Shown in pieces: positions 1 through 64,000 of a stretch of 64,000 nucleotides of DNA. The DNA comes from a virus. A program made the translations under genes and the position numbers. The notes below the pieces were generated by a model. That model did no database searches. It had not been told where the DNA came from and saw nothing but the letters and a program-made list of their open reading frames with translations. The stretch spans positions 50,035 to 114,034 of the IMG/VR virus record IMGVR_UViG_3300034071_001431, one strand, 5' to 3'. Every line of letters begins with the position of its first letter. Position 1 is the stretch's first letter.

Positions 1-641
1 TTAAATGTTAAATCATCACTATCAAAGTTAGTATATCCAATTAATTTATGCAACCATGTTTTATGTGCTAATACAGTAATGTAACTAATTGCAGTAAAGC
101 CGTAGATAACAGGAATAAAGTAAAAATAGCATAATAATTTAATATCAATTAATGCCAATACCACAATGTACGCTATTACAATTTTAAAATAGTACTTGTG
201 GAAAAACTTATGCAACGGGTCAACAGTTAAGTCCTTTACTGTACGTGGGCTTATGTGGTATGTTGGAAAATAATAGAACCAAAGTTTAATTGACCTCCAT
301 GCACTTTCGTTAATATTCGGACTATGCGGGTCTTCGGGCTTGTCAGAAAATTTGTGATGTTTACGATGAGTTGCGGCCCAACTAATATTACTACCAAGAC
401 TTAATATAGTACTACAAAATAGCATAAAGCCTTTAATAGCATCATTCTTTGTTTCAAAACTTCTATGACTACTATATTTGTGCAACCCACAACTTGCACC
501 AAGTAAAAATATCAACCAAGAAAATATTAGACTAGGAACTAGCCAGTGCCAATCGAACTGCCATAGCAGTGTGTAAACAAACCCTCCATATGCAAATGCT
601 TGTAAAAGTTTTGCTTTGGCATCTAAACTAAGTTTAATCAT
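1..641 (-). CDS. Fatty acid desaturase, partial (C-terminus beyond window)
   Basis: Membrane di-iron fatty acid desaturase of the acyl-CoA/acyl-lipid delta-9 type, introducing a double bond into membrane lipid acyl chains. The first 213 codons are visible, open to the window edge. Seen: hydrophobic segments at about residues 15-50, first histidine box HKYSSH at 54-59, second box HRKHH at about 91-95 followed by an EDPHSP motif, then further hydrophobic segments. The third histidine box expected in this family would lie beyond position 1. The ATG at 641 follows GGGGAT and an exact T4 late element TATAAATA (659-666). A second, complete desaturase lies at 3254-4018; the two are clearly related but not near-identical. 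Family assignment is secure; substrate and regiospecificity are inferred. Confidence 0.85.
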   Translation of the reverse strand, partial: MIKLSLDAKAKLLQAFAYGGFVYTLLWQFDWHWLVPSLIFSWLIFLLGASCGLHKYSSHRSFETKNDAIKGFMLFCSTILSLGSNISWAATHRKHHKFSDKPEDPHSPNINESAWRSIKLWFYYFPTYHISPRTVKDLTVDPLHKFFHKYYFKIVIAYIVVLALIDIKLLCYFYFIPVIYGFTAISYITVLAHKTWLHKLIGYTNFDSDDLTF

Positions 642-658
642 ACTATCCCCTATGCTGT

Positions 659-666
659 TATTTATA
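659..666 (-). promoter_or_regulatory. T4-type late promoter element
   Basis: TATAAATA on the minus strand, identical to the T4 late -10 consensus, 18 bases before the desaturase ATG at 641 and just downstream of a terminator. Confidence 0.6.
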
Positions 667-685
667 ATACAGGTTGTGTGGCCAT

Positions 686-713
686 AAAAAAAGGCACCGA
701 AGTGCCTTTTTAT
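686..713 (-). terminator. Rho-independent terminator with UUCG loop
   Basis: On the minus strand GGCAC-TTCG-GTGCC followed by seven T. It lies 10 bases after the stop of the outer-membrane barrel gene. The plus strand also has a T-rich tail, so it may work both ways. Confidence 0.85.
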
Positions 714-722
714 TAGTTCAAA

Positions 723-1307
723 TTAGAACTTAACCAAATAACCTAGGTTGTAACCAATAAACTCGCTAGCGCCATAACTACGATCCACGCCCAATGTCAA
801 AGTTTGATTTTTTGCTAAAGTATAATCTGCACCTAAACGCACAGTATCAGTCTGTTCATTATATGAATTATTAAAGCTATCACGGAAACGGTATCCAGCT
901 CTAACTACAAATCCATTTGCCAAATCTAATTTAGCACCAGGTTCTATGCTGTAATAAGAATAGTCACTGTTAGTGGTAAATTTATAACCCAAACCGCCAC
1001 GAGTATATAATGAAATACCGTTAGTTAAACCATAAGCGTAAGTAACTCCAGATTCTAATCTAGTGCTGCTTACTCCGTCATTATTGTTTAATTTTTCTGT
1101 ACGAAATTGCTCACCTAAATCGATAGTTAAATTATCAGATAACTTGCGACCAACTGTAAAGTTTACACCTTGACGATTTGTATCTTGGCTGTCGCTGGCT
1201 ACGGTATCACGGAATGTATATTGTAAATGTACAAAGTTTTTGTTATCTTCTGCAAATGCTTGTGTTGCTGATACTGCTAATAATAATGCTAATAAAATTT
1301 TACTCAT
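723..1307 (-). CDS. Secreted outer-membrane beta-barrel protein
   Basis: 194 residues. Residues 1-19 are a Sec signal peptide (Lys3 followed by a hydrophobic core and an A-F-A cleavage site before EDNK). The mature part alternates polar and aromatic residues in strand-like stretches (for example VRAGYRFRDSF and LTLGVDRSY) and ends GYLVKF; a terminal Phe is the usual signal of Gram-negative outer-membrane barrels. Eight to ten strands would fit the length. The start is supported by AAGGAG 8 bases upstream. It is transcribed from its own promoter(s) and ends at a terminator, so it is a single-gene unit. It probably inserts in the host outer membrane during infection; a role such as superinfection exclusion or altered permeability is speculation. 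Confidence 0.75.
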   Translation of the reverse strand: MSKILLALLLAVSATQAFAEDNKNFVHLQYTFRDTVASDSQDTNRQGVNFTVGRKLSDNLTIDLGEQFRTEKLNNNDGVSSTRLESGVTYAYGLTNGISLYTRGGLGYKFTTNSDYSYYSIEPGAKLDLANGFVVRAGYRFRDSFNNSYNEQTDTVRLGADYTLAKNQTLTLGVDRSYGASEFIGYNLGYLVKF

Positions 1308-1353
1308 TGATAATACTCCTTAATTGATACACTATGACTTATAGTATTTGTAT

Positions 1354-1382
1354 AGTGTATATGTATTTATCAGTGGTGTCAA
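1354..1382 (-). promoter_or_regulatory. Sigma-70 promoter overlapping a late element
   Basis: Minus strand TTGACA-17-TACACT. The spacer contains GATAAATAC, which resembles the late motif seen before virion genes here, so the barrel gene may be read both early and late. Confidence 0.65.
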
Positions 1383-1416
1383 CCTTTTTGTTGTTTTTTG
1401 ATACTAGGTGTTGTTT

Positions 1417-1635
1417 TTATGCAACATCAATTAACTTTGCTTGTGTAACTCGCATCATTAATTCAGTTGTACCTACCTTAATGTGAATTGGACCATTGAA
1501 TGTTGCTTGCCGAAGAATAGTTAGCGTTGAGCCAACTTTAATACCGAGTGCATTAATTCGACGAGAAAGTTCCTCGTCGAATGATAATGCTAATACCTTA
1601 ACGCTTGCACCAACTTCTGCTTGGTCTAATGTCAT
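1417..1635 (-). CDS. feoA: FeoA-domain protein
   Basis: 72 residues making up a single FeoA SH3-like domain. Seen: LDQAEVGASVKVLAL at the N-terminus, the family hallmark of an R-R-I-N-A-L-G-I-K-V-G-S turn at about 25-36, and a C-terminal strand MMRVTQAKLIDV. In bacteria FeoA binds and modulates the ferrous iron transporter FeoB. No FeoB or DtxR-like DNA-binding domain is attached here, so this free-standing copy would have to act on host FeoB or another partner. Its ATG overlaps the stop of the upstream phosphoesterase (ATGA at 1632-1635), so the two are translationally coupled. Confidence 0.8.
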   Translation of the reverse strand: MTLDQAEVGASVKVLALSFDEELSRRINALGIKVGSTLTILRQATFNGPIHIKVGTTELMMRVTQAKLIDVA

Positions 1636-2528
1636 ACATCAACATATTTCAATGCAAAGCCAGTTGCTTGCGTTTCGTATCCAATGTAACCGCGTGGATT
1701 ACAAACAATACGTGTTTCACCAATGACATAATCATACGGGTCATGTGTATGACCGTGTACCCATAGCTTAATCTGTGGACGATACGCTATGAAGTCGCCA
1801 AGCTCTGTATAGAACCCACCGTTCATAATCCTATCCCCACGGAATCTATCATGACAGCTTTGCATGCTTGGTGCGTGATGACCTACAACTACGTATTTCT
1901 TAGTAGGATCATTTGCAGTAACATGATTAACATAATCAATTGCTTGCTTGTGATCATTCATTGCATCAGTTGGGGTAAACTTGCTTGCTTCTTCCTTAAA
2001 CTTGTATCCAATAACAGTACGTACAGCATTAAAGTCAATACCATCGTCATACAATGGCACTTTACGTTGCACCATGTTGTTACCGTTATCAATGCACCTA
2101 AAGTCATTCATAGCATTTTTAATACCTGCTAGTGTAAGTGGGTCACCGCCGTTCATATCAGTCCAAATAGTAGCACCAATAAATGTAATGTCACCAAGTT
2201 CCAATGTTTCTTTTTCAAGTATATGAATGTTTTCGAACTCTGCTAACGCACGTTTAAGAATGCCGTTTGTGTACTTAACATCACCATCATAGTGTTCGTG
2301 ATTGCCCACTACGTAAATTACTTTAGGGAACGCTTTGCTTACTTGCGCAAAGAATTCCATATAACGATCAGCACGTTTACGATTGCTGTACATGTTCTTG
2401 TCTGCTAGTTCAATGTCACGAGCAACACAAATATCGCCAGCTAAGATTAGCACGTCAGCATTTTGGTCATTGGTTAATTCAATGCTACCAAACTCCAAAT
2501 GTATATCTGATGCTATTGCTAAACGCAT
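1632..2528 (-). CDS. Calcineurin-like metallophosphoesterase
   Basis: 298 residues with the complete metal-binding signature of the calcineurin-like family: SDIH at 7-10, GD at 31-32, VGNHEHYDG near 97-105, GHHAPS near 216-221 and HGHTHD near 259-264. Such enzymes hydrolyse phosphomonoesters or phosphodiesters with a two-metal centre; the substrate cannot be told from sequence. First gene of a two-gene unit with feoA, driven by a consensus sigma-70 promoter at 2552-2580. Length is normal for the family. Confidence 0.85.
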   Translation of the reverse strand: MRLAIASDIHLEFGSIELTNDQNADVLILAGDICVARDIELADKNMYSNRKRADRYMEFFAQVSKAFPKVIYVVGNHEHYDGDVKYTNGILKRALAEFENIHILEKETLELGDITFIGATIWTDMNGGDPLTLAGIKNAMNDFRCIDNGNNMVQRKVPLYDDGIDFNAVRTVIGYKFKEEASKFTPTDAMNDHKQAIDYVNHVTANDPTKKYVVVGHHAPSMQSCHDRFRGDRIMNGGFYTELGDFIAYRPQIKLWVHGHTHDPYDYVIGETRIVCNPRGYIGYETQATGFALKYVDV

Positions 2529-2551
2529 TGCGTTCTCCTTATTAATGTATT

Positions 2552-2580
2552 ATTATACTATGAAACGACTGGTTTGTCAA
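2552..2580 (-). promoter_or_regulatory. Consensus sigma-70 promoter
   Basis: Minus strand TTGACA-17-TATAAT, perfect match to both hexamers, about 25 bases before the phosphoesterase ATG. It overlaps the 3' end of the small gene at 2577-2726. Confidence 0.85.
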
Positions 2581-2726
2581 TCGTTTATTTGAATTGTTTC
2601 TTTGATGACTTCGTATCCGTTGAGCTTGCTATCGGATACTGTCTTGTCTGCTTTTGCTTCGTTTGTGTACTTAAATGTGTTTGTTACTACACCATCTTCT
2701 TTAATTGTTACTACGTACAATATCAT
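2577..2726 (-). CDS. Small hypothetical protein, 49 aa
   Basis: Unrecognised small protein (begins MILYVVTIKEDG, ends ETIQIND). A GGGGGA Shine-Dalgarno lies 8 bases before the ATG. Alternating hydrophobic/polar residues suggest a small beta fold. It fills an otherwise empty gap and its stop lies inside the -35 of the next promoter. Confidence 0.55.
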   Translation of the reverse strand: MILYVVTIKEDGVVTNTFKYTNEAKADKTVSDSKLNGYEVIKETIQIND

Positions 2727-2772
2727 AAAACTGTCCCCCAATGTATTATTTAACATTAGAGGACAGATTATT

Positions 2773-3243
2773 TTATGCCGCTAATACGTGATGTAACCGG
2801 TCGGCTGCGTAACTTGCAGCCCATGCGTTTGGTTTAACCATTGGAATAACATTGCAGGTACCGCGAATGTAACCAATTGCTTGTGTTACAACACAGCTTG
2901 AACCGTGTATTTCATTCGGGTTAATATCAAGATGGACAGCAACATCTCGCCCTTCTAATACTTCGTGTAGTTTTAAGTACAGTTCAGAAATTTTGTATAC
3001 TTCGTTCATTAAACGCATACTTGGGCGGTTGCGTTTTTGATCGTAATCTACTTCAGTTGAGCTTTCACCAAAGATTTTACAACCGTGTTTACCATCAATG
3101 TGAACTACAATCGCCATTGTGTATTCAGCATGCCATACACCATTCTTACGAAAGCGTGTACTATCGCCACCAATGTAGATTTTAGTTTCATCACTTTGTG
3201 CATTGATAAAATCACGTACTTCATCGAAATTCAGTTTTTTCAT
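2773..3243 (-). CDS. YkuK/DUF458-type RNase H-like protein
   Basis: 156 residues. The fold is recognised from YIGGDSTRFR at about 23-32 (first strand with the acidic residue), the internal TMAIVVHIDG strand, VAVHLDINPNE near 101-111 (second acidic site) and a C-terminal Ala-rich helix with D-R-L-H-H. These match the ribonuclease H-like YkuK family common in Firmicutes and large phages. The biochemical activity of the family is not well established. It ends 46 bases before the 49-aa gene and follows a desaturase on the same strand. Confidence 0.7.
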   Translation of the reverse strand: MKKLNFDEVRDFINAQSDETKIYIGGDSTRFRKNGVWHAEYTMAIVVHIDGKHGCKIFGESSTEVDYDQKRNRPSMRLMNEVYKISELYLKLHEVLEGRDVAVHLDINPNEIHGSSCVVTQAIGYIRGTCNVIPMVKPNAWAASYAADRLHHVLAA

Positions 3244-3253
3244 ATCCTACCCT

Positions 3254-4018
3254 TTATTCTTTTGTTATTTTAGCTAATTTAAAAAATTCTAATAATTTTA
3301 GTACACCCCAACCAAGATCAACTTCCCACCATTTCATTGATAATTTAGGAGATGAAGGTCTAGCATGATGATTTGCATGTAACTCTTCCCCTCCTTGAAA
3401 AATTGCCAATGGCCACATATTAAGAGCGCGGCAACGAGGGTCATACCCTTCATTAACATATCCTATGCCGCGATGGGTTGCATACAGCGATAACACCGTA
3501 CCTATAAATGCGTGATATAATATAAAAATTGCAGGAATAATGCCCGCAATACCAAACAATACAAATATAATACTCAGTGAAATTCTATTTCCAAGATATG
3601 GCCAACGTCGACATATATTAATATCTACCCAATTAGTGGGATCGGTTACGTCATCTGCATATTTTTTGATATCAGCAGGGCTAGTAAAAGTAGACGGGCC
3701 ACCATAATCGGTTAATTGTTTTATTGAATAAAAGTACGGACTGTGTGGGTCATCTTTTGTATCGGCATATTGGTGATGTTTTCTGTGTCTAGTTACACTA
3801 CGTTTCATCCAGCCCGGTGATATCATTTGCCATGTCGTTAACCATAATATAAGACTAGTTAATTGAACGATAACCGGATGTAGCACTGCCATTTGATGGG
3901 CTTGTACTCTATGCATGTATATTGAGTAAGTTAATCCTTGCAATTGAATTATAATAAATGCCAATACAACCGCTCCGTGCCAGCCCGATGTGCCAACTAC
4001 TCCGAAAATATATGTCAT
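3254..4018 (-). CDS. Delta-9-type fatty acid desaturase
   Basis: 254 residues with all three histidine boxes of membrane stearoyl-CoA/acyl-lipid desaturases: HRVQAH at 36-41, HRKHH at 78-82 and HANHH near 213-217, with hydrophobic segments at about 10-30, 45-65 and 140-180. The di-iron centre held by these histidines would desaturate host membrane acyl chains. A good AAAGGG ribosome site precedes the ATG. tRNA-Phe ends 32 bases upstream on the same strand. It is related to the partial copy at the left edge. Missing none of the key residues, so probably active. Confidence 0.88.
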   Translation of the reverse strand: MTYIFGVVGTSGWHGAVVLAFIIIQLQGLTYSIYMHRVQAHQMAVLHPVIVQLTSLILWLTTWQMISPGWMKRSVTRHRKHHQYADTKDDPHSPYFYSIKQLTDYGGPSTFTSPADIKKYADDVTDPTNWVDINICRRWPYLGNRISLSIIFVLFGIAGIIPAIFILYHAFIGTVLSLYATHRGIGYVNEGYDPRCRALNMWPLAIFQGGEELHANHHARPSSPKLSMKWWEVDLGWGVLKLLEFFKLAKITKE

Positions 4019-4050
4019 ATATTACCCTTTATTGTATTTACTATTAGTAT

Positions 4051-4126
4051 TGGTGCAACCTGTAGGAATCGAACCTACTTCAACGGTTCTTCAAACCGCC
4101 GCTATGACCACATCAGCTAAAGTTGC
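4051..4126 (-). tRNA. tRNA-Phe(GAA)
   Basis: Cloverleaf with anticodon loop TTGAAGA, T-loop TTCGATT and encoded CCA. Detached from the main cluster, two bases after a small ORF. Confidence 0.92.
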
Positions 4127-4127
4127 T

Positions 4128-4319
4128 TTAATCTATTACTAGGTTTTGTTCGAGTACTTGCTTGACTTTGTGTGCCTCTGCAATAAGCTCAGCAATCTTT
4201 TCATCAATGTTAGCATACGTTACGTCACGTACATCAATGCTAACAGTAAACTTAGTATCTAAACAAAGTTCCTTGTTAGCATTTTTGGATATTTTACCCG
4301 AAGGTGATAACTTAATCAT
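4128..4319 (-). CDS. Hypothetical protein, 63 aa
   Basis: Unrecognised. N-terminal basic stretch, then a VSIDVRDVTYANIDEKI segment and a helix (AELIAEAHKVKQVLEQ) that could form a short coiled coil. An AGGAG site precedes the ATG. The stop is one base from tRNA-Phe, so both are likely on one transcript. Confidence 0.55.
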   Translation of the reverse strand: MIKLSPSGKISKNANKELCLDTKFTVSIDVRDVTYANIDEKIAELIAEAHKVKQVLEQNLVID

Positions 4320-4330
4320 ATACTACTCCT

Positions 4331-4825
4331 TTACATATTGCTTTTAGTTAAGTGATGTCTATAATCATCACGCCAATTGTGTTGCTCGTCTGGGTTATGT
4401 GTTAACCCTAACAGCTTCATTAGTTTGTGTTTAACACGTAGGTTAGGACTACGAAACTTTTCAGTATCTCTAAAGCCCATCATAACACCAATCTCTACTA
4501 CTGCACCGCTACGACATAAACCTGCATGACAGTGAACAACAATGTTTATATGCTCAGCTAACGCACGTTGTAGCAACTGTAAAATTGCTTCTGCTTGCGC
4601 ATCGCTAATCAATGGCTCTTCACCGTACTCTGCAACATCGGTATCTTCTGCATCTAAAAACTTAAACTGATGCACTTCTTTAAATGCATGCTTTGGTGTT
4701 GGAAAAAGAGTAATAGGGTCAACGATTTGAATAAGCATAGAGTTAGCGCCAGCATCAAAGTGCTCGCCTACTTGTATGTCTTTCATACTAACGTTTTCAA
4801 TCCATGGTTTAATCATCATATTCAT
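4331..4825 (-). CDS. Protein tyrosine / dual-specificity phosphatase-like
   Basis: 164 residues. The catalytic P-loop is HCHAGLCRSG with Cys99 and Arg105 (HC-x5-R), preceded by an IVV strand. Such enzymes use the Cys as nucleophile for phosphotyrosine, phosphoserine or other phosphate esters. A possible general-acid Asp lies in the upstream DAEDTD stretch. The start overlaps the preceding gene by 17 bases and AAGGATG lies just upstream. T4-like phages often carry such phosphatases next to tRNA or nucleotide genes; target unknown. Confidence 0.72.
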   Translation of the reverse strand: MNMMIKPWIENVSMKDIQVGEHFDAGANSMLIQIVDPITLFPTPKHAFKEVHQFKFLDAEDTDVAEYGEEPLISDAQAEAILQLLQRALAEHINIVVHCHAGLCRSGAVVEIGVMMGFRDTEKFRSPNLRVKHKLMKLLGLTHNPDEQHNWRDDYRHHLTKSNM

Positions 4826-5186
4826 CCTTATAATACTCGGGGTGTTTAGCTCTTACAATAAGATGTGTGCCCATTGCACTTCCACTGCTAAACTGTGCTC
4901 CTACCTTAAACTTTCTTCCGTTAAGTGTAAATGGTATTAATACACTATCGCCATTCCACCAACTACGCTGTATACTAATATATCCATCTGCACCTAACTG
5001 CTCGCGCAACTTAGCAAACTCTGGGTGGTCAGCCGAACTCGTAGTCGAACATTCGCCCTTACCTTGTATAATTAAAATAAGTTCTTCTGCTGTGGGTACA
5101 CGACCATTGCGTGTATACGTGTTCCACTCATCACGAATAGTTACACTTGTTAAGTATTCTGGGTCGATTGTAAAGTCCACTACCAT
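4809..5186 (-). CDS. Hypothetical protein, 125 aa
   Basis: Unrecognised, no clear domain. Mixed alpha/beta composition with a central serine-rich loop (STTSSADHPEF) and acidic C-terminus (EYYKDEYDD). Overlaps both neighbours (7 bases with the upstream gene), typical of a tightly packed phage operon. Confidence 0.6.
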   Translation of the reverse strand: MVVDFTIDPEYLTSVTIRDEWNTYTRNGRVPTAEELILIIQGKGECSTTSSADHPEFAKLREQLGADGYISIQRSWWNGDSVLIPFTLNGRKFKVGAQFSSGSAMGTHLIVRAKHPEYYKDEYDD

Positions 5187-5440
5187 ACCTCACTTTTTAA
5201 TATCTGTAGCATTACTTCTTGCTGTTCTTCTTCGGTTAGCTTTGCTAACTCAGGGCGATCTCTATGCTTATACCAAATCATATTACCATCAACAGTTAGT
5301 GTAACTATAGTATGTGCCTTGTAGACAAGTTGTCCGGGTAGTTGTGTACCGCGATATACCACATACTGCCCGACGGTTCTACTACTGAACGCACGGTTCA
5401 TATCTGCACCAAGTGGCCCCATGTCGCAATAGTATGTCAT
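5180..5440 (-). CDS. Hypothetical protein, 86 aa
   Basis: Unrecognised. Contains a beta-rich middle (YVVYRGTQLPGQLVYKAHTIVTLTV) and an acidic helix ending QILKSEVW. Its ATG overlaps the preceding stop as ATGA. Confidence 0.6.
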   Translation of the reverse strand: MTYYCDMGPLGADMNRAFSSRTVGQYVVYRGTQLPGQLVYKAHTIVTLTVDGNMIWYKHRDRPELAKLTEEEQQEVMLQILKSEVW

Positions 5441-5601
5441 CGTTTCTTTCTAATGTTTCTATTGTACACTTCACCGTTTGGAAGTTTACCATCTATTACG
5501 CCAGCAACTCCCATCTTTCCTACAATGATAAGTTCTTCTGGCTTAATAGTTTGTAGTGCTTCTTTATCTTTAATCCATTGCGGTTTTAATTTAGAAGTCA
5601 T
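5437..5601 (-). CDS. Hypothetical protein, 54 aa
   Basis: Unrecognised basic protein. The frame is open to 5679, but the region upstream of 5601 is inside the neighbouring gene; the ATG at 5601 (MTSKLKPQ) gives a normal 11-base overlap and is preferred. An ATG at 5619 is the alternative. No strong ribosome site at either. Confidence 0.5.
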   Translation of the reverse strand: MTSKLKPQWIKDKEALQTIKPEELIIVGKMGVAGVIDGKLPNGEVYNRNIRKKR

Positions 5602-5953
5602 ATACTTTTGGTTTTCCATCTGTGTGTAAATAATGCCACAACACTTTCTTATCGAAGTCTGCTCGTATAGTCGGGTCACTGCACCATTTTTTAACTATGT
5701 CAGCATTACCATAACTATTGTGTGGTGCATGATGTACAATCCATTTGGCAATATTTGCCATTGATGGACTGTTTGCATGATCTGCTTTAAATGCCGCAGT
5801 AAACAGATCACCCTCGAGCATAGCAGTTAAAAAACTACCCGGCTCCATACCATGTACAAAGTATCGTACCAATGCTTCGTGGGCAGGTTTCGGAATACTA
5901 TACGTTGTCTGCCAGTCATTGTATTCTAACCAATCTAATTCACTGTGTGCCAT
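5591..5953 (-). CDS. Hypothetical protein, 120 aa
   Basis: Unrecognised, helical, aromatic-rich (ELDWLEYNDWQTTYS; WIVHHAPHNSYGNADIVKKW). The start at 5953 is chosen because it lies one base after the upstream stop (TAACATG) and AAGAGAG lies before it; the frame extends further upstream inside the neighbour. Confidence 0.6.
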   Translation of the reverse strand: MAHSELDWLEYNDWQTTYSIPKPAHEALVRYFVHGMEPGSFLTAMLEGDLFTAAFKADHANSPSMANIAKWIVHHAPHNSYGNADIVKKWCSDPTIRADFDKKVLWHYLHTDGKPKVYDF

Positions 5954-5954
5954 G

Positions 5955-6353
5955 TTACTGCTCTCTTTTAAAAGAAACTTCCTCTGAATAGTAACCGTTG
6001 CTTGAACCATACCATCTGATGTCAACGTACCCTTTGCGAGTTGCTAATTTATAAAATGTCCATGTGTGTGACCCGTATTCATCTTCTTCTACTTCACCTG
6101 CAGATTTAATCAAGTCAAATAAGTTTTGTGCTTCTTCTGCCATTAAGATTTCTTCGCCAACTAAGTCAGCTAAGTCACCAACGATAGATTCGATTGATAC
6201 TGATTCACAACAAGATTGTTCGTGATACAAAGTGTATACTTCGCCGTCTGTAGTCACAAACTTCATTTCATCGTTGTATTCGTTGACTACTACGCTTGTC
6301 AACACTTTACCTTTTAATTCGTTAAATTCTACTTCTTTATAGTTGTAAGACAT
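5955..6353 (-). CDS. Conserved phage protein, DUF7448-like
   Basis: 132 residues. The hallmark is H-E-Q-S-C-C-E-S-V-x-I near 44-54, which resembles a family of small phage proteins (DUF7448-type, function unknown), flanked by strands (KFVTTDGEVYTLY; TFYKLATRKGYVDIRWYG). First gene of the operon running down to 4128, with AGGAGG before its ATG and a consensus promoter at 6380-6408. The family name is from memory of the motif and should be checked. Confidence 0.6.
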   Translation of the reverse strand: MSYNYKEVEFNELKGKVLTSVVVNEYNDEMKFVTTDGEVYTLYHEQSCCESVSIESIVGDLADLVGEEILMAEEAQNLFDLIKSAGEVEEDEYGSHTWTFYKLATRKGYVDIRWYGSSNGYYSEEVSFKREQ

Positions 6354-6379
6354 AATAGCCTCCTTTTTTAATTAAGTGT

Positions 6380-6408
6380 ATTATACATTCATATTGTTGT
6401 TTTGTCAA
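6380..6408 (-). promoter_or_regulatory. Consensus sigma-70 promoter
   Basis: Minus strand TTGACA-17-TATAAT, perfect hexamers, driving the operon starting at 6353. It lies directly after tRNA-Gly(GCC). Confidence 0.85.
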
Positions 6409-6416
6409 TCGAAATT

Positions 6417-6490
6417 TGGAGCGGCTAGCGAGAATCGAACTCGCGATTAAACTTTGGCAAAGTTTTAGGTTTCCATTACATCATAGCCGC
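6417..6490 (-). tRNA. tRNA-Gly(GCC)
   Basis: 7-bp acceptor stem, anticodon loop TTGCCAA, T-loop TTCGATT, encoded CCA. Last gene of the main cluster in transcription order. Confidence 0.92.
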
Positions 6491-6500
6491 ATTTTAATCT

Positions 6501-6562
6501 TACTGCTCAGTAACATTTGAACTGATTTAGCCGGTTTTGACGGCAAATGTTACTGAGCAGTA
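6501..6562 (-). repeat. Perfect 19-bp inverted repeat between two tRNAs
   Basis: Arms 6501-6519 and 6544-6562 are exact reverse complements (TACTGCTCAGTAACATTTG) with a 24-base loop. It fills the spacer between tRNA-Arg(ACG) and tRNA-Gly(GCC). No T-run follows, so it is not an ordinary terminator. Confidence 0.85.
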
Positions 6563-6572
6563 ACATTTTATT

Positions 6573-6650
6573 TGGTGCGCCCGGAGGAAATCGAATCCCC
6601 AACCTCATGCTTCGTAGGCATGTGCTCTAATCCAATTGAGCTACGGTCGC
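6573..6650 (-). tRNA. tRNA-Arg(ACG)
   Basis: Anticodon loop CTACGAA, T-loop TTCGATT, encoded CCA. One mismatch (A-G) in the acceptor stem. A34 would need deamination to inosine by host TadA to read CGN codons. Confidence 0.9.
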
Positions 6651-6660
6651 ATTAAAACTA

Positions 6661-6718
6661 CTATGCTAGTATTTTAGAAGTATTATAAGGATAGTTGCCT
6701 AAAATACTACTATACTAG
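6661..6718 (-). repeat. Imperfect inverted repeat between tRNA genes
   Basis: Core arms TAGTATTTTAG (6667-6677) and CTAAAATACTA (6699-6709) are exact; flanks pair with mismatches. Sits in the spacer between two tRNA-Arg genes. Confidence 0.6.
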
Positions 6719-6729
6719 CTTTTATGATT

Positions 6730-6800
6730 TGGAGCCCCCGAACGGTATCGAACCGCTTCTTTCGGCTTCGAAGGCCAAAGTCCGTCCATCGGCGGGGGCA
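6730..6800 (-). tRNA. tRNA-Arg(TCG), short D-arm
   Basis: Anticodon loop CTTCGAA, T-loop TTCGATA, encoded CCA. Only 71 bases, with a reduced D-arm, and T-T at the first acceptor position. It reads as a tRNA but is the least regular member. Confidence 0.75.
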
Positions 6801-6805
6801 TTGTT

Positions 6806-6882
6806 TGGTAGAGATGGTAGGATTTGAACCTACGGTAGCTTGCGTATGAAGCAAGTGCATTAGGCCACTATGCTACATCTCT
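6806..6882 (-). tRNA. tRNA-Met(CAT), elongator
   Basis: Anticodon loop TTCATAC, perfect acceptor stem, encoded CCA. Called elongator because separate initiator-like and Ile2-like CAT tRNAs exist in the window. Confidence 0.88.
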
Positions 6883-6892
6883 ATATCGAAAG

Positions 6893-6969
6893 TGGAGTAT
6901 GTGACAGGAGTCGAACCTGCATAATACGGGGTTGCAATCCGCAGCTTATCCATTCAGCTACACACATAC
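6893..6969 (-). tRNA. tRNA-Cys(GCA)
   Basis: Acceptor GTATGTG/CACATAC, anticodon loop TTGCAAC, encoded CCA; one mismatch at the base of the anticodon stem. Confidence 0.88.
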
Positions 6970-6975
6970 ATTGTT

Positions 6976-7051
6976 TGGCACCCCCTGATGGACTCGAACC
7001 ACCGAATGACAGGATCAAAACCTGTTGCCTTACCAGCTTGGCGAAGAGGGT
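6976..7051 (-). tRNA. tRNA-Gln(TTG)
   Basis: Acceptor ACCCTCT/AGGGGGT (one G-T), anticodon loop TTTTGAT, T-loop TTCGAGT, encoded CCA. Confidence 0.92.
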
Positions 7052-7110
7052 ATAAGTGATATTTTTAGAATGAGTTGGGAGTTATCCTCCCCGGATGTCC
7101 GTAATCCTAA

Positions 7111-7138
7111 GTTCGAGGTTGCAACTCCTTAGGGGTCA
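7111..7138 (-). repeat. Small hairpin in tRNA spacer
   Basis: CCTAAG and CTTAGG arms with an inner GAGGTTGCAACTC palindrome. The surrounding spacer 7052-7202 contains no tRNA or ORF that I can support. Confidence 0.4.
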
Positions 7139-7202
7139 CTAGTAAATTCTAGCTATAGCAGGGTGCGCATTGTTAAGTGGCGAGCCCGGACAATTCTTTG
7201 TT

Positions 7203-7278
7203 TGGTCCGGCGTGAGGGAATCGAACCCCCAACTAGGGAGTAGAAATCCCCTGTTATGTCCATTTAACTAACACCGGA
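7203..7278 (-). tRNA. tRNA-Arg(TCT)
   Basis: Acceptor TCCGGTG/CGCCGGA, anticodon loop TTTCTAC, T-loop TTCGATT, encoded CCA. Reads AGA/AGG. Confidence 0.92.
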
Positions 7279-7283
7279 ATTAC

Positions 7284-7373
7284 TGGCGGAGAGTCAGGGA
7301 GTCGAACCCTGTCAACCGTATAAAGGGTTGTACACCTTAGCAGGGTGGTGCCTTACCGTCCGGCCCACTCTCC
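7284..7373 (-). tRNA. tRNA-Ser(GCT)
   Basis: Class II tRNA, 90 bases with a long variable arm; anticodon loop CTGCTAA; encoded CCA. Confidence 0.9.
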
Positions 7374-7383
7374 AAATGCTATA

Positions 7384-7794
7384 TTACATTGTTACTTTAG
7401 GTTTTGCTTGTTTTTTATTATTTTTAAGTATGCCATATACAGCACCGCATAACCATTGCCCTTGTGCATCATACATCTTGTCACCGCTAATGTCCCAAAA
7501 GTATGTATTGGATTCACCGCTTGGATAAGCATTAATTAATGTGCCACGTTGCTTTAATAAGCATTCTTCAACATCAATAGCAGATACAAATACAAGGTCG
7601 GTGTTTACATATTGCATATTGACAAATATACCTGTACTTTTTTTAGTACCTTTTTTGTATTCTTTAACCTTTACTGATTCAACATCAGCAATTAAACGTA
7701 CTCCATCACCCGAATCAGTTACCACTGCCCAATTTTCAGCGTGTGCTGTGATTGTAAACAAAAGTGCTAACGATAATACTACAGTGCGTAACAT
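7384..7794 (-). CDS. Secreted protein, surface-adhesin E-like
   Basis: 136 residues. Residues 1-19 are a Sec signal peptide (MLRTVV..., hydrophobic core, ITAHA cleavage site). The mature part opens WAVVTDSGDGVRLIADVESVKV and continues with alternating strands, with two Cys (near 78 and 116) that could form a disulfide in the periplasm; this resembles the small surface-adhesin protein E family of proteobacteria. AAGGAA precedes the ATG. It lies between two tRNA-Ser genes, 10 bases from one, so it shares the tRNA transcript. Function unknown; periplasmic location is the firm part. Confidence 0.65.
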   Translation of the reverse strand: MLRTVVLSLALLFTITAHAENWAVVTDSGDGVRLIADVESVKVKEYKKGTKKSTGIFVNMQYVNTDLVFVSAIDVEECLLKQRGTLINAYPSGESNTYFWDISGDKMYDAQGQWLCGAVYGILKNNKKQAKPKVTM

Positions 7795-7812
7795 ATTATT
7801 CCTTAATAAAAT

Positions 7813-7902
7813 TGGCGGAAGCGGTGAGATTCGAACTCACGGAGCATTTCTGCTCGGCAGTTTTCAAGACTGCAGCCATAAACCAGACTCGACCACACTT
7901 CC
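7813..7902 (-). tRNA. tRNA-Ser(TGA)
   Basis: Class II tRNA with long variable arm; anticodon stem GCAGT/ACTGC, loop CTTGAAA; encoded CCA. Confidence 0.92.
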
Positions 7903-7913
7903 ATTTAAAATTT

Positions 7914-7943
7914 ATTATAGCAAGTCACCGCCTTATTCGTCAA
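7914..7943 (-). promoter_or_regulatory. Sigma-70-like promoter inside the tRNA cluster
   Basis: Minus strand TTGACG-18-TATAAT, 12 bases before tRNA-Ser(TGA). One mismatch in the -35. Confidence 0.6.
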
Positions 7944-8047
7944 CCGAAGTTGTGATCTTTTCCTTGCCTGACAGCTTTTTCAACTAGGGTTTTTCAATAC
8001 TACCTGGATGCTGTTTACCCCAAACACGTAGCGGTACAAAGATTCTT

Positions 8048-8123
8048 TGGTGCATCGAGAAGGTAACGATCCTTCCGCCTATCGCTTATCAAGCGAGTGC
8101 TCTACCTCTGAGCTACCGATGCA
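8048..8123 (-). tRNA. tRNA-Ile(GAT) with unusual T-loop
   Basis: Acceptor TGCATCG/CGATGCA and anticodon loop TTGATAA are regular, CCA encoded. The T-loop is ATCGTTA instead of TTCRANY: T54 is A and A58 is T, a swap that could keep a 54-58 pair. Confidence 0.88.
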
Positions 8124-8271
8124 TATAAAAGGTTTTTGAGCGCCTAGCTATCTGTACCGGACAGCCTTGCTAGATTGTCTCGAATCGGAGAGATCAACAT
8201 ATTTCGCGCAATTCCATAATCCATTGATGCGGACGCTACTTAGGACTCAATCCAACCGTCTATCTCAAAAC

Positions 8272-8346
8272 TGGCTCCGAAGGGTGGGATCGAACCACCG
8301 ACCAAAAGATTAACAGTCTTCTGCGCTACCGCTACGCTACTTCGGA
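8272..8346 (-). tRNA. tRNA-Asn(GTT)
   Basis: Acceptor TCCGAAG/CTTCGGA, anticodon loop CTGTTAA, T-loop TTCGATC, encoded CCA. Confidence 0.92.
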
Positions 8347-8353
8347 ATTGACT

Positions 8354-8430
8354 TGGTGGAAGATAAAGGGATCGAACCTTTGACCTTGGCCTTGTAAGGG
8401 CCCTGCTCGTACCAGCTGAGCTAATCTTCC
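8354..8430 (-). tRNA. tRNA-Val(TAC)
   Basis: Acceptor GGAAGAT/ATCTTCC, anticodon loop CTTACAA, T-loop TTCGATC, encoded CCA. Confidence 0.92.
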
Positions 8431-8437
8431 TATAATA

Positions 8438-8513
8438 TGGTGGAGGTGACAAGGATCGAACTTGCTACATCCTGCTTGCAAAGCAGGCGCTCTCCCAAAT
8501 GAGCTACACCCCC
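8438..8513 (-). tRNA. tRNA-Ala(TGC)
   Basis: Acceptor GGGGGTG/CACCTCC (one G-T), anticodon loop TTTGCAA, T-loop TTCGATC, encoded CCA. Confidence 0.92.
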
Positions 8514-8810
8514 GTATTTCTTTTCTATAATATATAATGTTCATCTACTTTGTTAGTAGTGGACTGTACCGCGCAGTCACTTTCTATAATGTTACACGAT
8601 AGTAATAAGTGTTTTGCTACTTCGCACTACCAAAGCCCAAAACTGAGTAGTTACCCTGTCCAACTGTTTCCTTATGGGTGCAACAGTAAATAACCTACGC
8701 ATTTCTCAAGTCGCTCACGTAATAAGCCTTGCAGTAGAGCGTATGCACTGTGCTAGTATGGTCATTAGCAATATACCCACTTTGATAAAGTAAAAGTGTA
8801 ACCTGGTGTT
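8514..8810. other. Unassigned spacer in tRNA cluster
   Basis: About 300 bases without a supportable ORF or tRNA. Small hairpins are visible (for example CTACT-TTGTT-AGTAG near 8547) but no known RNA family was recognised. Confidence 0.4.
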
Positions 8811-8884
8811 TGGAGCGGGATATCAGAATCGAACTGATGACAGAAGTTTGGAAAACTCCAGTTTTGCCATTAAACTAATCCCGC
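8811..8884 (-). tRNA. tRNA-Gly(TCC)
   Basis: Acceptor GCGGGAT/ATCCCGC, anticodon loop TTCCAAA, T-loop TTCGATT, encoded CCA. Confidence 0.92.
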
Positions 8885-8888
8885 ATGT

Positions 8889-8973
8889 TGGTGCGAATGG
8901 TCGGACTTGAACCGACATGCCCTGCGGCGAGGGATTTTAAGTCCCTTGTGTATACCAATTTCACCACACTCGC
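8889..8973 (-). tRNA. tRNA-Leu(TAA)
   Basis: Class II tRNA with variable arm, anticodon stem AGGGA/TCCCT, loop CTTAAAA, T-loop TTCAAGT, encoded CCA. Confidence 0.92.
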
Positions 8974-8981
8974 TTTACTAC

Positions 8982-9066
8982 TGGTGCGGCTGGTCAGACT
9001 CGAACTGACACGTCTTTCGACACGAGCTTCTAAGACTCGCATGGCTACCAATTACATCACAACCGC
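8982..9066 (-). tRNA. tRNA-Leu(TAG)
   Basis: Class II tRNA, anticodon stem CGAGT/GCTCG, loop CTTAGAA, encoded CCA. Its 5' 15 bases overlap the end of the HNH gene. Confidence 0.92.
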
Positions 9067-9504
9067 TTTTTTCTTTCTGCCACCCTTACGATTAAGAGCA
9101 ATTTTTCTTTTGTGCTCTTCAGTTAGGGTCTTACCTTTATTTGCTTTGCCGCCAGCAGATTTATTACCTTTAGCGTTTAATCTACAAGCTTCTTCGTAAC
9201 CATATTTGGCAACTGTTCTGTCCCAAATTGAATTGCCAGGGCCTTGATCTAATCTATTTTCTTGTGCTGTACCCCAATATAAATGATTAGGATTACTACA
9301 CTTTTCGTTATTACAAGCATGACAGATATGTATCTTGTGCCCGCTCGGAATAGTTGTGTTTAGTATATGAGCCATTAAACCTTTACAATAACTAGACAAT
9401 CCACCTTTTATAGGTCCGCCTCGTTCTATACAGGGTTCTGTTAAAACTAAGTGCTGCTGTCTTGCTTCTTTAGGCTGTGTAATGTATTCTTCTATTAATA
9501 ACAT
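9052..9504 (-). CDS. HNH homing endonuclease
   Basis: 150 residues. Zinc/HNH core: H-I-C-H-A-C-N-N-E-K-C-x-N-P-x-H-L-x-x-G-T-x-x-E-N at about 56-82, as in free-standing phage HNH nucleases. A basic C-terminal tail (GGKANKGKTLTEEHKRKIALNRKGGRKKK) resembles a NUMOD-type DNA-binding motif. AGGAG lies upstream of the ATG. The last 15 bases are inside tRNA-Leu(TAG), and 50 bases upstream lies a 5' fragment of another tRNA-Leu, so the gene sits between leucine tRNA sequences, a classical insertion context for homing nucleases. Confidence 0.8.
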   Translation of the reverse strand: MLLIEEYITQPKEARQQHLVLTEPCIERGGPIKGGLSSYCKGLMAHILNTTIPSGHKIHICHACNNEKCSNPNHLYWGTAQENRLDQGPGNSIWDRTVAKYGYEEACRLNAKGNKSAGGKANKGKTLTEEHKRKIALNRKGGRKKKAVVM

Positions 9505-9556
9505 TTCGTATCTCCTTATGTTTATTTAGCTAAACACAGTGAAAAACGTTAATTAA

Positions 9557-9583
9557 TGTGTATACCAATTCCACCAAAGAGGC
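9557..9583 (-). pseudogene. tRNA-Leu 5' fragment
   Basis: On the minus strand GGTGGAATTGGTATACACA matches the D-arm region of tRNA-Leu(TAA) (GGTGAAATTGGTATACACA) with one difference, but no anticodon arm or 3' half follows. Remnant of a third leucine tRNA disrupted next to the HNH gene. Confidence 0.65.
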
Positions 9584-9596
9584 ATTATTGTATTTT

Positions 9597-9672
<76 letters not shown>

Positions 9673-9681
9673 GATAAGATT

Positions 9682-9849
9682 TTATTTAACTAAGCGTGAT
9701 TCCAATATAGCAATCCTGTTACGGAGTTTTGCTTTATCTTTACCTTTGCTAGCTTTATCCAACAATGTATTTAGTTGGGTTAAATTCAAGGGACCTAATT
9801 TAGGTTTGCCTGTGCGTGTTTTCATTGAATCTGCTTTTTTAATTGCCAT
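9682..9849 (-). CDS. Small basic protein, 55 aa
   Basis: Unrecognised Lys/Arg-rich protein (MAIKKADSMKTRTGKPKLGP...; C-terminal helix KAKLRNRIAILESRLVK). The frame is open further upstream through tRNA-fMet, but the ATG at 9849 is preceded by AGGGGAA and avoids the tRNA, so it is chosen. It lies between tRNA-Thr and tRNA-fMet; nucleic-acid binding is plausible from charge only. Confidence 0.6.
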   Translation of the reverse strand: MAIKKADSMKTRTGKPKLGPLNLTQLNTLLDKASKGKDKAKLRNRIAILESRLVK

Positions 9850-9867
9850 GTTATTCCCCTGTGTATT

Positions 9868-9942
9868 TGGTTGCGGAGGACGGATTCGAACCGCCGATCT
9901 AAAGGTTATGAGCCTTCCGGGTTGCCACTTCCCCACCCCGCG
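9868..9942 (-). tRNA. Initiator tRNA-fMet(CAT)
   Basis: Acceptor CGCGGGG/CTCCGCA has an unpaired C1-A72, the hallmark of bacterial initiators. Anticodon loop CTCATAA; T-loop TTCGAAT; encoded CCA. The anticodon stem has only two of the three usual G-C pairs next to the loop. Confidence 0.85.
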
Positions 9943-10348
9943 ATAAAAGTTCTGCGGCCAGTACAGGCCTGTTATCATGTGCAGAATCATGGCTAATTTC
10001 AAAGATGGAGTTTCACCATAGGCATTAACTACCCTTCGGACGGTTTGCTATTCTCTCCTAACCTCGAATACATAATGTAATAGCTTTCTTCCATGTACTT
10101 ATTTGTTACTATCTATACAGTGTAGCAGTTTTGATATGTGTTGTCAACTACTACTACTTAAATTAAATGCTCTGACGGGTGTGCGCGGTAGACTCCAGCA
10201 TCACTTAATGGACTACATGCCTTTCGCCGCTGGCCACACCCCGCTCTCGGATTGCCACCGCTAGTTTGGTAAGACTAGAACCACCCTTGGCTATCACACC
10301 ACTTCTCATCGTGCGGGTCACAATATCCATTGATTAGATGGAACGTCC
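9943..10348. other. Structured spacer of unknown function
   Basis: About 400 bases without a supportable ORF or tRNA, containing a promoter at 10119-10147. The part 10155-10345 is GC-richer than coding DNA here and has short complementary blocks, so a non-coding RNA is possible. I recognised no known family. Confidence 0.35.
10119..10147 (-). promoter_or_regulatory. Sigma-70 promoter inside the tRNA cluster
   Basis: Minus strand TTGACA-17-TACACT. It would transcribe fMet, Thr and the downstream half of the cluster. Confidence 0.65.
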
Positions 10349-10422
10349 TGGCTCCGGTGGAGGGAATCGAACCCCCACTAGTGGTTTTGGAGACCACCGC
10401 ACTGCCATTATACTACACCGGA
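10349..10422 (-). tRNA. tRNA-Trp(CCA)
   Basis: Acceptor TCCGGTG/CACCGGA, anticodon stem GTGGT/ACCAC, loop CTCCAAA, encoded CCA. Confidence 0.92.
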
Positions 10423-10436
10423 ATATACTTAAAACT

Positions 10437-10514
10437 TGGCGACACTTACGGAATTCGAATCCGTGATCTCTACCGTGACAGGGTAGCGCATTAAGCCAGC
10501 TATGCTAAAGTGCC
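10437..10514 (-). tRNA. tRNA-Asp(GTC)
   Basis: Anticodon stem CTACC/GGTAG, loop CTGTCAC, T-loop TTCGAAT, encoded CCA. Confidence 0.92.
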
Positions 10515-10572
10515 AAAGAACTTCCGAGCCGACTGCAAGCAGTATTCTACGGACGGAAGCCATATTAAAAGT

Positions 10573-10647
10573 TGGGTTGACTAACCGGGTTCGAACCGGT
10601 GATGAAGGAATCACAATCCTTAGTATTACCACTATACTATAGTCAAC
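10573..10647 (-). tRNA. tRNA-His(GTG)
   Basis: Anticodon loop TTGTGAT, encoded CCA, and the extra G at -1 paired with C73 that identifies tRNA-His is encoded. Confidence 0.92.
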
Positions 10648-10652
10648 ATTGA

Positions 10653-10734
10653 AACCATACAGAAACACACTGTGGGCGTTGCTATGCAGCATACTAAATC
10701 TAGTCTAGTTGCGAACAATGTGTTTTCTTATGGT
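10653..10734 (-). repeat. Imperfect inverted repeat between tRNA-Lys and tRNA-His
   Basis: Arms ACCATACAGAAACACACT (from 10653) and AATGTGTTTTCTTATGGT (10717-10734) pair at about 15 of 18 positions. The arm next to tRNA-Lys includes its CCA trailer. Confidence 0.65.
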
Positions 10735-10809
10735 GGTAGGAGAGATGGGGTACGATCCCACAACCTCGAAATTAAAAGTTTCTTGCTCTGCCAGTTGAGC
10801 TACTCTCCC
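10734..10809 (-). tRNA. tRNA-Lys(TTT) with unusual T-loop
   Basis: Anticodon loop CTTTTAA, acceptor GGGAGAG/CTCTCCT. The T-loop is ATCGTAC: A at 54 and T at 58, the same swap as in tRNA-Ile(GAT). The encoded CCA is followed at once by a second CCA (CCACCA). Confidence 0.88.
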
Positions 10810-10921
10810 ATATATGTATAAAGATGTTTAACGTGCCTATCCTTAATCATACATGGGATTAAAGACGACACTAAAGTTTACCTCGCTTCATGTGTTGCTC
10901 CTATTAAATTTACTACAAAAC

Positions 10922-11007
10922 TGGTGGGCAAGGATGGAATCGAACCAACTCAACCAGGGGTAACAGATTTACAGTCTGCTGCGCCTCTCCAACTGCGCCG
11001 CTTGCCC
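10922..11007 (-). tRNA. tRNA-Tyr(GTA)
   Basis: Class II tRNA; acceptor GGGCAAG/CTTGCCC, anticodon loop CTGTAAA, variable arm, encoded CCA. Confidence 0.92.
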
Positions 11008-11013
11008 ATTGTA

Positions 11014-11102
11014 ATACCATATTGAAGCATACTATAATTCTAAGTTTAACGGCCAGAGTTAACTTGGCATTAGAAACGGTACAATATGCTTCAATATGGT
11101 AT
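11014..11102 (-). repeat. Perfect 18-bp inverted repeat between tRNA-Glu and tRNA-Tyr
   Basis: Arms 11014-11031 and 11085-11102 are exact reverse complements (ATACCATATTGAAGCATA). The right arm includes the 3' TACCA end of tRNA-Glu, so the hairpin would pair with the unprocessed tRNA end. Confidence 0.85.
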
Positions 11103-11172
11103 CGCGTAGCGGAATCGAACCGCTCCTAGTTGGATGAAAACCAACTGTTCTAACCGATAAACTAACGCGATA
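11097..11172 (-). tRNA. tRNA-Glu(TTC)
   Basis: Acceptor TATCGCG/CGCGATA, anticodon stem GTTGG/CCAAC, loop TTTTCAT, encoded CCA. Confidence 0.92.
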
Positions 11173-11222
11173 TTGTAAAACTATAAATTGTTAAAGAGCG
11201 TATTACTTAACTTCAAGTAGCT

Positions 11223-11250
11223 ATTATACACTCTTTAATTTATTTGTCAA
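11223..11250 (-). promoter_or_regulatory. Sigma-70 promoter for the tRNA cluster
   Basis: Minus strand TTGACA-16-TATAAT, about 50 bases before tRNA-Glu. Confidence 0.75.
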
Positions 11251-11253
11251 TCT

Positions 11254-11316
11254 TTATTTTTGTCTTGCGTAAGATGGAAAGCCGAAGCCTCCAACATCAG
11301 TATCATGTTCGTTCAT
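11254..11316 (-). CDS. Possible 20-aa peptide
   Basis: MNEHDTDVGGFGFPSYARQK with a strong AAAGGAG site. Too short to be sure; could be a leader peptide or chance. Confidence 0.35.
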   Translation of the reverse strand: MNEHDTDVGGFGFPSYARQK

Positions 11317-11644
11317 GATCGTTTCTCCTTTAGCATTTTATCCGCCTGCAATTAAGTATAAATCAGCGGTTATAACTTTAATTCCTGTAAGTACTACAGG
11401 GCGGGATAGTTATGTTTCCCTACTGCGCTCTAGATTGGGGGCTTCCTTGGATACTACGCCAGTACGCTATCCTCGTTCTCGTAGGGATTAAACCCCTTCC
11501 TGCCACACCTCAGTCCACAGGACTATACTTGCCTGTGTTCAAGTTAAATTGTTCCGCAAGCTCCATTGTACGCTTCCCTATCCTAAGCCGGACACAGGCG
11601 TCTTGCGCTTCTAATGAGGTCGCAACCCTCTCTAGGCGGTTTTC
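11317..11644 (-). other. Structured non-coding RNA candidate
   Basis: About 330 bases, GC-richer than the coding DNA nearby, with no supportable ORF. Contains several exact hairpins: CCTGTA-AGTAC-TACAGG near 11383-11400, AGTCC-ACA-GGACT near 11512-11525, and a CCG/CGG-closed stem near 11341-11368. Lies between tRNA-Pro and the 20-aa ORF. It does not show the conserved blocks of tmRNA or RNase P RNA that I know. Confidence 0.4.
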
Positions 11645-11722
11645 TGGTCTCTCGTGTAGGATTCGAACCTACGTTCTTCTTGCTCCCAAAGCAAGTGCCA
11701 TACCAGACTAGGCGAACGAGAG
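11645..11722 (-). tRNA. tRNA-Pro(TGG)
   Basis: Acceptor CTCTCGT/ACGAGAG, anticodon stem CTTGC/GCAAG, loop TTTGGGA, T-loop TTCGAAT, encoded CCA. First tRNA of the cluster in transcription order. Confidence 0.92.
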
Positions 11723-11726
11723 TTAA

Positions 11727-11746
11727 ACGCACTCATATGAATGCGT
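11727..11746. repeat. Near-palindrome
   Basis: ACGCACTCATATGAATGCGT, a 20-base almost complete palindrome just upstream of tRNA-Pro. Confidence 0.5.
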
Positions 11747-11828
11747 ATAATAAAGTACACTAATTGCTCTCTTAAGACATAATCCACATTGCGTGGGACC
11801 TAGTTGCCGATTAATGTACTTTATTATA
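11746..11828 (-). repeat. 19-bp inverted repeat upstream of tRNA-Pro
   Basis: Arms 11746-11764 and 11810-11828 pair at every position with one G-U wobble in the minus-strand RNA (TATAATAAAGTACATTAAT). Loop of about 45 bases. Confidence 0.75.
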
Positions 11829-11932
11829 ACAAGTATTTTCTGTTCACAAAAGAACATGCCATCCACTTGTCCGCCCATTTGCCTTTTTAACGTGTGTGCC
11901 GCGATCTCGTTTCGCATAACACGTACTGCTTA

Positions 11933-12061
11933 CTACTTAGAAAGTTTCTTTAAAAGATTAACATTTTCTGTTAATAGTTGGGTTACCCTTTCTAATTTTT
12001 GTTCTAATACCACTATCCTTTGTTCTGGAGTCGGCTTTTGAACAGTTTCTTTTTTATCCAT
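11933..12061 (-). CDS. Small coiled-coil protein, 42 aa
   Basis: MDKKETVQKPTPEQRIVVLE followed by heptad-like EQKLERVTQLLTENVNLLKK, a short predicted coiled coil. AAGGAG lies 7 bases before the ATG. Unrecognised. Follows a terminator, so it may depend on readthrough or an unseen promoter. Confidence 0.5.
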   Translation of the reverse strand: MDKKETVQKPTPEQRIVVLEQKLERVTQLLTENVNLLKKLSK

Positions 12062-12078
12062 CTCCGGCTCCTTAAAAG

Positions 12079-12112
12079 CAAAAAACCCTAGTCTTTCGAG
12101 CTAGGGTTTAAG
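12079..12112 (-). terminator. Rho-independent terminator
   Basis: Minus strand AAACCCTAG-loop-CTAGGGTTT followed by T-run, after the 41-aa ORF. Confidence 0.8.
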
Positions 12113-12143
12113 TAAAAATTCATTTCTGATATAAAAATAAACG

Positions 12144-12269
12144 TTAACTTAAACCCTCATTATGCGGTGTGCGATCATTACTGCCTAATGTCTCAATCGC
12201 TGACCAATAAGACATCGTGGCAAGTATCTGCACTGGTGATTTCTTAAATTGATTACACGTTTTAAACAT
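12144..12269 (-). CDS. Small protein, 41 aa
   Basis: Begins MFKTCNQFKKSPVQI, ends NEGLS. AGGAAG precedes the ATG; consensus promoter at 12311-12339 and terminator at 12079-12112 frame it as a single-gene unit, which supports expression. Unrecognised. Confidence 0.5.
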   Translation of the reverse strand: MFKTCNQFKKSPVQILATMSYWSAIETLGSNDRTPHNEGLS

Positions 12270-12310
12270 TTTGCTTTCGCTTCCTTTAATTAATTTCTTA
12301 TTAAGCTGCT

Positions 12311-12339
12311 ATTATATATTCTATTTATACTCTTGTCAA
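12311..12339 (-). promoter_or_regulatory. Consensus sigma-70 promoter
   Basis: Minus strand TTGACA-17-TATAAT upstream of the 41-aa ORF. Confidence 0.8.
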
Positions 12340-12363
12340 GTACTTTATCTATTTATTTATCAT

Positions 12364-13098
12364 TTATTTTTGAACCGGTGTTATATCCGGTGATTTTTTG
12401 AATCTTTGTCTAGTTTTACCGTGCATTGTATAAACACTATTGTCCGGTACATCATCTAATACCAAACTACCAATGTATACTATAGCATTATTACCTACAG
12501 TGAGCAAGTCTTTTTTTCTACTCGGTATTAATGTACTTCTAACTCCAATGCGAACATTGTTGCCAACTTTAACATGTGCTAAAATACTTGCGGCGCCGAT
12601 AATACTATTGCGCCCTACAGTTGTATCAACTAATCTTGTGTCCCAATCAATTACACTGTAATCACCTATTACTACATCTGATCCGATACTAGCATTAGAC
12701 AAAATCATAATACCTTTGCCCAATGTTAAATTACGTTTACTATGAAACCAATGCACATCTTTTGATATTAAGTTTACTACTGTTACACCTGCCTTGTCGA
12801 GTAACTCTAACCGTTGACGTCTAAGTGTATCTGCATCAAATTCTTGCCCTAGTGCTTGTTTACCATCCCACCAGTTTGCCGGAAAGAAATTGTATTTTGC
12901 CCATTTATTGTTAGGTACAAGTAATTCTTCTTCTGACCCTATTACAGGAATACCGCAAATCTCAGTGGTATTACCCCAATAGTGCTTATCTAGTATTCCG
13001 ATAATTTTATATCCGCTATGTTTAGCAGTTTCTATTATATCGGCTAGGTTTTGTCTACTACCAACCAATACTAATTTCTTTTTAAACAAGTTAAACAT
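12364..13098 (-). CDS. NeuD/PglD-like acyltransferase
   Basis: 244 residues. N-terminal Rossmann-like sugar-binding part (KLVLVGSRQNLADIIETAKHSGYKIIGILD) followed by a left-handed beta-helix of hexapeptide repeats from about 120 to 215 (for example LGKGIMILSNASIGSDVVIGDYSVI, VKVGNNVRIGVRSTLIP). This is the layout of O- or N-acetyltransferases that modify sialic-acid-like or amino sugars on surface polysaccharides. Overlaps the upstream 64-aa gene by 8 bases. Acceptor sugar cannot be told. Part of the carbohydrate cassette extending to 20.5 kb. Confidence 0.75.
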   Translation of the reverse strand: MFNLFKKKLVLVGSRQNLADIIETAKHSGYKIIGILDKHYWGNTTEICGIPVIGSEEELLVPNNKWAKYNFFPANWWDGKQALGQEFDADTLRRQRLELLDKAGVTVVNLISKDVHWFHSKRNLTLGKGIMILSNASIGSDVVIGDYSVIDWDTRLVDTTVGRNSIIGAASILAHVKVGNNVRIGVRSTLIPSRKKDLLTVGNNAIVYIGSLVLDDVPDNSVYTMHGKTRQRFKKSPDITPVQK

Positions 13099-13285
13099 CG
13101 TTGATTACATCAATTCCTGCTGTATCACCTAATTCACTTACTGCTTCTACTGCGGCTTTTTTCTTTGGTGCGCCCCAGAAGTTAGTTGTTGCTGTTTCGC
13201 TTTGTACACCGCGGGCAATTTGTTTGATTTCCCCACCTGTAGCTAAGAACTCTTGCATTGCTTGTTGGTATTCTTCGTTTGTCAT
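13091..13285 (-). CDS. Hypothetical protein, 64 aa
   Basis: Unrecognised. Contains Y-x-x-A-M-x-x-F-x-x-x-G-G-x-I-K-Q-I near 6-23, which resembles a segment of the 536-aa protein at 29692-31302 (Y-D-G-A-M-S-D-F-K-K-K-G-G-Q-V-K-Q-L). GGAAC is upstream of the start; promoter at 13307-13335. Confidence 0.6.
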   Translation of the reverse strand: MTNEEYQQAMQEFLATGGEIKQIARGVQSETATTNFWGAPKKKAAVEAVSELGDTAGIDVINDV

Positions 13286-13306
13286 ATTGTTCCTTAAGTT
13301 TTAATT

Positions 13307-13335
13307 AGTATAGCAAATTAATTGTCAGCCGTCAA
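13307..13335 (-). promoter_or_regulatory. Sigma-70 promoter
   Basis: Minus strand TTGACG-17-TATACT; overlaps the 3' end of the SGNH gene and drives the 64-aa and acyltransferase genes. Confidence 0.65.
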
Positions 13336-14175
13336 CTGATTTTTTATTATATAGTTGTAGAGATAATCAGCCCAACGTTCGTGCCCTTCTTCTCGCGGAT
13401 GCCAACGTTTAAATAACAACGGGTTTACATTCATTAAGTCTCGACGTTCGTTAATCATGTTATACCATGTCTCACCAACTTCTGTTTTAAACTTATTAGT
13501 TATTAATTCGTTGCGTTCTAAAAATTTTGCAATTGACCAAACTCCCGAACCCTGCATATAACAAGGATTTAACGGAATATCAAATAATAAATCAATCCAA
13601 TGTTTAGGAGTCTGCGTTGGGTGCGATATTATAGAATTAGTAAACGCAGGGCCAGCAATACACCTAACTGTAGGATTTTGTTTCAACACCTGATCAATTC
13701 TTTGGTAGTGCCAAGTTTCGACATCTTGCAATACATCCATTATTGATTGATTAGCAGTGTCGGCAAATGATGTTTTATACTGAGTGATCACTCGAGTTTC
13801 GTATTCACCGTCAAGTTCCCTACCATGATCACTAAATCCCAACACTGCTATAATCTTTTTAGTCTGCGGAACTAGTTGCGGCACTAACTTTTCAAATTCA
13901 CCAATGACCCAATCCCAACTGCCCCCAGGTAAGGCTATCTGTACCCAATTGGCTCCTAACTTTTGTGCTAATGAATTACCAAACACCTTAGATATTCTAT
14001 AGTCAGTATCACCACAGGCCTCTGAGCGTAGCCCATTGGACACTCCAAGTTCATCTCCCCAAGTCCAACTATCACCAATGGTCAGCAATGTGACATCGGA
14101 CCCAACATTGCGATTTACAGTTAAATCGACCCAGGCCCAATTGATATCAAATCTAAGATCAAATTCATTTACCAT
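13318..14175 (-). CDS. SGNH/GDSL-like hydrolase
   Basis: 285 residues from the ATG at 14175, chosen because AAGGAC lies 8 bases upstream and it overlaps the previous stop by a few bases. Block I is LLTIGDSWTWGDELG (GDSW, Ser nucleophile), a middle GFSDHGRE segment could hold the block III residue, and the C-terminal WHPREEGHERWADYL matches the block V pattern of SGNH esterases with a catalytic His. Such enzymes remove or transfer acyl groups from sugars. Its place in the cassette suggests work on a polysaccharide, but substrate is unknown. Confidence 0.6.
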   Translation of the reverse strand: MVNEFDLRFDINWAWVDLTVNRNVGSDVTLLTIGDSWTWGDELGVSNGLRSEACGDTDYRISKVFGNSLAQKLGANWVQIALPGGSWDWVIGEFEKLVPQLVPQTKKIIAVLGFSDHGRELDGEYETRVITQYKTSFADTANQSIMDVLQDVETWHYQRIDQVLKQNPTVRCIAGPAFTNSIISHPTQTPKHWIDLLFDIPLNPCYMQGSGVWSIAKFLERNELITNKFKTEVGETWYNMINERRDLMNVNPLLFKRWHPREEGHERWADYLYNYIIKNQLTADN

Positions 14176-14999
14176 GTAGTCAGTCCTTGTGTCCATTGCC
14201 ATTGAATCCATTCGTTGGTGTATTCCTGAAGTTGTTCAATTGAATAATTTCTTAAATTATCCTTTGGAAAATTTGGTCTAATAACAACAGATATTTCTTC
14301 CGAAAGTCTATTAGAATTATCTACCATTGATGCTAACCGACGAGCTAGTAGATAATCAAGCAAGACCCAATGATTATTCATTTGAGTTGGCCAATACGTT
14401 AACGTATTGTTAAACTTTGACATTTTAACCGAGTTAGTATAATAGAATCTATTACCTATCACATCGTTTGTAAAAGAGTTAGCCCTATTATAAAAATCAC
14501 CTATCTGCGGAAATGAAATTATATCACTATCATAGATAGTCCCTATTAGGTATTCAAACTCGTTACACATTACCATTGCATTGTACGTTGTGCTGTGTGG
14601 TTTATACAGATCAGGGCGCAATTCCATTACCTGATCGTATACAAAATTATTATCAAATTCGTGGCGCCGTTTTAAGGTATTAGCAATTTTGGCCAAGTAC
14701 GATTGATAGTAAAATGTAATATCATGCCTAGGTAATACAGCCTGATTAATTATTTTATAATTTATTAAATTTCTATCTACGAATTTAGAAGTAATCTCAG
14801 CAGGATCTACTTTGCGTGTTGAACTAATCGAATGTTCCTCTGGCCACCAAAAATCTCGAGTATCTGCCCATGTAGCAAAATAGTAATCAACCTGAAGTGC
14901 GTTATCTTCAGCAAAAGCAAAGATATAGTCTGATGCTCGGTTCCAGGATCTTAGTTCACCACATATTAGGACTGCTAGTTTTTTAATCTTCGCCGACAT
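14169..14999 (-). CDS. Putative glycosyltransferase-like protein
   Basis: 276 residues. Opens LAVLICGELRSWNRASDYIF and continues with YYFATWAD, a pattern seen in poorly characterised surface-polysaccharide glycosyltransferase-like proteins (GxxR, then DxxxxTW), with VMELRPDLY near 120 as the typical R-P-D motif. No full known domain could be confirmed. Sits in an operon with other sugar genes, overlapping both neighbours. Confidence 0.45.
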   Translation of the reverse strand: MSAKIKKLAVLICGELRSWNRASDYIFAFAEDNALQVDYYFATWADTRDFWWPEEHSISSTRKVDPAEITSKFVDRNLINYKIINQAVLPRHDITFYYQSYLAKIANTLKRRHEFDNNFVYDQVMELRPDLYKPHSTTYNAMVMCNEFEYLIGTIYDSDIISFPQIGDFYNRANSFTNDVIGNRFYYTNSVKMSKFNNTLTYWPTQMNNHWVLLDYLLARRLASMVDNSNRLSEEISVVIRPNFPKDNLRNYSIEQLQEYTNEWIQWQWTQGLTTW

Positions 15000-15390
15000 A
15001 AAATTCGTATCCTAAACGATTAATTAAAAATATTATTTTTTCTGCTAATAACAATTGTGTATCATTGTCTACTTCTTTAAAATTCAGACGAGTAAAATTT
15101 ACTTTGTATAAACTACCCAATACAGAAAAGACATGTGGCTTACAATAAAAGGAATCTGTATAATCATCTGATATATAATACACCCCATTGTGGTGTAATT
15201 GTTTAACAAAAATACTATCATAATTTATAATAGGTGTATTCACTAGCAAGCACACTAGCTTCACAGGTAATTGGTCAAATAGGATTTTTTCATCCATTTG
15301 AAGTGCTAGGTCAGCTAGTTGTTTGCTTGGTGATTCCTTATCCGACTCTAACAGTGCCATCCCTGTATCAGTTAGTAATGCTAATTTCAT
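14983..15390 (-). CDS. Hypothetical protein, 135 aa
   Basis: Unrecognised, AT-rich. Alternating hydrophobic strands, no signal peptide. ATGA overlap with the upstream gene and 17-base overlap with the downstream one place it firmly in the sugar operon. Confidence 0.55.
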   Translation of the reverse strand: MKLALLTDTGMALLESDKESPSKQLADLALQMDEKILFDQLPVKLVCLLVNTPIINYDSIFVKQLHHNGVYYISDDYTDSFYCKPHVFSVLGSLYKVNFTRLNFKEVDNDTQLLLAEKIIFLINRLGYEFYVGED

Positions 15391-16385
15391 ATATGATCAC
15401 CTAAATCATTACTATTTCGTTCTAAATTGATTGCTATTGCACTTGGAGCAGGATTAGTAGTAGCATAATCATTTATTAATATCCGTTGAGAATGGTGTAG
15501 GCCTGCTAGTAATCTAAAATTACTAAATCCAATATTTTTCAACATCTGGTCTATTGCATTATAAAATTTTTGCGGGCGAGCAGTTACAAAAATAAGTTCG
15601 ACACCTTGTCCTTGTAATTCTAAAAGTTTATTACATGTTTCAGTTAATATCTCGGGTGCATCTATATAATATGGCGGAAAGAATTCTGATTGGTTTTTAA
15701 TTATTACACCATCTATATCACAAAATATAGTTTTAAAGTTGCGATTGTATTTAACAAACTTAGTTAAATTACCCAAATCAACATAATTAGTAACAGTAAC
15801 AGGCATAAAGTTTTCAGCAGATAACATTTGATTTATTACATGCGAGATGTATACTTCGTGGTCAACTGGAATTAACTGTACTGCATCAACAAACTGTTTA
15901 CTACTTAAAAAGCCATATCCTCCTACACAGGCAATGTCACTGATGCGATTTTTTTCAGCAATATTAGTAACACAATCATTTTTTATATGCACATAGCTTG
16001 ACATTGGGTCAGTTTGATTATCTTTAACGCATATAAAATTACCGCAAGGTAATGTGGTATTAAACAAGCTATCACAATCTTTAATGAATATAGCACGATC
16101 TGTGATATTACGTATAGCTGCAACAGCTGAATGTGCAGGGCCATTACTAGGGTTATCTAATACAGTGATTGACATATTATTGTATATATTACTAAGTGTA
16201 GCAGATACATTAAATTTTTCATCGTGCTCACGTAAAATTACAACATGGATGTAGTCAATCTGTGCGACATATAAATCAATAACATGCTCAATCATGAATC
16301 TACCATCATACATAGTTAACCAATATTTTGGTCTATTAGTAGCATATCTAAGGCTTTTGCCTGCGGCTAGTAATACTAAATCCAT
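15387..16385 (-). CDS. Nucleotidyltransferase-HAD phosphatase fusion
   Basis: 332 residues from the ATG at 16385 (an upstream TTG would overlap the previous gene by more). N-terminal half: MDLVLLAAGKSLRYATNRPKYW, the LAAGxGxR...PK signature of sugar/alcohol-phosphate nucleotidyltransferases, up to about residue 220. C-terminal half: HAD phosphatase with FCDIDGVI (motif I), FVTARP (motif II) and ILINDYA (motif IV). Predicted to activate a phosphorylated small molecule and to remove a phosphate in the same pathway. The adjacent kinase fits a LicA/LicC-like route. Substrate inferred only. Confidence 0.7.
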   Translation of the reverse strand: MDLVLLAAGKSLRYATNRPKYWLTMYDGRFMIEHVIDLYVAQIDYIHVVILREHDEKFNVSATLSNIYNNMSITVLDNPSNGPAHSAVAAIRNITDRAIFIKDCDSLFNTTLPCGNFICVKDNQTDPMSSYVHIKNDCVTNIAEKNRISDIACVGGYGFLSSKQFVDAVQLIPVDHEVYISHVINQMLSAENFMPVTVTNYVDLGNLTKFVKYNRNFKTIFCDIDGVIIKNQSEFFPPYYIDAPEILTETCNKLLELQGQGVELIFVTARPQKFYNAIDQMLKNIGFSNFRLLAGLHHSQRILINDYATTNPAPSAIAINLERNSNDLGDHI

Positions 16386-17128
16386 AATTGATTTATCTGC
16401 ATAATTAAAAAATTGCGGTCTTTCATTGATGTACAATACGGAATCACACGAAGTAACATAAAAATTAATAAAAAATTATTACTAGTATACGAATTTATAT
16501 CTTTTACAGCGGAATTAATATAGTTGATCTTATCAGCCACATCACTGTGTATAGTTACGTTCCGTGTAAACCACAGACATTCAGTATCTTGTCTTATTTT
16601 AGCAGAATCAAATGCTACTGAATTAAGGTTAGTATGATTAGCATCAATAAGATAAAAATTGTCGTTCCAATAGATTATATTTTCAAGTGTTAAGTCACCG
16701 TGATATATGCCACATGGCACGTGTGTTGGTAGTTGGTCGTATAATTCGTGTAATTTAAATAAAAGCCCCGGAAGTTTGCACCGTTCTAATTGCTCAAACT
16801 TTTCTTGGATATGTAACCTAATATCTGTTACTATAGATTGTTTTTCAAATGTATGTAATATAGTTGACAAAAACTCAATTAATTTATGTATGTCTTTGTC
16901 TTGTTGTATATAATCCGCCATACTAAGACCATCTAAATAACGCATTACTACCCGAGTAGGGCTAATAAAATAATAGTCAGGGATTTTAATTTGCAATTTA
17001 GCAAGTGTTTGTAATACGGCGTAATCTAAGTCGAGTTGCGACCCATTGCTTTTAATTATAACTGGAACATTATTATTAACTGTTAATTCTAATTTACATC
17101 CGGAATTACCTGTTAGTTGAATTGCCAT
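16376..17128 (-). CDS. APH/LicA-like small-molecule kinase
   Basis: 250 residues; the ATG at 17128 (MAIQLTGNSG) with AGG upstream is preferred because the longer frame runs into tRNA-Ile2. Brenner motif YHGDLTLENI near 155-164 and LIDAN near 173-177 are the catalytic and Mg-binding motifs of aminoglycoside phosphotransferase/choline kinase-like proteins; VVMRYLDGLSM near 68 is the hinge region. With the next gene, a kinase plus nucleotidyltransferase pair, this suggests activation of a small alcohol or sugar for surface decoration. Confidence 0.68.
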   Translation of the reverse strand: MAIQLTGNSGCKLELTVNNNVPVIIKSNGSQLDLDYAVLQTLAKLQIKIPDYYFISPTRVVMRYLDGLSMADYIQQDKDIHKLIEFLSTILHTFEKQSIVTDIRLHIQEKFEQLERCKLPGLLFKLHELYDQLPTHVPCGIYHGDLTLENIIYWNDNFYLIDANHTNLNSVAFDSAKIRQDTECLWFTRNVTIHSDVADKINYINSAVKDINSYTSNNFLLIFMLLRVIPYCTSMKDRNFLIMQINQLWI

Positions 17129-17146
17129 TTTTTTACCTGAAATGTT

Positions 17147-17223
17147 TGGTGGGCCTTGATGGACTTGAACCATCGACCAATGGATTATGAGTCCACTGCT
17201 CTGACCAACTGAGCTAAAGGCCC
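17147..17223 (-). tRNA. tRNA-Ile2(CAT), lysidine type
   Basis: Anticodon loop CTCATAA but body (TTAGCTCAGTTGGTCAGAGC, T-loop TTCAAGT) closely resembles E. coli tRNA-Ile2, whose C34 is made into lysidine by TilS to read AUA. Acceptor GGGCCTT/AAGGCCC; encoded CCA. Lies 10 bases after the omega-like gene. Confidence 0.85.
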
Positions 17224-17233
17224 TGCTAACTTA

Positions 17234-17500
17234 TTACCTGCTGGTTTTACCAACTTTATCTAAGTATTCTTTACCGTACTTACCTGCTTCTACGTCAAGC
17301 AATGCTTGTACAACAGGAAGGTTTGCATACTTAGGTTGTGCTGTGGTTGATCCTGCATTACGTGATGCTATTACACGACTTTTTGCAATTTCGTGGCCAC
17401 GTACACTTGCAGCTAATATTAAATTAAATCGGTTACCGTCAAATGCGGCATCGCAATTATCAATATTGTATTGTTCAACTGATGCTATTTTGTTTGCCAT
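17234..17500 (-). CDS. rpoZ: RNA polymerase omega-subunit-like protein
   Basis: 88 residues. NRFNLILAASVRGHEIAKSR near 23-42 matches the core of bacterial omega (NRFDLVLVAARRARQL), and PVVQALLDVEAGKYGKEYL near 61-79 matches the following helix (TVIALREIEEG). Omega binds beta-prime and helps assembly and stability of RNA polymerase. A phage copy could replace host omega and redirect transcription. AGGG precedes the start; it has its own sigma-70 promoter and is followed by tRNA-Ile2 and the sugar operon. Confidence 0.65.
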   Translation of the reverse strand: MANKIASVEQYNIDNCDAAFDGNRFNLILAASVRGHEIAKSRVIASRNAGSTTAQPKYANLPVVQALLDVEAGKYGKEYLDKVGKTSR

Positions 17501-17530
17501 GATATACCCTAAGTTGTTATTTAAAGTACT

Positions 17531-17559
17531 ATTGTAACACGGAATTACCTAGATGTCAA
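17531..17559 (-). promoter_or_regulatory. Sigma-70 promoter
   Basis: Minus strand TTGACA-17-TACAAT, about 30 bases before the omega-like gene. Confidence 0.75.
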
Positions 17560-18854
17560 CGTCTTTCTCGCCTATGTTCGGATATTTGTGAACCCGGACG
17601 AGTAGCACGGTCAATAACTGTTGCAGGAGTAGATACTGCGCCAGTTGGTCTAATCCCGGTAGTCGGGGTGGTCCCATCTATTTGTTTACGTATTGCATCA
17701 GCAGTTGCTTTAGCGGCTTTCTTTTCTGCGGTTGCGGCTTTTTTAGCTGTTGCGGCTGCGGCATTAGCACCAAACGTAGTTGGAATTATTTCCATTTGTG
17801 GATATGGTAAACGTACATCAGCAATACTAGTTATGTATGCTGTGCCGGCATGTAAACGTAATGTACTGTCTGCTAATTCTTCAGCATCTTTAAAATAAAC
17901 AGTGTTGATCGGTTCAGTTGTTAAATTAATGTATAACACACCTTCGTCATCTTTCTTACTCATGTAGTAGTTGAAACTAGCTTTAGCATACGCTTGCATT
18001 GCAACACCAGTACTGCCCGATGCAATTGCATCTGCTATAGAATCAATCGAAGATTTATCTGATGTCGTCCCGCCAAATATCATAGCAATAACTTGTTTAC
18101 ACATAGCAACAAAGTCTGTATTGTCACTTAATTGTTGCGCTATATCGCAGGCTGCCGCAATACTTAACCCACTCTTTGGTAGTATTGTTTTAATCTCAGG
18201 GTTATTAGCAACATAAGCATTTAAATCACGAGCCGCACGTTCAAAACCTTCTGCTGGACGTACTTCTTGGTCAGTGAAACGACCTGCACCGCCATCTGTA
18301 GTTTTTGCTTCAATCTTGCGGCCATTAATTAATAAATCGCCTTTATCTGGCTTGTTAATATTTTTACTTAATACACTTAATCCAAACTCGCCCTTGCCTT
18401 GGCCTAATGCTTGTATACGCATAACATCATTAACTAGTTCACTGATAGCAGGGTTAGTAGAATAACTTGCAATAATATCGGAAAAGTTGTTTGAACCTTT
18501 ACTTAATAGTTTATCACGGTTAACAAGTTTGTCTTCGCGCCACAGTGAAAATAGTTCATCACGTTGGGCTGGTGTTACATCCATACTTACTATGTATCGT
18601 GCCAGCATTTTTTGTGCCGCAGTAACAGTTGGGTCGTTGATACGAGCAAGCTCGCCATTAATCATACCAACTCGTCCACCTGCATTAACATGAGTTAGTA
18701 ATTCTTCAATTTCACGTAATGCTCGTGCAGTTACGCTATCGTCTGGCAGATCTTTAATCTTGCCAGCGATAACTGATTTCATTGCTTCTAACTCGTCTGT
18801 GTTTGGCAGAGCAGTTTCAAATAAGGGTGTAATGAGGTCTATAAATTTGCGCAT
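17556..18854 (-). CDS. Nuclease-like phage protein, 432 aa
   Basis: Unknown function. Near residues 155-195 there is GKGEFGLSVLSKNI, KGDLLINGRKIEAKT and GGAGRF: an E, then D-x(6-8)-E-x-K spacing typical of PD-(D/E)xK nucleases. The N-terminus MRKFIDLITPLFE resembles capsid-targeting leaders cut after L-x-E, and the C-terminus is an Ala/Lys-rich then basic tail. It could be a DNA-processing enzyme packed in the head. Located between the omega-like gene and the cytidylyltransferase fusion. Confidence 0.5.
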   Translation of the reverse strand: MRKFIDLITPLFETALPNTDELEAMKSVIAGKIKDLPDDSVTARALREIEELLTHVNAGGRVGMINGELARINDPTVTAAQKMLARYIVSMDVTPAQRDELFSLWREDKLVNRDKLLSKGSNNFSDIIASYSTNPAISELVNDVMRIQALGQGKGEFGLSVLSKNINKPDKGDLLINGRKIEAKTTDGGAGRFTDQEVRPAEGFERAARDLNAYVANNPEIKTILPKSGLSIAAACDIAQQLSDNTDFVAMCKQVIAMIFGGTTSDKSSIDSIADAIASGSTGVAMQAYAKASFNYYMSKKDDEGVLYINLTTEPINTVYFKDAEELADSTLRLHAGTAYITSIADVRLPYPQMEIIPTTFGANAAAATAKKAATAEKKAAKATADAIRKQIDGTTPTTGIRPTGAVSTPATVIDRATRPGSQISEHRRERR

Positions 18855-18861
18855 AATGTAT

Positions 18862-19626
18862 TTATTCTTTACGTTCTATATCATCTTCAACACAGATATC
18901 GCCGTATTGTATTTCAATTATGCGAACGGGTCTGTCGTATGGGTTAGCAAGTTGATGCCATTGTTCTTCTGGTATGCGATGAGTTGAATGTTTAGGTAGA
19001 TGTGGATTTTGTAGAGCAGTTGGATAAACAATGCTATATTCACTAACAGTTGCTTCGCCATCTGCAATAAACCATAACTCAGCTCTATTGTAATGTTTCT
19101 GCATACTTAGGCGCTTGCCCGGATTGATGGTTAATTCTTTCACTTTTAGGCCCGGAACGTCATGTAATACACGATAATAGCCCCATTCTCGTTCAGTTTT
19201 AGGCGCTTTCCACTCATCTAATATCCAACTGCTACTATTGAGCTTATTCTTGCCGCCGACTCCAAATGCAAACGCAACATCTGCGCATTTCATTTCGGGA
19301 ATGTTATGCTCTGTTCTATCGCCGCCGTTAGCAAATACTATCTCACTGTTTGGGTACATTAGTTTAACGTTATTGATTGCTTCAATTGCTGTGTTATCAT
19401 TATCATCAAACAATATACAATGGTCAACCATCTTTAAGTTTTCAATAATAGCAATACGTTCAGTACTTGGCATAAATGCCCTGCCCTTCTTGCGAGCTAT
19501 CCATGCATCACTGTTTACTCCAACAACAAGTATATGTCCAAGTGCTTTAGCGGCTTTAAAGTAAGCAATGTGTCCGCTGTGTAAAGGATCAAATCCCCCT
19601 GACACTAGCACAACTCTATTAATCAT
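18862..19626 (-). CDS. Cytidylyltransferase-like domain fused to cupin (PMI type II-like)
   Basis: 254 residues. N-terminal domain 1-135: VVLVSGGFDPLHSGHIAYFKAA with the HxGH motif and STERIAIIENL, as in glycerol-3-phosphate cytidylyltransferase/RfaE-type enzymes. C-terminal domain 140-254: LTINPGKRLSMQKHYNRAELW, a strand with GEATV, then HQLANP and a final GDICVEDDIERKE, the metal cupin of type II phosphomannose isomerase (ManC C-terminus). The fusion suggests nucleotide activation plus isomerisation or binding of a sugar phosphate. Overlaps the methyltransferase upstream by 8 bases. Confidence 0.75.
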   Translation of the reverse strand: MINRVVLVSGGFDPLHSGHIAYFKAAKALGHILVVGVNSDAWIARKKGRAFMPSTERIAIIENLKMVDHCILFDDNDNTAIEAINNVKLMYPNSEIVFANGGDRTEHNIPEMKCADVAFAFGVGGKNKLNSSSWILDEWKAPKTEREWGYYRVLHDVPGLKVKELTINPGKRLSMQKHYNRAELWFIADGEATVSEYSIVYPTALQNPHLPKHSTHRIPEEQWHQLANPYDRPVRIIEIQYGDICVEDDIERKE

Positions 19627-20515
19627 AATTTTTCTTAGGTGGACGCATTACGCCAACCGGTTTTGCTATTGTAGTTTCTACACTTGTTGGTTTCGCTTGC
19701 TTTACCGTAGTTTTTTTGGCTTGTTTTTTAGTATTAACTACACCGGCATCATTATGCACAGCTTCTGCAGGAATTACTGTCTGTTGGCTTACGTAGTCAA
19801 CAAAATAGTTTTCTTTATCCAACCATGGATATAAAATATCCTCTTGGCGCAAATAACCATATGAAGTAATTGAATTGATCACAGTCTGATTCAATAATCC
19901 ACTATCAATTAAATCAAGCCACGACGTTGTATCTGCATCCTTTGGTGCAACATCTGATTTGTATACAGCAATATGAATCCATGGATCATTAAATTCTTTA
20001 AGCATATATGCATCTTTACAATCAAAGCCATTTACTGCAAGCATATAAATTAAACTAGTCGGAGTAAAGTTATGAAAACATCCGCTATGTGTCCGACTAT
20101 AATATCTATTATCGGCAACTCCGGAATGTTGTGGTATGCTTAATACTAGCATAGCATCGACATTCATTTGCTCATTCCATACTTTTAATGTTTCGATTGG
20201 GTTAGTGCTATATTGCAAACTATCGTGTGCCCACATTAAATCAGCTTGTACAGGTATGCAACGTGTATTAAAATCCTTTTCAGTTTTTTGTATGTTAATG
20301 AGATCCGGAACTTGAGCTAACTTAGCCGGGTCACGATCAACAGCAAAACAATTATAATTGTGCGGAACTGGTGGATCATCTCGTGTTTCTAATGTTGCCC
20401 ACCATGTAATATCTTCGCCGGTGCCACAGCCCATGTCTACAATTGTGTGTAAACTATCGAGAAAGCTATCGTATTCTCTGAGTTGATTTAATACCCTAAG
20501 TGCATGTCTAGCCAT
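19619..20515 (-). CDS. SAM-dependent methyltransferase
   Basis: 298 residues. Motif I TIVDMGCGTGEDITWW near 24-39, an acidic AVDRD after the next strand, and VQADLMWAHDSLQY as the following motif: class I Rossmann methyltransferase. The C-terminal 45 residues are a Lys/Pro/Thr-rich tail (NTKKQAKKTTVKQAKPTSVE) that may bind nucleic acid or another charged surface. Substrate unknown; neighbours suggest sugar or lipid, but DNA/RNA cannot be excluded. Confidence 0.72.
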   Translation of the reverse strand: MARHALRVLNQLREYDSFLDSLHTIVDMGCGTGEDITWWATLETRDDPPVPHNYNCFAVDRDPAKLAQVPDLINIQKTEKDFNTRCIPVQADLMWAHDSLQYSTNPIETLKVWNEQMNVDAMLVLSIPQHSGVADNRYYSRTHSGCFHNFTPTSLIYMLAVNGFDCKDAYMLKEFNDPWIHIAVYKSDVAPKDADTTSWLDLIDSGLLNQTVINSITSYGYLRQEDILYPWLDKENYFVDYVSQQTVIPAEAVHNDAGVVNTKKQAKKTTVKQAKPTSVETTIAKPVGVMRPPKKNYD

Positions 20516-20774
20516 TTTTTAAAATCCTAAAAATAAAGTCTCTGCTGAAGTTAGTGTATGCTTCTATAAATTTTGTTGTATACTCTGCTTCAACTTCTGT
20601 ATTATTCTGCAACCTTGCATAGCGCAATTCTTGTGAATATGCCATAAGTTGCCCTTTGCGACGCATATAATCTAATATGTCGATGTCGTCAGTTGGAGTA
20701 ATATGAGAGGAACAATATTTCATTTCTTCCCATTGCTCTAATAATTCGTCTACTGGATTAATTGACTGTTGCAT
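20508..20774 (-). CDS. Hypothetical protein, 88 aa
   Basis: Unrecognised helical protein (DELLEQWEEMKYC..., MRRKGQLMAYSQELRYARLQNN). Start at 20774 is preferred (GGA upstream, short overlap with uvsY); a start at 20804 would overlap more. Lies directly after uvsY. Confidence 0.55.
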   Translation of the reverse strand: MQQSINPVDELLEQWEEMKYCSSHITPTDDIDILDYMRRKGQLMAYSQELRYARLQNNTEVEAEYTTKFIEAYTNFSRDFIFRILKNG

Positions 20775-21213
20775 CTTCCATTCCTGCTGTACGCAGTCTA
20801 ACAATATGTCCGATCATGTATGATTTTGCTTCTAGCCCTTTCATGATGCCGAGCCACTTGTTGCGCAATAGTGCGACTTCGTTGATAATAGTTTCCATAT
20901 CAATTACTTCGCTTTCACCATCGACATACTTTTCAGCATCGCGAGAAGTTAACGCACGTGCGTAGCTTTCGAGATACTTTTTGTAATGGTCTTGGCGGAT
21001 TTTGCGAAGTTTGATGTTGAGAAAGTTAAGCACCGCTTCAATCTCTTGTAACTGATTAAAGCGTTGCTCTGTAACTCCTGGCAATGATGCTAACCCTTTT
21101 TCAATATTGCCGTATACCTTAACTTCACGTTTTGCTTGATCTAATTCAGTGTTATAGTAATCAATGAAGTCAGGTAAGTTGCCAATATTTTGTACTACTT
21201 TGTTATACCACAT
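20758..21213 (-). CDS. uvsY: UvsY recombination mediator
   Basis: 151 residues, against 137 in T4. Helical throughout; the C-terminal WLGIMKGLEAKSYMIGHIVR resembles T4 UvsY (YWGILLDFCSGALDAIKSRG) and the middle IKLRKIRQDHYKKYLESYARA aligns with the T4 basic helix. UvsY forms hexamers that load UvsX on gp32-coated single-stranded DNA. Position just after uvsX supports this. Confidence 0.75.
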   Translation of the reverse strand: MWYNKVVQNIGNLPDFIDYYNTELDQAKREVKVYGNIEKGLASLPGVTEQRFNQLQEIEAVLNFLNIKLRKIRQDHYKKYLESYARALTSRDAEKYVDGESEVIDMETIINEVALLRNKWLGIMKGLEAKSYMIGHIVRLRTAGMEDATVN

Positions 21214-21215
21214 AT

Positions 21216-21446
21216 TTACTCGTCGTCGTAGTCGTTTTCGGGTTCAGCTTCTTCGCCTAAGTATTCTTCAACTGCTCGTCGCAGATACGCATCAGTACCG
21301 CCAAACTTCTTCAGATCTGCTTCTGTAATGCTGTGGTCTGCTACAACATTAATAACATGATCTGCTACTGCTTGTCTGTCTTTTTGTGATACATACTCTT
21401 TAACTGTAAGCCACATTTCACTTAAGATTTCTACATCAATGCTCAT
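21216..21446 (-). CDS. Hypothetical protein, 76 aa
   Basis: Unrecognised acidic protein. Helical N-terminal part (MWLTVKEYVSQKDRQAVADHV) and acidic tail (GEEAEPENDYDDE). Lies between uvsX (1 base gap) and uvsY (2 base gap), as small conserved proteins do in other T4-like phages; may work in recombination. Confidence 0.6.
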   Translation of the reverse strand: MSIDVEILSEMWLTVKEYVSQKDRQAVADHVINVVADHSITEADLKKFGGTDAYLRRAVEEYLGEEAEPENDYDDE

Positions 21447-22514
21447 TTATGCTTCTTCCTCTTCATCAGTTGTTGTATCAGTACTTAGCGTAACTGCAAC
21501 CTTGCCGAAATCATTCATAACTTTGTCTAAACAACCATCTTCGTTATGTTCCCAGGCTTTACGGAATTGTTTGATTTCTTCACCGGCACTTGTAGTGAAT
21601 TTAAGTCTGTTGCCATCTTTAACCAACATACCAGCTTTTTCAGCTAAGTCAGTTAATCCACTGTACGGGCTCATACCAGTATCATATGGAATTTCGACTT
21701 GCACTGACTCAAATGGTTTAGCATAACGTGTTTTCATAATCTTACAAGCCGCACGTATACCATTAACTGTTGTAGTCTTATTACCATCGGCGTCTGTTTT
21801 AAGTTTAAGTTTACGCATAGCTACAACAATACTCGAAGCGTAGATAAAGCCTTGACCGCCACTGATTTTATCATCTGGGTCAAACATATCTTGTGAAGCG
21901 TATGTATGGTTTGTACAAATTAACCCTACGTTGTAACTACCAAACATGTTTACGCAGTTACGTACAAGTGATGTAAGTGCTTTAGGTTTACGACCCATAT
22001 CACCTTTCATTTCACCTGCTTCAAACTGGTTTACGTCTGTTGGAGTTAATAACATACCGAGCGAGTCAACTACAAATAACACTTTTGGTCTGCCATCTTC
22101 TGGGAGAGTTTTGTATTCTTTCATGAATTCACTAATTGTTTTAGCAACGTCATCAATCATACACATGCTTAGTTTAAGCAATTTACCTTCATCTGTGTCC
22201 ACACCAAGTGCTTTAAGCCAGTTTTCATCTAATGCATTTTCACTATCCACAAGTACTACATAGATACCTTGATCTTGTGCATTTTTGATAACGTTGCCCG
22301 AACAGATGTATGATTTACCTGCGCCAGATTCACCAGCGAATACTGTTACTTTACCCAGTGGGATACCTTTGTTGAAATCACTACTGATTAGATAGTTAAG
22401 TGCATAGTTGCCTGTACTAATCCAATCCGTTGGGTCATTGAACCCAAATCCTAACCCGTCGATAGACTTAGTTAAGGTCTTTCTAAATTTACTTACGTCA
22501 AATGGTTTTGCCAT
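21447..22514 (-). CDS. uvsX: UvsX RecA-like recombinase
   Basis: 355 residues. Walker A GESGAGKSY at 61-69, Walker B VLFVVDSLGML near 145-155, DNA-binding loop region around SGGQGFIYASSIVVAM near 220. Catalyses strand exchange for recombination-dependent replication. T4 UvsX is 391 residues. The acidic C-terminus (TDEEEEA) resembles other UvsX proteins that contact gp32. First of the uvsX-76 aa-uvsY group. Confidence 0.9.
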   Translation of the reverse strand: MAKPFDVSKFRKTLTKSIDGLGFGFNDPTDWISTGNYALNYLISSDFNKGIPLGKVTVFAGESGAGKSYICSGNVIKNAQDQGIYVVLVDSENALDENWLKALGVDTDEGKLLKLSMCMIDDVAKTISEFMKEYKTLPEDGRPKVLFVVDSLGMLLTPTDVNQFEAGEMKGDMGRKPKALTSLVRNCVNMFGSYNVGLICTNHTYASQDMFDPDDKISGGQGFIYASSIVVAMRKLKLKTDADGNKTTTVNGIRAACKIMKTRYAKPFESVQVEIPYDTGMSPYSGLTDLAEKAGMLVKDGNRLKFTTSAGEEIKQFRKAWEHNEDGCLDKVMNDFGKVAVTLSTDTTTDEEEEA

Positions 22515-22528
22515 GATGTTTTCCTTGT

Positions 22529-23440
22529 TTATTGTAATACAATGGATGCTTTGTTATTTTCTTTAGAATTTCTATACAATATTTCTCTATACAACGATAA
22601 ATTTTTGTTTAAATCTAAGATATTGCCAATCGGTATTTCATTGCCTATTGGAGGTATATTATGCTTCTTACACCATTCCAAAAATTCATTGCTAAATGGA
22701 ATAGTCTGCGGCTTGGCTAAATTTATATTAAATGAAAATTCCAACTTTTCAAAGTTATAATGATCTGTATATATTAATTCATTATCAAAATTTACAAACT
22801 TATCGTAATATTTTCTACCTAAATAGGTATATCCAAAATTAAAATTAGTAACACCGTTATTAGTTATTATACTATCTTTAAACGGATTGTCAAATATAGC
22901 CCACTTAGCCGGCGAGTCAAATGATAGATAGTCATAATTGAATGTATTTTCTAAAGAATGTACTGCTAAATTAATAGCTTCGTATGTCTCAATAAAGTCC
23001 AATTTTGTTAGTACTTCTGCAATTTTTACTATTCGAATTTCATCGGGATACATATGATGTAATCGATTGCCAATTTTAGCTGTTTCTATATTATCCGAAA
23101 ATCGTAATTTATCAATATCTAATTCAATATTTTGAGAAATTACCCAATCAGCATGTACCCTATTCAGATAGTCCTGATCTAGATATGCAGCTGGCACTAA
23201 ATTAATTTCAACCGGAGTTACATTTAATAATGGCAATAGTTCATTAACTTTACTAATGTTAGTATGTAGCGCACCTACCCGCTGTTCTACTACACTAGAT
23301 AGTTTGTGATTATTTAAAAATTGATTTTCGTTATCGGTATTGATTTTCGTTACAAAATAATCAAACAGATTTTGATTCGCAGTAACTTCGAACGGTATAC
23401 TATCACCCGACGAAGCAAACACTAATTGAAATTTAGTCAA
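22529..23440 (-). CDS. Hypothetical protein, 303 aa
   Basis: Unrecognised; markedly AT-rich with many Asn, Ile and Phe. No signal peptide, no known motif seen. It lies between gp32 and uvsX, so expression with replication genes is likely. Confidence 0.6.
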   Translation of the reverse strand: MTKFQLVFASSGDSIPFEVTANQNLFDYFVTKINTDNENQFLNNHKLSSVVEQRVGALHTNISKVNELLPLLNVTPVEINLVPAAYLDQDYLNRVHADWVISQNIELDIDKLRFSDNIETAKIGNRLHHMYPDEIRIVKIAEVLTKLDFIETYEAINLAVHSLENTFNYDYLSFDSPAKWAIFDNPFKDSIITNNGVTNFNFGYTYLGRKYYDKFVNFDNELIYTDHYNFEKLEFSFNINLAKPQTIPFSNEFLEWCKKHNIPPIGNEIPIGNILDLNKNLSLYREILYRNSKENNKASIVLQ

Positions 23441-23460
23441 AATTATCCTTTAATCGAATT

Positions 23461-23477
23461 GGGGGCATTGCGCCCCC
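23461..23477 (-). terminator. GC-rich hairpin after gp32
   Basis: GGGGGC-ATTGC-GCCCCC in the 50-base gap after gp32. No U-run follows, so it may be an attenuator or mRNA 3'-protecting stem rather than a full terminator. Confidence 0.5.
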
Positions 23478-23492
23478 ATTATACATTAACTA

Positions 23493-24554
23493 CTAAGCTG
23501 TCTTTTGACGATTGCGAATCATTGCTAAAATGTCTTCAGCACGTTGTCCACCGCTTGCTGGAGTAGTAACTGGTGCTGTTGGAGCACTAACTGCTACTTC
23601 ATCTGCTTCAAATGGAACGTCTGTTGCTACTGCACCACTGTTAGGTGCTACATAGCCTTGACCAGAACTTTGTGCTGGAATGCTTTCAACGTGTTCAGAA
23701 ACAACTGCGCGATCTGCTGGTTGTGCAGCTACATCAGTAGTAGTTGCCGGAGCATTTGCAGTGTATGAACCGCGTGGTTTAAAGTACGCACCCCATTTTT
23801 CTTCATCATATGGTTGTCCATCAACTGATGCTTCGAACATTTCCTTCATGATTTTAAGCTCTGCTTCATTTGGGCGTTTAGGCAAGAAGTCAGCAAGGTT
23901 ATACAAACCATGTTTCTCAATTGCTTCAGCTTCGTCTACAGTTAATGCAGATTCTTTACGTGACCATTTTGAAGTACTGTAGTCAGCATAACCACCTTTA
24001 CTTGTCTTAGTAGCAGTAAAGTCCAAACCACCTGCGTAGTCTGTTGGCAAGTTTTCTAACTCCGGATCCATCAATGCTGATTTAACCAAGTTGAAAATTT
24101 GTGGGCTAATGATGAAACGACGGATTGGATTTTCCGGAGTCTTATCATCTTTCAATGGATTCTCACGTACAAAACCTTGGAATAAGTATGATTTCTTTTT
24201 CCAGTACTTACGACCCATTTCTTCTAATGAAGCGTCTTTAAACCATGTACGCACTTCTGCTAAGATTGGGCATGATTCGCCCCACATTTCAACGCATGGT
24301 ACTTGTACTGTTGTTTTTTTACTGTCTGTTTGGCCTTTGATGCCAGCGAACTCTAAGTTGATCATATTACGTTCAACCCAGAAGAATGTATTTTTTGGAT
24401 CTGCATCTGGTAAGAAACGGATACGTGCTGTAGCACCTTCGTCAATGTTCCAGTGTGCGTAGATTGCGTTGTCGCCGCCGCCTTGTGATTTGCCTGAACT
24501 ACGTGTGTCTTGCGCTTGTAACTTTGCTCTGATTTCTGCTAATGATGTTGCCAT
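23493..24554 (-). CDS. gp32: gp32 single-stranded DNA-binding protein
   Basis: 353 residues, larger than T4 gp32 (301). N-terminal basic region (IRAKLQAQDTRSSGKSQGG), core with WNIDEGATARIRFLPD, and VQVPCVEMWGESCPI, matching the zinc-ribbon region of T4-like gp32, and a long low-complexity acidic/Ala-rich C-terminal part. Coats ssDNA in replication, recombination and repair. Both a sigma-70-like and a late element lie upstream. Confidence 0.8.
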   Translation of the reverse strand: MATSLAEIRAKLQAQDTRSSGKSQGGGDNAIYAHWNIDEGATARIRFLPDADPKNTFFWVERNMINLEFAGIKGQTDSKKTTVQVPCVEMWGESCPILAEVRTWFKDASLEEMGRKYWKKKSYLFQGFVRENPLKDDKTPENPIRRFIISPQIFNLVKSALMDPELENLPTDYAGGLDFTATKTSKGGYADYSTSKWSRKESALTVDEAEAIEKHGLYNLADFLPKRPNEAELKIMKEMFEASVDGQPYDEEKWGAYFKPRGSYTANAPATTTDVAAQPADRAVVSEHVESIPAQSSGQGYVAPNSGAVATDVPFEADEVAVSAPTAPVTTPASGGQRAEDILAMIRNRQKTA

Positions 24555-24620
24555 GATATGTATTACTCCTGTTGTTTTAAGTTGGTCTTAATATAAGTAA
24601 CTTCCCGCTACCTACAATAG

Positions 24621-24628
24621 TATTTATC
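24621..24628 (-). promoter_or_regulatory. Late promoter element before gp32
   Basis: GATAAATA on the minus strand, about 67 bases before the gp32 ATG. Confidence 0.6.
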
Positions 24629-24640
24629 ACCTATACAATA

Positions 24641-24669
24641 ATAATACGTTATATTGATAGCAGAGTCAA
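24641..24669 (-). promoter_or_regulatory. Sigma-70-like promoter before gp32
   Basis: Minus strand TTGACT-17-TATTAT; the -35 abuts the terminator of the upstream gene. Confidence 0.6.
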
Positions 24670-24670
24670 T

Positions 24671-24697
24671 AAAAAAGGCACTAAAAAGTGCCCTTTT
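24671..24697 (-). terminator. Rho-independent terminator
   Basis: Minus strand GGCACT-TTTT-AGTGCC followed by TTTTTT, 18 bases after the 694-aa gene. Confidence 0.85.
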
Positions 24698-24714
24698 GGT
24701 AAAACTGCTTATTA

Positions 24715-26799
24715 CTATTTTATACCTGCTATTTTGCGCATTTGTGCAATTTCTTCGTTAAATTGTTTGTTGTATGCTGTTAAGTCGCCTTCGTCATCGC
24801 CTTTAGCCATTGCTTTCATTTGGCTTGGCATGATTTTAACTTTGTCTAATGTGCTTAAATCTTTTGCACCCATACGTTTCATTTTTTCATCTTTGTTTAC
24901 GTAGTCATCACCAATTGATTCATCAGTTGGCTCTGGCATTGTTTCTGGTTCGTAGTGATTTTCCCAATCGCCATCCATTGCTTGTTGTTTAGTGTGATTG
25001 TATTTTTCTAAAAATTCTTGATCTGTTAAGTCGCTAACATCAATGTCCATATCAGACATTTTGCTTTCATCCATTTCACTGTTCTTAGTTGGCCATTCTG
25101 CCCATTGTGGCAAATCTTCATCTCTATCTTGGTCAAACTGCATATCGCTACCATCATCTTGATCTGGCTCGTCGCGGTCACGTTCAAATTCTATTTCATC
25201 TTGGTTATTGTTTTTATATTTGTCATAGGCTGCTAAGGCATCACCTTCTAATTCATTTATCTGTCCTTCGTCAGTGCCGCCTAAGTTATTAATAACTTCT
25301 TTAACCCATGCGCTAACATCACTGCTACCAATTTCTTCAACGTTACCTACCCAATCAGCAACATCTTTAGTTGCATTTGTAATTGCTTCTGGGCCGTACT
25401 GTGATAGTAAATCTAAGTGTTGATTCATAATACGACGAATAATTGCTGATTGTACTGCATCACTGCTATCACTTTCTCCATCATCATAACCTTCATCTAC
25501 TGTTTGATCAGCTGTATCTTCATCGCCAATTACAGACATAATTCGTTGATAAATTGTTGGATTGTTTTCTTGTACCCAATCCATAACTACATCACGTGCA
25601 TCAGCTTCTGAATCTTCATCTGCTAAGTCACCTAATTTATCAAACAATACATCATCACCGATTAAATTATATAATGCATTAATTGCATTGATTGCATCAA
25701 CTCCTACCGGAAGTGGTTCCATTAGCAATTCAGTCAATTCAGAAACTTGTTCTTCAGTGTCTGGTGTAGCCCATGTGCCTTCACTTACTGTGTTAGCCCA
25801 GTTTTCAAATTGTTGTGCGAAGTTATTAGATTTTTTCATATTATATGCCTTTTGTACAATTGGTAGTGCTTCTTCCATTCTATCATTAAATGATCGTTTA
25901 ACAAAGCGTTCACGCAATGCATCAACATCAAATTCATCCATTAAAACATCATCTGCTACAAAACTTTCTTTGCAAGCAGCGTATCCTTTACGTCCACCCA
26001 TTTTTTTAAGTGTATTGTTTAGCAAGCCGTGGTATTCAAATGCGGCTTCTGCCATTGATTGTGTTTCAGCATCTTCAAATGTTCTACGCACCATTGCTGA
26101 TTTAAACGGGCGTAGTTTACCACATTCTTCTGCTATCTTAGTAATATGTTGCCCAAAGTCATCACCAGCTTCACCACCTTGTGATACGTGTTGTGCCATT
26201 GCACGTGCGTATTTTAAGTTGTTGTGCGGTAGTTTAATACGTGCGCCATCTGCTGTTTCGATGAATAGAGCTTTAATTTTACGACTACGTGCGCCACGTT
26301 GCTCTGGGTCTACTTTATCGCTGTGACGTACAATAATCTTTACATCGCCGTCTTGCTCGTAACTGCTACGACTTGTACCATGTAATCTGCTTTCGCCAAT
26401 TACTTCATCTTTAGTGTACGTACTGTCTGAGTTGCTTACTTGTTGTAAGTCACGGTGTTTTAGTGTACTACGTGTAATATCACGTGGCTCAAAGCTCAAT
26501 AGATTACGTTTAGCAAACTCACGTAGCTCTCTTAAGAAACCATACCATTTTGCTTTCTCTTCGTCATCTAAATCACTGCTGATGTTTTTACTAAAGTATA
26601 CTTTAAGTGAATTTTCGTCAATGACACTAATTGTTATGTTGCCGTGACTGTTACCATCGACTGTATAATCAAAGTTGAAGAACCGTGCATCTTCTGGCTT
26701 TTGTGTTGCTTTAGCGTTTTCGTCGCCTAAAGTAACATCATCAAACCTGTCGCGGATTTTTTCAAATAGTGCATCAGATATCTTGTTTATTTCGCGCAT
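24715..26799 (-). CDS. Large acidic phage protein, 694 aa
   Basis: Function unknown; similar large proteins occur near the terminase of T4-like marine phages. Residues 1-60 look globular (MREINKISDALFEKIRDRF, FFNFDYTVDG), 100-330 is mixed charged, and the C-terminal 250 residues are very acidic and low-complexity (ESDSSDAVQS, EFERDRDEPDQDDGSDMQF). The N-terminal ALFE resembles a prohead cleavage site. Ends at a strong terminator; late element at 26819-26826. Confidence 0.6.
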   Translation of the reverse strand: MREINKISDALFEKIRDRFDDVTLGDENAKATQKPEDARFFNFDYTVDGNSHGNITISVIDENSLKVYFSKNISSDLDDEEKAKWYGFLRELREFAKRNLLSFEPRDITRSTLKHRDLQQVSNSDSTYTKDEVIGESRLHGTSRSSYEQDGDVKIIVRHSDKVDPEQRGARSRKIKALFIETADGARIKLPHNNLKYARAMAQHVSQGGEAGDDFGQHITKIAEECGKLRPFKSAMVRRTFEDAETQSMAEAAFEYHGLLNNTLKKMGGRKGYAACKESFVADDVLMDEFDVDALRERFVKRSFNDRMEEALPIVQKAYNMKKSNNFAQQFENWANTVSEGTWATPDTEEQVSELTELLMEPLPVGVDAINAINALYNLIGDDVLFDKLGDLADEDSEADARDVVMDWVQENNPTIYQRIMSVIGDEDTADQTVDEGYDDGESDSSDAVQSAIIRRIMNQHLDLLSQYGPEAITNATKDVADWVGNVEEIGSSDVSAWVKEVINNLGGTDEGQINELEGDALAAYDKYKNNNQDEIEFERDRDEPDQDDGSDMQFDQDRDEDLPQWAEWPTKNSEMDESKMSDMDIDVSDLTDQEFLEKYNHTKQQAMDGDWENHYEPETMPEPTDESIGDDYVNKDEKMKRMGAKDLSTLDKVKIMPSQMKAMAKGDDEGDLTAYNKQFNEEIAQMRKIAGIK

Positions 26800-26818
26800 T
26801 TTTTTATTCTCATAGTAT

Positions 26819-26826
26819 TATTTATG
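26819..26826 (-). promoter_or_regulatory. Late promoter element
   Basis: CATAAATA on the minus strand, 20 bases before the 694-aa gene. Confidence 0.55.
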
Positions 26827-26842
26827 CTAATAGCCATCTAAT

Positions 26843-28411
26843 CTAATATGCAACACTAATAAATGGCATAGGCTCGATGAAATCATCCAGTGTATCACGC
26901 ATTGCATTATCAAGTGTTGCATCATACGTTTGCAATAGCATTGCCATGCGCACTATTAACACTAAGCTCATTACTAAGTCATCTGTTTCGCCGGGTTTGG
27001 CAGCAAAACTAGAGCCACTAGCAACAAATGTCTTTAATTCAGATATTAAGTTCTTACTAGCAATGGTCATACGCTTAGTTTCTATTAGATTTTTTAACTT
27101 AGAACAAGCTGATATTTTGCTTTTGTTTGTAGTATTAAATCCTTTACGATAGCGTCTGCCAGAGCCCATACTCTTAGGCTCATTTAAGAATGTTCCTTTG
27201 ATGTTTTCTTCGCCCATTTCTGCTACTGTTATTAGTGCCGCTTCACCAATTGTATTGTTTTCCATACTATAGTATATATTGTTCACTGGCACTGTTTCTG
27301 CTAGGTAACGTGTGATTTCTCTAAGTATACCAATCTGTTGCTGTATTGGTGTGCGATTGTGTTGCCATTCGCCTACCTGTATAAAGCTAGGCAATTCAAA
27401 TATTTGTATTGCAGCTGGGTCACCACCTGTACCCAAACTTGGGTCTAATGCAACCATATATGTATTTGCTGGGCTTGGCTTTTTGTACCAACGTATCTGG
27501 CCCTGTCGTTCAATTGGGTCAATACCAGACATTTCAATTAGGTGGCCTGGGTTAATTAATGTTTCATCCCAGATAATAAATTCACAATCCATTTCACGAC
27601 GGAAACGTTCGTCACCTAATTGACTACGCTGTTCTGCGGCCCATTTATCATCTCTATCCGGATGTTCGCGCCAGAAGCTACGGAATGATTTAAACCCATT
27701 AACTCCTAATTCAGTGGCATTGCCAAATTCGTCGATGCATTTGTTGGCTCCTTTCCATAAGGTAGCAAATTGGTCTTCATCTGAATTAGGTGTTGATGTG
27801 ATAATACATTTACCACCTGTTGCTAGTGTAGGACTAATAGAAGTCCAGAATTCACGGCCAATGGTACTGCGCACAAACGCAAACTCATCGCAATATAATA
27901 ATGAAATAGACATACCCCGGCCGGTATTTTCTGTTGTAGTCGATGAGTTGATTCTACTGCCGTTTTCAAAGTCTATACTACCTTTGTTGTAGCTTGTAGC
28001 ACCAGCACGTATAAAGTCAGGACACAACTCGTATGCATAACGTATACGAGCCATAATTTCTTGTGAACCTGTGTATTTGTGTGCGGCAATTAGGATAGTA
28101 CTATCTGGTACAAACATAGCGTACCATAGCAAGTAGCCGGCGGCAGATGTTGATTTGCCTGTTTGTCGCGGCATTAATGATATGCTAAAACGATAGTTGT
28201 GATATGTTTCAATTAAACGTTTTTGATAATCAAATGGTTGGTACAACATACGACCTTTAGTAGGATGCTGTATGTAAAAGTAATTACTCATAAAGTATTC
28301 TGGCCCAGTAATAGGGTCAGCACAACGAGCAAATTCTAAAATTTGTTCTTCGGTAAAGGTTTCTGTTTGGTGCGCACGTTTTACAAGTACGCCTTCAAGT
28401 GATTTAGCCAT
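26843..28411 (-). CDS. gp17: Terminase large subunit (gp17)
   Basis: 522 residues (T4: 610). ATPase part with Walker A MPRQTGKST at 80-88 and Walker B LLYCDEFAF near 170; RNase H-like nuclease part with MVALDPSLGTGGDP near 319-332 and DDLVMSLVL near 480 carrying the metal-binding acidic residues. Pumps DNA into the prohead and cuts it at headful. Small terminase-like gp16 lies 3.5 kb upstream on the same strand. Confidence 0.93.
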   Translation of the reverse strand: MAKSLEGVLVKRAHQTETFTEEQILEFARCADPITGPEYFMSNYFYIQHPTKGRMLYQPFDYQKRLIETYHNYRFSISLMPRQTGKSTSAAGYLLWYAMFVPDSTILIAAHKYTGSQEIMARIRYAYELCPDFIRAGATSYNKGSIDFENGSRINSSTTTENTGRGMSISLLYCDEFAFVRSTIGREFWTSISPTLATGGKCIITSTPNSDEDQFATLWKGANKCIDEFGNATELGVNGFKSFRSFWREHPDRDDKWAAEQRSQLGDERFRREMDCEFIIWDETLINPGHLIEMSGIDPIERQGQIRWYKKPSPANTYMVALDPSLGTGGDPAAIQIFELPSFIQVGEWQHNRTPIQQQIGILREITRYLAETVPVNNIYYSMENNTIGEAALITVAEMGEENIKGTFLNEPKSMGSGRRYRKGFNTTNKSKISACSKLKNLIETKRMTIASKNLISELKTFVASGSSFAAKPGETDDLVMSLVLIVRMAMLLQTYDATLDNAMRDTLDDFIEPMPFISVAY

Positions 28412-28415
28412 ACTA

Positions 28416-28598
28416 TTACTTATCTTGTGATGGAGTTGTATTAATATTGTGTGCTGTTATAAAATTAGACAGTGTCATTGGTTGATTTACATCTGTTACG
28501 CTTGTGATTGTATATGCTGGGTCGTTTACATCAAGTATCGCATCAGGTATCAAAGCCTCTGTGTAATCTTGTGCTCTAATGCGATATTGTTTGATCAT
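28416..28598 (-). CDS. Hypothetical protein, 60 aa
   Basis: Unrecognised. Short protein directly before gp17 (4-base gap), sharing one base with the upstream gene. No motif seen. Confidence 0.55.
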   Translation of the reverse strand: MIKQYRIRAQDYTEALIPDAILDVNDPAYTITSVTDVNQPMTLSNFITAHNINTTPSQDK

Positions 28599-28984
28599 TA
28601 GTTCTTTGGCTTGTTACGCTTTGCACCAGCATTGTGCGGAACTGAACTGTTTTTATGCACATCATCATCTTCTTTACTTTTATGATCTTTTTCAGTTTCT
28701 TCGTATTCGCTATCTACGGTTTTCATAGCAGATTTCATCATGCCGTGTTCTGCTTCTGTATATGGGCGAGCAAGGTTAAACTTCTCAACCCAACTTGATT
28801 GGTCCATTTCAACTGGTTTACCAGAACCATCTGACATTGCAGCTGCCATCATGACACGATTTAAATTGTAAGTACGATCGTACCCACCTTTGTCACGGAA
28901 TTTCCACTCACCTGTATTTGAGTTTTTAGCATTATCGGGTATTGCACCAGCATGCCCTTCAGTGATTATTTCATTAATTTTCAC
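28598..28984 (-). CDS. Candidate internal head protein, 128 aa
   Basis: Function unknown. The N-terminus MKINEIITEG resembles the capsid-targeting leaders of T4 internal proteins (MKTYQEF-I-x-E), with I-T-E followed by G as a likely gp21 cut. The rest is hydrophilic, ending in a highly charged tail (KDHKSKEDDDVHKN, GAKRNKPKN). Overlaps both neighbours by one base. Confidence 0.6.
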   Translation of the reverse strand: MKINEIITEGHAGAIPDNAKNSNTGEWKFRDKGGYDRTYNLNRVMMAAAMSDGSGKPVEMDQSSWVEKFNLARPYTEAEHGMMKSAMKTVDSEYEETEKDHKSKEDDDVHKNSSVPHNAGAKRNKPKN

Positions 28985-29328
28985 TAGTGTCTACCTGTTA
29001 GTGTAGCTATTTGTTTACGCAATTGAGTTAATTCATTATCAAGTGTATCGAGTTTGTGACTGTTTGCATCAATTGCCATATCTTCGCTGTTATTTTCAAT
29101 TTCTAATTGGTCAATATCTGCTTCTTCTGCATCATTTTCTGCACCAAGTGTTTTAATATCGGCCATACTATGTTTGTTTGATCTACGTACTAATGTAGCC
29201 AATGCACTAAGATCATCACCTTGTGCCTGCGGATATCTTGCTTTAGCAATAGTTAGCATATTTTGTGTTTCTGGGTCAACTTGACTACGTTCAGTCAGTT
29301 GCTCGATATATTCACGTAATGTTTTCAT
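28984..29328 (-). CDS. Candidate internal head protein, 114 aa, coiled coil
   Basis: Begins MKTLREYIEQLTERSQ from the ATG at 29328, preferred because it follows the upstream stop by one base. L-T-E is a possible prohead-protease site after a T4-like leader. A long heptad helix follows from about 55 to 110 (DIDQLEIENNSEDMAID, LDTLDNELTQLRKQIA). Function unknown. Confidence 0.6.
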   Translation of the reverse strand: MKTLREYIEQLTERSQVDPETQNMLTIAKARYPQAQGDDLSALATLVRRSNKHSMADIKTLGAENDAEEADIDQLEIENNSEDMAIDANSHKLDTLDNELTQLRKQIATLTGRH

Positions 29329-29329
29329 T

Positions 29330-29695
29330 TTAGTATTCGCCGTCTTCTTCATCGCTAGCATTGTCTACTAATGTTTCACGCATTGAATATACTGAACCCA
29401 TTTGATGGCTATCACTAATCCATGCTTGTAACCATGGGCGAGTGTATGCTCTAACAACTCTACCTAACTGTTCAGAATGCTCAAGTTCTCTACAGATGTT
29501 ACCAGCTTGTTCCAATGCTTCTTCGAGTTGATCTAATAACTCATTGAGATGATAGTTGTCATCTTCTTCGTTAAGTTGTAGATTAACTTCTTCTGGCGGT
29601 GCAGGAAGTTGTTCATCAGCTGGTACAGTAGGATTGTTGAAGTAATTACTACTTTCAACAATCATTGCATATTTTTTTAATAAGTCTGAACTCAT
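29330..29695 (-). CDS. Candidate internal head protein, 121 aa
   Basis: Begins MSSDLLKKYAMIVESSNYF with I-V-E as a possible cleavage site near residue 14. Helical acidic middle (LNELLDQLEEALEQAGNICREL) and acidic tail (DNASDEEDGEY). The start overlaps the preceding stop by four bases. Function unknown. Confidence 0.58.
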   Translation of the reverse strand: MSSDLLKKYAMIVESSNYFNNPTVPADEQLPAPPEEVNLQLNEEDDNYHLNELLDQLEEALEQAGNICRELEHSEQLGRVVRAYTRPWLQAWISDSHQMGSVYSMRETLVDNASDEEDGEY

Positions 29696-31302
29696 TTCAA
29701 CAGTCCTTTTAACATACCTGTGTATTTGTTCCAGCTTGTATCTTTTTTAGATTCAGCAACTGCCATTGGGTTGTCGCCTGGTTGTGTAATTTTATAAGCA
29801 CGTTTAGCACCGTGTAAGTCATTACCGCTTGGAATAGCAGCACCGATACTAGCAGTTTGTTCACGTGGACTATTTACATATTCTGGGTCACGTTCTTCAT
29901 CAACTTCAACTTCCATTGCGCCATCGCATGGTTCTTCACTTTGTGCAACTGCAATCATTGGCATCCCAGATAATTTACGGATTAAATTAAGTGCATCTTC
30001 TTCGCCACTTGCTGTAACGTTTACGTTAATATCTTCTTTAACTGTATATTTTTTACCAGCAACTTCAAAGTCTTTAATACCAGATGCTTTAGCGGCTGCT
30101 AATGCACCACTAAATTCATTGCCTTCTTCCATTTCTGTTTCATCTATCTCAAATCTATCAGCCATGCCGTGTAAACTATCGTGTGCCGCTATATTTACTA
30201 AATCGCCGTGTTCGTTATCTAATTGTTCTAACTCACGCTCTGATAGTGGTGTACCATCTGTAAATTCTGCGTATGTTATATAAGCATCAGAGAAATCTGG
30301 CATATCTTGCAGGTTAACCCCATCAACTTCGATACTATCAACATTTACATCTTGGCCGTTAATTGAAACTGCATTGTCTGCTTCAATTACAAGCGGTGGT
30401 AGCTCTGGTGGTGCAGGTGGAAAATTATCTGCAGCAGGGGCAATTGGTGGTACAGTATTAACGGCTGGTTTTGGCAATCCAGCAAGTTTAGAAATTTCAT
30501 CTAACTCTTGTGTTGCTTTACCCAATTCTTCTTCGTCTAATTCTTTTTTATAGTGATTCCATGCATCTGGATTAGTATAGATTGGGTGATTGCGTACTGA
30601 TGCGCTTTCTTTAACTAGTTTAGCTTTTGGAGCTTTGCTTAATTTAGCGGCTGAGTTTTTAACTGTATCGCCAAAAGCCAAACCTTCTTCTACTCGACCC
30701 GGAAGTGCCTTTTCATATATATCAACTACAGGTTTAGAAGCTGTTACATTTGCTCCACGTCCAGCTGTCTTACCTTTGCCCGCTTCACCTTTACCAGCAA
30801 TATGACGACTTGCTGTTGAGATTGGGTTTTTAGCATTACCTGCTGGTAATTGTTTCACTTGGCCGCCTTTCTTTTTAAAGTCCGACATAGCACCATCGTA
30901 TTCGTCTTGGCTATATTCATTTAATGATTCATCTAAAACTTCTTCTTCATCTTTATCTAAGATAGCAGTTTTTTTGCTTTTGAAGTCGTCTTCGTCATCT
31001 GATTTTTGTTTGCTTCCGCCGTATTTGTCACCTTTAACTTCACGTGATTTTTTACTGTCAGCTTTCTTATCGCCCCACCAGTCGCCGGCTTCTTTTTCTG
31101 CTTTCTTGTCGGCAATGTCATCGGCTTTGCTTTCTTTAAAAGTTTTATACTTTGCTTCTAAAGCCTTAACTGCTTCTGTGATACTACCACGTGCTTCCAC
31201 GCTTTCGTATACTGTAGTAGGTTGTGTGTCTGGTGTCAAGGCGGCAGTATCGGTGATTCCTTTTAACTTGCCTAAGATGTTATAGATGTTATTGTTGCTC
31301 AT
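29692..31302 (-). CDS. Large charged protein, 536 aa, candidate internal or structural head protein
   Basis: Low-complexity, Lys/Glu/Asp-rich, especially residues 45-130 (KSREVKGDKYGGSKQKSDDE). A conserved-looking segment EYDGAMSDFKKKGGQVKQL near 136-154 resembles the 64-aa protein at 13091. Pro-rich stretch near 290 (PPIAPAADNFPPAPPELPP). Possible cleavage site S-I-T-E near residue 42. No enzymatic motif seen. Five genes of this block are packed between gp16 and gp17. Confidence 0.55.
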   Translation of the reverse strand: MSNNNIYNILGKLKGITDTAALTPDTQPTTVYESVEARGSITEAVKALEAKYKTFKESKADDIADKKAEKEAGDWWGDKKADSKKSREVKGDKYGGSKQKSDDEDDFKSKKTAILDKDEEEVLDESLNEYSQDEYDGAMSDFKKKGGQVKQLPAGNAKNPISTASRHIAGKGEAGKGKTAGRGANVTASKPVVDIYEKALPGRVEEGLAFGDTVKNSAAKLSKAPKAKLVKESASVRNHPIYTNPDAWNHYKKELDEEELGKATQELDEISKLAGLPKPAVNTVPPIAPAADNFPPAPPELPPLVIEADNAVSINGQDVNVDSIEVDGVNLQDMPDFSDAYITYAEFTDGTPLSERELEQLDNEHGDLVNIAAHDSLHGMADRFEIDETEMEEGNEFSGALAAAKASGIKDFEVAGKKYTVKEDINVNVTASGEEDALNLIRKLSGMPMIAVAQSEEPCDGAMEVEVDEERDPEYVNSPREQTASIGAAIPSGNDLHGAKRAYKITQPGDNPMAVAESKKDTSWNKYTGMLKGLLK

Positions 31303-31306
31303 TTTA

Positions 31307-31912
31307 TTATTTTCCTTTAGATGGGCTTGGTAATTTAGTTGCTACTGAGCCCACTGGGCTTTTTGTTCCTTGTGGTAAATCATTTGTTGTTTTACCATCT
31401 GCTGATTCTTTACCAGCAATTTCAAACTTAACTTTGTTTAATTCTTTAAGAAAACTACCTTGACTATACGCTTTACTAGCTTCAGCTGCCGATGGGCAAT
31501 CTGCTTCGTATGGTTTATCAAGTACTGCTTCACCTTTTTTGAATTCACGTATTTCGCTTTCACCTGTTGCGTTCCAACGCCATACTTCTTCTGGATGATT
31601 TTTAGGAACAACTACAATATTGCTAGGCGGAATTGCTCCACGTTCTGATACAATAGCACGTAATTGCGCATCGTTTACTGGATATTTAAGCACTGCATCC
31701 ATTAAGTATAACTGGCAGTTAACCAAAGCCGGAAAATCAATATCATTGGCTTTAATTGGTAAACGTTTTGGTTTACTTAAACTTTCTAAGCCGTAAGCAT
31801 CAAGTGCTGATTTTAATCTATCCAATGATTCCGCTGGATCGATGTTAGCAATCTTAATTACAAACTCGTATGTTTTTTGGCTTTCAGTTAAATGTTGCAA
31901 AAAATTCTTCAT
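31307..31912 (-). CDS. Candidate internal head protein, 201 aa
   Basis: N-terminus MKNFLQHLTES closely resembles T4 capsid-targeting leaders, with H-L-T-E as the cut. The rest includes a domain with VIKIANIDPAESLDRLKSAL near 19-38 and a Lys/Ser/Pro tail. Late element at 31934-31941. Function unknown. Confidence 0.62.
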   Translation of the reverse strand: MKNFLQHLTESQKTYEFVIKIANIDPAESLDRLKSALDAYGLESLSKPKRLPIKANDIDFPALVNCQLYLMDAVLKYPVNDAQLRAIVSERGAIPPSNIVVVPKNHPEEVWRWNATGESEIREFKKGEAVLDKPYEADCPSAAEASKAYSQGSFLKELNKVKFEIAGKESADGKTTNDLPQGTKSPVGSVATKLPSPSKGK

Positions 31913-31933
31913 AGTTTTATATATCCTTACAGT

Positions 31934-31941
31934 TATTTATT
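31934..31941 (-). promoter_or_regulatory. Late promoter element
   Basis: AATAAATA on the minus strand, 22 bases before the 201-aa gene. Confidence 0.5.
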
Positions 31942-31954
31942 CAAAATTGCTGTT

Positions 31955-32449
31955 TTAATCTGGCTTGCTTTTACCAAGTATCTGTGCTAATAGTGCATTT
32001 CTATCAAGTACTACGCCGCCATTGCCATCTATAGCACCAAGTATTTTGTCACCATCTGTTTTAGTCGCAGATTGATCTAACTTCATTTTCTTAAGTTGTA
32101 AATCAATTGTACGTATTTTTCTATCAATCTTAGCTTGCTTTGCTGTAATTGCGTGACCTAATAATGTGCCAGCTGTTTGCAGTATTGTTCCACTAAAACG
32201 TGCTTCAACGTTCATACCCAAGTCCATTAAGTCATTAAACTTTTCAGTTGCTAATTTAGCAAGTTCATCTAACTCATTGTCTGTAGTATCAAGGTCGTTA
32301 ACGTGTGGCAGTGCGGCATCTATCTTATCAATGGTAAGATCCATTTCCACGAGCATAGCTCTGTTTTCTTCGATTGTTGTGTTTGCGTCTTCTACTGTGG
32401 GTTCTTCGGTAGGAGCAAGGTTAAATAATTCTTGTAGTTTTTGTGTCAT
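31955..32449 (-). CDS. gp16: Terminase small subunit-like (gp16)
   Basis: 164 residues, the same length as T4 gp16. Mostly helical, with a central coiled-coil type hairpin (FNDLMDLGMNVEARFSGTIL... AKQAKIDRKIRTIDLQLKKM) that matches the oligomerisation core of T4-like small terminases. It recognises DNA and regulates gp17. Identification rests on length, helical layout and neighbourhood with gp4 and gp17. Confidence 0.65.
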   Translation of the reverse strand: MTQKLQELFNLAPTEEPTVEDANTTIEENRAMLVEMDLTIDKIDAALPHVNDLDTTDNELDELAKLATEKFNDLMDLGMNVEARFSGTILQTAGTLLGHAITAKQAKIDRKIRTIDLQLKKMKLDQSATKTDGDKILGAIDGNGGVVLDRNALLAQILGKSKPD

Positions 32450-32467
32450 AGTAAACTATTTAGTAGT

Positions 32468-32899
32468 TTAACGTTTAACGTTTTTAAAAATATCAAATTC
32501 CGATACTACTCTAAAACGCATACCGTGTGCTTTAGCCCATTGATCTGCCATTGCCCACTTAGCCATGTTGATTGCTACAGATAGTTTGTCGCGATAGCTT
32601 TTAGCCGCTTCCATTGTTGTTTCTTTACTAGGTTTGATTTCAATGAGTTCTGTGTGACGTTGCTGATTTGCATCTAAGTAGACTACAAGAAAGTCCGGAA
32701 TATATACCGTGTTCTTGCCAGTTACTGGGTTGCGATACGGAATAGTAATTGCTTCACTTGCCCAGTTGATTATAGATGGGTTGTTATCGCAAAATGACAT
32801 AAAGGTAAACTCCCAACTTGATCTGTATGTTGGTAAACGTTTACCAATATATTTCTCAGGATTAGTTATTTGATATTTGCCGTTTGCGTATTTTGCCAT
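32468..32899 (-). CDS. gp4: Head completion protein gp4
   Basis: 143 residues (T4 gp4: 150). YRSSWEFTFMSFCDNNPSIINWASE near 25-49 and HTELIEIKPSKET near 83-95 match T4 gp4 (YRSNWEKFFFEWLDKNP; FIEIKPKKET), a nuclease-like fold with D at VYIPDFLVVYLD and E-I-K as the acidic-lysine motif. Acts late in head completion, before tail joining. Confidence 0.88.
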   Translation of the reverse strand: MAKYANGKYQITNPEKYIGKRLPTYRSSWEFTFMSFCDNNPSIINWASEAITIPYRNPVTGKNTVYIPDFLVVYLDANQQRHTELIEIKPSKETTMEAAKSYRDKLSVAINMAKWAMADQWAKAHGMRFRVVSEFDIFKNVKR

Positions 32900-33537
32900 T
32901 ATGGAAGTATAGCACGTGCTATATATTTGTTTAGTTGCGGACTATTACTAAGCCCAAGTAAACTAGTGTTTACTCTATTTAAATTTAATAATAATGTTAA
33001 ATATGCATTGAGTTCGTTTTGTTCTTGTGTGTACGATACTACAAAATAATTATATAATACTGTATCTTTATTTAATACTACTCGATCTGCTTTATAGTTA
33101 ACTACTGCCACTAATTTAGAATTGCCGCCAACTGTTGGTTGTAGTTGATAAAATATATTTTGTATCGGAAGGTAAAATAATTGTCCAAAATTATAATCAT
33201 TCTTATTAAGAATTAATTCCTGATATGTAGTATATGTAGAATTAATTAATATACTATCTATTGGTTCTTTATGTTCAATTATGCCGCCTTTTTTAAGAGT
33301 ACGTAATTCATCAATGAATGACATTATGTCGATTCCTTGACTTGTTGCAGTATACAAAACCGATGCCGCTAAAGTTCTCCCACTATCCTTATTCCCGGTG
33401 ATAGATTGAAAAAATCCAATCAACGAATCATCAATATTCTGATTAACATTTATACCAGGATTAAAAAAATTATTAAAATATTGTGTGGTGTTATCATTTA
33501 CGTTGATACTAGGAGGTAAATTTCCATTTATTGTCAT
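32899..33537 (-). CDS. T4-like virion protein, 212 aa
   Basis: The N-terminal half DDSLIGFFQSITGNKDSGRTLAASVLYTATSQGIDIMSFIDELRTL resembles a conserved segment in structural proteins of T4-like marine phages. No catalytic motif. It lies between gp4 and the tube-like gene, where T4 has baseplate genes such as 53. Exact role not known. Confidence 0.5.
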   Translation of the reverse strand: MTINGNLPPSINVNDNTTQYFNNFFNPGINVNQNIDDSLIGFFQSITGNKDSGRTLAASVLYTATSQGIDIMSFIDELRTLKKGGIIEHKEPIDSILINSTYTTYQELILNKNDYNFGQLFYLPIQNIFYQLQPTVGGNSKLVAVVNYKADRVVLNKDTVLYNYFVVSYTQEQNELNAYLTLLLNLNRVNTSLLGLSNSPQLNKYIARAILP

Positions 33538-33546
33538 ATAGGTCCT

Positions 33547-34644
33547 TTATATGATTGTACGAGAGTTAGTACTTGGTACTTGATTGCTTTGTGAATTCAT
33601 ATTATTGAATATCCCTGTTGTTGGTTTAATAAGGCCCGGTATTGAATTTGCAGCTTTTGATAACCCATCAGCAATAGCACCTTGTGTAGGAACAAAAACT
33701 GTACTTTGTGTATTTTGTCCTCTAAGTATATTCATTGCAGTTTGTTTAAGTTCAGCTGATGCGGCTGATTTTAAATTCATGTTTTTAGCATTATTACCAA
33801 CTCGTAATGCTGTTAATGCTGCGGCACCAAAGTTACCGCTTTGTAAATTAGTTAGGACATCGCCTGCGCCTTCTATTAGCCCACCCGGTCCCATTATACT
33901 CTGAGTACCACCACCTGCGGCAGTTAATGGACTTGGTACATTATCATAATGAGTACGTTGAAAGCCCATTACCTTACCTTGGTTAACTGACCCACTATCA
34001 TATTGTACTGCTTCGTAATTTATAGTCATCGAATGTTCAAGAGTATTGTATTCCCCTTGGGTGTGCTGTCCGTGTGCAAAGTTAATGATAGTTGGGCGTA
34101 TCAACGTATAACTACTAAAGCGTTTCTGATGTAGACTATAAATTCGAATTGCATTAATATAATTCGGAGTGTTACCAGCTTCGGTTGAGTTTTTTGGACT
34201 GTAACCCCAAGATTCAGATGCTCGTTTTTGATATTTGTGCATCATATTAAATTGTTGTTCTGTTTGATCTGCATCTCTAAAATAATATTTGTAATAATTC
34301 TGCCAGAAGCCGCGAACAACATCGGCACTATCATCATGAAATGTTAATGTCAACGGATCATAGTTAATACGTTCTTGAACTATGTTTTTTCTATTATATG
34401 CATTTAAAATTTTGTTTTGAATTGTAAACTTAGGTAGCGAAGCAGTTTTTGCCATTAGCCCAATTTCAGTTGGGTCGCCTTGTGCTACAGTTGAATTAAC
34501 ATCAATGAATACATGAAATAGTGCACCGGACTTCGGTCCGAGTCTATATAAACTATCAACAAAGGTTCGTGCGGCATGTTGCTGATCACGTAAATCAGGT
34601 CCTGTTGCTAGATCTGTAAAGAATTGGTTAATAAAGCCAGCCAT
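33547..34644 (-). CDS. Tail-tube-like baseplate/tube junction protein (gp54/gp48 type)
   Basis: 365 residues. ALFHVFIDVN, TASLPKFTIQNKILNAYNRK and YDPLTLTFHDDSADVVRGFW near 100-120 follow the pattern of tail-tube-fold proteins of contractile phages, and the rest is longer than gp19, as in gp54 or gp48, which cap or start the tube on the baseplate. Which of the two it is cannot be settled by eye. Late element directly upstream. Confidence 0.55.
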   Translation of the reverse strand: MAGFINQFFTDLATGPDLRDQQHAARTFVDSLYRLGPKSGALFHVFIDVNSTVAQGDPTEIGLMAKTASLPKFTIQNKILNAYNRKNIVQERINYDPLTLTFHDDSADVVRGFWQNYYKYYFRDADQTEQQFNMMHKYQKRASESWGYSPKNSTEAGNTPNYINAIRIYSLHQKRFSSYTLIRPTIINFAHGQHTQGEYNTLEHSMTINYEAVQYDSGSVNQGKVMGFQRTHYDNVPSPLTAAGGGTQSIMGPGGLIEGAGDVLTNLQSGNFGAAALTALRVGNNAKNMNLKSAASAELKQTAMNILRGQNTQSTVFVPTQGAIADGLSKAANSIPGLIKPTTGIFNNMNSQSNQVPSTNSRTII

Positions 34645-34663
34645 ATATGCTATCCATTTATAT

Positions 34664-34671
34664 TATTTATC
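34664..34671 (-). promoter_or_regulatory. Late promoter element
   Basis: GATAAATA on the minus strand, 20 bases before the tube-like gene and abutting a terminator. Confidence 0.6.
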
Positions 34672-34674
34672 GCC

Positions 34675-34705
34675 AAAAAAAAGCCCGGAAATTACCGAGC
34701 TTTTA
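34675..34705 (-). terminator. Rho-independent terminator after gp19
   Basis: Minus strand AAAAGCTCGG-TAATTT-CCGGGCTTTTTTTT; one G-U in the stem. Confidence 0.85.
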
Positions 34706-34726
34706 AGTTGTTTCATTTACTAGCTA

Positions 34727-35362
34727 TTAACCAGTAATTGCACCTACGCCACCTGTTGATTTAACAAATGCTTGGCCTACTGCTGTGCCAACACCTGTAC
34801 CAGTCGGAGTTTGTAATGCATTATCATAACGGATAGTTAAGCTAATAGTCATCGGATCATTTGATGAATAATCTGCGTTACCATAATCGACTGATGTTAA
34901 GAAGCAACCATACATTTCCCATGTTTCTAATGTAGTTGGCTCGCTTGCACCATTCCCGCCATCTAATACTTCGAAGCGTGTAAGGAATTTATAATCAATA
35001 CCGGTAGCTGCACTAGATTGTTCCATAAAGTCAAATTGTTTTTGTAATTGCTCACCAACACGTTTACTAGTCTCTCCACCTGCATCATCACGTAGTTGAC
35101 AATTAACTGTTTCCCACGTTGGTTTGCCTGCATAATATACACGACTGTTGTAAATTGGTATTTCAATCGGGTCAAATGTTAAAGTCGGACGTTTAAAATC
35201 CATAACTTGTTTAGTTAACTCAGTTGATGGTTGGCTAACACCAAAATTTTCAAAAGTTACACGGAAGCGGAACTTTAATTTCGGCATCAATAGACCTTGT
35301 GCAGATGCACTTTGGTTTGTTGATAATGGTACTGTAAATTTATTTAATGATGATGTTGCCAT
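34727..35362 (-). CDS. gp19: Tail tube protein gp19
   Basis: 211 residues (T4: 163). MPKLKFRFRVTFENFGV near 27-43, KRPTLTFDPIEIPIYNSRVYYAGKPTWETVN and the C-terminal MTISLTIRYDNA are the conserved T4-like tube monomer pattern. Stacks in hexameric rings inside the sheath. Placed directly after gp18, as in T4, with its own late element and terminator. Confidence 0.9.
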   Translation of the reverse strand: MATSSLNKFTVPLSTNQSASAQGLLMPKLKFRFRVTFENFGVSQPSTELTKQVMDFKRPTLTFDPIEIPIYNSRVYYAGKPTWETVNCQLRDDAGGETSKRVGEQLQKQFDFMEQSSAATGIDYKFLTRFEVLDGGNGASEPTTLETWEMYGCFLTSVDYGNADYSSNDPMTISLTIRYDNALQTPTGTGVGTAVGQAFVKSTGGVGAITG

Positions 35363-35380
35363 CTTATTATTCCTTTTATA

Positions 35381-35388
35381 TATTTATC
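35381..35388 (-). promoter_or_regulatory. Late promoter element before gp19
   Basis: GATAAATA on the minus strand, 19 bases before the gp19 ATG. Confidence 0.6.
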
Positions 35389-35401
35389 TTTTTATACACG
35401 A

Positions 35402-35430
35402 GTTAATGGTAGGGGTTAACTACCATTAAC
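35402..35430 (-). repeat. Hairpin after gp18
   Basis: GTTAATGGTAG and CTACCATTAAC, perfect 11-bp arms, 7-base loop, 9 bases after the gp18 stop. No U-run; may attenuate or stabilise the sheath mRNA. Confidence 0.65.
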
Positions 35431-35438
35431 AGAGTATA

Positions 35439-38400
35439 TTAAAGTCCTGCTGCGATTCCGCCTGTACCTTTTAATCTTACTGGAATGTAAATAAATTCAA
35501 TTGCTTTAACTGGCTCAATTGCAATATCAATGTACAATTCGTTACGATCAATACGATCTGGTGTGTTGTTTGAAGTATCACAAACTACCAAGTAATCGTA
35601 GATACCACGTTTAGCAACAATATCATTCAATACCGCTTCAAATGCACCTTTAACTTGATTACGTGTAATTGTGTCATTTGGTTCAAATATGAACGGACGA
35701 GCAACTTTATCAAGTACTAATCGTAAGTAACATACTAGGCGTGAAACATTAACTCGGTCCATTGCACTAGTCATCGAAGCACGAGTTTTTTGGCCATATG
35801 CAACTAAACCAACTCCTGGCAATACTGTTAATGGGTTAACACGATTTGTATATAATACATCACGTAAACCTACAGTAACACCAATGCTCTTAAATGTACT
35901 ACCATCAGCTAAATCAACATAACCAATTGAACTTACATTGTCAAGTACACCGCGACGTACACCAGCTGGTGCAAACCATGGATAACTTTGATTGTCACTA
36001 CGTATATATGTACGTAACATTGCATGTGAAGCTGGAACAACTACGCTATTACCATCTAAGTTTGTAGCATAACCACTTGGGTAGTAAACACCCAAATATT
36101 CACTTGTACTTACAAGACCATCTGTACCATTATCAATTGCAAAATTAGCATTACTTGCCCATGTTGTAATTGCAGTTGAACTTGAATTTAATGTTAGTGG
36201 ACTATCACCGATAATAAATGCAGTTGATTTGCGATCGTTGTTTAAAGTAATCATGTTTTGAATTAATTCTGGATAACCAGGACAAACGATTAAGTTAAAC
36301 TCAACTTGTTCTTCACGTAAGTTTACGCTAGTTTCAATTGCAGATTTAAGTGCCTCAACTACAGTATTACGTTGTGCTTTGTGTCCAAAGTATGGTACAC
36401 CAGTTCCAGAATTAATTCCGCTATGGCTTATCCATGCTGCAGGAGTAAAATTTTGGCCGATGCCGTTTATGTCAGTTAAGTAATTTGATTCAAATCGTTT
36501 TACATTGTATCCACTACGACGTGTGTTAAACAATAATGTCCCACGTGCATATAGTCTGTAATCCGGTGCATCTGAGTCTAAGAAACTAACAAGTGCCATA
36601 TCTGCAATACTCGGTAATGAGTCAACTATTGGATCAACTGCGGCATTTGCCCATCGTGCATCGGCAAATACTACACCATCAGTACTAACTTGATCTGTAT
36701 TATCTAATAATTCCCATGTAGCACCTGTGTAACGACGAATCAATGGATAATTTTCTAAATCACTTGTATCAATCCACAAATCACCTGCTACTACCGCAGT
36801 TGTTCCATTGCTTTGTGTAGTTGGTTGACTAGCAGATAATATTGGTCCATTAACATCAGTTGCTACTAAATTGTAACCACGTGCATCATTGCTAACAGTT
36901 CTATAACCTTTCCAGTTAGTACCATCATTGATCATAATATCTACATCAAGTGGATTATTATAATACCACAATGTGCCATCAGCTGGATTGCTATAAGGTG
37001 CAGTATCTGAGAAAGTAAATACTAACGGAGCCCACGGACTAGCTAACCATTTAGTTGACGAAACATAGTATACATTTGTTGGGCAAGTTGCCTGGCTTGA
37101 GCCAACTAGACCTAATGTAGTTAACGGACTGCCAGTTAATGCTGTAAATTCAATTACACCACCAGCTAAATGACTAATGCTAACGGCGCCACTGGATTCA
37201 ACAGTAGCTACAATGTTTGGTATATTTTTAGATAAAATGTCTGCTACAAATGATGATGCTGTTGTACCTGACAATTCAACTGTAACAGGAGTTTTAGCAT
37301 CAGAGCCCGGAATAGATACCGCTAGGCTAAATGTATTATGTGCAGTTAATGCAGGAGGATTTGATATACCTGTTATTTTTACTAAACCAGCAACTTGTTT
37401 TTCGTATGCTGTAAATGTAGCTGTATTATTTCCTGCTGTGTCATATTTAACGTACAATGTTCCTGCAGCAATGCCTGCACCACCACCTGTTGAATCTAAA
37501 CCATAGATTGCAGTAAAATCATTATTATATAATGGTGCAGCTACTTGACTAAAGCCGACAGCTGTAGAACTGTAGCGTTTAAATGCCCATGATGCGCCAT
37601 TGCCTGTTGCTGTTGTTTTAATCCATACACTACCACTTGGGCGTGTATTCGGTGCATCACTTACTCTCCATGCTGGAACATTACGATAATCACTAAATTG
37701 TACTGTTGGAGCTAATAGAGTACGTGTTATTTCTACTCCTGCCCATAATCCCAGGATTGCAGCAAGATCAGGAGATCCTGCATCAATTTTAAGTTTACCG
37801 TCTACTGTAGAACCATTACTTTTTGCTAATCCGTTAACACGTAATTCAATGTGTCCAGCAACATTAACTGTTGCTACTACACCAGGAATTGCGGCAGAAT
37901 TAATTTGAGTTGCAACATCATCAATAAGAAGACCCGAACCGCCTAGTGTTACTGTTATCGAATTGATAGTTAATTGTTGTCCAGCTGATACAGACGGATT
38001 CGCTTCGCTACCAACAATTGCAGGATGAGCAAGCATCCATTCATCACTACCAACCAATGTCCAAACATTGTCATAACGTTTGAAATATACAGGACTCGAC
38101 GGATTAGCTGAGTTAACTGCATATTGCCCGATAGCACCAAACGAACTAATTGGTGCACCAGAATTTACGCCGCCTACCAAGTATGCTGTGCTAGTAATCG
38201 ATGCTGTACTTTGTCTAGTAAAACTAGCACCGTTAACAAACTCGTGTAATCCTAAGTTAGTATATGTTTGATCAAGCCAGTAAATACCATCTGATGGTGT
38301 TCCTGTTGGGCGAATGCTTGTACCTATAAGTTGATTCAAATCAACATCGGCACGTTGTACATAAACTCTATTAGCTACGCCTAATGCGCTGTACGCTGCA

Positions 38401-38684
38401 AGTAAACCGTATTCATTTAATTCATGTGCATGGATTGGATTGCCTTGTGCATCTTGTTGGAATACTGGATAACCAAATGTGCTAATTAATTCACGTTGGC
38501 TAGTAATAGTAAGTAATTTATCAGCATTTGCAGCTGTTGTTCCAAGTGCAGTAGTACTGCTCGGAGTTAATTTATCTTGTGCTGTTGCAAGAAGAATGTA
38601 AGGTATAGTTCCAGCGGCAGTCGGAGTGTATTGACTTTCGTCTATTACGCTAACTGATACGCCTGGTGATAGTAATGCGGCCAT
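35439..38684 (-). CDS. gp18: Tail sheath protein gp18, enlarged
   Basis: 1,081 residues from the ATG at 38684 (AAAAGGATAC upstream), far longer than T4 gp18 (659). N-terminal LLSPGVSVSVIDES and the C-terminal ARPFIFEPNDTITRNQVKGA ... RNELYIDIAIEPVKAIEFIYIP are the conserved sheath ends. The central 150-650 part is inserted material with strand-rich modules (GSVWIKTTATGNGASWAFKR, DGTLWYYNNPLDVDIMIN, GDLWIDTSDLENYPLIRRYT) that resemble repeated surface domains. The sheath contracts to drive the tube into the host. Confidence 0.9.
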   Translation of the reverse strand: MAALLSPGVSVSVIDESQYTPTAAGTIPYILLATAQDKLTPSSTTALGTTAANADKLLTITSQRELISTFGYPVFQQDAQGNPIHAHELNEYGLLAAYSALGVANRVYVQRADVDLNQLIGTSIRPTGTPSDGIYWLDQTYTNLGLHEFVNGASFTRQSTASITSTAYLVGGVNSGAPISSFGAIGQYAVNSANPSSPVYFKRYDNVWTLVGSDEWMLAHPAIVGSEANPSVSAGQQLTINSITVTLGGSGLLIDDVATQINSAAIPGVVATVNVAGHIELRVNGLAKSNGSTVDGKLKIDAGSPDLAAILGLWAGVEITRTLLAPTVQFSDYRNVPAWRVSDAPNTRPSGSVWIKTTATGNGASWAFKRYSSTAVGFSQVAAPLYNNDFTAIYGLDSTGGGAGIAAGTLYVKYDTAGNNTATFTAYEKQVAGLVKITGISNPPALTAHNTFSLAVSIPGSDAKTPVTVELSGTTASSFVADILSKNIPNIVATVESSGAVSISHLAGGVIEFTALTGSPLTTLGLVGSSQATCPTNVYYVSSTKWLASPWAPLVFTFSDTAPYSNPADGTLWYYNNPLDVDIMINDGTNWKGYRTVSNDARGYNLVATDVNGPILSASQPTTQSNGTTAVVAGDLWIDTSDLENYPLIRRYTGATWELLDNTDQVSTDGVVFADARWANAAVDPIVDSLPSIADMALVSFLDSDAPDYRLYARGTLLFNTRRSGYNVKRFESNYLTDINGIGQNFTPAAWISHSGINSGTGVPYFGHKAQRNTVVEALKSAIETSVNLREEQVEFNLIVCPGYPELIQNMITLNNDRKSTAFIIGDSPLTLNSSSTAITTWASNANFAIDNGTDGLVSTSEYLGVYYPSGYATNLDGNSVVVPASHAMLRTYIRSDNQSYPWFAPAGVRRGVLDNVSSIGYVDLADGSTFKSIGVTVGLRDVLYTNRVNPLTVLPGVGLVAYGQKTRASMTSAMDRVNVSRLVCYLRLVLDKVARPFIFEPNDTITRNQVKGAFEAVLNDIVAKRGIYDYLVVCDTSNNTPDRIDRNELYIDIAIEPVKAIEFIYIPVRLKGTGGIAAGL

Positions 38685-38719
38685 AGTATAGTATCCTTTT
38701 ATTATATAATACTTTAAAA

Positions 38720-38727
38720 TATTTATC
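38720..38727 (-). promoter_or_regulatory. Late promoter element before gp18
   Basis: GATAAATA on the minus strand, 36 bases before the gp18 ATG. Confidence 0.6.
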
Positions 38728-38799
38728 AGTATTTTCAAAATATAGTCTGTTAAGGAGCCTTTGGCAAAGGTTTTAGTGCTGCGGTATGCTAAATACAGT

Positions 38800-39150
38800 A
38801 TGGAACACCGTCCTCTATGTCAAAGTTGTACTAGAAATCTATCTGCTGTCAATTATAAGCGAGATGGAGTCACTCATTACCGGACTCGTTGTAGTGGGTG
38901 TATCAGAAAAAATAGAAAATTAACTCCACAAAAACCAACTTGGGTACTTGCTGGATATAAGAAAAAGCCACACTGTGAGAAATGTGGCTTTAAGGCAAAG
39001 TATAAAGAACAACTTAGTGTATACTATGTCGATGGTAACTTAAAAAATAATGCATTACTTAATTTACGAACAGTATGCGCTAATTGTCAAATTGCTATTG
39101 TTAAAGAAGGGCTAGGCTGGACTCAAGGCGATCTCGTTCCGGATTTCTGA
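38800..39150 (+). CDS. Zinc-finger/HNH-like conserved phage protein
   Basis: About 116 residues from the ATG at 38800. Two zinc-type pairs, CQSC and CSGC, then CEKCGF and CANC, with VYYVDGNLKNN between them, a pattern seen in a small HNH-like protein of T4-like phages. The frame is open to a TTG at 38761 that has AAGGAG just upstream, so the start is uncertain. One of few plus-strand genes; its 3' end overlaps the convergent dNMP kinase gene by 39 bases. Confidence 0.65.
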   Translation: MEHRPLCQSCTRNLSAVNYKRDGVTHYRTRCSGCIRKNRKLTPQKPTWVLAGYKKKPHCEKCGFKAKYKEQLSVYYVDGNLKNNALLNLRTVCANCQIAIVKEGLGWTQGDLVPDF

Positions 39151-39777
39151 TATAATTAACGCTTCGGTGTTAGCATATAAGTCATCTATAGTACCATCAT
39201 TGGTAACAGTAACATCAAACTTAGTACCAATCCACGCATACTCACTTGGATGTATGCCTAGCTTTTCTAACTCGCCTTTACCTAATGCCCAGCCAATACG
39301 TTTCATACCAGCATTAACATCTTTAGCAGAATTGTACCATACAGGTTCAGTGCCACGTTTAACACGTACTGTTTTGCCGCCCATATTCTTAATCATTTTG
39401 AGTTCATTTGGAAAGCGGCAATCTGAGATTACAATGTCTTCATTTGTTTTACGTAATTTGTTTTCGAGACTTGCTATCCATATATCAGTGTGAAATCCAT
39501 GTCGACATACTTCTGTGCCCCAGTTTTGCAATACCCAACGTGGAGTTAGTTTTGGCATCTTTAAGCGTTTAGCCCACCATGGGTCTACTTTTTCGCGCCA
39601 AGCTCTGCCTTCTGCGCTTCGCCCTTCTAGTAATTCTCTATCCCACCCAAAGACTGTAGCAACTGCATCTTTAAGTGTGCCAGCAAAGCTCTCTCGCTTA
39701 AAGCCGTGTTCTGCTACTAAGTAATCTGCGATTGTGTCTTTACCTGAACCGATGAAGCCTGTCACTGATATAATCAT
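39112..39777 (-). CDS. gp1: Deoxynucleoside monophosphate kinase (gp1)
   Basis: 221 residues (T4: 241). P-loop GFIGSGKDT at 7-15; WVLQNWGTEVCR and DIVISDCRFPNE follow the T4 gp1 pattern of substrate and LID regions. Phosphorylates dNMPs to dNDPs for phage DNA synthesis. A perfect sigma-70 promoter precedes it, in contrast to the late-type structural neighbours. Confidence 0.88.
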   Translation of the reverse strand: MIISVTGFIGSGKDTIADYLVAEHGFKRESFAGTLKDAVATVFGWDRELLEGRSAEGRAWREKVDPWWAKRLKMPKLTPRWVLQNWGTEVCRHGFHTDIWIASLENKLRKTNEDIVISDCRFPNELKMIKNMGGKTVRVKRGTEPVWYNSAKDVNAGMKRIGWALGKGELEKLGIHPSEYAWIGTKFDVTVTNDGTIDDLYANTEALIISEIRNEIALSPA

Positions 39778-39800
39778 ACTATTCCTTTCGTATATAGTAT

Positions 39801-39829
39801 ATTATACTTTTATTTCAGACAGGTGTCAA
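39801..39829 (-). promoter_or_regulatory. Consensus sigma-70 promoter before gp1
   Basis: Minus strand TTGACA-17-TATAAT. Confidence 0.8.
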
Positions 39830-39837
39830 TTATTGAT

Positions 39838-40722
39838 TTAGCCGGTCACCCACGTAAGCGGAGACCCGCCGTCGGCATAAGTTGATATTTCAGCATCAAG
39901 TTTATCTAGCAATGCCTGTCCTTCTGCTTTAAGTGCTGCACCATTTAAACTGCCACCGCCTTGTGGACCAGCAATAGTAGCAAATTTCTCACGTGCTTGA
40001 CCTATACTCATCATCACCAATGCATAAGCATAGTCTTGTATCCACGGATATACCTGCGGATCGTTTAACAACATATTATCAGGTTTAACATTGTATACCC
40101 ATAACGCAACACTTTCTACCGCAGTAGAGTTTGGTCCTTGCCAAGGTTGTTTGCGCAATACTGTTAATTTTTTAGTTGCTTTGTTGAACGTAAAGTTCAT
40201 GTAGCCACCAAACATAGTCATTGCTAGCTCTTGGTATTGTGTAAACAATTCGTAGTTAGCAAGTCCACCTACTCGTCCTGCCACTAACATATAAGTGTTT
40301 AAATATCCACTTGCAAATGGTTCAAATTGGCTGGCTGTTGTGCCTGTTACACTACCGATACCACGACGAAATATTTTTCTAACATCCATAATCTCACGTG
40401 GTAATATGTATTCTTGTGTTTCTGGTTGTAAATCTAAGAACGCATAGCTTTCTTCTACTGCGTTTGAACTGCGTTGACGATAACGTACAAATGCTTGTTT
40501 AATGCCCATGTCGTAATGTTCTTTGTCTGCTTCGACATCAACAATCTGATCACCCAAACGTAAACGAATATAATCAACAATGTCATTACGTTGCTGTGCT
40601 TCTGGTAGCAATAGTGATGCATCAAATGCAATATGCCCAGCACCTGTACCAGTAACTGGATTATATAAACTGTCTGTAGTTAGACTAAGGTTGGGTGTTA
40701 ACCCTGTAGTTGCTGTTGCCAT
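39838..40722 (-). CDS. gp13: Neck protein gp13
   Basis: 294 residues (T4: 309). YPWIQDYAYALVMMSIGQAREKF followed by a Gly-rich GPQGGGSLNG and LKAEGQALLDKLDAEI near the C-terminus is the T4-like gp13 signature; YDMGIKQAFVRYRQRSS near 68-84 is the conserved N-terminal helix. Joins the head after packaging, together with gp14. Here gp13 is on the opposite strand to gp14 and gp15. Confidence 0.85.
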   Translation of the reverse strand: MATATTGLTPNLSLTTDSLYNPVTGTGAGHIAFDASLLLPEAQQRNDIVDYIRLRLGDQIVDVEADKEHYDMGIKQAFVRYRQRSSNAVEESYAFLDLQPETQEYILPREIMDVRKIFRRGIGSVTGTTASQFEPFASGYLNTYMLVAGRVGGLANYELFTQYQELAMTMFGGYMNFTFNKATKKLTVLRKQPWQGPNSTAVESVALWVYNVKPDNMLLNDPQVYPWIQDYAYALVMMSIGQAREKFATIAGPQGGGSLNGAALKAEGQALLDKLDAEISTYADGGSPLTWVTG

Positions 40723-40743
40723 ATGAAATCGTCCTGTTTCGTA

Positions 40744-40750
40744 TATTTAG
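40744..40750 (-). promoter_or_regulatory. Late promoter element before gp13
   Basis: CTAAATA on the minus strand, 22 bases before the gp13 ATG. Confidence 0.55.
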
Positions 40751-40786
40751 CACTTACAGGACGACTTTGGTTTGATAATTGTAAAT

Positions 40787-41965
40787 TTAAGCAACCTTTA
40801 ATAATACCTGATTAGCGTTTATTCTACCATTTGCTTTAATTTCAACTGCTTTGATATCTTTAATAAATGTGCGCAACGCTACTTTATTCGCAGATAAAAA
40901 TTCTTTGAGCTGTATATCTGGTTTTCTTAATGTTTTGCCTGTTGATTTACTTTCATCATACCCGATGATTGATGTTCCTTTAACTCCTAATGCGCCGCCT
41001 TGATCTTCGGCAATATATACATATAATTTGCGTGTTTTTGTATCATATACCCAGAGAGTTTGAGCCCCGACTATGTCAACTGGATTAACAGATACTAAGC
41101 GTAAAGTCTTTTCTTCTTTAAGATATTTTAGTTTAGCAACTAACTTCTCTTTAGCAGGTGGCTTACGTACTGTTACTTTCTTAGTTGCTTTCTTAACTTG
41201 ACCGTAGCTAGTTAAGTCTGCAATTAGTTTTGTGTAAAATGCATCAAAGCGTTTATAGTCTGCCGCTTTGTAATGCGCATAGCCTTCATTCAGTTGCTCA
41301 TCTTTACCAGCACGTGCTTCGTTCATTTCGTCTTGATGTTTTTCAAATACTGCCGCAATTCTACTTAACATACCTTGTGGGACGTTTTTACCTGTTAAGT
41401 AATCGTATGCTTTTGGGTCTACTGTTTTGCCTTCAATAAGTGCATCTTCAAGTTCTTCAAAGTGCAAGATGTGTGTTTTAAGTATTTCGTTAAGTCGATC
41501 TTGAATTGTTACTTTAACTACAACTGGTGCTGTTGGGTCAACAACTTCTACTTCATCAACTAAGTTATCAACTACTTTCTTAATCGAACTAACTAGATAT
41601 GCAACGTGTTTTTCATGCAGTGGCATGCCCTGTTTATGTGCTTTAGCTAATGCGCAAGGTGTAAGTGGTAGTAAGCTATCAGATGCTTTAGCAAATTTAT
41701 CAATGGTAGCTTTATCAAATTTATGTGCTACATCAGCTTGCTGACGTGCCCATTCAACTAAGTACTTCTTAAGTTCTTTGGTTGTGTAGAAATAATTGTA
41801 ATAACGTAAACTAATACGCATGTGATGGTCAAATTCTTCATCTGTAAACTCTAACGCACGTACCGGATCCCATACTGGCTCCGAACCAACACTCTTCTCA
41901 TCTGCGAAGATTGGGTCACGTGTTACTTTAGCTTTTTTCTTCATACCATCAATTTTAATAGCCAT
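40787..41965 (-). CDS. Hypothetical protein, 392 aa
   Basis: Function unknown; similar proteins are known to me from other large T4-like phages but without a role. Lys-rich helical N-terminal half (KELKKYLVEWARQQADVAHK) and a beta-rich C-terminal domain starting near 285 (LRLVSVNPVDIVGAQTLWVYDTKTRKLYVYI). Perfect sigma-70 promoter, so an early or middle gene among late ones. Confidence 0.6.
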   Translation of the reverse strand: MAIKIDGMKKKAKVTRDPIFADEKSVGSEPVWDPVRALEFTDEEFDHHMRISLRYYNYFYTTKELKKYLVEWARQQADVAHKFDKATIDKFAKASDSLLPLTPCALAKAHKQGMPLHEKHVAYLVSSIKKVVDNLVDEVEVVDPTAPVVVKVTIQDRLNEILKTHILHFEELEDALIEGKTVDPKAYDYLTGKNVPQGMLSRIAAVFEKHQDEMNEARAGKDEQLNEGYAHYKAADYKRFDAFYTKLIADLTSYGQVKKATKKVTVRKPPAKEKLVAKLKYLKEEKTLRLVSVNPVDIVGAQTLWVYDTKTRKLYVYIAEDQGGALGVKGTSIIGYDESKSTGKTLRKPDIQLKEFLSANKVALRTFIKDIKAVEIKANGRINANQVLLKVA

Positions 41966-41997
41966 TTGTTCTTCCTTGTTAACAGTTTATATATAGC

Positions 41998-42026
41998 ATT
42001 ATACAGCCATTTTCTTCATTTGTCAA
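41998..42026 (-). promoter_or_regulatory. Consensus sigma-70 promoter
   Basis: Minus strand TTGACA-17-TATAAT. Confidence 0.85.
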
Positions 42027-42028
42027 GC

Positions 42029-42295
42029 TCAACCTGCCAATAATACTGCAAAAGTTAAGTTGCGTTCATAATCGGCAATATATTCATTTATCTTATCTAA
42101 AAGTTCTTTATGTTTTCTTGTTTGCTTTTGTTGCCGTCTGCACTCTATCTCTTCAATACTTAGTGCTTTAATCATGCCGCCTATATTATCACTCATTTGG
42201 CGTAGCTCGCCGCCAAACTTCTTAATTTTGTGTACAGGTGCTTCCAACGCAGTCTGCATAGCGGGCCAATCCAAACTTGTTTGTAATTCACTCAT
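42029..42295 (-). CDS. Hypothetical protein, 88 aa
   Basis: Unrecognised; mostly helical, with a coiled-coil stretch (IEEIECRRQQKQTRKHKELLDKI). Own sigma-70 promoter at 42302-42330. Confidence 0.55.
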   Translation of the reverse strand: MSELQTSLDWPAMQTALEAPVHKIKKFGGELRQMSDNIGGMIKALSIEEIECRRQQKQTRKHKELLDKINEYIADYERNLTFAVLLAG

Positions 42296-42301
42296 AAGGC
42301 T

Positions 42302-42330
42302 AGTATAACATCTATTTGTTGCTATGTCAA
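42302..42330 (-). promoter_or_regulatory. Sigma-70 promoter
   Basis: Minus strand TTGACA-17-TATACT, starting the minus-strand block; back to back with the late element at 42337. Confidence 0.75.
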
Positions 42331-42336
42331 TCTAAG

Positions 42337-42343
42337 CTAAATA
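42337..42343 (+). promoter_or_regulatory. Late promoter element, plus strand
   Basis: CTAAATA, 21 bases before the HNH gene; would drive HNH, gp14, gp15 and Nudix. Confidence 0.55.
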
Positions 42344-42364
42344 TTAGATATACAGGACTACGCA

Positions 42365-42976
42365 ATGCCAAGTGAGTTTTTAATTAACAAATATAGCAAA
42401 TGGTATTTTAATATCATAGAATCTGCACGTGTGCAAGAAACAGCAGAGTATACAGAAAAACATCATATTATTCCTAAATCACTTGGCGGTAGTAATACAA
42501 AAGATAATTTAGTTAAACTTACAGCACGGCAACATTTTATTTGTCATTGGTTACTTACTAAAATGGTAATTACTACTAAACACCAATATCAAATGTGGAA
42601 TGCATTTAGCTGTATGCTGTATCGCGCACGACCAGGGCAACAACGACATAAAATATCCAGTCATATTTTTGCAATTATTAAATCCGAAGGTTCAAAAATT
42701 AAAAGTTTAACTTTTTCAGGTGAAAATAATCCTATGTACGGAATGAAAGGAATATTAAATCCAAATTTTGGAAAAAAACAATCACCAGAACATATAGAAA
42801 AATTACGCCAATCTAGAATAGGTAAAATACGTACCGATGATGCTAAGAGAAAACAAGGTGACACAACTCGCGGTCGTAAACAATCACCAGAACATATAGC
42901 CAACAGGGTTGCTAAACAAATAGCAACGGTAAAAGCAAATAAATTAGCTAAACTATTAGCCACCGGAGTAATATAA
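42365..42976 (+). CDS. HNH homing endonuclease with NUMOD repeats
   Basis: 203 residues. YTEKHHIIPKSLGG...NLVKLTARQHFICHWLL near 29-63 is the HNH core of phage homing nucleases. GENNPMYGMKG and two copies of KKQSPEHIEKLRQSR / RKQSPEHIANRVAKQ near 117-185 are NUMOD-type DNA-binding modules. It sits between the late promoter and gp14, its stop overlapping the gp14 start, so its insertion kept gp14 expression intact. Confidence 0.85.
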   Translation: MPSEFLINKYSKWYFNIIESARVQETAEYTEKHHIIPKSLGGSNTKDNLVKLTARQHFICHWLLTKMVITTKHQYQMWNAFSCMLYRARPGQQRHKISSHIFAIIKSEGSKIKSLTFSGENNPMYGMKGILNPNFGKKQSPEHIEKLRQSRIGKIRTDDAKRKQGDTTRGRKQSPEHIANRVAKQIATVKANKLAKLLATGVI

Positions 42977-44517
42977 TGCCTCGTCTTTCGATGTACCGCC
43001 CTAATAAGGGTAATGATTATAAATTCTTCGACCGTCGAATCAGTGAGATGTTTACTGTTGGCGGCGTTGATATTAATATTCATAAGTATCTCGGTCCTCT
43101 TGAGCAAGGTACAAGTATCACTACATCCGCGGCGCAAACTGCACCAGGAACAGAATTAGTATTTGCAAACACATCAGCAATAACAAGAGGTATGTTTGTT
43201 GCTGGTACTAATATTCCAGCTAATACTACTGTTATTGCAAAAACAAGCACAACCGTTACGCTATCGGCAAGCACTACTGCTATTGTTGGGTCAGGGGCCA
43301 CTGTTTCTGTCTATACTGATGCAACACAGCCGAGTTATGCTAACGAAAGTGTGAAAAATATACAAGACCTATTATTCCTAGAGAATAGAGATCGTAAGTA
43401 TGATACTAGTGTTTATACTTTACGCAGTGTGTATCGTATGAATGACAACGATTTTGATTTAAGTCAGTTTGGGTTGTTCTTAACTGGTGATACTATGTTT
43501 ATGGTTTTTCACTTAAACGACATGGTCGAGAACTTAGGTCGTAAGATTATGGTAGGCGATGTAATGGAACTACCACACTTAAAAGACTTTTATCCGTTAG
43601 ACGATGATTTACCCAGTGCGCTAAAACGTTATTACGTTGTGCAAGATGCTACACGTGCGGCAGAAGGATTTAGTCAGACTTGGTATCCACACCTGTGGCG
43701 AGTTAAAGTTGCTCCATTGGTAGATAGTCAAGAATATAAAGACATTACACAAAATATCAGTAGTGGTGATGCTAACAATACGCCAATCGGTGATTTGTTA
43801 AGTACTTACAACAAATACACCGCAGTTAACGATGCTATTATTGCACGTGCTGAAGCCGAAGTTCCGATGAGTGGATACGATACTAGTACCATTTATACAT
43901 TACCTGTAGATACAAACAATTTACCAAATGTAGCAGTTACTTCTACTGCTAAGGTCGAAGGATACTTAACAAGCACAGGATTGCCGCCAAATGGATTACC
44001 AGTTAGTGCAGGTATTGCATTTCCTGCGGCGCCGACAGTCGGTGATTACTATTTACGTTTAGACTATGTTCCAAATAGATTGTTCCGCTACGATGCTAAA
44101 CGTTGGATTAAAATTGAGGATGCAGTGCGTACAAACTTAACTCCTGGAATAGATAATACCACTCAACGTAGTGGGTTTGTTAATAATATAAACGCTACAT
44201 ATAGTGGTAGTTTAGGCTGGGACGCAATACGTGTTGCTACTCCTTATACTCCGGCTGCTAATGTAACTACAATATCATTTAATATGTCAACTAAGACAGT
44301 TGTAACGAAAATTGCGTATGTTAGCACACATGGCGTAAAAACTACACTAAATGGCACACATATTACCAATACAGTAGCAAATACTGCCGGAAATGTGTCA
44401 TTTACGCTCACAAATACACTATCTAGTAACGACATGTTAGAATACACGGTTTACAGTAAAGTAACACCGGAACGTCAGGGTTTATCTGACATACTTTCAC
44501 CTTTGGCGGATAATTAA
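42976..44517 (+). CDS. gp14: Neck protein gp14, enlarged
   Basis: 513 residues against 256 in T4. MSMYRPNK-type N-terminus (MPRLSMYRPNKGNDYKFFDR) and LGRKIMVGDVMELPHLKDFY ... AAEGFSQTWYPHLWRVKV near 190-260 are the conserved gp14 core. An inserted Ser/Thr-rich strand module lies at about 47-115 and a long extension after 270. Neck protein joining head to tail. Confidence 0.85.
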   Translation: MPRLSMYRPNKGNDYKFFDRRISEMFTVGGVDINIHKYLGPLEQGTSITTSAAQTAPGTELVFANTSAITRGMFVAGTNIPANTTVIAKTSTTVTLSASTTAIVGSGATVSVYTDATQPSYANESVKNIQDLLFLENRDRKYDTSVYTLRSVYRMNDNDFDLSQFGLFLTGDTMFMVFHLNDMVENLGRKIMVGDVMELPHLKDFYPLDDDLPSALKRYYVVQDATRAAEGFSQTWYPHLWRVKVAPLVDSQEYKDITQNISSGDANNTPIGDLLSTYNKYTAVNDAIIARAEAEVPMSGYDTSTIYTLPVDTNNLPNVAVTSTAKVEGYLTSTGLPPNGLPVSAGIAFPAAPTVGDYYLRLDYVPNRLFRYDAKRWIKIEDAVRTNLTPGIDNTTQRSGFVNNINATYSGSLGWDAIRVATPYTPAANVTTISFNMSTKTVVTKIAYVSTHGVKTTLNGTHITNTVANTAGNVSFTLTNTLSSNDMLEYTVYSKVTPERQGLSDILSPLADN

Positions 44518-45917
44518 TGAGCAGTCAATTCTTTTACGATGCACAAATCGAACGTTTTGTAATACAATTCATTAGAATAATGAGTGGGTACGAAGTTGAG
44601 TTCGGGCAAGATCGCACAGGCAACAAAACTCTACAACGTGTGCCAATTTACTATGCAGATAGTAGTAAACAGGTTGCAGCTATTTTAGCAAATAATAGTG
44701 AGAACACTATGCAAACTGTTCCAGCAATGGCTACATACATTAGTGGGCTAACATACGATAGAGATCGTATGCAAAATCCAACGTATGTTAATAAATTGAA
44801 TATACGTCAACGTAAATATGATGCCGATACAGATACTTACGAGCAAACACAAGGTAATGCATTTACAGTTGAGCGCATAATGCCTGTTCCTTATACATTA
44901 GAATTGAAGTTAGATATATGGACTAGCAACACAAAACAAAAATTACAATTAGTTGAACAGATATTACCATTGTTTAACCCAGGATTAGAAATACAAAGTA
45001 CCGATAATTATATTGACTGGACAAGTTTAAGTGTCGTTTATTTAGATAGTCCAAACTGGTCTAGCCGATCAATACCAGTTGGTACAGAAAACCCAATTGA
45101 TGTTGCTACGTTAACATTTAAAATGCCAATTTGGATTAGTCCGCCGGCTAAAGTTAAGAAGCTCGGGGTTATCCAAAAAATTATTGCAAGCATACATGAT
45201 GCGCAAGGTGATTTGAATTCTGCCGCTTATACTGAAGCCAATTTAATGGGCACACGTATGTATTATACTCCTATGGATTATGGTGTATTACTAATTGGCA
45301 ATACTCTTACATTGCTTAAAATACAAGATATAGAAACATTAAGAGAGCCTACATTAACTACACCAACTAAAATTGGTACCCGTGATAATTGGCACAATTT
45401 AGTTAATGTGTACGGTGCGTTAGTTGATGGCATTAGTCAGATTAGATTAATGTCGAACGACGAAGTTACTGAGATTGTTGGTACAGTTAGCTACCACCCA
45501 ACTGATGATAGTATGTTAATATTCAATGCAGATATTGATACATATCCTGCAAATACATTAGATCCAATTGATGCTATTATTGACCCACGTAAGAATACTG
45601 CTGTAGCATTAGCACAAGGTGCAGTTAACGGTACACGTTATCTTATATTAAATGCAATCGGTAGCAGTGCAAATAGTGCGCTAGATGGCCCGGGTGCGTG
45701 GCGCGGTTCAGATAATGCAGATTTAATAGCAGGTGCAAACGATATTATCGAATTTAATGGCACACATTGGACTATAGTGTTTGACAGTTCAGCAGCAACT
45801 GTGTTACAATATGTAAGTAATCTCAATACTGGAACGCAATACAAATGGAATCTCAATCAGTGGGTGAAAAGCTTCGAGGGCGAGTACAAAAACGGTCTGT
45901 GGACTCTAGTGCTATAG
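44517..45917 (+). CDS. gp15: Tail completion / sheath terminator gp15, enlarged
   Basis: 466 residues against 272 in T4. RVPIYYADSSKQVAAILANN near 42-61, MPVPYTLELKLDIWTSNTKQKLQLVEQILPLFNP near 122-155 and a conserved core to about 220 match T4 gp15 (RVPITYASKEH; IYELSIFTRYEDDMFQIVEQILPYFQP). The last 220 residues are an added domain ending in an SGH-type W-N motif (YKWNLNQWVKSF). Hexamer that caps the tail. Overlaps gp14 by one base and the Nudix gene by 73. Confidence 0.82.
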   Translation: MSSQFFYDAQIERFVIQFIRIMSGYEVEFGQDRTGNKTLQRVPIYYADSSKQVAAILANNSENTMQTVPAMATYISGLTYDRDRMQNPTYVNKLNIRQRKYDADTDTYEQTQGNAFTVERIMPVPYTLELKLDIWTSNTKQKLQLVEQILPLFNPGLEIQSTDNYIDWTSLSVVYLDSPNWSSRSIPVGTENPIDVATLTFKMPIWISPPAKVKKLGVIQKIIASIHDAQGDLNSAAYTEANLMGTRMYYTPMDYGVLLIGNTLTLLKIQDIETLREPTLTTPTKIGTRDNWHNLVNVYGALVDGISQIRLMSNDEVTEIVGTVSYHPTDDSMLIFNADIDTYPANTLDPIDAIIDPRKNTAVALAQGAVNGTRYLILNAIGSSANSALDGPGAWRGSDNADLIAGANDIIEFNGTHWTIVFDSSAATVLQYVSNLNTGTQYKWNLNQWVKSFEGEYKNGLWTLVL

Positions 45918-46327
45918 AAGGGGTTGGCACGTTCATTTATTGTGTAACTACACATCGATATCTTTTTCTATTACGTAATTCAAGCAAGTATGCAGGCACT
46001 TGGGGACTAGCAGGTGGTAAGATTGATGCGGGTGAACAGTTACTTGAAACATTACATCGTGAGCTTACAGAAGAGCTTGGCGTAGATTTTTCAACTGCTA
46101 AAGTAATACCCATTGAAAAATTTACTAGCGATAAAAACAATTTCTCATATCATACATTTTTATTACCAGTTAAAGAAGAATTTGTTCCTGACTTAAATCA
46201 CGAGCATAGAGGATATTGTTGGGTCGAATTAGGCGACTATCCTAAACCATTACATCCTGGAGTTTGGCGCACTATTAATTTTAAAGAAGTTGTTGCAAAA
46301 ATTAAAACATTAGAATCAATCCTATAG
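45845..46327 (+). CDS. Nudix hydrolase
   Basis: 160 residues. Perfect Nudix box GKIDAGEQLLETLHRELTEELGV at 58-80 (G-x5-E-x7-R-E-U-x-E-E-x-G-U). Hydrolyses nucleoside diphosphates linked to another moiety (damaged dNTPs, NAD-like or sugar nucleotides). The start inside gp15 (45845) is open to question; later in-frame starts are few. Terminator at 46333-46358. Confidence 0.85.
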   Translation: MESQSVGEKLRGRVQKRSVDSSAIEGVGTFIYCVTTHRYLFLLRNSSKYAGTWGLAGGKIDAGEQLLETLHRELTEELGVDFSTAKVIPIEKFTSDKNNFSYHTFLLPVKEEFVPDLNHEHRGYCWVELGDYPKPLHPGVWRTINFKEVVAKIKTLESIL

Positions 46328-46332
46328 CCAAT

Positions 46333-46358
46333 AAAAAAGCACCTTACGGTGCTTTTTT
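46333..46358. terminator. Bidirectional terminator
   Basis: AAAAAAGCACC-TTAC-GGTGCTTTTTT, serving the plus-strand gp14-Nudix unit and the minus-strand fibre unit. Confidence 0.88.
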
Positions 46359-46376
46359 AATATTACCTAGTGCTTA

Positions 46377-47114
46377 TTACAAATCTACTTCTAATACAAA
46401 CTCTCTAATAGATATTTGTCTAAAATTAACACAACTTAACCATGAAGCTGGAATTGTGTCATTACCAAACTCTGTTACTTGAATAAATTCAGTATCATCG
46501 TATGTAGCAAATAAACTTGCCAATGCTGCGTCCCATTTCTTAGCATCTACAGTAGAGTTAATTGGTTGATAACCAGGCGTACCTGCGTACACATTATGAT
46601 TATAACCTTCTGTATTATTACCATCGAATCCAATTAGATAAACTTTTTTATGTCCATCAAACGCAGCAATATATGCAGCCGCTGTTCCGGCATCTGCATA
46701 TGGATTATGCGGTATCAAGTAAAATTTACCTGGATATTCTAAAGCATGTACAGCATCAGTGTATACAATATTATCTGTTGTATACCCTGTATTTGCAATT
46801 TCCTTAACAACATCATTGCCAGTTGCAACTAAAAAGTCAGGAGTAAAATCTCTAAAAAGAGCATTACATCCGTAGCTTTGAAGAGCTCTAGCACCTAGCA
46901 AACCGCCTCGGTGATTTTTGATAGCAGCTAAGTTAATACCTAAGCGACCAGGACCGTTACCGATCACAACCGCTTGGTTAGATATTTGGTTGTTAGTGAC
47001 GGCGTTTGGCACCGTTTCAGTTGTATCATGCCAAACGCCGTCGGTGTAGCTTCTCTCAACTACAATATCTTCACCGGTGTAACTACTTCTATATATTTTA
47101 CTAAGTTTAATCAT
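46377..47114 (-). CDS. Unknown protein, Rossmann-like, after the fibre gene
   Basis: 245 residues. AVVIGNGPGRLGINLAAI near 48-65 is a G-x-G-P-G nucleotide-type loop, followed by ALQSYGCNALFRDFTPDFLVATG and YLIGFDGNN near 158-166. The arrangement recalls DUF115/MptE-like proteins, some of which work with surface glycans or flagellin modification, but this is a weak match. It lies 3 bases after the giant fibre gene and may modify or assemble it. Confidence 0.5.
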   Translation of the reverse strand: MIKLSKIYRSSYTGEDIVVERSYTDGVWHDTTETVPNAVTNNQISNQAVVIGNGPGRLGINLAAIKNHRGGLLGARALQSYGCNALFRDFTPDFLVATGNDVVKEIANTGYTTDNIVYTDAVHALEYPGKFYLIPHNPYADAGTAAAYIAAFDGHKKVYLIGFDGNNTEGYNHNVYAGTPGYQPINSTVDAKKWDAALASLFATYDDTEFIQVTEFGNDTIPASWLSCVNFRQISIREFVLEVDL

Positions 47115-47117
47115 AAT

Positions 47118-50100
47118 TTACACCTTGATATATGATGATTGTAATTTAACCGCATTACCTATTGCAACACCTGTGTAACTTAATTCAACATTTGCACCAT
47201 TAACTGCTACAGATACAGAACCTAAACTTGCTGATCCAGTATACATAGTACCAAACTGTGTACGTTGCGCTGTTGTACCGTTGTGTAATACCAACACTTC
47301 AGTAGTTTCATACTCACCTGTACCGCTGTTTGATATAGTTACAATGTATTTTGCAGAGCGATAAGTTGCTTTAGCAAAACTATCAATAACTGTAGCACTA
47401 GTACCAACTGTAACTGCTGTTTGATCGTAAGCAATTTTAGTACCGTTTGTGTATGTTACTGAACTTGCATTAACTGTTACGTGGTCACTTGATGAATCAC
47501 CAATGTTAATATTACCGGCAGTGTCACCTAATACAGTTAAGCTACCTTTAATAACAACATCATTTTCAAACGTTGTTGTACCAGTTGCAGCACTTGTGCT
47601 AATACGTAAAGTTTGCGCACCTGTACCAGCATATACATTAGCAAACGCATCTGCTGTTTTAACTTGTACATAACCATTACCATTTGACAATGTTGATACT
47701 GATGCTGTTGTAATTAATACACGTGCATCAATCAAATCACCAACTGACGGAGCTTCTGTAAATGTTAATGTTGTACCAGTTACACTGTAAGCTAGCGTCG
47801 GTAATTGCATAACACCGTTGATTGCTACCATTGTTCCTGCTGTTGTACTTTCAGTTGACATTTCAAATACTGTAGTTGTGCCATCACCAATAAACGAATT
47901 ACTTGTAATAATAGTGAATGAACTACCTGTTTGTTGCCATGAACTACCATTGTAGAACTCTAAGTTATTAGATGTAGTACTAAAACGTGCCATACCAGCT
48001 AAGTCAGTTGATCCGCTGTTACTTGGACGTTGTGCAATATCACCAACCGGTAGCATAATTGTACCAGTACTATTAAATTTAGCAATAACACCAGCAACAC
48101 CAACAGTTGCATTTCCGCCAAACACTAAACTGTTCATTGAAGAATCAGCTAATATTAAGCTAGTTGCATCTTGTCCCATAACAACAAAGTCATTTGCTGT
48201 TTGGTTACTATTAACAGTAACACCATTTGCAACATCAAGACTGCTAGTTAAACTAGTTGCACCCGATACTGTTAATGTACTTGCTAATGTAACTCCACCA
48301 GTAACTGCTAAAGTACCACCAATAGTTGACTCGCCTGTAGCAAAGAAGTTTTGCAATGAAGCATCACCAGATGTAGTAAAGTTTGCTGCAACAACGTTGC
48401 CACTAAATGTAGCTGTTGAACCAGTAACTGCACCAGTAACTGCTAAGGTACCGCTTGCTGTAACGTTAGTTGCACTAACTGCCGCTAATGTAGTTGCACC
48501 AGTAACACCTAAAGTACCACTTGCTGTAACATTAGTTGCACTAACCGCATGTAATGTAGAAGCACCAGTAACTGCTAAAGTACCGCCAACTGTTGCATTG
48601 TTAACAATAGAAGCACTAGCTAAAGTAGAAGCACCTGCTGTTAAACCTGCTAAAGTAGTTGCACCAGTAACACCTAATGTACCACCAACTGTTTCATTAC
48701 CTGTAACTGCTAAATCAGCACTTAAAGTTGCATTACCAGCTGCGCTTAATGTTCCTAAAGCAGATACGTTAGTTGCTGTTAAAGCAGCCATTGTAGTAGC
48801 ACCAGTAACACCTAACGTACCACCAACTGTTGTATTGTGTGTAATACTTGCCGAAGCTAAAGTAGAAGCACCAGTAACTGCTAAAGTACCACCAACAGTT
48901 TCATTACCTGTAACTGCTAAAGTACCACTTGCTGTAACATTACCTGTAACTGCCAATGTACCACCAACAGTAGCGTTATTAGTAACACTTGCTGAAGCTA
49001 AAGTAGAAGCACCTGCACTTAATGTACCACTTGCTGCAACGTTAGTTGCACTAATTGCTGCCATTGTAGCTGCACCAGTAACACCTAAAGTACCGCTTGC
49101 TGTAACGTTAGTTGCATTAACTGCTGCCATCGTAGCTGTACCAGTAACTGCTAAAGTACCACCAACTGTTTCATTACCAGTAACTGCTAAAGTACCACTT
49201 GCTGTAACATCAGTTGCACTAACTGCCGCTAATGTAGTTGCCCCAGTAACATCTAAAGTACCACTTGCTGTAACGTTAGTTGCTGATAATGCCGCTGTTG
49301 TAGTTGCACCTGCTGTTAAACCAGCCATTGTAGTTGCACCAGTAACATCTAAAGTACCACTTGCTGTAACGTTAGTTGCTGATAATGCCGCTGTTGTAGT
49401 TGCACCAGTAACATCTAAAGTACCACCAACAGTTTCATTACCTGTAACTGCTAAAGTACCACTTGCTGTAACATCAGTTGCCGATAAAGCAGCCATTGTA
49501 GTTGCACCAGTAACACCTAACGTACCACTTGCTGTAACGTTTGTTGCTCCAAGAGTAGTTGTTGTAGTTGCACCTGCTGTTAACCCAGCCAATGTAGTTG
49601 CACCAGTAACACCTAAAGTACCACCAACAGTAGCGTTATTTGTAACACTAGCACTTGCTAAAGTAGAAGCACCTGCACTTAATGTTGAAGCCAATGTAGT
49701 TGCACCAGTAACTGCTAAAGTACCACTTAATGCCGCTGTTGTAGCAACAACACCTTTATTAAAGTTAAATGTATCTGTTGTACTTGCGTATGTAATTGTT
49801 GCATTTGCACCGTCAACTGTTAAACCAGCACCGTTAGCTGAAGCTGCATCTGCAGCGCCTTTAGCCACTGTAATGTTTTTATCAGTAATGTCTAATGTTG
49901 CTGAGTTAATTGATGTTACAGTACCTTCAACAGTTAAGTCACCAGTAATAAGAACAGAGCCACCAATAGTTGCATCACCAGTAACACCTAACGTACCACC
50001 AACAGTAGCGTTATTTGTAACTGTTGCAGATTCTAAAGTAGTTGCACCAGCACTTAATGTACCACTTGCTGTAACATCAGTTGCACTAACTGCCGCTAAA

Positions 50101-53100
50101 GTAGTTGCACCAGTAACTGCTAAGGTTGTACCAACAGTTGCTGCGCCAGTGACACTAGCACTTGCTAAAGTAGTTGCACCAGCACTTAATGTGCCGCTTG
50201 CAGCAACATTAGTTGCACTAACCGCATGTAATGTAGAATTACCAGTAACTGCTAAAGTACCACTTGCTGTAACATCAGTTGCACTAACTGCCGCTAAAGT
50301 AGTTGCACCAGTAACTGCTAAAGTACCGCCAACTGTTTCATTTCCAGTAACACTAGCACTTGCTAATGTAGAAGCACCTGCACTTAAAGTCGAAGCTAAA
50401 GTAGTTGCACCCGTAACTTCTAATGTACCGCTTGCAGTAACATTTGTAGCACCAAGAGCTGCTGTTGTAGTTGCACCTGCTGTTAAACCTGCTAAAGTAG
50501 TTGCACCAGTAACATCTAAAGTACCACCAACTGTAGCGTTATTAGTAACACTTGCTGAAGCTAAAGTAGAAGCACCTGCTGTTAACCCGGCTAGTGTAGT
50601 TGCACCTGTGACACCTAACGTACCGCCAACTGTTTCATTTCCAGTAACTGTAGCACTTGCTAAAGTAGTTGCACCTGCACTTAATGTACCACTTGCTGTA
50701 ACATCAGTTGCCGATAAAGCAGCCATTGTAGTAGCTCCAGTAACACCTAAAGTACCACTTGCTGTAACGTTTGTTGCTCCAAGAGTAGTTGTTGTAGTTT
50801 CACCTGCTGTTAACGCACCAACCGAAGTTGTACCTGCTGTTAAACCAGCTAATGTAGTTGCTCCAGTAACACCTAAAGTACCACTTGCTGTAACGTTTGT
50901 TGCATTAACTGCCGCCATTGTAGCTGTACCGGTAACACCTAAAGTACCACTTGCTGTAACGTTTGTTGCTCCAAGAGTAGTTGTTGTAGTTGCACCTAAA
51001 GTAGTTGCACCTGCACTTAACGCACCGCTTAATGCCGCTGACGTACCAACTAAACCTTTGTTTAAATTCCATGTATCTGTTGCGTTTGTGTAAGTGATTG
51101 TTGCACCAGCACCTGCTACTGTTAAACCAGCACCATCAGCTGCAGCACCATTTGCAGAACCTTTAGCTACAGTAATATTCAAATCAGTAACATCTAATGT
51201 TTGTGATTGAATTGCAGTCATAGTACCGTTAACTGTTAAGTTACCAGCAATAACTACAGAACTATCAAACGTTGCAGCACCAGTAACACCCAAAGTACCA
51301 CCAACTGTTTCATTTCCGGAAACAATAGCAGAAGCTAAAGTAGTTGCACCAGCACTTAATGTACCACCAACAGTAGCGTTATTTGTAACACTTGCTGATA
51401 ATAATGTAGAAGCACCTGCACTTAAAGTACCACTTGCAGTAACATTAGTAGCTGATAACCCAGCTAATGTAGTTGCACCAGTAACACCTAATGTACCACC
51501 AACAGTTTCATTACCTGTAACTGTAGCAGAAGCTAATGTACTTGCACCAGCACTTAATGTCGAAGCTAAAGTAGTTGCGCCCGTAACTGCTAAAGTACCG
51601 CCAACAGTTTCATTTCCAGTAATACTTGCTGATAATAATGTAGAAGCACCTGCACTTAAAGTACCGCTTGCTGAAACATTAGTAGCTGATAACCCAGCTA
51701 ATGTAGTTGCACCAGTAACCCCTAATGTACCACCAACTGTAGCGCCTTGTGTAATACCTAAACTATTTGCTTGTACGCTATAAGTAACGATTGTACTACC
51801 TGTAACATGGACAGTACCACCAAAATTAGCGCCATATACTGTTGTTAAATCTTGAACAGTAGCCGACCCGGTAACACCTAACGTACCGCCAACAGTAGCG
51901 TTATTTGTAACACTAGCACTTGCTAAAGTAGTACCGGCTAATGTAGTTGCGCCAGTAACTGCTAACGTACCACCAACTGTTTCATTACCTGTAACATCTA
52001 AAGTACCACTTGCTGTAACATCAGTTGCATTAATTGCCGCTGTTGTAGTTGTCCCAGTAACACCTAAAGTACCACCAACAGTAGCGTTATTTGTAACACT
52101 AGCACTTGCTAAAGTAGAAGCACCTGCTGTTAAACCTGCTAAAGTAGTTGCACCAGTAACACCTAATGTACCACTTGCTGTAACATTAGTTGCACTAATT
52201 GCCGCTGCTGTAGTCGCACCAGTAACTGCTAATGTACCACCAACTGTTTCATTACCTGTAACATCTAAAGCACCACTGAATGTTGCCGCTGTACCTTTTA
52301 ATGTTTTGTTAATATCCCAACTTGTTGTTGCATGTGTATATGTAATTGTTGCATTTGCACCGTCAACTGTTAAACCAGCGCCGTTTGCAGATGCAGAACT
52401 TACTGAACCTTTAGCTAACGTAATGTTTAAGTCTGTAACATCTAATGTTGTTGATTGTACCGCAGTAGTTGAACCTTGTACAGTTAAGTTACCTGCAATC
52501 AACGTGTCGCCGCCAACGTTTAAGTTTTTAACAATACCAACACCACCAGCAACTTTTAACGCACCGCTTGTGGCATTTGTACTTTGTGTTGTGTTTGTAA
52601 CAGAAGCTACACCAGCAACACCTAAAGTACCACTTGCTGTAACATCAATTGCATCAACTGCTGCTAAAGTTGTTGTACCAGTAACACCCAACGTACCGCC
52701 AACTGTTTCATTACCTGTAACTGTAACTGCATTAAATGTAGTTCCTGTTGCTAATGCTGTAGAAACAACCACACCATCAACTGTAGTAACAACTTGTCCG
52801 GCAGCAATACCATCATCAGTAATAGTAACATCTGTATCACCTACTTGAATGTTAGTAACACCTGTAGAAATTTGATTGTTTAAATATGATAGTGTAACTG
52901 CATCTTGTGAGTCAGTAGGATCAGCAACATTTTTAAGTTTTGCATTTACAGATACATCACCTTCGCCAGCATCAATTGTTAAACCACCTATAGTTGTAAG
53001 ACTATTACCAGTAACTACTAAGCCATTAAGAGTAGCTGTACCAGTAACATCTAATGTACCACCAACTGTTTCATTTCCAGAAACTGTTGCACCACCAGTA

Positions 53101-54578
53101 ACTGCTAATGTAGAACCGTTAAATGTTAAGTTTGTACTATCTTGTATTTCACCGGCTACACCTGCTAATACAACACGACCACTTGTTAAGTTGCTTACTG
53201 CGGCTGTTGCTAATGTAGCTACTCCAGCAACAGTGATATCTTCAACAGATGAAGAACCCCAAACTTGGAAATTACCGCCGACTGTAGCATTGTTTGTAAT
53301 ATCTGCTGAATCTAAAATAGAAGCACCTGCTGTTAAACCTGCCAATGTAGTTGCACCAGTAACACCTAATGTACCACCAACTGTTTCATTACCTGTAACA
53401 GAAGCAGAAGCTAAAGTAGTTGCACCTGCACTTAACGTAGAAGCTAAAGTAGTTGTACCTGTAACTGCTACGTTGCCACTTGCTGTAACGTTTGTAGCTG
53501 ATAATGCCGCTGTTGTTGTTGCACCTGCTGTTAGGCCAGTTAATGTAGTAGCACCAGTAACATCTAATGTACCACCAACTGTTTCATTTCCAGTAACACT
53601 TGCTGAAGCTAATGTAGTAGCACCTGCACTTAAAGCCGCAGATAAAGTAGTTGTACCAGTAACTGCTAAAGTACCACCAACAGTTTCATTTCCAGTAACA
53701 CTAGCACTTGCTAATGTAGAAACACCTGCTGTTAAGCCAGCTAATGTAGTTGCACCAGTAACACCTAACGTACCGCCAATTGTTTCATTTCCAGTAACAC
53801 TTGCTGAAGCTAATGTAGTTGCGCCTGCACTTAAAGTACCACTTGCTGTAACATCAGTTGCACTAACTGCCGCTAATGTAGTTGCCCCAGTAACATCTAA
53901 AGTACCACCAACAGTTTCGTTGCCTGTAACAGTAGCACTTGCTAATGTAGAAGCACCTGCACTTAAAGTTGAAGCTAAAGTAGTTGCACCCGTAACTTCT
54001 AATGTACCACTAGCCGCAACGTTTGTTGCATTAACTGCTGCTAAAGTTGAAGTACCAGTAACTGCTAAAGTACCACTTGCTGTAACGTTAGTAGCTGATA
54101 AAGCCGCTAAAGTAGTTGCACCCGTAACTGCTAAAGTACCACTAATTGTTTCATTACCTGTAACTGCTAAAGTTCCAACATTAAGTGCTGCGAAACCACT
54201 GTTTCCAAGTGCACCATAAGTTGATCCAGCTGAAGCAGTGTATGATAATTCAAACGCATCATTTGCTTCACTCCATACTAAAGCAGTATTTGTTTGGTCA
54301 CCACGATTAAATAGTAAACCGATGTCATATGTATTAGTACCACTAAATGCATTGTTCAATACAATTAATGGATCGTTTACAAATGTGTTTGTTGAAGCAA
54401 CAGTCATGTAGCTACTTGAGCCCTGTACTGTTAAATTACCCGTGACCGTTATGTCACTGGCAATTGTTAAGCTGCTATTAAATAGCGACCCAACGATAGA
54501 ACCCGGGGCGATTTTTGTGTTTGCAAGAATCGTTGCGTCCGAGATCTGGTTATTTTTAATTCTGGTTAAATTTGCCAT
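47118..54578 (-). CDS. Giant repetitive tail fibre/adhesin, 2,486 aa
   Basis: About 100 short repeats of the type ATVGGTLGVTGATTLAGLTA / GASTLASASVTNNA, each 20-30 residues, suggesting a stacked beta-solenoid. Three longer modules (INLTVQGS-T-A-x-Q-S-T-T-L-D-V-T-D-L-N-I-T type, each about 80 residues) near 52.4, 51.2 and 49.9 kb divide the array at nearly equal spacing, and a related module sits at the N-terminus. The C-terminal 320 residues form non-repetitive domains, including one shared with the 571-aa neighbour (final about 100 residues). Late element at 54736-54742. Confidence 0.8.
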   Translation of the reverse strand: MANLTRIKNNQISDATILANTKIAPGSIVGSLFNSSLTIASDITVTGNLTVQGSSSYMTVASTNTFVNDPLIVLNNAFSGTNTYDIGLLFNRGDQTNTALVWSEANDAFELSYTASAGSTYGALGNSGFAALNVGTLAVTGNETISGTLAVTGATTLAALSATNVTASGTLAVTGTSTLAAVNATNVAASGTLEVTGATTLASTLSAGASTLASATVTGNETVGGTLDVTGATTLAAVSATDVTASGTLSAGATTLASASVTGNETIGGTLGVTGATTLAGLTAGVSTLASASVTGNETVGGTLAVTGTTTLSAALSAGATTLASASVTGNETVGGTLDVTGATTLTGLTAGATTTAALSATNVTASGNVAVTGTTTLASTLSAGATTLASASVTGNETVGGTLGVTGATTLAGLTAGASILDSADITNNATVGGNFQVWGSSSVEDITVAGVATLATAAVSNLTSGRVVLAGVAGEIQDSTNLTFNGSTLAVTGGATVSGNETVGGTLDVTGTATLNGLVVTGNSLTTIGGLTIDAGEGDVSVNAKLKNVADPTDSQDAVTLSYLNNQISTGVTNIQVGDTDVTITDDGIAAGQVVTTVDGVVVSTALATGTTFNAVTVTGNETVGGTLGVTGTTTLAAVDAIDVTASGTLGVAGVASVTNTTQSTNATSGALKVAGGVGIVKNLNVGGDTLIAGNLTVQGSTTAVQSTTLDVTDLNITLAKGSVSSASANGAGLTVDGANATITYTHATTSWDINKTLKGTAATFSGALDVTGNETVGGTLAVTGATTAAAISATNVTASGTLGVTGATTLAGLTAGASTLASASVTNNATVGGTLGVTGTTTTAAINATDVTASGTLDVTGNETVGGTLAVTGATTLAGTTLASASVTNNATVGGTLGVTGSATVQDLTTVYGANFGGTVHVTGSTIVTYSVQANSLGITQGATVGGTLGVTGATTLAGLSATNVSASGTLSAGASTLLSASITGNETVGGTLAVTGATTLASTLSAGASTLASATVTGNETVGGTLGVTGATTLAGLSATNVTASGTLSAGASTLLSASVTNNATVGGTLSAGATTLASAIVSGNETVGGTLGVTGAATFDSSVVIAGNLTVNGTMTAIQSQTLDVTDLNITVAKGSANGAAADGAGLTVAGAGATITYTNATDTWNLNKGLVGTSAALSGALSAGATTLGATTTTTLGATNVTASGTLGVTGTATMAAVNATNVTASGTLGVTGATTLAGLTAGTTSVGALTAGETTTTTLGATNVTASGTLGVTGATTMAALSATDVTASGTLSAGATTLASATVTGNETVGGTLGVTGATTLAGLTAGASTLASASVTNNATVGGTLDVTGATTLAGLTAGATTTAALGATNVTASGTLEVTGATTLASTLSAGASTLASASVTGNETVGGTLAVTGATTLAAVSATDVTASGTLAVTGNSTLHAVSATNVAASGTLSAGATTLASASVTGAATVGTTLAVTGATTLAAVSATDVTASGTLSAGATTLESATVTNNATVGGTLGVTGDATIGGSVLITGDLTVEGTVTSINSATLDITDKNITVAKGAADAASANGAGLTVDGANATITYASTTDTFNFNKGVVATTAALSGTLAVTGATTLASTLSAGASTLASASVTNNATVGGTLGVTGATTLAGLTAGATTTTTLGATNVTASGTLGVTGATTMAALSATDVTASGTLAVTGNETVGGTLDVTGATTTAALSATNVTASGTLDVTGATTMAGLTAGATTTAALSATNVTASGTLDVTGATTLAAVSATDVTASGTLAVTGNETVGGTLAVTGTATMAAVNATNVTASGTLGVTGAATMAAISATNVAASGTLSAGASTLASASVTNNATVGGTLAVTGNVTASGTLAVTGNETVGGTLAVTGASTLASASITHNTTVGGTLGVTGATTMAALTATNVSALGTLSAAGNATLSADLAVTGNETVGGTLGVTGATTLAGLTAGASTLASASIVNNATVGGTLAVTGASTLHAVSATNVTASGTLGVTGATTLAAVSATNVTASGTLAVTGAVTGSTATFSGNVVAANFTTSGDASLQNFFATGESTIGGTLAVTGGVTLASTLTVSGATSLTSSLDVANGVTVNSNQTANDFVVMGQDATSLILADSSMNSLVFGGNATVGVAGVIAKFNSTGTIMLPVGDIAQRPSNSGSTDLAGMARFSTTSNNLEFYNGSSWQQTGSSFTIITSNSFIGDGTTTVFEMSTESTTAGTMVAINGVMQLPTLAYSVTGTTLTFTEAPSVGDLIDARVLITTASVSTLSNGNGYVQVKTADAFANVYAGTGAQTLRISTSAATGTTTFENDVVIKGSLTVLGDTAGNINIGDSSSDHVTVNASSVTYTNGTKIAYDQTAVTVGTSATVIDSFAKATYRSAKYIVTISNSGTGEYETTEVLVLHNGTTAQRTQFGTMYTGSASLGSVSVAVNGANVELSYTGVAIGNAVKLQSSYIKV
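48380..54190. repeat. Tandem coding repeat array
   Basis: Imperfect short DNA repeats encoding GTL-x-VTG and TASGTL units fill nearly 6 kb. Because of this composition the opposite strand is also open over long stretches. Confidence 0.85.
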
Positions 54579-54772
54579 CTTATTAAAACTCCGAGATTAT
54601 AATTATAATTTGTATTCTACTACGTTGTGACTGAATTGTAGCGGCGGTTCCATATCCCCTAGGCCAATTTAATCGAATAACCTTCAATGACAAATGCGGG
54701 TCCATATCCCCGCTGAATCATGAATGTGTTACAAGTATTTAGTGGATTATCCGAAAAAGGATATAGCTAGTG
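54579..54772 (-). promoter_or_regulatory. Leader of the giant fibre gene with two GATATGGA hairpins
   Basis: Late element CTAAATA at 54736-54742. Downstream in the RNA, GGGGATATGGA occurs twice about 45 bases apart; the first is closed by GCGGG/CCCGC. GGA in a hairpin loop is the target type of CsrA/RsmE proteins, but this is only a resemblance. Confidence 0.45.
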
Positions 54773-56488
54773 TTAAATGATAATGTAGCTTTTTGACATG
54801 CGTATGCTAGTATTTGCATAAGATGACGTATATTTTAATTGAACAGTTGAGCCAGAAATTGCGGCAGTCATAGTACCTAAACTGGTACCTGTATTAACAG
54901 AACTGATTAATTTGTAAAACGCAGAAGTTCCGTTATGAGTAATCATTACTTCATAACTTTCGAAGTTTGTTAGTCGTGTTGATTGTATTGTGTAGCGAGC
55001 AGTTCTATAAATTGTGCTGTCATAACTATCAATTATAGTCGGTGTTGCACTAGTAGGAACACTAACTGTCGGCGATGATGTAACTATTGCTCCAGTTTGT
55101 ATAATGCTTATATTTTCTGTACCAGCATTGATAAAGCGGATTTCGCCAGTACCCGAATCTGTTTCTGCCCTGGTCGTTCCATCTGAAATCGCAGTTACAG
55201 AGTTAATGATAAGAGACATTGCTCTTACCTCAATGGTATCTGTAGGCAATGGAATTTCTGTAAATGTAATGTCAGACCCGTTAACTGTGTAGGCAGTAGT
55301 TGGCTGTTGAATTGTACCATTGATACTAACTAAAACACCATTTGTAGTTGCTGTTTCGTATAATGCAAATACGTTAGTTATACCGTCGGGCACAATTGTT
55401 TGTGACGTCATCGATGCCACTGTCTGATTGTTTACCCATTCATTTCCGTTATAGAATTCTATAGTACCTAAATCTGTATTATATCGTAAATAACCAGTTG
55501 ATACAGTAGATGGGCGGACTGATGTATTTCCAGTCGGAATAGCAATAGCATCGTTCCCACTAATTTTTACTATTCCTGTACCATGTGCATTTAATGTAAT
55601 ATTTCCGTTGTTTGCTGAATTTACTGTTATACCACTTGTTGTTGAAATAGTTGTATCATTAAACGAAACATTACCGATCTGGGTTAATGCTACGTTTGAA
55701 ATATGTGTTATTCGGCCTTTACTATCAACGGTTATTTTTGGTACACGATCAACAATTTCATCATCTGCAGAACCGTATGTACCTGCAACAACACCGCTAT
55801 CTACTAGAGTCAATGCAATATTAGAATATGTTCCACTACCAATAGCATCACCGGTGATTTGTATATTACTATTAGTAGTTAATACACGATAGGTATCTTC
55901 GGTAATAGTCAGTGCGCTAATTGCACCACTAAAATCTACATTGCCTAAATGTTCTAGTCCTTTGTTTCCAACATATCGTGCACCTGATATAAAGATACTT
56001 TTACCAGCGAATGAACCACTTGGCAAGTTTGTTCCAATAAAGTTTAATACTCCAGATGTATAATCAAAGAACCATTCGTCATTATTTCCTGACCCGTCTG
56101 CAAATAATTGTGTTCCTGATGTTTGGGGAGTAGCAGACCCTGTAGTAGCCAAGTAAACTTTGACTTGATATGTTGCACCAAAACTAGAATCAATCCATTC
56201 AGTTAAGTTCGTATTCCATGTTCTATTAGTACTTGCTGTACCATCGTTTGTTGCTTGAATTGTTGAACTTAATGCATCTGCATAAACTGTTACTATACTT
56301 GAATTGCTAGTAGGAATAGTTGCAGGAACAGAATCGCTTTGCGCCCATATCGAGTTACCACGAATAATTATTGGACTTGCTATATTTTCATTACTAGGAC
56401 TTTTAACCGTTGAGGTATCTGTCTTGGCTATGCCATAACCAAGTTTCTTAAATAAGTAATCTACCTTTTGTGCGTCTGTTATCGCCAT
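54773..56488 (-). CDS. Fibre/adhesin protein, 571 aa
   Basis: N-terminal MAITDAQKVDYLFKKLGYGIAKTDTSTVK... then strand-rich modules, STRPSTVSTGYLRYNTDLGTIEFYNGNEW near 330-360 (a recurring phage fibre motif), NVFALYETATTNGVLVSINGTIQQPTTAYTVNG and a final 100-residue domain homologous to the end of the 2,486-aa fibre (IDSYDSTIYRTARYTIQSTR). Virion-attached receptor-binding or structural role inferred. Confidence 0.7.
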   Translation of the reverse strand: MAITDAQKVDYLFKKLGYGIAKTDTSTVKSPSNENIASPIIIRGNSIWAQSDSVPATIPTSNSSIVTVYADALSSTIQATNDGTASTNRTWNTNLTEWIDSSFGATYQVKVYLATTGSATPQTSGTQLFADGSGNNDEWFFDYTSGVLNFIGTNLPSGSFAGKSIFISGARYVGNKGLEHLGNVDFSGAISALTITEDTYRVLTTNSNIQITGDAIGSGTYSNIALTLVDSGVVAGTYGSADDEIVDRVPKITVDSKGRITHISNVALTQIGNVSFNDTTISTTSGITVNSANNGNITLNAHGTGIVKISGNDAIAIPTGNTSVRPSTVSTGYLRYNTDLGTIEFYNGNEWVNNQTVASMTSQTIVPDGITNVFALYETATTNGVLVSINGTIQQPTTAYTVNGSDITFTEIPLPTDTIEVRAMSLIINSVTAISDGTTRAETDSGTGEIRFINAGTENISIIQTGAIVTSSPTVSVPTSATPTIIDSYDSTIYRTARYTIQSTRLTNFESYEVMITHNGTSAFYKLISSVNTGTSLGTMTAAISGSTVQLKYTSSYANTSIRMSKSYIII

Positions 56489-56489
56489 A

Positions 56490-58472
56490 TTAATGTGTTG
56501 CCGTTGTTATATTCAATGAACCTATTGTTTGTCCACTTGTTAATTTAATTCTTACATAAATCTCGTTTGTTGCTGTGCTACTCGAGCTAACTGTACCAAA
56601 CGTTGCTGTTACCGATTTGCTAGTTGCCATATAACTATTCAATGGTACTGCGCCACTTAGTGCGCAACCATTTGAACCATTACCACTTAATCCTGGTACA
56701 CCTGCACCTGCGTATGCTGTACTCATATCTAACCAGCCATTTAATGACGATGTTCCGTCAATAGTTGAACCCGGTAATGCTACCCACATACCTGCTACTG
56801 TACCTGTATACACTATGTCAAATTTACTCACTACACTACGTACAAATTTTATAGTAAAGTATTGTGCTGTACTTCTGCCAGAACTTAAATTTGGGCCGGC
56901 TGGTAAGTATCCAGTTGAATAATTTGTTTGATCATGTTTTAATACTCCGGCAACAATTGTAGCATCATATGTTTCTAATGTACTTGTTTGGCTGTTAAAT
57001 GTTGCTTCGTTACCTGTATAAGCTGGGGTATCTGTACTTCCTGGATTTACAATTCTATATGCATTACCCGATCCTGTACCAACACTTGTTACTGATATAT
57101 TTGTTTCTTCTATATTATTACTAGTACCGGTTTTATAAAGTACAGTTGCACCCGGAGCAAATGTCCATGTACCAGTTAAATAAGAATTAGTTACAGATAC
57201 GCTCGGACCAATTGAACTACTACCAAATCCTGTAATAATGTTCGTAGTAGTTGCTACTGCTGCATTGCCTGAACTTACATATAGATTACGTGCCAACGGT
57301 GTAGTTATACTTGCCTGTGCATAGGTTTTGCTTGCTGGTGCTGTAAATGCTCCGCCGGCTGTACCTGTAGCAAATGTATCACTTGTTGGATATGTATCTC
57401 CGCTTAAAGCGCCAATATTAAATCCTATGTTAAATGTAGTGCTACTATTGTAATGCGGTACGGTACTAGAATATGTTAGAGATGGAGTATTAACTGCAAT
57501 AGTTTGTGATGAGAAGCTCGGTGCACCCGGTGCACTACTATCATAATACCAAGCCGCAGTATTTGTACTTGCCGATGCACCTGTATGATTAATATTTAGA
57601 TCATTCCATCCAGCTGGTACATTTCCGCCGGCACTAACATTAAACGAAGACCAGAAATTTGCCGCTACATTAGCGACTACATTATGATAATCTTGATTGT
57701 TTGAAATTACTAAATTGCTATAAGTTCCGTTGCTACTGCCTGTCATTATAACATTGCCAGCTCTTGCTCCATTTAAGAAGGCAGTTACAGTACCACTATC
57801 ACCGGGGCCAGCAGCAGTTATTGTATTTGTTGTATAACTTGCAGATCTACGCACCGTAGAAACAGTTGTACCACCAGCAACATTTCTTGTATTCGCTGTG
57901 TTGTCTGTTTGTGTAAAGTTTGCCATACGATACGATGACAATGTATTAATAGTTAATGTTGTACTATTCGGAAAGGCAGGTGGTGCAGGCGGTACTAATT
58001 TACCTAGTACTTCATTAAGTTGCGCAATACTATTTGTTACTGAAGTTGTTGATGTTAATGTTGTTGCATTACTTGAAAGTTTACCCGCTGTATTTGCGCC
58101 TAATTGTACATTATTTCCTAAAATTCCAGTTACTGATAATTCAGAAAGTTCTGCCCAGCGTAGGTTACCGGAACCATCAGTAACTAATATCTCGTTCAAC
58201 AATCCACCAGATAGTTTTACATTTGCATTAGAACCGAAATTAATTATACCGTAACTACTTGATATAGCTGTGTTAGCTATTGTTATTGCACCTAATCTAA
58301 CATTTCCAATTACATCTAACGGATATTGAGGAGTGGCTGTGTTGACACCGAGATAATAGTTAGTAAAATCTAACTGTAATAACGTCGCACTGTTTGTTGT
58401 GAATCCTAGATCAAGACCTTGTCTATCTAAATTTCCTAACAGTGCTGCTCCGGGTACGCGACCTATTGCCAT
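56490..58472 (-). CDS. Fibre/adhesin protein, 660 aa
   Basis: Starts MAIGRVPGAALLGNLDRQGLDLGF, a pattern seen at the head of T4-like structural proteins. LLQLDFTNYYLGVNTATPQYPLDVIGNVRLG is a typical fibre trimerisation-like motif. The rest is Ser/Thr/Asn-rich and strand-like, ending in an ITSGQTIGSLNITTATH domain. Late element at 58492-58498. Confidence 0.7.
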   Translation of the reverse strand: MAIGRVPGAALLGNLDRQGLDLGFTTNSATLLQLDFTNYYLGVNTATPQYPLDVIGNVRLGAITIANTAISSSYGIINFGSNANVKLSGGLLNEILVTDGSGNLRWAELSELSVTGILGNNVQLGANTAGKLSSNATTLTSTTSVTNSIAQLNEVLGKLVPPAPPAFPNSTTLTINTLSSYRMANFTQTDNTANTRNVAGGTTVSTVRRSASYTTNTITAAGPGDSGTVTAFLNGARAGNVIMTGSSNGTYSNLVISNNQDYHNVVANVAANFWSSFNVSAGGNVPAGWNDLNINHTGASASTNTAAWYYDSSAPGAPSFSSQTIAVNTPSLTYSSTVPHYNSSTTFNIGFNIGALSGDTYPTSDTFATGTAGGAFTAPASKTYAQASITTPLARNLYVSSGNAAVATTTNIITGFGSSSIGPSVSVTNSYLTGTWTFAPGATVLYKTGTSNNIEETNISVTSVGTGSGNAYRIVNPGSTDTPAYTGNEATFNSQTSTLETYDATIVAGVLKHDQTNYSTGYLPAGPNLSSGRSTAQYFTIKFVRSVVSKFDIVYTGTVAGMWVALPGSTIDGTSSLNGWLDMSTAYAGAGVPGLSGNGSNGCALSGAVPLNSYMATSKSVTATFGTVSSSSTATNEIYVRIKLTSGQTIGSLNITTATH

Positions 58473-58491
58473 TAACTAACTCCTATTTTAA

Positions 58492-58498
58492 TATTTAG
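58492..58498 (-). promoter_or_regulatory. Late promoter element
   Basis: CTAAATA on the minus strand, 20 bases before the 660-aa gene, overlapping the previous gene's end. Confidence 0.5.
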
Positions 58499-58930
58499 TT
58501 AGTTATCTTGCCATATAGTTGTGGTAGTAGCATAGTTATGTAAAACTACAATAACTGCTGCTGGGCCTGGGACGCTAGTAAAGTGAATGTTAGTTGATCC
58601 GTTGAATATATAGTTAACACCGGGATTTTGCCAAACCGTATTTACATAAACTAATGTTTGCGCTTCTTCTCCGAGATTGTATGTATGACTCATTGTAAAA
58701 TCTGATGTAGAATTATTACCAGCAAACGTATCTTTAACTACAATTACCGGACCTTCTTTAGCATGGATATGCCATACTCCGTCATCGTAAAATTCTACTC
58801 GATTAATTGATGTATTGTATCTATGCGCACCATCAAGTGGATGCATTGGACGATCTGCACTAGATCCTCTCGGAAATGTAATTGCAGTAGTGCCCGATTT
58901 AGTAACTGCATTTTTAAGGAAACGTCCCAT
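58499..58930 (-). CDS. Fibre-associated virion protein, 143 aa
   Basis: GRFLKNAVTKSGTTAITFPRGSSADRPMHPLDGAHRYNTSINRVEFYDDGVWH: the R-P-x(3)-G-x-x-R-Y-N-x-x-x-x-x-x-E-F-Y-x-x-G-x-W motif is the same as in the larger fibre proteins (for example 571-aa). C-terminal domain with VNTVWQNPGVNYIFNGSTNI. Probably a small fibre or adaptor. Confidence 0.65.
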   Translation of the reverse strand: MGRFLKNAVTKSGTTAITFPRGSSADRPMHPLDGAHRYNTSINRVEFYDDGVWHIHAKEGPVIVVKDTFAGNNSTSDFTMSHTYNLGEEAQTLVYVNTVWQNPGVNYIFNGSTNIHFTSVPGPAAVIVVLHNYATTTTIWQDN

Positions 58931-58931
58931 A

Positions 58932-59243
58932 TTAAATTCCTACGTAACTTACACTTGCTGTTACTGAAGTGTTTGCTGAGGCATTTGCTCTGATTGTGTC
59001 GCCGTTGCCTAGTACTAATTTTTCTAAATCAATAACAAACGTATCGTATGCTGTTACTTGTACATTACCATAAATTTGCACTGTGCTATCTATAGTTGAT
59101 GTTCCGCTTGGAACTAAGAATAGACTGAAGTCACGAGTTGATGCATTGTTATTATAAAAATACATAACAGATACAACAGAATTCCCACTGCTGACATAGA
59201 CGTTTGATATTGATGTTGTTAGTACTGTGTTAGATATTGCCAT
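58932..59243 (-). CDS. Small virion protein, 103 aa
   Basis: Unrecognised strand-rich protein (VLTTSISNVYVSSGNSVVSVMYFYNNN; TFVIDLEKLVLGNGDTIRANAS). Similar short beta proteins are found beside fibre genes in T4-like phages. One base gap to the next gene. Confidence 0.6.
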   Translation of the reverse strand: MAISNTVLTTSISNVYVSSGNSVVSVMYFYNNNASTRDFSLFLVPSGTSTIDSTVQIYGNVQVTAYDTFVIDLEKLVLGNGDTIRANASANTSVTASVSYVGI

Positions 59244-59253
59244 TGTGTTAATC

Positions 59254-59835
59254 CTATAATATTAATGAGAACCCGAAAGCTCGAGTTTTTGTAATTAATT
59301 CTTCATTTATTGCTGATCCATTTACTACATAGATTCCGCTCTTTCCACCATTTGGAGTTGATGCGTAAATTACAGTTGCATCAGTAACTGCACCCGGTGC
59401 TATTGCAGTATTATTAATTTGTATATTACCACCAAATTTAACATTTCCTACGTTTGCTGAAATTGTATGACTATTTGTGTTTAGATTTCCGCCAAGTGCC
59501 GGAGCAGTATCATCTAATACAGTAGATAACCCAGTTGACGATACTACTAAATTCGAAAATGTTGTCCCATCATTGGTTGTTTGCCATTTATCAACTGTTT
59601 CGTTCCAGCGTAGGGCGACATTTGCCAACGACCCACGAGCAACAGCAATACCAGCAGTGCCTAATGTAACACCTGCACCAACTTCGCCATCGTTAAGAAC
59701 AATAATATTATCTTTTAACGTAGTGTTAGTAGTTTCAATTGCAGTTTGTGAACCTTGTACCGTTAAGTTACCTGTGATGATAACATCAGTAGTGTCAATT
59801 GTGTACGAGGTGTTAAGTCTTTTAACAGCGGCCAT
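59254..59835 (-). CDS. Fibre-related virion protein, 193 aa
   Basis: VIITGNLTVQGSQTAIETTNTTLKDNIIVLN near 19-49 is the same module found at the N-terminus and in the array of the giant fibre, so it may be its adaptor or an ancestor of the repeat. Late element at 59856-59863. Confidence 0.65.
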   Translation of the reverse strand: MAAVKRLNTSYTIDTTDVIITGNLTVQGSQTAIETTNTTLKDNIIVLNDGEVGAGVTLGTAGIAVARGSLANVALRWNETVDKWQTTNDGTTFSNLVVSSTGLSTVLDDTAPALGGNLNTNSHTISANVGNVKFGGNIQINNTAIAPGAVTDATVIYASTPNGGKSGIYVVNGSAINEELITKTRAFGFSLIL

Positions 59836-59855
59836 TTAAATATCCTAGTTTCTAT

Positions 59856-59863
59856 TATTTATG
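59856..59863 (-). promoter_or_regulatory. Late promoter element
   Basis: CATAAATA on the minus strand, 21 bases before the 193-aa gene. Confidence 0.5.
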
Positions 59864-59884
59864 CTACTTGTAGATAGTGTAGTC

Positions 59885-59913
59885 AAAAAAATAGCATCCG
59901 AAGATGCTATTTT
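59885..59913 (-). terminator. Rho-independent terminator with UUCG loop
   Basis: Minus strand AATAGCATC-TTCG-GATGCTATTTTTTT after the 317-aa gene. Confidence 0.88.
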
Positions 59914-59926
59914 AGTTTTATTGCAA

Positions 59927-60880
59927 TTAAGCGTTAGCTATTTGTACGATACCAGTTGAAGGAGCAGCAAATGACCACTGTGCAGTAGCATCTGTTGCAA
60001 ATTCATATGAACCGCTCATTGTTTTACGTGTTAATAATGCTTTATGGCTTGTTAATTTTGTAACCCAATATGTACTACCATTAACATCAGTAGCAATAAT
60101 TGTACCTTGACCAGCTGCAACTACTGCTGCAACTAAAGTTACAACGCCTGTACCTTGTGCTGTTTCAACTTTCATTCTACGTGAACCTTTTTGCGCAACG
60201 ATGTCACCAACTACTGATGAACTACCACCGTTTACTGTAGGAACCCAAGCAGTAATAATAATTGCTGGCTCGCTGTTACCTGGAGCTGAGAATGTACTTA
60301 ATACTGAAGTTGCAACTGCTGCAACACCAGTGTTTGCACCTGTAACAATTGGCGCTGCATCTGCAGCGTTTGTGTAACCACTACCTGAATTTACAATTCC
60401 AATAGATTTAACACCGTATGTTAATGTTAAAGTACAACCAAGACCTAATGTTGAATTAGAAGTTGTTGCTTTAGCACCTGTTAATAATGCACCAGTGTGT
60501 GTGCCACCATCTAATACTGTAACTGTAGCAACACCGCCATCAACATCAAGTGTTGCAACTGTAAATGTCGAAACACCTGTACTTAATGTTACTGTTAAGA
60601 TATCACCAACTACATAATCATCTGATGTTGTAGTTTGTGCTACTGTAACTGTTGCTGATACTGCTTTCATAAGTGTAAGAGCCGGGCTTGATGTTGCTGT
60701 AACTGCGCCAACACTTGTTAAATCAGGTGCTGAAAATGTTATTACTGGTTTTGTAGTATACGTACCTGCTGTTCCAACAGTTACACTAGCAACAATCTTG
60801 CCACCTAAACCATCATCACCTGTATCTGTTGTTCCTAAATTTCTGTTACCAAAATATTTCTTATTTAACGGACGTCCCAT
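59927..60880 (-). CDS. Ig-like/structural virion protein, 317 aa
   Basis: MGRPLNKKYFGNRN is a recurrent N-terminus of a T4-like structural protein. Several strand-rich modules follow with the pattern SGSGYTxxxxPxVTxxxP (for example AGTYTTKPVITFSAP, VNSGSGYTNAADAAPIVTG), as in decoration or Hoc-like proteins. Followed by a terminator, so a single-gene unit with its own late element. Confidence 0.65.
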   Translation of the reverse strand: MGRPLNKKYFGNRNLGTTDTGDDGLGGKIVASVTVGTAGTYTTKPVITFSAPDLTSVGAVTATSSPALTLMKAVSATVTVAQTTTSDDYVVGDILTVTLSTGVSTFTVATLDVDGGVATVTVLDGGTHTGALLTGAKATTSNSTLGLGCTLTLTYGVKSIGIVNSGSGYTNAADAAPIVTGANTGVAAVATSVLSTFSAPGNSEPAIIITAWVPTVNGGSSSVVGDIVAQKGSRRMKVETAQGTGVVTLVAAVVAAGQGTIIATDVNGSTYWVTKLTSHKALLTRKTMSGSYEFATDATAQWSFAAPSTGIVQIANA

Positions 60881-60912
60881 TTGTTTCTCCTTATATAATT
60901 AGCGTTCTAACG

Positions 60913-60955
60913 CCTACGCAGTGGGTAACTGCATAAACTCTCATTCAAGAGTGAA
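60913..60955 (-). repeat. Two tandem hairpins in the leader of the 317-aa gene
   Basis: GCAGT-GGGTA-ACTGC and ACTCT-CATTCA-AGAGT lie side by side between the late element and the ATG. Confidence 0.5.
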
Positions 60956-60961
60956 CAGTAG

Positions 60962-60968
60962 TATTTAG
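60962..60968 (-). promoter_or_regulatory. Late promoter element
   Basis: CTAAATA on the minus strand, about 82 bases before the 317-aa gene. Confidence 0.5.
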
Positions 60969-60976
60969 TAATTAGA

Positions 60977-61005
60977 TTGACTTTGTGTATTATTGATGTT
61001 ATAAT
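60977..61005 (+). promoter_or_regulatory. Sigma-70 promoter, plus strand
   Basis: TTGACT-17-TATAAT, 25 bases before the small plus-strand gene, divergent from the late element at 60962. Confidence 0.75.
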
Positions 61006-61030
61006 GCTAACTTATTATAAAGGAGAAGGT

Positions 61031-61354
61031 ATGAACTACTTTGTAAAAAAATATAAAGGTATTAAGCCCGTTTTTAGAGGAGGCGATACTAATTACAATT
61101 CGATAGAGGCTACTGTAAAGTATGTCGAATATTGTTTAGATATTATTGACATTAACAAATTGCTTTTAGTAGAAACAGATTTTGATACTAAGTGGGATTT
61201 GCGTTATTGTTTAGAACGTGCAGAAAGCAAAAGGGATTGGCATGTAAAGCATCCAAATTTTGAAACTGGACGTGCGGCGATTTTAATGGGTACTGTTAGA
61301 AACTTGCCTCGTAAACACATGGAGCAAGCACACAAAGAAAAGTTTAGAAAGTAG
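61031..61354 (+). CDS. Hypothetical protein, 107 aa
   Basis: Unrecognised basic protein. The ATG at 61031 is preferred over upstream in-frame starts because AAGGAGAAGGT precedes it. Contains IEATVKYVEYCLDIIDINKLL and a Lys/Arg-rich end. Early-type promoter and strong terminator make it a self-contained gene inserted among late capsid genes. Confidence 0.65.
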   Translation: MNYFVKKYKGIKPVFRGGDTNYNSIEATVKYVEYCLDIIDINKLLLVETDFDTKWDLRYCLERAESKRDWHVKHPNFETGRAAILMGTVRNLPRKHMEQAHKEKFRK

Positions 61355-61360
61355 AGTCAC

Positions 61361-61386
61361 AAAAAAGCCCCTTGCGGGGCTTTTTT
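61361..61386. terminator. Bidirectional terminator
   Basis: AAAAAAGCCCC-TTGC-GGGGCTTTTTT between the small plus-strand gene and gp23. Confidence 0.9.
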
Positions 61387-61412
61387 ATTATAATACCTTT
61401 AAGGTTTTAATC

Positions 61413-62588
61413 TTATTGGAATGATAGGTTTGTTACAGTGATTTTTTCTAAGTAGTCAGCTGCATTACCAAGAGATGATGCAGTGTTACTTAATTCAACA
61501 TAACCATAACGTGTCATGAAGCCAACTACTGGTTCAAAAGTATTTGGATCAAGAACAACACCACTGCTCATCAATGGAACGTATGGGCAATAGAACGCTG
61601 CTGCGTCTGATTCTGAAGAACCTTTGTAACCAACTAACACTGTGTCGTTTGAAGCGTATGTGTTAACATAGATCTTCATAGCACTGTTTAAAGTACCAAC
61701 GAATTTAGTGTTTGTAGGAGCTTCAAATGTACCTTCTGTACTACGAGCAAAAGCTGAAGTAGTTGCAGATTGTAACACTGTTAAAGCTGATGGACTTACA
61801 ACTGCCCAGTTACCAGCGCCACGACGTGTACGTTGTGCAATTTTGTTAGCAGAACGGTTGATTAAAACAGCTAAAGCAGCGTGTTCGTCACCAACGAATG
61901 TAGCAGTACCAGAAACAGTAGCTTGGTTGTAGTTATCAGAAGCTGTAGAAGCTAAAGCTGATAATGAACCTAGAACTTCTTGATCGATCTCAACAGTAAT
62001 TTCTTGAGCAAGTGCAGCCATAATTTCAGCTTCAACATCTAAACCGTGCATAGATTGTGCATCTTGCGCAGCTTCAAATGTCCAACGAGCAGACAATTTA
62101 CGTGTCTTCGCTTCAACAACTTGTTTTAAGATTTGTACATTGATACGGTTTCCAGGAACGCCTTCTAATGAAGCTGTTGAACTAGCTTTACCAGTTTGTG
62201 CGCCTGAATATGTTGTTGCAATGTTGAATGGTGAAAGAGCTTCACCGCCAGCAACTGCTGCATCTGCACCAGAAGTACCTGCACCAACGCTATCAGCGTA
62301 ACGTACACGTAAAGTATGGATTTGTGCAACTGGACCTGTCATTGGTTGTACACCAACGATTTCATTTGCAATAACTGTTGGCATTACACGTCTGATTACT
62401 GGAAGAATAACGCGGTTTAATGTAGCAACATTACCTACTGCTGTTGCGCCACCAGTTGCATTTTCAACTAAGTGCTTACGTGTGTTTTCTAAAATTACAG
62501 CCATAGTAGAACGTTTTGAACCTTGTAGACCTTCTAACAGGGCATCCTTAGTTTCGTTCCAACGGCCTTCTAATAGTTGGGTTGTCAT
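61413..62588 (-). CDS. gp23: Major capsid protein gp23
   Basis: 391 residues (T4: 521). LNRVILPVIRRVMPTVIANEIVGVQPMTGPVAQIHTLRVRY near 55-95 is the conserved gp23 core opening, and KHLVEN near 38-43 is a likely gp21 cleavage site (L-V-E followed by N). VSMHGLDVEAEIM and INRSANKIAQRTRRGAGNWAVVSP are further family blocks. Forms the hexamers of the head. Confidence 0.93.
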   Translation of the reverse strand: MTTQLLEGRWNETKDALLEGLQGSKRSTMAVILENTRKHLVENATGGATAVGNVATLNRVILPVIRRVMPTVIANEIVGVQPMTGPVAQIHTLRVRYADSVGAGTSGADAAVAGGEALSPFNIATTYSGAQTGKASSTASLEGVPGNRINVQILKQVVEAKTRKLSARWTFEAAQDAQSMHGLDVEAEIMAALAQEITVEIDQEVLGSLSALASTASDNYNQATVSGTATFVGDEHAALAVLINRSANKIAQRTRRGAGNWAVVSPSALTVLQSATTSAFARSTEGTFEAPTNTKFVGTLNSAMKIYVNTYASNDTVLVGYKGSSESDAAAFYCPYVPLMSSGVVLDPNTFEPVVGFMTRYGYVELSNTASSLGNAADYLEKITVTNLSFQ

Positions 62589-62618
62589 TTTCTTTATTTT
62601 CCTTTTATAAGTTTTGTA

Positions 62619-63719
62619 TTACTTTAGCCCTGCTAAACGTTTCAGTTCAACAACGTTGTTGTTGGTTTCTGTAATAGTTGTTTTAGCAGATTTATCACCA
62701 GTTACTTCTACACGACTCTCAGCTAGTACAGACTTTTCAGCCTTTACTGGTGCTTGTGAGTTGTTTAAAACTGCTGGTAGATACTTGTCGTATGCAGATT
62801 GCAATTTTGCTGTTTGCACACCTTCGAGTAAACTAGCCATTACGCTTGCTTTCTCTTTGTTTAACGTTTTTAGTAATCCATTAAGTGTTTCTTTACGGAC
62901 AGCACTTTCAGAAATTACTCTTACTTCACGGTCTTTTGACTCAACTAATGCTTGTTTTTGTGCAATTACTTTTTTGCTTTCAGCTAAATCAGCTTTAACG
63001 GCTGCAATAGTTTGATGCAATTTAGCAATTTCTTTGTTCTCATTTAAATGAGTTACTGAGAATTCGCTAGCAAATGCTTCGAATAAGCGACGACCAAACA
63101 TGTTCTCACGAGCAGATTGGATATCTTCTTTTAGTTGTGTCAGTTCTGTGCCTAGATTTTGTGCTACTGATTCTTTAACAAGTTTAGCTGAACGTGTAAC
63201 AAAAGCTTCTTGTAGTTTAGCTAATTTTTGTTTAGCTTCTGCTACTAGTTTAACTTTAGTTTCAACAACTGCTTTCTTGTCAGCATCGAACTCTTTGATT
63301 TCTTCAGCTAACGCGTTGATAACAAATTTTTCTAACTTAGCAGTTGCTTCGTTTTGAACTTTGCGATCTGAACGTAGTTCTTTGATTTCTTCAGCTAATT
63401 TACCAACTAAGAAGTTGTTAAATTTGCTTGCGCTTTCAACCATATGACGTTTAAATTTCACGCGGTCTTCTGCAAGAGCTTGTTTCTCACTAGCGAACTC
63501 ATTAAGTTCGGCAGTAAGACTTTCAGTAACCATTTTGTCTAGAGCTTCAACCATAACATTTTTGTCATGTTCGTAGCGGCTTGCGAATTCTTCGCGCAAT
63601 TCTGCACGAACAGTTTCACGAGCTTCATTAATTTGTGATTCCCAAGCTTCAGTAATAGCTGCCTGAGTATCTTCGTTAATGATGCCACTATCTAACAATG
63701 GCTTGATAGCTGTTAACAT
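62619..63719 (-). CDS. gp22: Prohead scaffold gp22
   Basis: 366 residues (T4: 269), almost wholly helical and charged: LTAELNEFASEKQALAEDRVKFKRHM, LAEEIKEFDADKKAVVETKV, LVAEAKQKLAKLQEAF. Typical of the T4 core protein that is degraded by gp21 after head assembly. Between gp21 and gp23, as in T4. Confidence 0.9.
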   Translation of the reverse strand: MLTAIKPLLDSGIINEDTQAAITEAWESQINEARETVRAELREEFASRYEHDKNVMVEALDKMVTESLTAELNEFASEKQALAEDRVKFKRHMVESASKFNNFLVGKLAEEIKELRSDRKVQNEATAKLEKFVINALAEEIKEFDADKKAVVETKVKLVAEAKQKLAKLQEAFVTRSAKLVKESVAQNLGTELTQLKEDIQSARENMFGRRLFEAFASEFSVTHLNENKEIAKLHQTIAAVKADLAESKKVIAQKQALVESKDREVRVISESAVRKETLNGLLKTLNKEKASVMASLLEGVQTAKLQSAYDKYLPAVLNNSQAPVKAEKSVLAESRVEVTGDKSAKTTITETNNNVVELKRLAGLK

Positions 63720-63728
63720 ACTGATCTC

Positions 63729-64000
63729 CTATTTTAATTTTAAATCTTTAATCAAGCGTGTAACTTGCTCTTTTAAATATTTTTGTACCTTTTGATCTGC
63801 GCTGGCTTCTTTTGCCATTTCGAATACTTTATGTCCACCACGCATATTCAACAGTCCTTCATAAATCGCTGTCGGGTATGCATTAGGAGCACTAGGTTGC
63901 GCAACTACATCTACTGTGACTATTTCAAAGTCACTCACTTGACCGTTACTTTCGCTAACGTTGCCGCTACCTCTAGAACTAACACCAAGTTTAACTCCAC
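63729..64000 (-). CDS. gp21: Prohead protease gp21, partial (C-terminal part)
   Basis: The frame is open from the window edge. KLGVSSRGSGNV near its start here is the conserved S-S-R motif of T4 gp21-type serine proteases (S77), and the remaining 70 residues form the C-terminal domain. A GTG at 63938 is an internal codon, not a start. Cuts scaffold, capsid and internal proteins after (L/I)-x-E. Confidence 0.82.
   Translation of the reverse strand, partial: GVKLGVSSRGSGNVSESNGQVSDFEIVTVDVVAQPSAPNAYPTAIYEGLLNMRGGHKVFEMAKEASADQKVQKYLKEQVTRLIKDLKLK

What the first reader, a model, noticed from the sequence alone, without database searches (positions are those of the whole stretch)
4051..17223. 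Phage-encoded tRNA set covers all 20 amino acids, with initiator and lysidine-type Ile2
I can fold 27 tRNAs: Phe, Gly x2, Arg x3, Met, fMet, Cys, Gln, Ser x2, Ile(GAT), Ile2(CAT), Asn, Val, Ala, Leu x2, Thr, Trp, Asp, His, Lys, Tyr, Glu, Pro. All carry encoded CCA. A full set including three different CAT tRNAs is rare even in large phages and suggests the phage replaces much of the host decoding system, perhaps after host tRNA cleavage.
Basis: partly seen in the sequence, partly recalled or inferred. Interest (0 to 1): 0.75.

Follow-up and report, generated by a model that had tools for sequence, protein, structure and literature searches.

The report
Complete phage tRNA set, new RNAs
A giant uncultivated bacterial virus carries one tRNA for every step needed to read all 61 amino-acid codons, and between those tRNA genes lie several previously undescribed folded RNAs, one of which recurs in the tRNA arrays of at least 120 other virus sequences.

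Summary
The three CAT tRNAs separate into initiator, elongator Met and Ile2. Under standard bacterial wobble rules the 27 read all 61 sense codons with no redundancy; without Arg-TCG only CGG is lost. A divergent relative (G005) has exactly the same 27 types, with gene order scrambled (2 of 26 adjacencies) and 65% mean identity, so the set is kept while its genes turn over. tRNA richness itself is known: jumbo phage XacN1 covers all 20 amino acids.
The unexpected result lies between the tRNAs. Spacer 8606-8800 is a ~195-nt non-coding RNA with strong covariation (40 of 42 pairs with double changes in 85 distinct copies). It occurs in at least 120 IMG/VR contigs, nearly all inside tRNA arrays on the tRNA strand. 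It is absent from Rfam 15 and gave no match in 50,697 phage records, GTDB genomes or plasmids. Other spacers (notably 10165-10346, 11726-11913) are further conserved, probably structured elements.
Most likely: a decoding-complete tRNA operon for use when host tRNAs fail, co-transcribed with new ncRNAs of unknown function. Host tRNA cleavage was not testable.

The parts
4051..4126 (-). tRNA-Phe (GAA)
   Evidence: ARAGORN; Rfam 60.9 bits
6417..6490 (-). tRNA-Gly (GCC)
6573..6650 (-). tRNA-Arg (ACG)
6730..6799 (-). probable tRNA-Arg (TCG), shortened D arm; the only gene of the set that reads CGG
   Evidence: 28.1 bits vs cutoff 29; not called by ARAGORN; sequence
6806..6882 (-). tRNA-Met (CAT), elongator
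   Evidence: TTCATAC loop class
6893..6967 (-). tRNA-Cys (GCA)
6976..7051 (-). tRNA-Gln (TTG)
7069..7189 (-). conserved structured spacer RNA S3
   Evidence: 16 hits, all same strand as tRNAs; covariation 0.524 vs shuffled 0.185+-0.033; no phage match
7203..7277 (-). tRNA-Arg (TCT)
7284..7373 (-). tRNA-Ser (GCT)
7813..7902 (-). tRNA-Ser (TGA)
7916..8043 (-). conserved spacer element S4, weaker structure support
   Evidence: 16 hits same strand; covariation 0.299 vs 0.187
8048..8122 (-). tRNA-Ile (GAT)
8127..8270 (-). conserved structured spacer RNA S5
   Evidence: 14 hits same strand; covariation 0.352 vs 0.177; no phage match
8272..8346 (-). tRNA-Asn (GTT)
8354..8430 (-). tRNA-Val (TAC)
8438..8513 (-). 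tRNA-Ala (TGC)
8606..8800 (-). array RNA A (S6): new ~195-nt structured ncRNA, core GGACAGRGTAACNRCTCAGTTNNGGGC
   Evidence: CM R1 177 bits; covariation; distribution; absent from Rfam and from phage, plasmid and genome collections
8811..8884 (-). tRNA-Gly (TCC)
8889..8973 (-). tRNA-Leu (TAA)
8982..9066 (-). tRNA-Leu (TAG)
9052..9504 (-). HNH endonuclease ORF wedged into the array, overlapping the 5' end of tRNA-Leu(TAG)
9540..9583 (-). orphan 5' part of a tRNA-Leu
   Evidence: sequence; 9558-9585 matches a 28-base stretch of L103
9597..9672 (-). tRNA-Thr (TGT)
9868..9942 (-). tRNA-fMet (CAT), initiator, C1/A72 mismatch
9944..10150 (-). conserved spacer element S7
   Evidence: 23 hits same strand; covariation 0.379 vs 0.157
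10165..10346 (-). conserved structured spacer RNA S8
   Evidence: 21 hits, 20 with same-strand tRNA; 23 of 46 predicted pairs with compensatory changes in 12 sequences; no phage match
10349..10422 (-). tRNA-Trp (CCA)
10437..10514 (-). tRNA-Asp (GTC)
10573..10646 (-). tRNA-His (GTG)
10734..10809 (-). tRNA-Lys (TTT)
10827..10901 (-). conserved spacer element S11
   Evidence: 15 hits same strand
10922..11007 (-). tRNA-Tyr (GTA)
11097..11171 (-). tRNA-Glu (TTC)
11223..11250 (-). promoter-like TTGACA-16-TATAAT, 12/12 match, upstream of tRNA-Glu
   Evidence: consensus match only
11380..11644 (-). highly conserved spacer S14
   Evidence: nearly identical in L123 and L162; 6 loci; no phage match
11645..11722 (-). 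tRNA-Pro (TGG), first gene of the main array
11726..11913 (-). conserved leader element S15
   Evidence: 48 hits, 46 with same-strand tRNA; covariation 0.273 vs 0.140; no phage match
12311..12339 (-). promoter-like TTGACA-17-TATAAT, 12/12 match, upstream of the array
   Evidence: consensus match only
17147..17223 (-). tRNA-Ile2 (CAT, lysidine type), C4-C5 acceptor, CTCATAA loop

Best explanation
This is the tRNA operon of a large uncultivated myovirus distantly related to the Pseudomonas phage PA5oct group. Shown: it encodes 27 tRNAs, one per decoding task, that together read all 61 sense codons (60 if the marginal Arg-TCG is inactive); a divergent relative holds the same 27 types in another order and with diverged sequences; between the tRNAs, on the same strand, lie several conserved RNA elements, of which array RNA A is a new structured non-coding RNA family. 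Inferred: the region is transcribed as long precursors from strong sigma-70-type promoters; host RNases release tRNAs and spacer RNAs together; host enzymes charge and modify the tRNAs (lysidine on Ile2, inosine on Arg-ACG, U34 modifications); the full set lets the phage keep translating when the host tRNA pool collapses, through defence tRNases or host shut-off. Array RNA A is usually single-copy with changing neighbours, so it probably acts in trans as a stable RNA that shares the tRNAs' expression and processing.
For: tRNA set. Codon coverage and comparison with XacN1, Phosso, Atu_ph07, PA5oct. Same 27 types in G005 with 2 of 26 shared adjacencies (random 1.0) and mean identity 0.65. One gene per task regardless of use (CGG 1.1, AGG 1.0, ATA 19.7 per thousand). 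Promoter-like 12/12 matches upstream of the array. Array RNA A: 40 of 42 pairs with double changes, covariation 0.579 against 0.182 shuffled and at most 0.121 slid; 34 of 49 pairs including a pseudoknot on an alignment not fitted to the structure; at least 120 contigs; 119 of 129 profile hits within 600 nt of a same-strand tRNA and none with only an opposite-strand tRNA; no open frame in any of 31 copies; neighbouring tRNAs vary; one copy in 15 of 18 positive records, two in 3.
Against: Arg-TCG is below the Rfam cutoff and not called by ARAGORN. Only two of the arrays examined are fully complete under these rules; many others are truncated or lack a few anticodons, so completeness is not a fixed trait. 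No RNA-seq, no host and no tRNA-targeting defence were available. The spacer families were first collected from contigs chosen for carrying array RNA A, which inflates their co-occurrence with arrays. Three tRNA-rich relatives (G007, G011, G012) lack array RNA A, so it is not required for tRNA richness.
Confidence: 0.55

Rival explanations
1. Codon compensation: the phage carries tRNAs to supplement codons that its AT-rich genome uses more than the host does.
For: The phage is 34-43% GC and uses A/T-ending codons heavily; ATA is 19.7 per thousand and an Ile2 gene is present. XacN1 tRNAs were reported to match codons used more by phage than host (PMC5852040).
Against: Every task is filled once, including those for rare codons (CGG 1.1, AGG 1.0 per thousand) and the initiator, which codon bias does not demand; no gene is duplicated for frequent codons; a diverged relative has the identical set.
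Confidence: 0.2
2. Neutral accumulation: jumbo phages capture tRNA genes easily and the complete set is the tail of a random process.
For: Related arrays vary widely in content and many are redundant or incomplete; the window was picked because it looked complete.
Against: No redundancy in 27 genes; identical set in G005 despite scrambled order and 65% identity; 99 complete sets in 200,000 draws even without replacement.
Confidence: 0.15
3. The spacer RNAs are only processing or spacing sequences of the precursor, with no function as separate RNAs.
For: They sit directly between mature tRNA ends; hairpin spacers such as 6491-6572 and 11008-11096 look like simple stems.
Against: Array RNA A is usually single-copy, has variable neighbours, an invariant unpaired core and a conserved pseudoknot across phages whose terminases share as little as 36% identity; processing signals should recur at each tRNA.
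Confidence: 0.2

Closest known systems
tRNA-rich jumbo phage XacN1 (Xanthomonas; PMC5852040)
   Same: Jumbo myovirus, published as sister to Rak2-like phages; tRNA array covering all 20 amino acids (26 canonical tRNAs per terminal repeat).
   Different: Leaves 7 sense codons unread under the rules used here (no Leu-TAA, Arg-ACG or -TCG, Gly-GCC) and carries two amber suppressors; no array RNA A.
tRNA arrays of PA5oct, Atu_ph07 and Phosso
   Same: Closest isolated terminase relatives (54%, 51%, 50% identity), with 12, 31 and 59 tRNA matches.
   Different: None reads all 61 codons by the same rules; no significant array RNA A (best 11.7 bits, E 0.16).
Mycobacteriophage cluster C1 tRNA clusters (about 33 tRNAs; PMC10264068)
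   Same: Large tRNA clusters proposed to replace host tRNAs cut by anticodon nucleases.
   Different: Unrelated phages; host and nucleases known there, unknown here; decoding completeness not compared.
GOLLD and ROOL RNAs (PMC12286853)
   Same: Large structured ncRNAs of unknown function, encoded in phages often near tRNA islands.
   Different: Much longer (many GOLLD RNAs exceed 800 nt) against ~195 nt; no GOLLD or ROOL match in the Rfam scans, so array RNA A is not a member.

Membership tests
tRNA (RF00005) | Covariance-model score above the gathering cutoff with cloverleaf and anticodon | tested here: met
   26 of 27 above 29 bits; Arg-TCG 28.1 bits, just below
initiator tRNA | Unpaired position 1-72 in a CAT tRNA | tested here: met
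   9868-9942: C1/A72
initiator tRNA | Three G-C pairs in the anticodon stem next to the loop | tested here: inconclusive
   9868-9942 has two G-C pairs and one A-T; homologues in related arrays vary
tRNA-Ile2 (lysidine) | CAT anticodon with TilS-type acceptor pairs C4-G69 and C5-G68 | tested here: met
   17147-17223 begins GGGCC, ends GGCCC before ACCA; rule from own knowledge
tRNA-Ile2 (lysidine) | Lysidine actually present at C34 | not testable with these tools
   needs RNA analysis
decoding-complete tRNA set | All 61 sense codons readable | tested here: met
   0 unread with Arg-TCG, only CGG unread without; depends on assumed wobble and host modifications
structured ncRNA (array RNA A) | Covariation beyond column composition and beyond shifted pairings | tested here: met
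structured ncRNA (array RNA A) | Expression as a discrete transcript | not testable with these tools
   no RNA data
GOLLD / ROOL | Match to Rfam covariance model | tested here: not met
   no match at gathering in the window, none at E<=3 in 4000-17400, none at E<=10 for the L162 copy
RNase P RNA | Match to Rfam RNase P models | tested here: not met
   none, although the CAAGGC..CUUGAG stretch resembles part of RNase P by eye
phage counter-defence tRNA set | Resistance of the tRNAs to host anticodon nucleases | not testable with these tools
   host unknown

The most novel reading that the evidence does not exclude
Array RNA A is a trans-acting phage RNA that handles tRNAs: it binds phage or host tRNAs, or mimics them as a decoy for anticodon nucleases, as the RNA arm of a viral takeover of decoding, with the other spacer RNAs as further parts of the same programme.
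Probability: 0.12. Interest if true: 0.88.

Novelty: new variant of a known kind. Interest (0 to 1): 0.62.

Why it matters
The role of phage tRNAs is a long-standing open question. A set that fills each decoding task exactly once, kept in two phages while gene order and sequence turned over, is a sharp prediction of the full-replacement idea and can be tested by removing single tRNAs. Array RNA A and the other spacer RNAs point to a layer of phage non-coding RNA that is not in Rfam and gave no match in isolated phage genomes, yet is frequent in environmental jumbo-type phages. An RNA held inside tRNA arrays across highly diverged phages suggests a function tied to tRNA supply or translation.

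Tried and rejected
Host identification: a fatty-acid desaturase of the phage found no bacterial relative in GTDB contigs; DNA search of the structural region found nothing close. Trade-off test, Ile-TAT against Ile2 as alternative AUA readers: only a weak tendency in 47 arrays (TAT only 14, Ile2 only 16, both 6, neither 11), not used as evidence. RNase P or T-box kinship of array RNA A (tRNA-elbow binding by interdigitated T-loops, PMC4810234): suggested by eye, no Rfam support, kept only as an idea. Group I intron at the orphan tRNA-Leu half: no Rfam match; an HNH endonuclease insertion explains it better. Coding potential of the 8606-8800 spacer: no frame open in any of 31 copies. Defence or counter-defence genes beside the array: PADLOC gave one weak metallophosphatase hit. 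Translation genes: no tRNA synthetase, tRNA nucleotidyltransferase, TilS, RNA ligase or Pnkp among the proteins scanned on the 114-kb fragment, which is only part of the genome.
Full report
What was checked. ARAGORN gives 26 tRNA genes, all on the minus strand, between 4051 and 17223, and Rfam's tRNA model gives the same 26 above its cutoff. A search of the whole record adds a 27th, Arg-TCG, at 28.1 bits, just below the cutoff of 29. All 26 ARAGORN genes end in CCA. The record is a 114,034-bp viral fragment of which the window is the last 64 kb.

What kind of phage. PHROGs identifies terminase, tail sheath and major head proteins, so this is a myovirus. Its terminase is 54% identical to the 287-kb Pseudomonas jumbo phages of the PA5oct group. 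Uncultivated relatives in IMG/VR are often tRNA-rich: 22 to 28 tRNAs in G001, G004, G005, G007, G011 and G012.

The three CAT tRNAs. Among 115 distinct CAT tRNAs from related arrays, three groups separate. The gene at 9868 has the C1/A72 mismatch of initiators. The gene at 6806 has a TTCATAC loop, as in elongator Met of several bacteria. The gene at 17147 has C4-C5 in its acceptor stem and a CTCATAA loop, the pattern recognised by TilS in Ile2 tRNAs (rule from own knowledge).

Completeness. With ordinary bacterial wobble rules (inosine for ACG, U34 reading four codons in family boxes except Arg and Gly, where it was limited to A and G), the 27 tRNAs read all 61 sense codons, and no type is duplicated; without Arg-TCG only CGG is lost. 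CGG is 1.1 per thousand in this phage. By the same rules XacN1 leaves 7 codons unread although it covers 20 amino acids, Phosso leaves 4 with 60 tRNAs, Atu_ph07 leaves 12, PA5oct 37 (the regions fetched for these were those holding listed tRNA matches). So coverage of 20 amino acids is already known in isolates (PMC5852040), while reading every codon with one gene per task is the special feature.

Is the set selected? The relative G005 (locus L103) has exactly the same 27 types. Only 2 of 26 neighbouring pairs are shared, against 1.0 expected at random, and the mean identity of corresponding tRNAs is 0.65, range 0.47 to 0.87. A close relative, L100, shares 16 of 22 adjacencies, so order decays with distance while the set is kept. 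Drawing 27 types without replacement from the anticodon frequencies of related arrays gave the complete set 99 times in 200,000; independent draws never did in 20,000. This is descriptive, because the window was chosen for looking complete and G005 was found among about 50 arrays. Coverage that ignores codon frequency argues against plain codon compensation.

Spacers. The gaps between tRNAs include GC-rich and structured stretches, and several are conserved in other phages at different places in the array. The best is 8606-8800, between Gly-TCC and Ala-TGC. Nearly all lie inside tRNA arrays and on the tRNA strand, typically starting about 150 nt before the core, right after one tRNA, and ending just before the next, but the neighbouring tRNAs differ.

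Structure of array RNA A. On 31 diverse copies aligned without regard to structure, a hand-drawn fold of nine helices, including a pseudoknot between P3 and the helix that encloses P4, has 34 of 49 pairs with changes on both sides; covariation score 0.406 against 0.167 in shuffles and at most 0.121 with slid pairings. The covariance model R1 built from them finds 104 copies in the pattern-selected loci. On the 85 distinct rows 40 of 42 pairs show double changes, score 0.579 against 0.182 and 0.121 (this alignment leans towards the model). No reading frame is open in any of the 31 copies and lengths vary from 191 to 205. In 1.09 Mb of related phage DNA not selected by the pattern, R1 hits five places, all in arrays. 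Of 21 large records 18 carry it, 15 once and 3 with a second weak copy; where a terminase was found, it is 98% to 36% identical to this one. It has no match in Rfam 15, in 50,697 phage records, in plasmids or, by exact pattern, in GTDB genomes, and R1 finds nothing significant in five isolated jumbo phages.

Other spacer RNAs. Iterated profiles from the window's other spacers recover S3 (16 hits), S4 (16), S5 (14), S7 (23), S8 (21), S11 (15) and S15 (48), almost always next to same-strand tRNAs. Consensus folds score better than column-shuffled alignments and covariation exceeds shuffles for S3, S5, S7, S8 and S15; for S8, 23 of 46 predicted pairs carry compensatory changes in 12 sequences. 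These rest on fewer sequences and on folds derived from the same alignments, so they are weaker than array RNA A. Spacer 11380-11644 is nearly identical in three phages and is followed by a conserved 20-codon frame, MNEHDTDVGGFGFPSYARQK in the window. S3, S5, S8, S14 and S15 have no match in isolated phages.

How it probably works. Three perfect sigma-70-type promoter matches lie on the array strand, at 12339, 11250 and 6408; the first two are upstream of tRNAs, the third precedes a protein gene beyond the main array. The likely course, inferred, is transcription of long precursors, processing by host RNases, and charging and modification by host enzymes, giving a pool that can decode any phage message if the host pool fails. 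Published work supports phage tRNAs as a reply to tRNA-cutting defences (PMC10264068, PMC11555353), but no host or nuclease could be tied to this phage. Array RNA A is best seen as a trans-acting RNA: usually single-copy, neighbours not fixed, invariant unpaired core. Its partner is unknown.

Limits. The genome is a fragment, host unknown, expression untested. Decoding rules assume host modifications. The survey of spacer families is biased towards contigs that carry array RNA A.

Noticed in passing
window 60878-60952 (-): freshwater-2 RNA motif (RF02980) just above its gathering score, directly upstream of the ORF 59927-60880.
   Followed up: no
window 9052-9504 and 9540-9583 (-): HNH endonuclease wedged into the tRNA array, overlapping the 5' end of tRNA-Leu(TAG), with an orphan tRNA-Leu 5' half nearby: a hint that homing endonucleases help shuffle the array.
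   Followed up: partly
window 11254-11316 (-): Conserved 20-codon frame (MNEHDTDVGGFGFPSYARQK) with a Shine-Dalgarno-like leader, directly after the highly conserved spacer 11380-11644; L123 and L162 have a variant with GGFGFP.
   Followed up: partly
L010:14842-16887 (record 34842-36887): Molybdopterin oxidoreductase gene in a phage genome, an unusual metabolic gene.
   Followed up: no
window 3254-4018; L011:2712-3458; L011:9054-9854: Three different fatty-acid desaturase genes in one phage fragment.
   Followed up: partly
L009:2194-3342; L010:2950-3975; L010:3959-5023: Three radical-SAM proteins in the same phage fragment (the third below Pfam's cutoff).
   Followed up: no
window 11726-11913 (-) and homologues in L102, L105-L108, L110: Leader element S15 (AACGAGGTCC...GGGCGGAC) is also found in tRNA-rich relatives that lack array RNA A (G007, G011, G012), so it may be the more widely spread of the array RNAs.
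   Followed up: partly
window 16376-17173 (-): Kinase-like ORF whose mechanical start lies inside tRNA-Ile2 (17147-17223); its true start is probably downstream.
   Followed up: no
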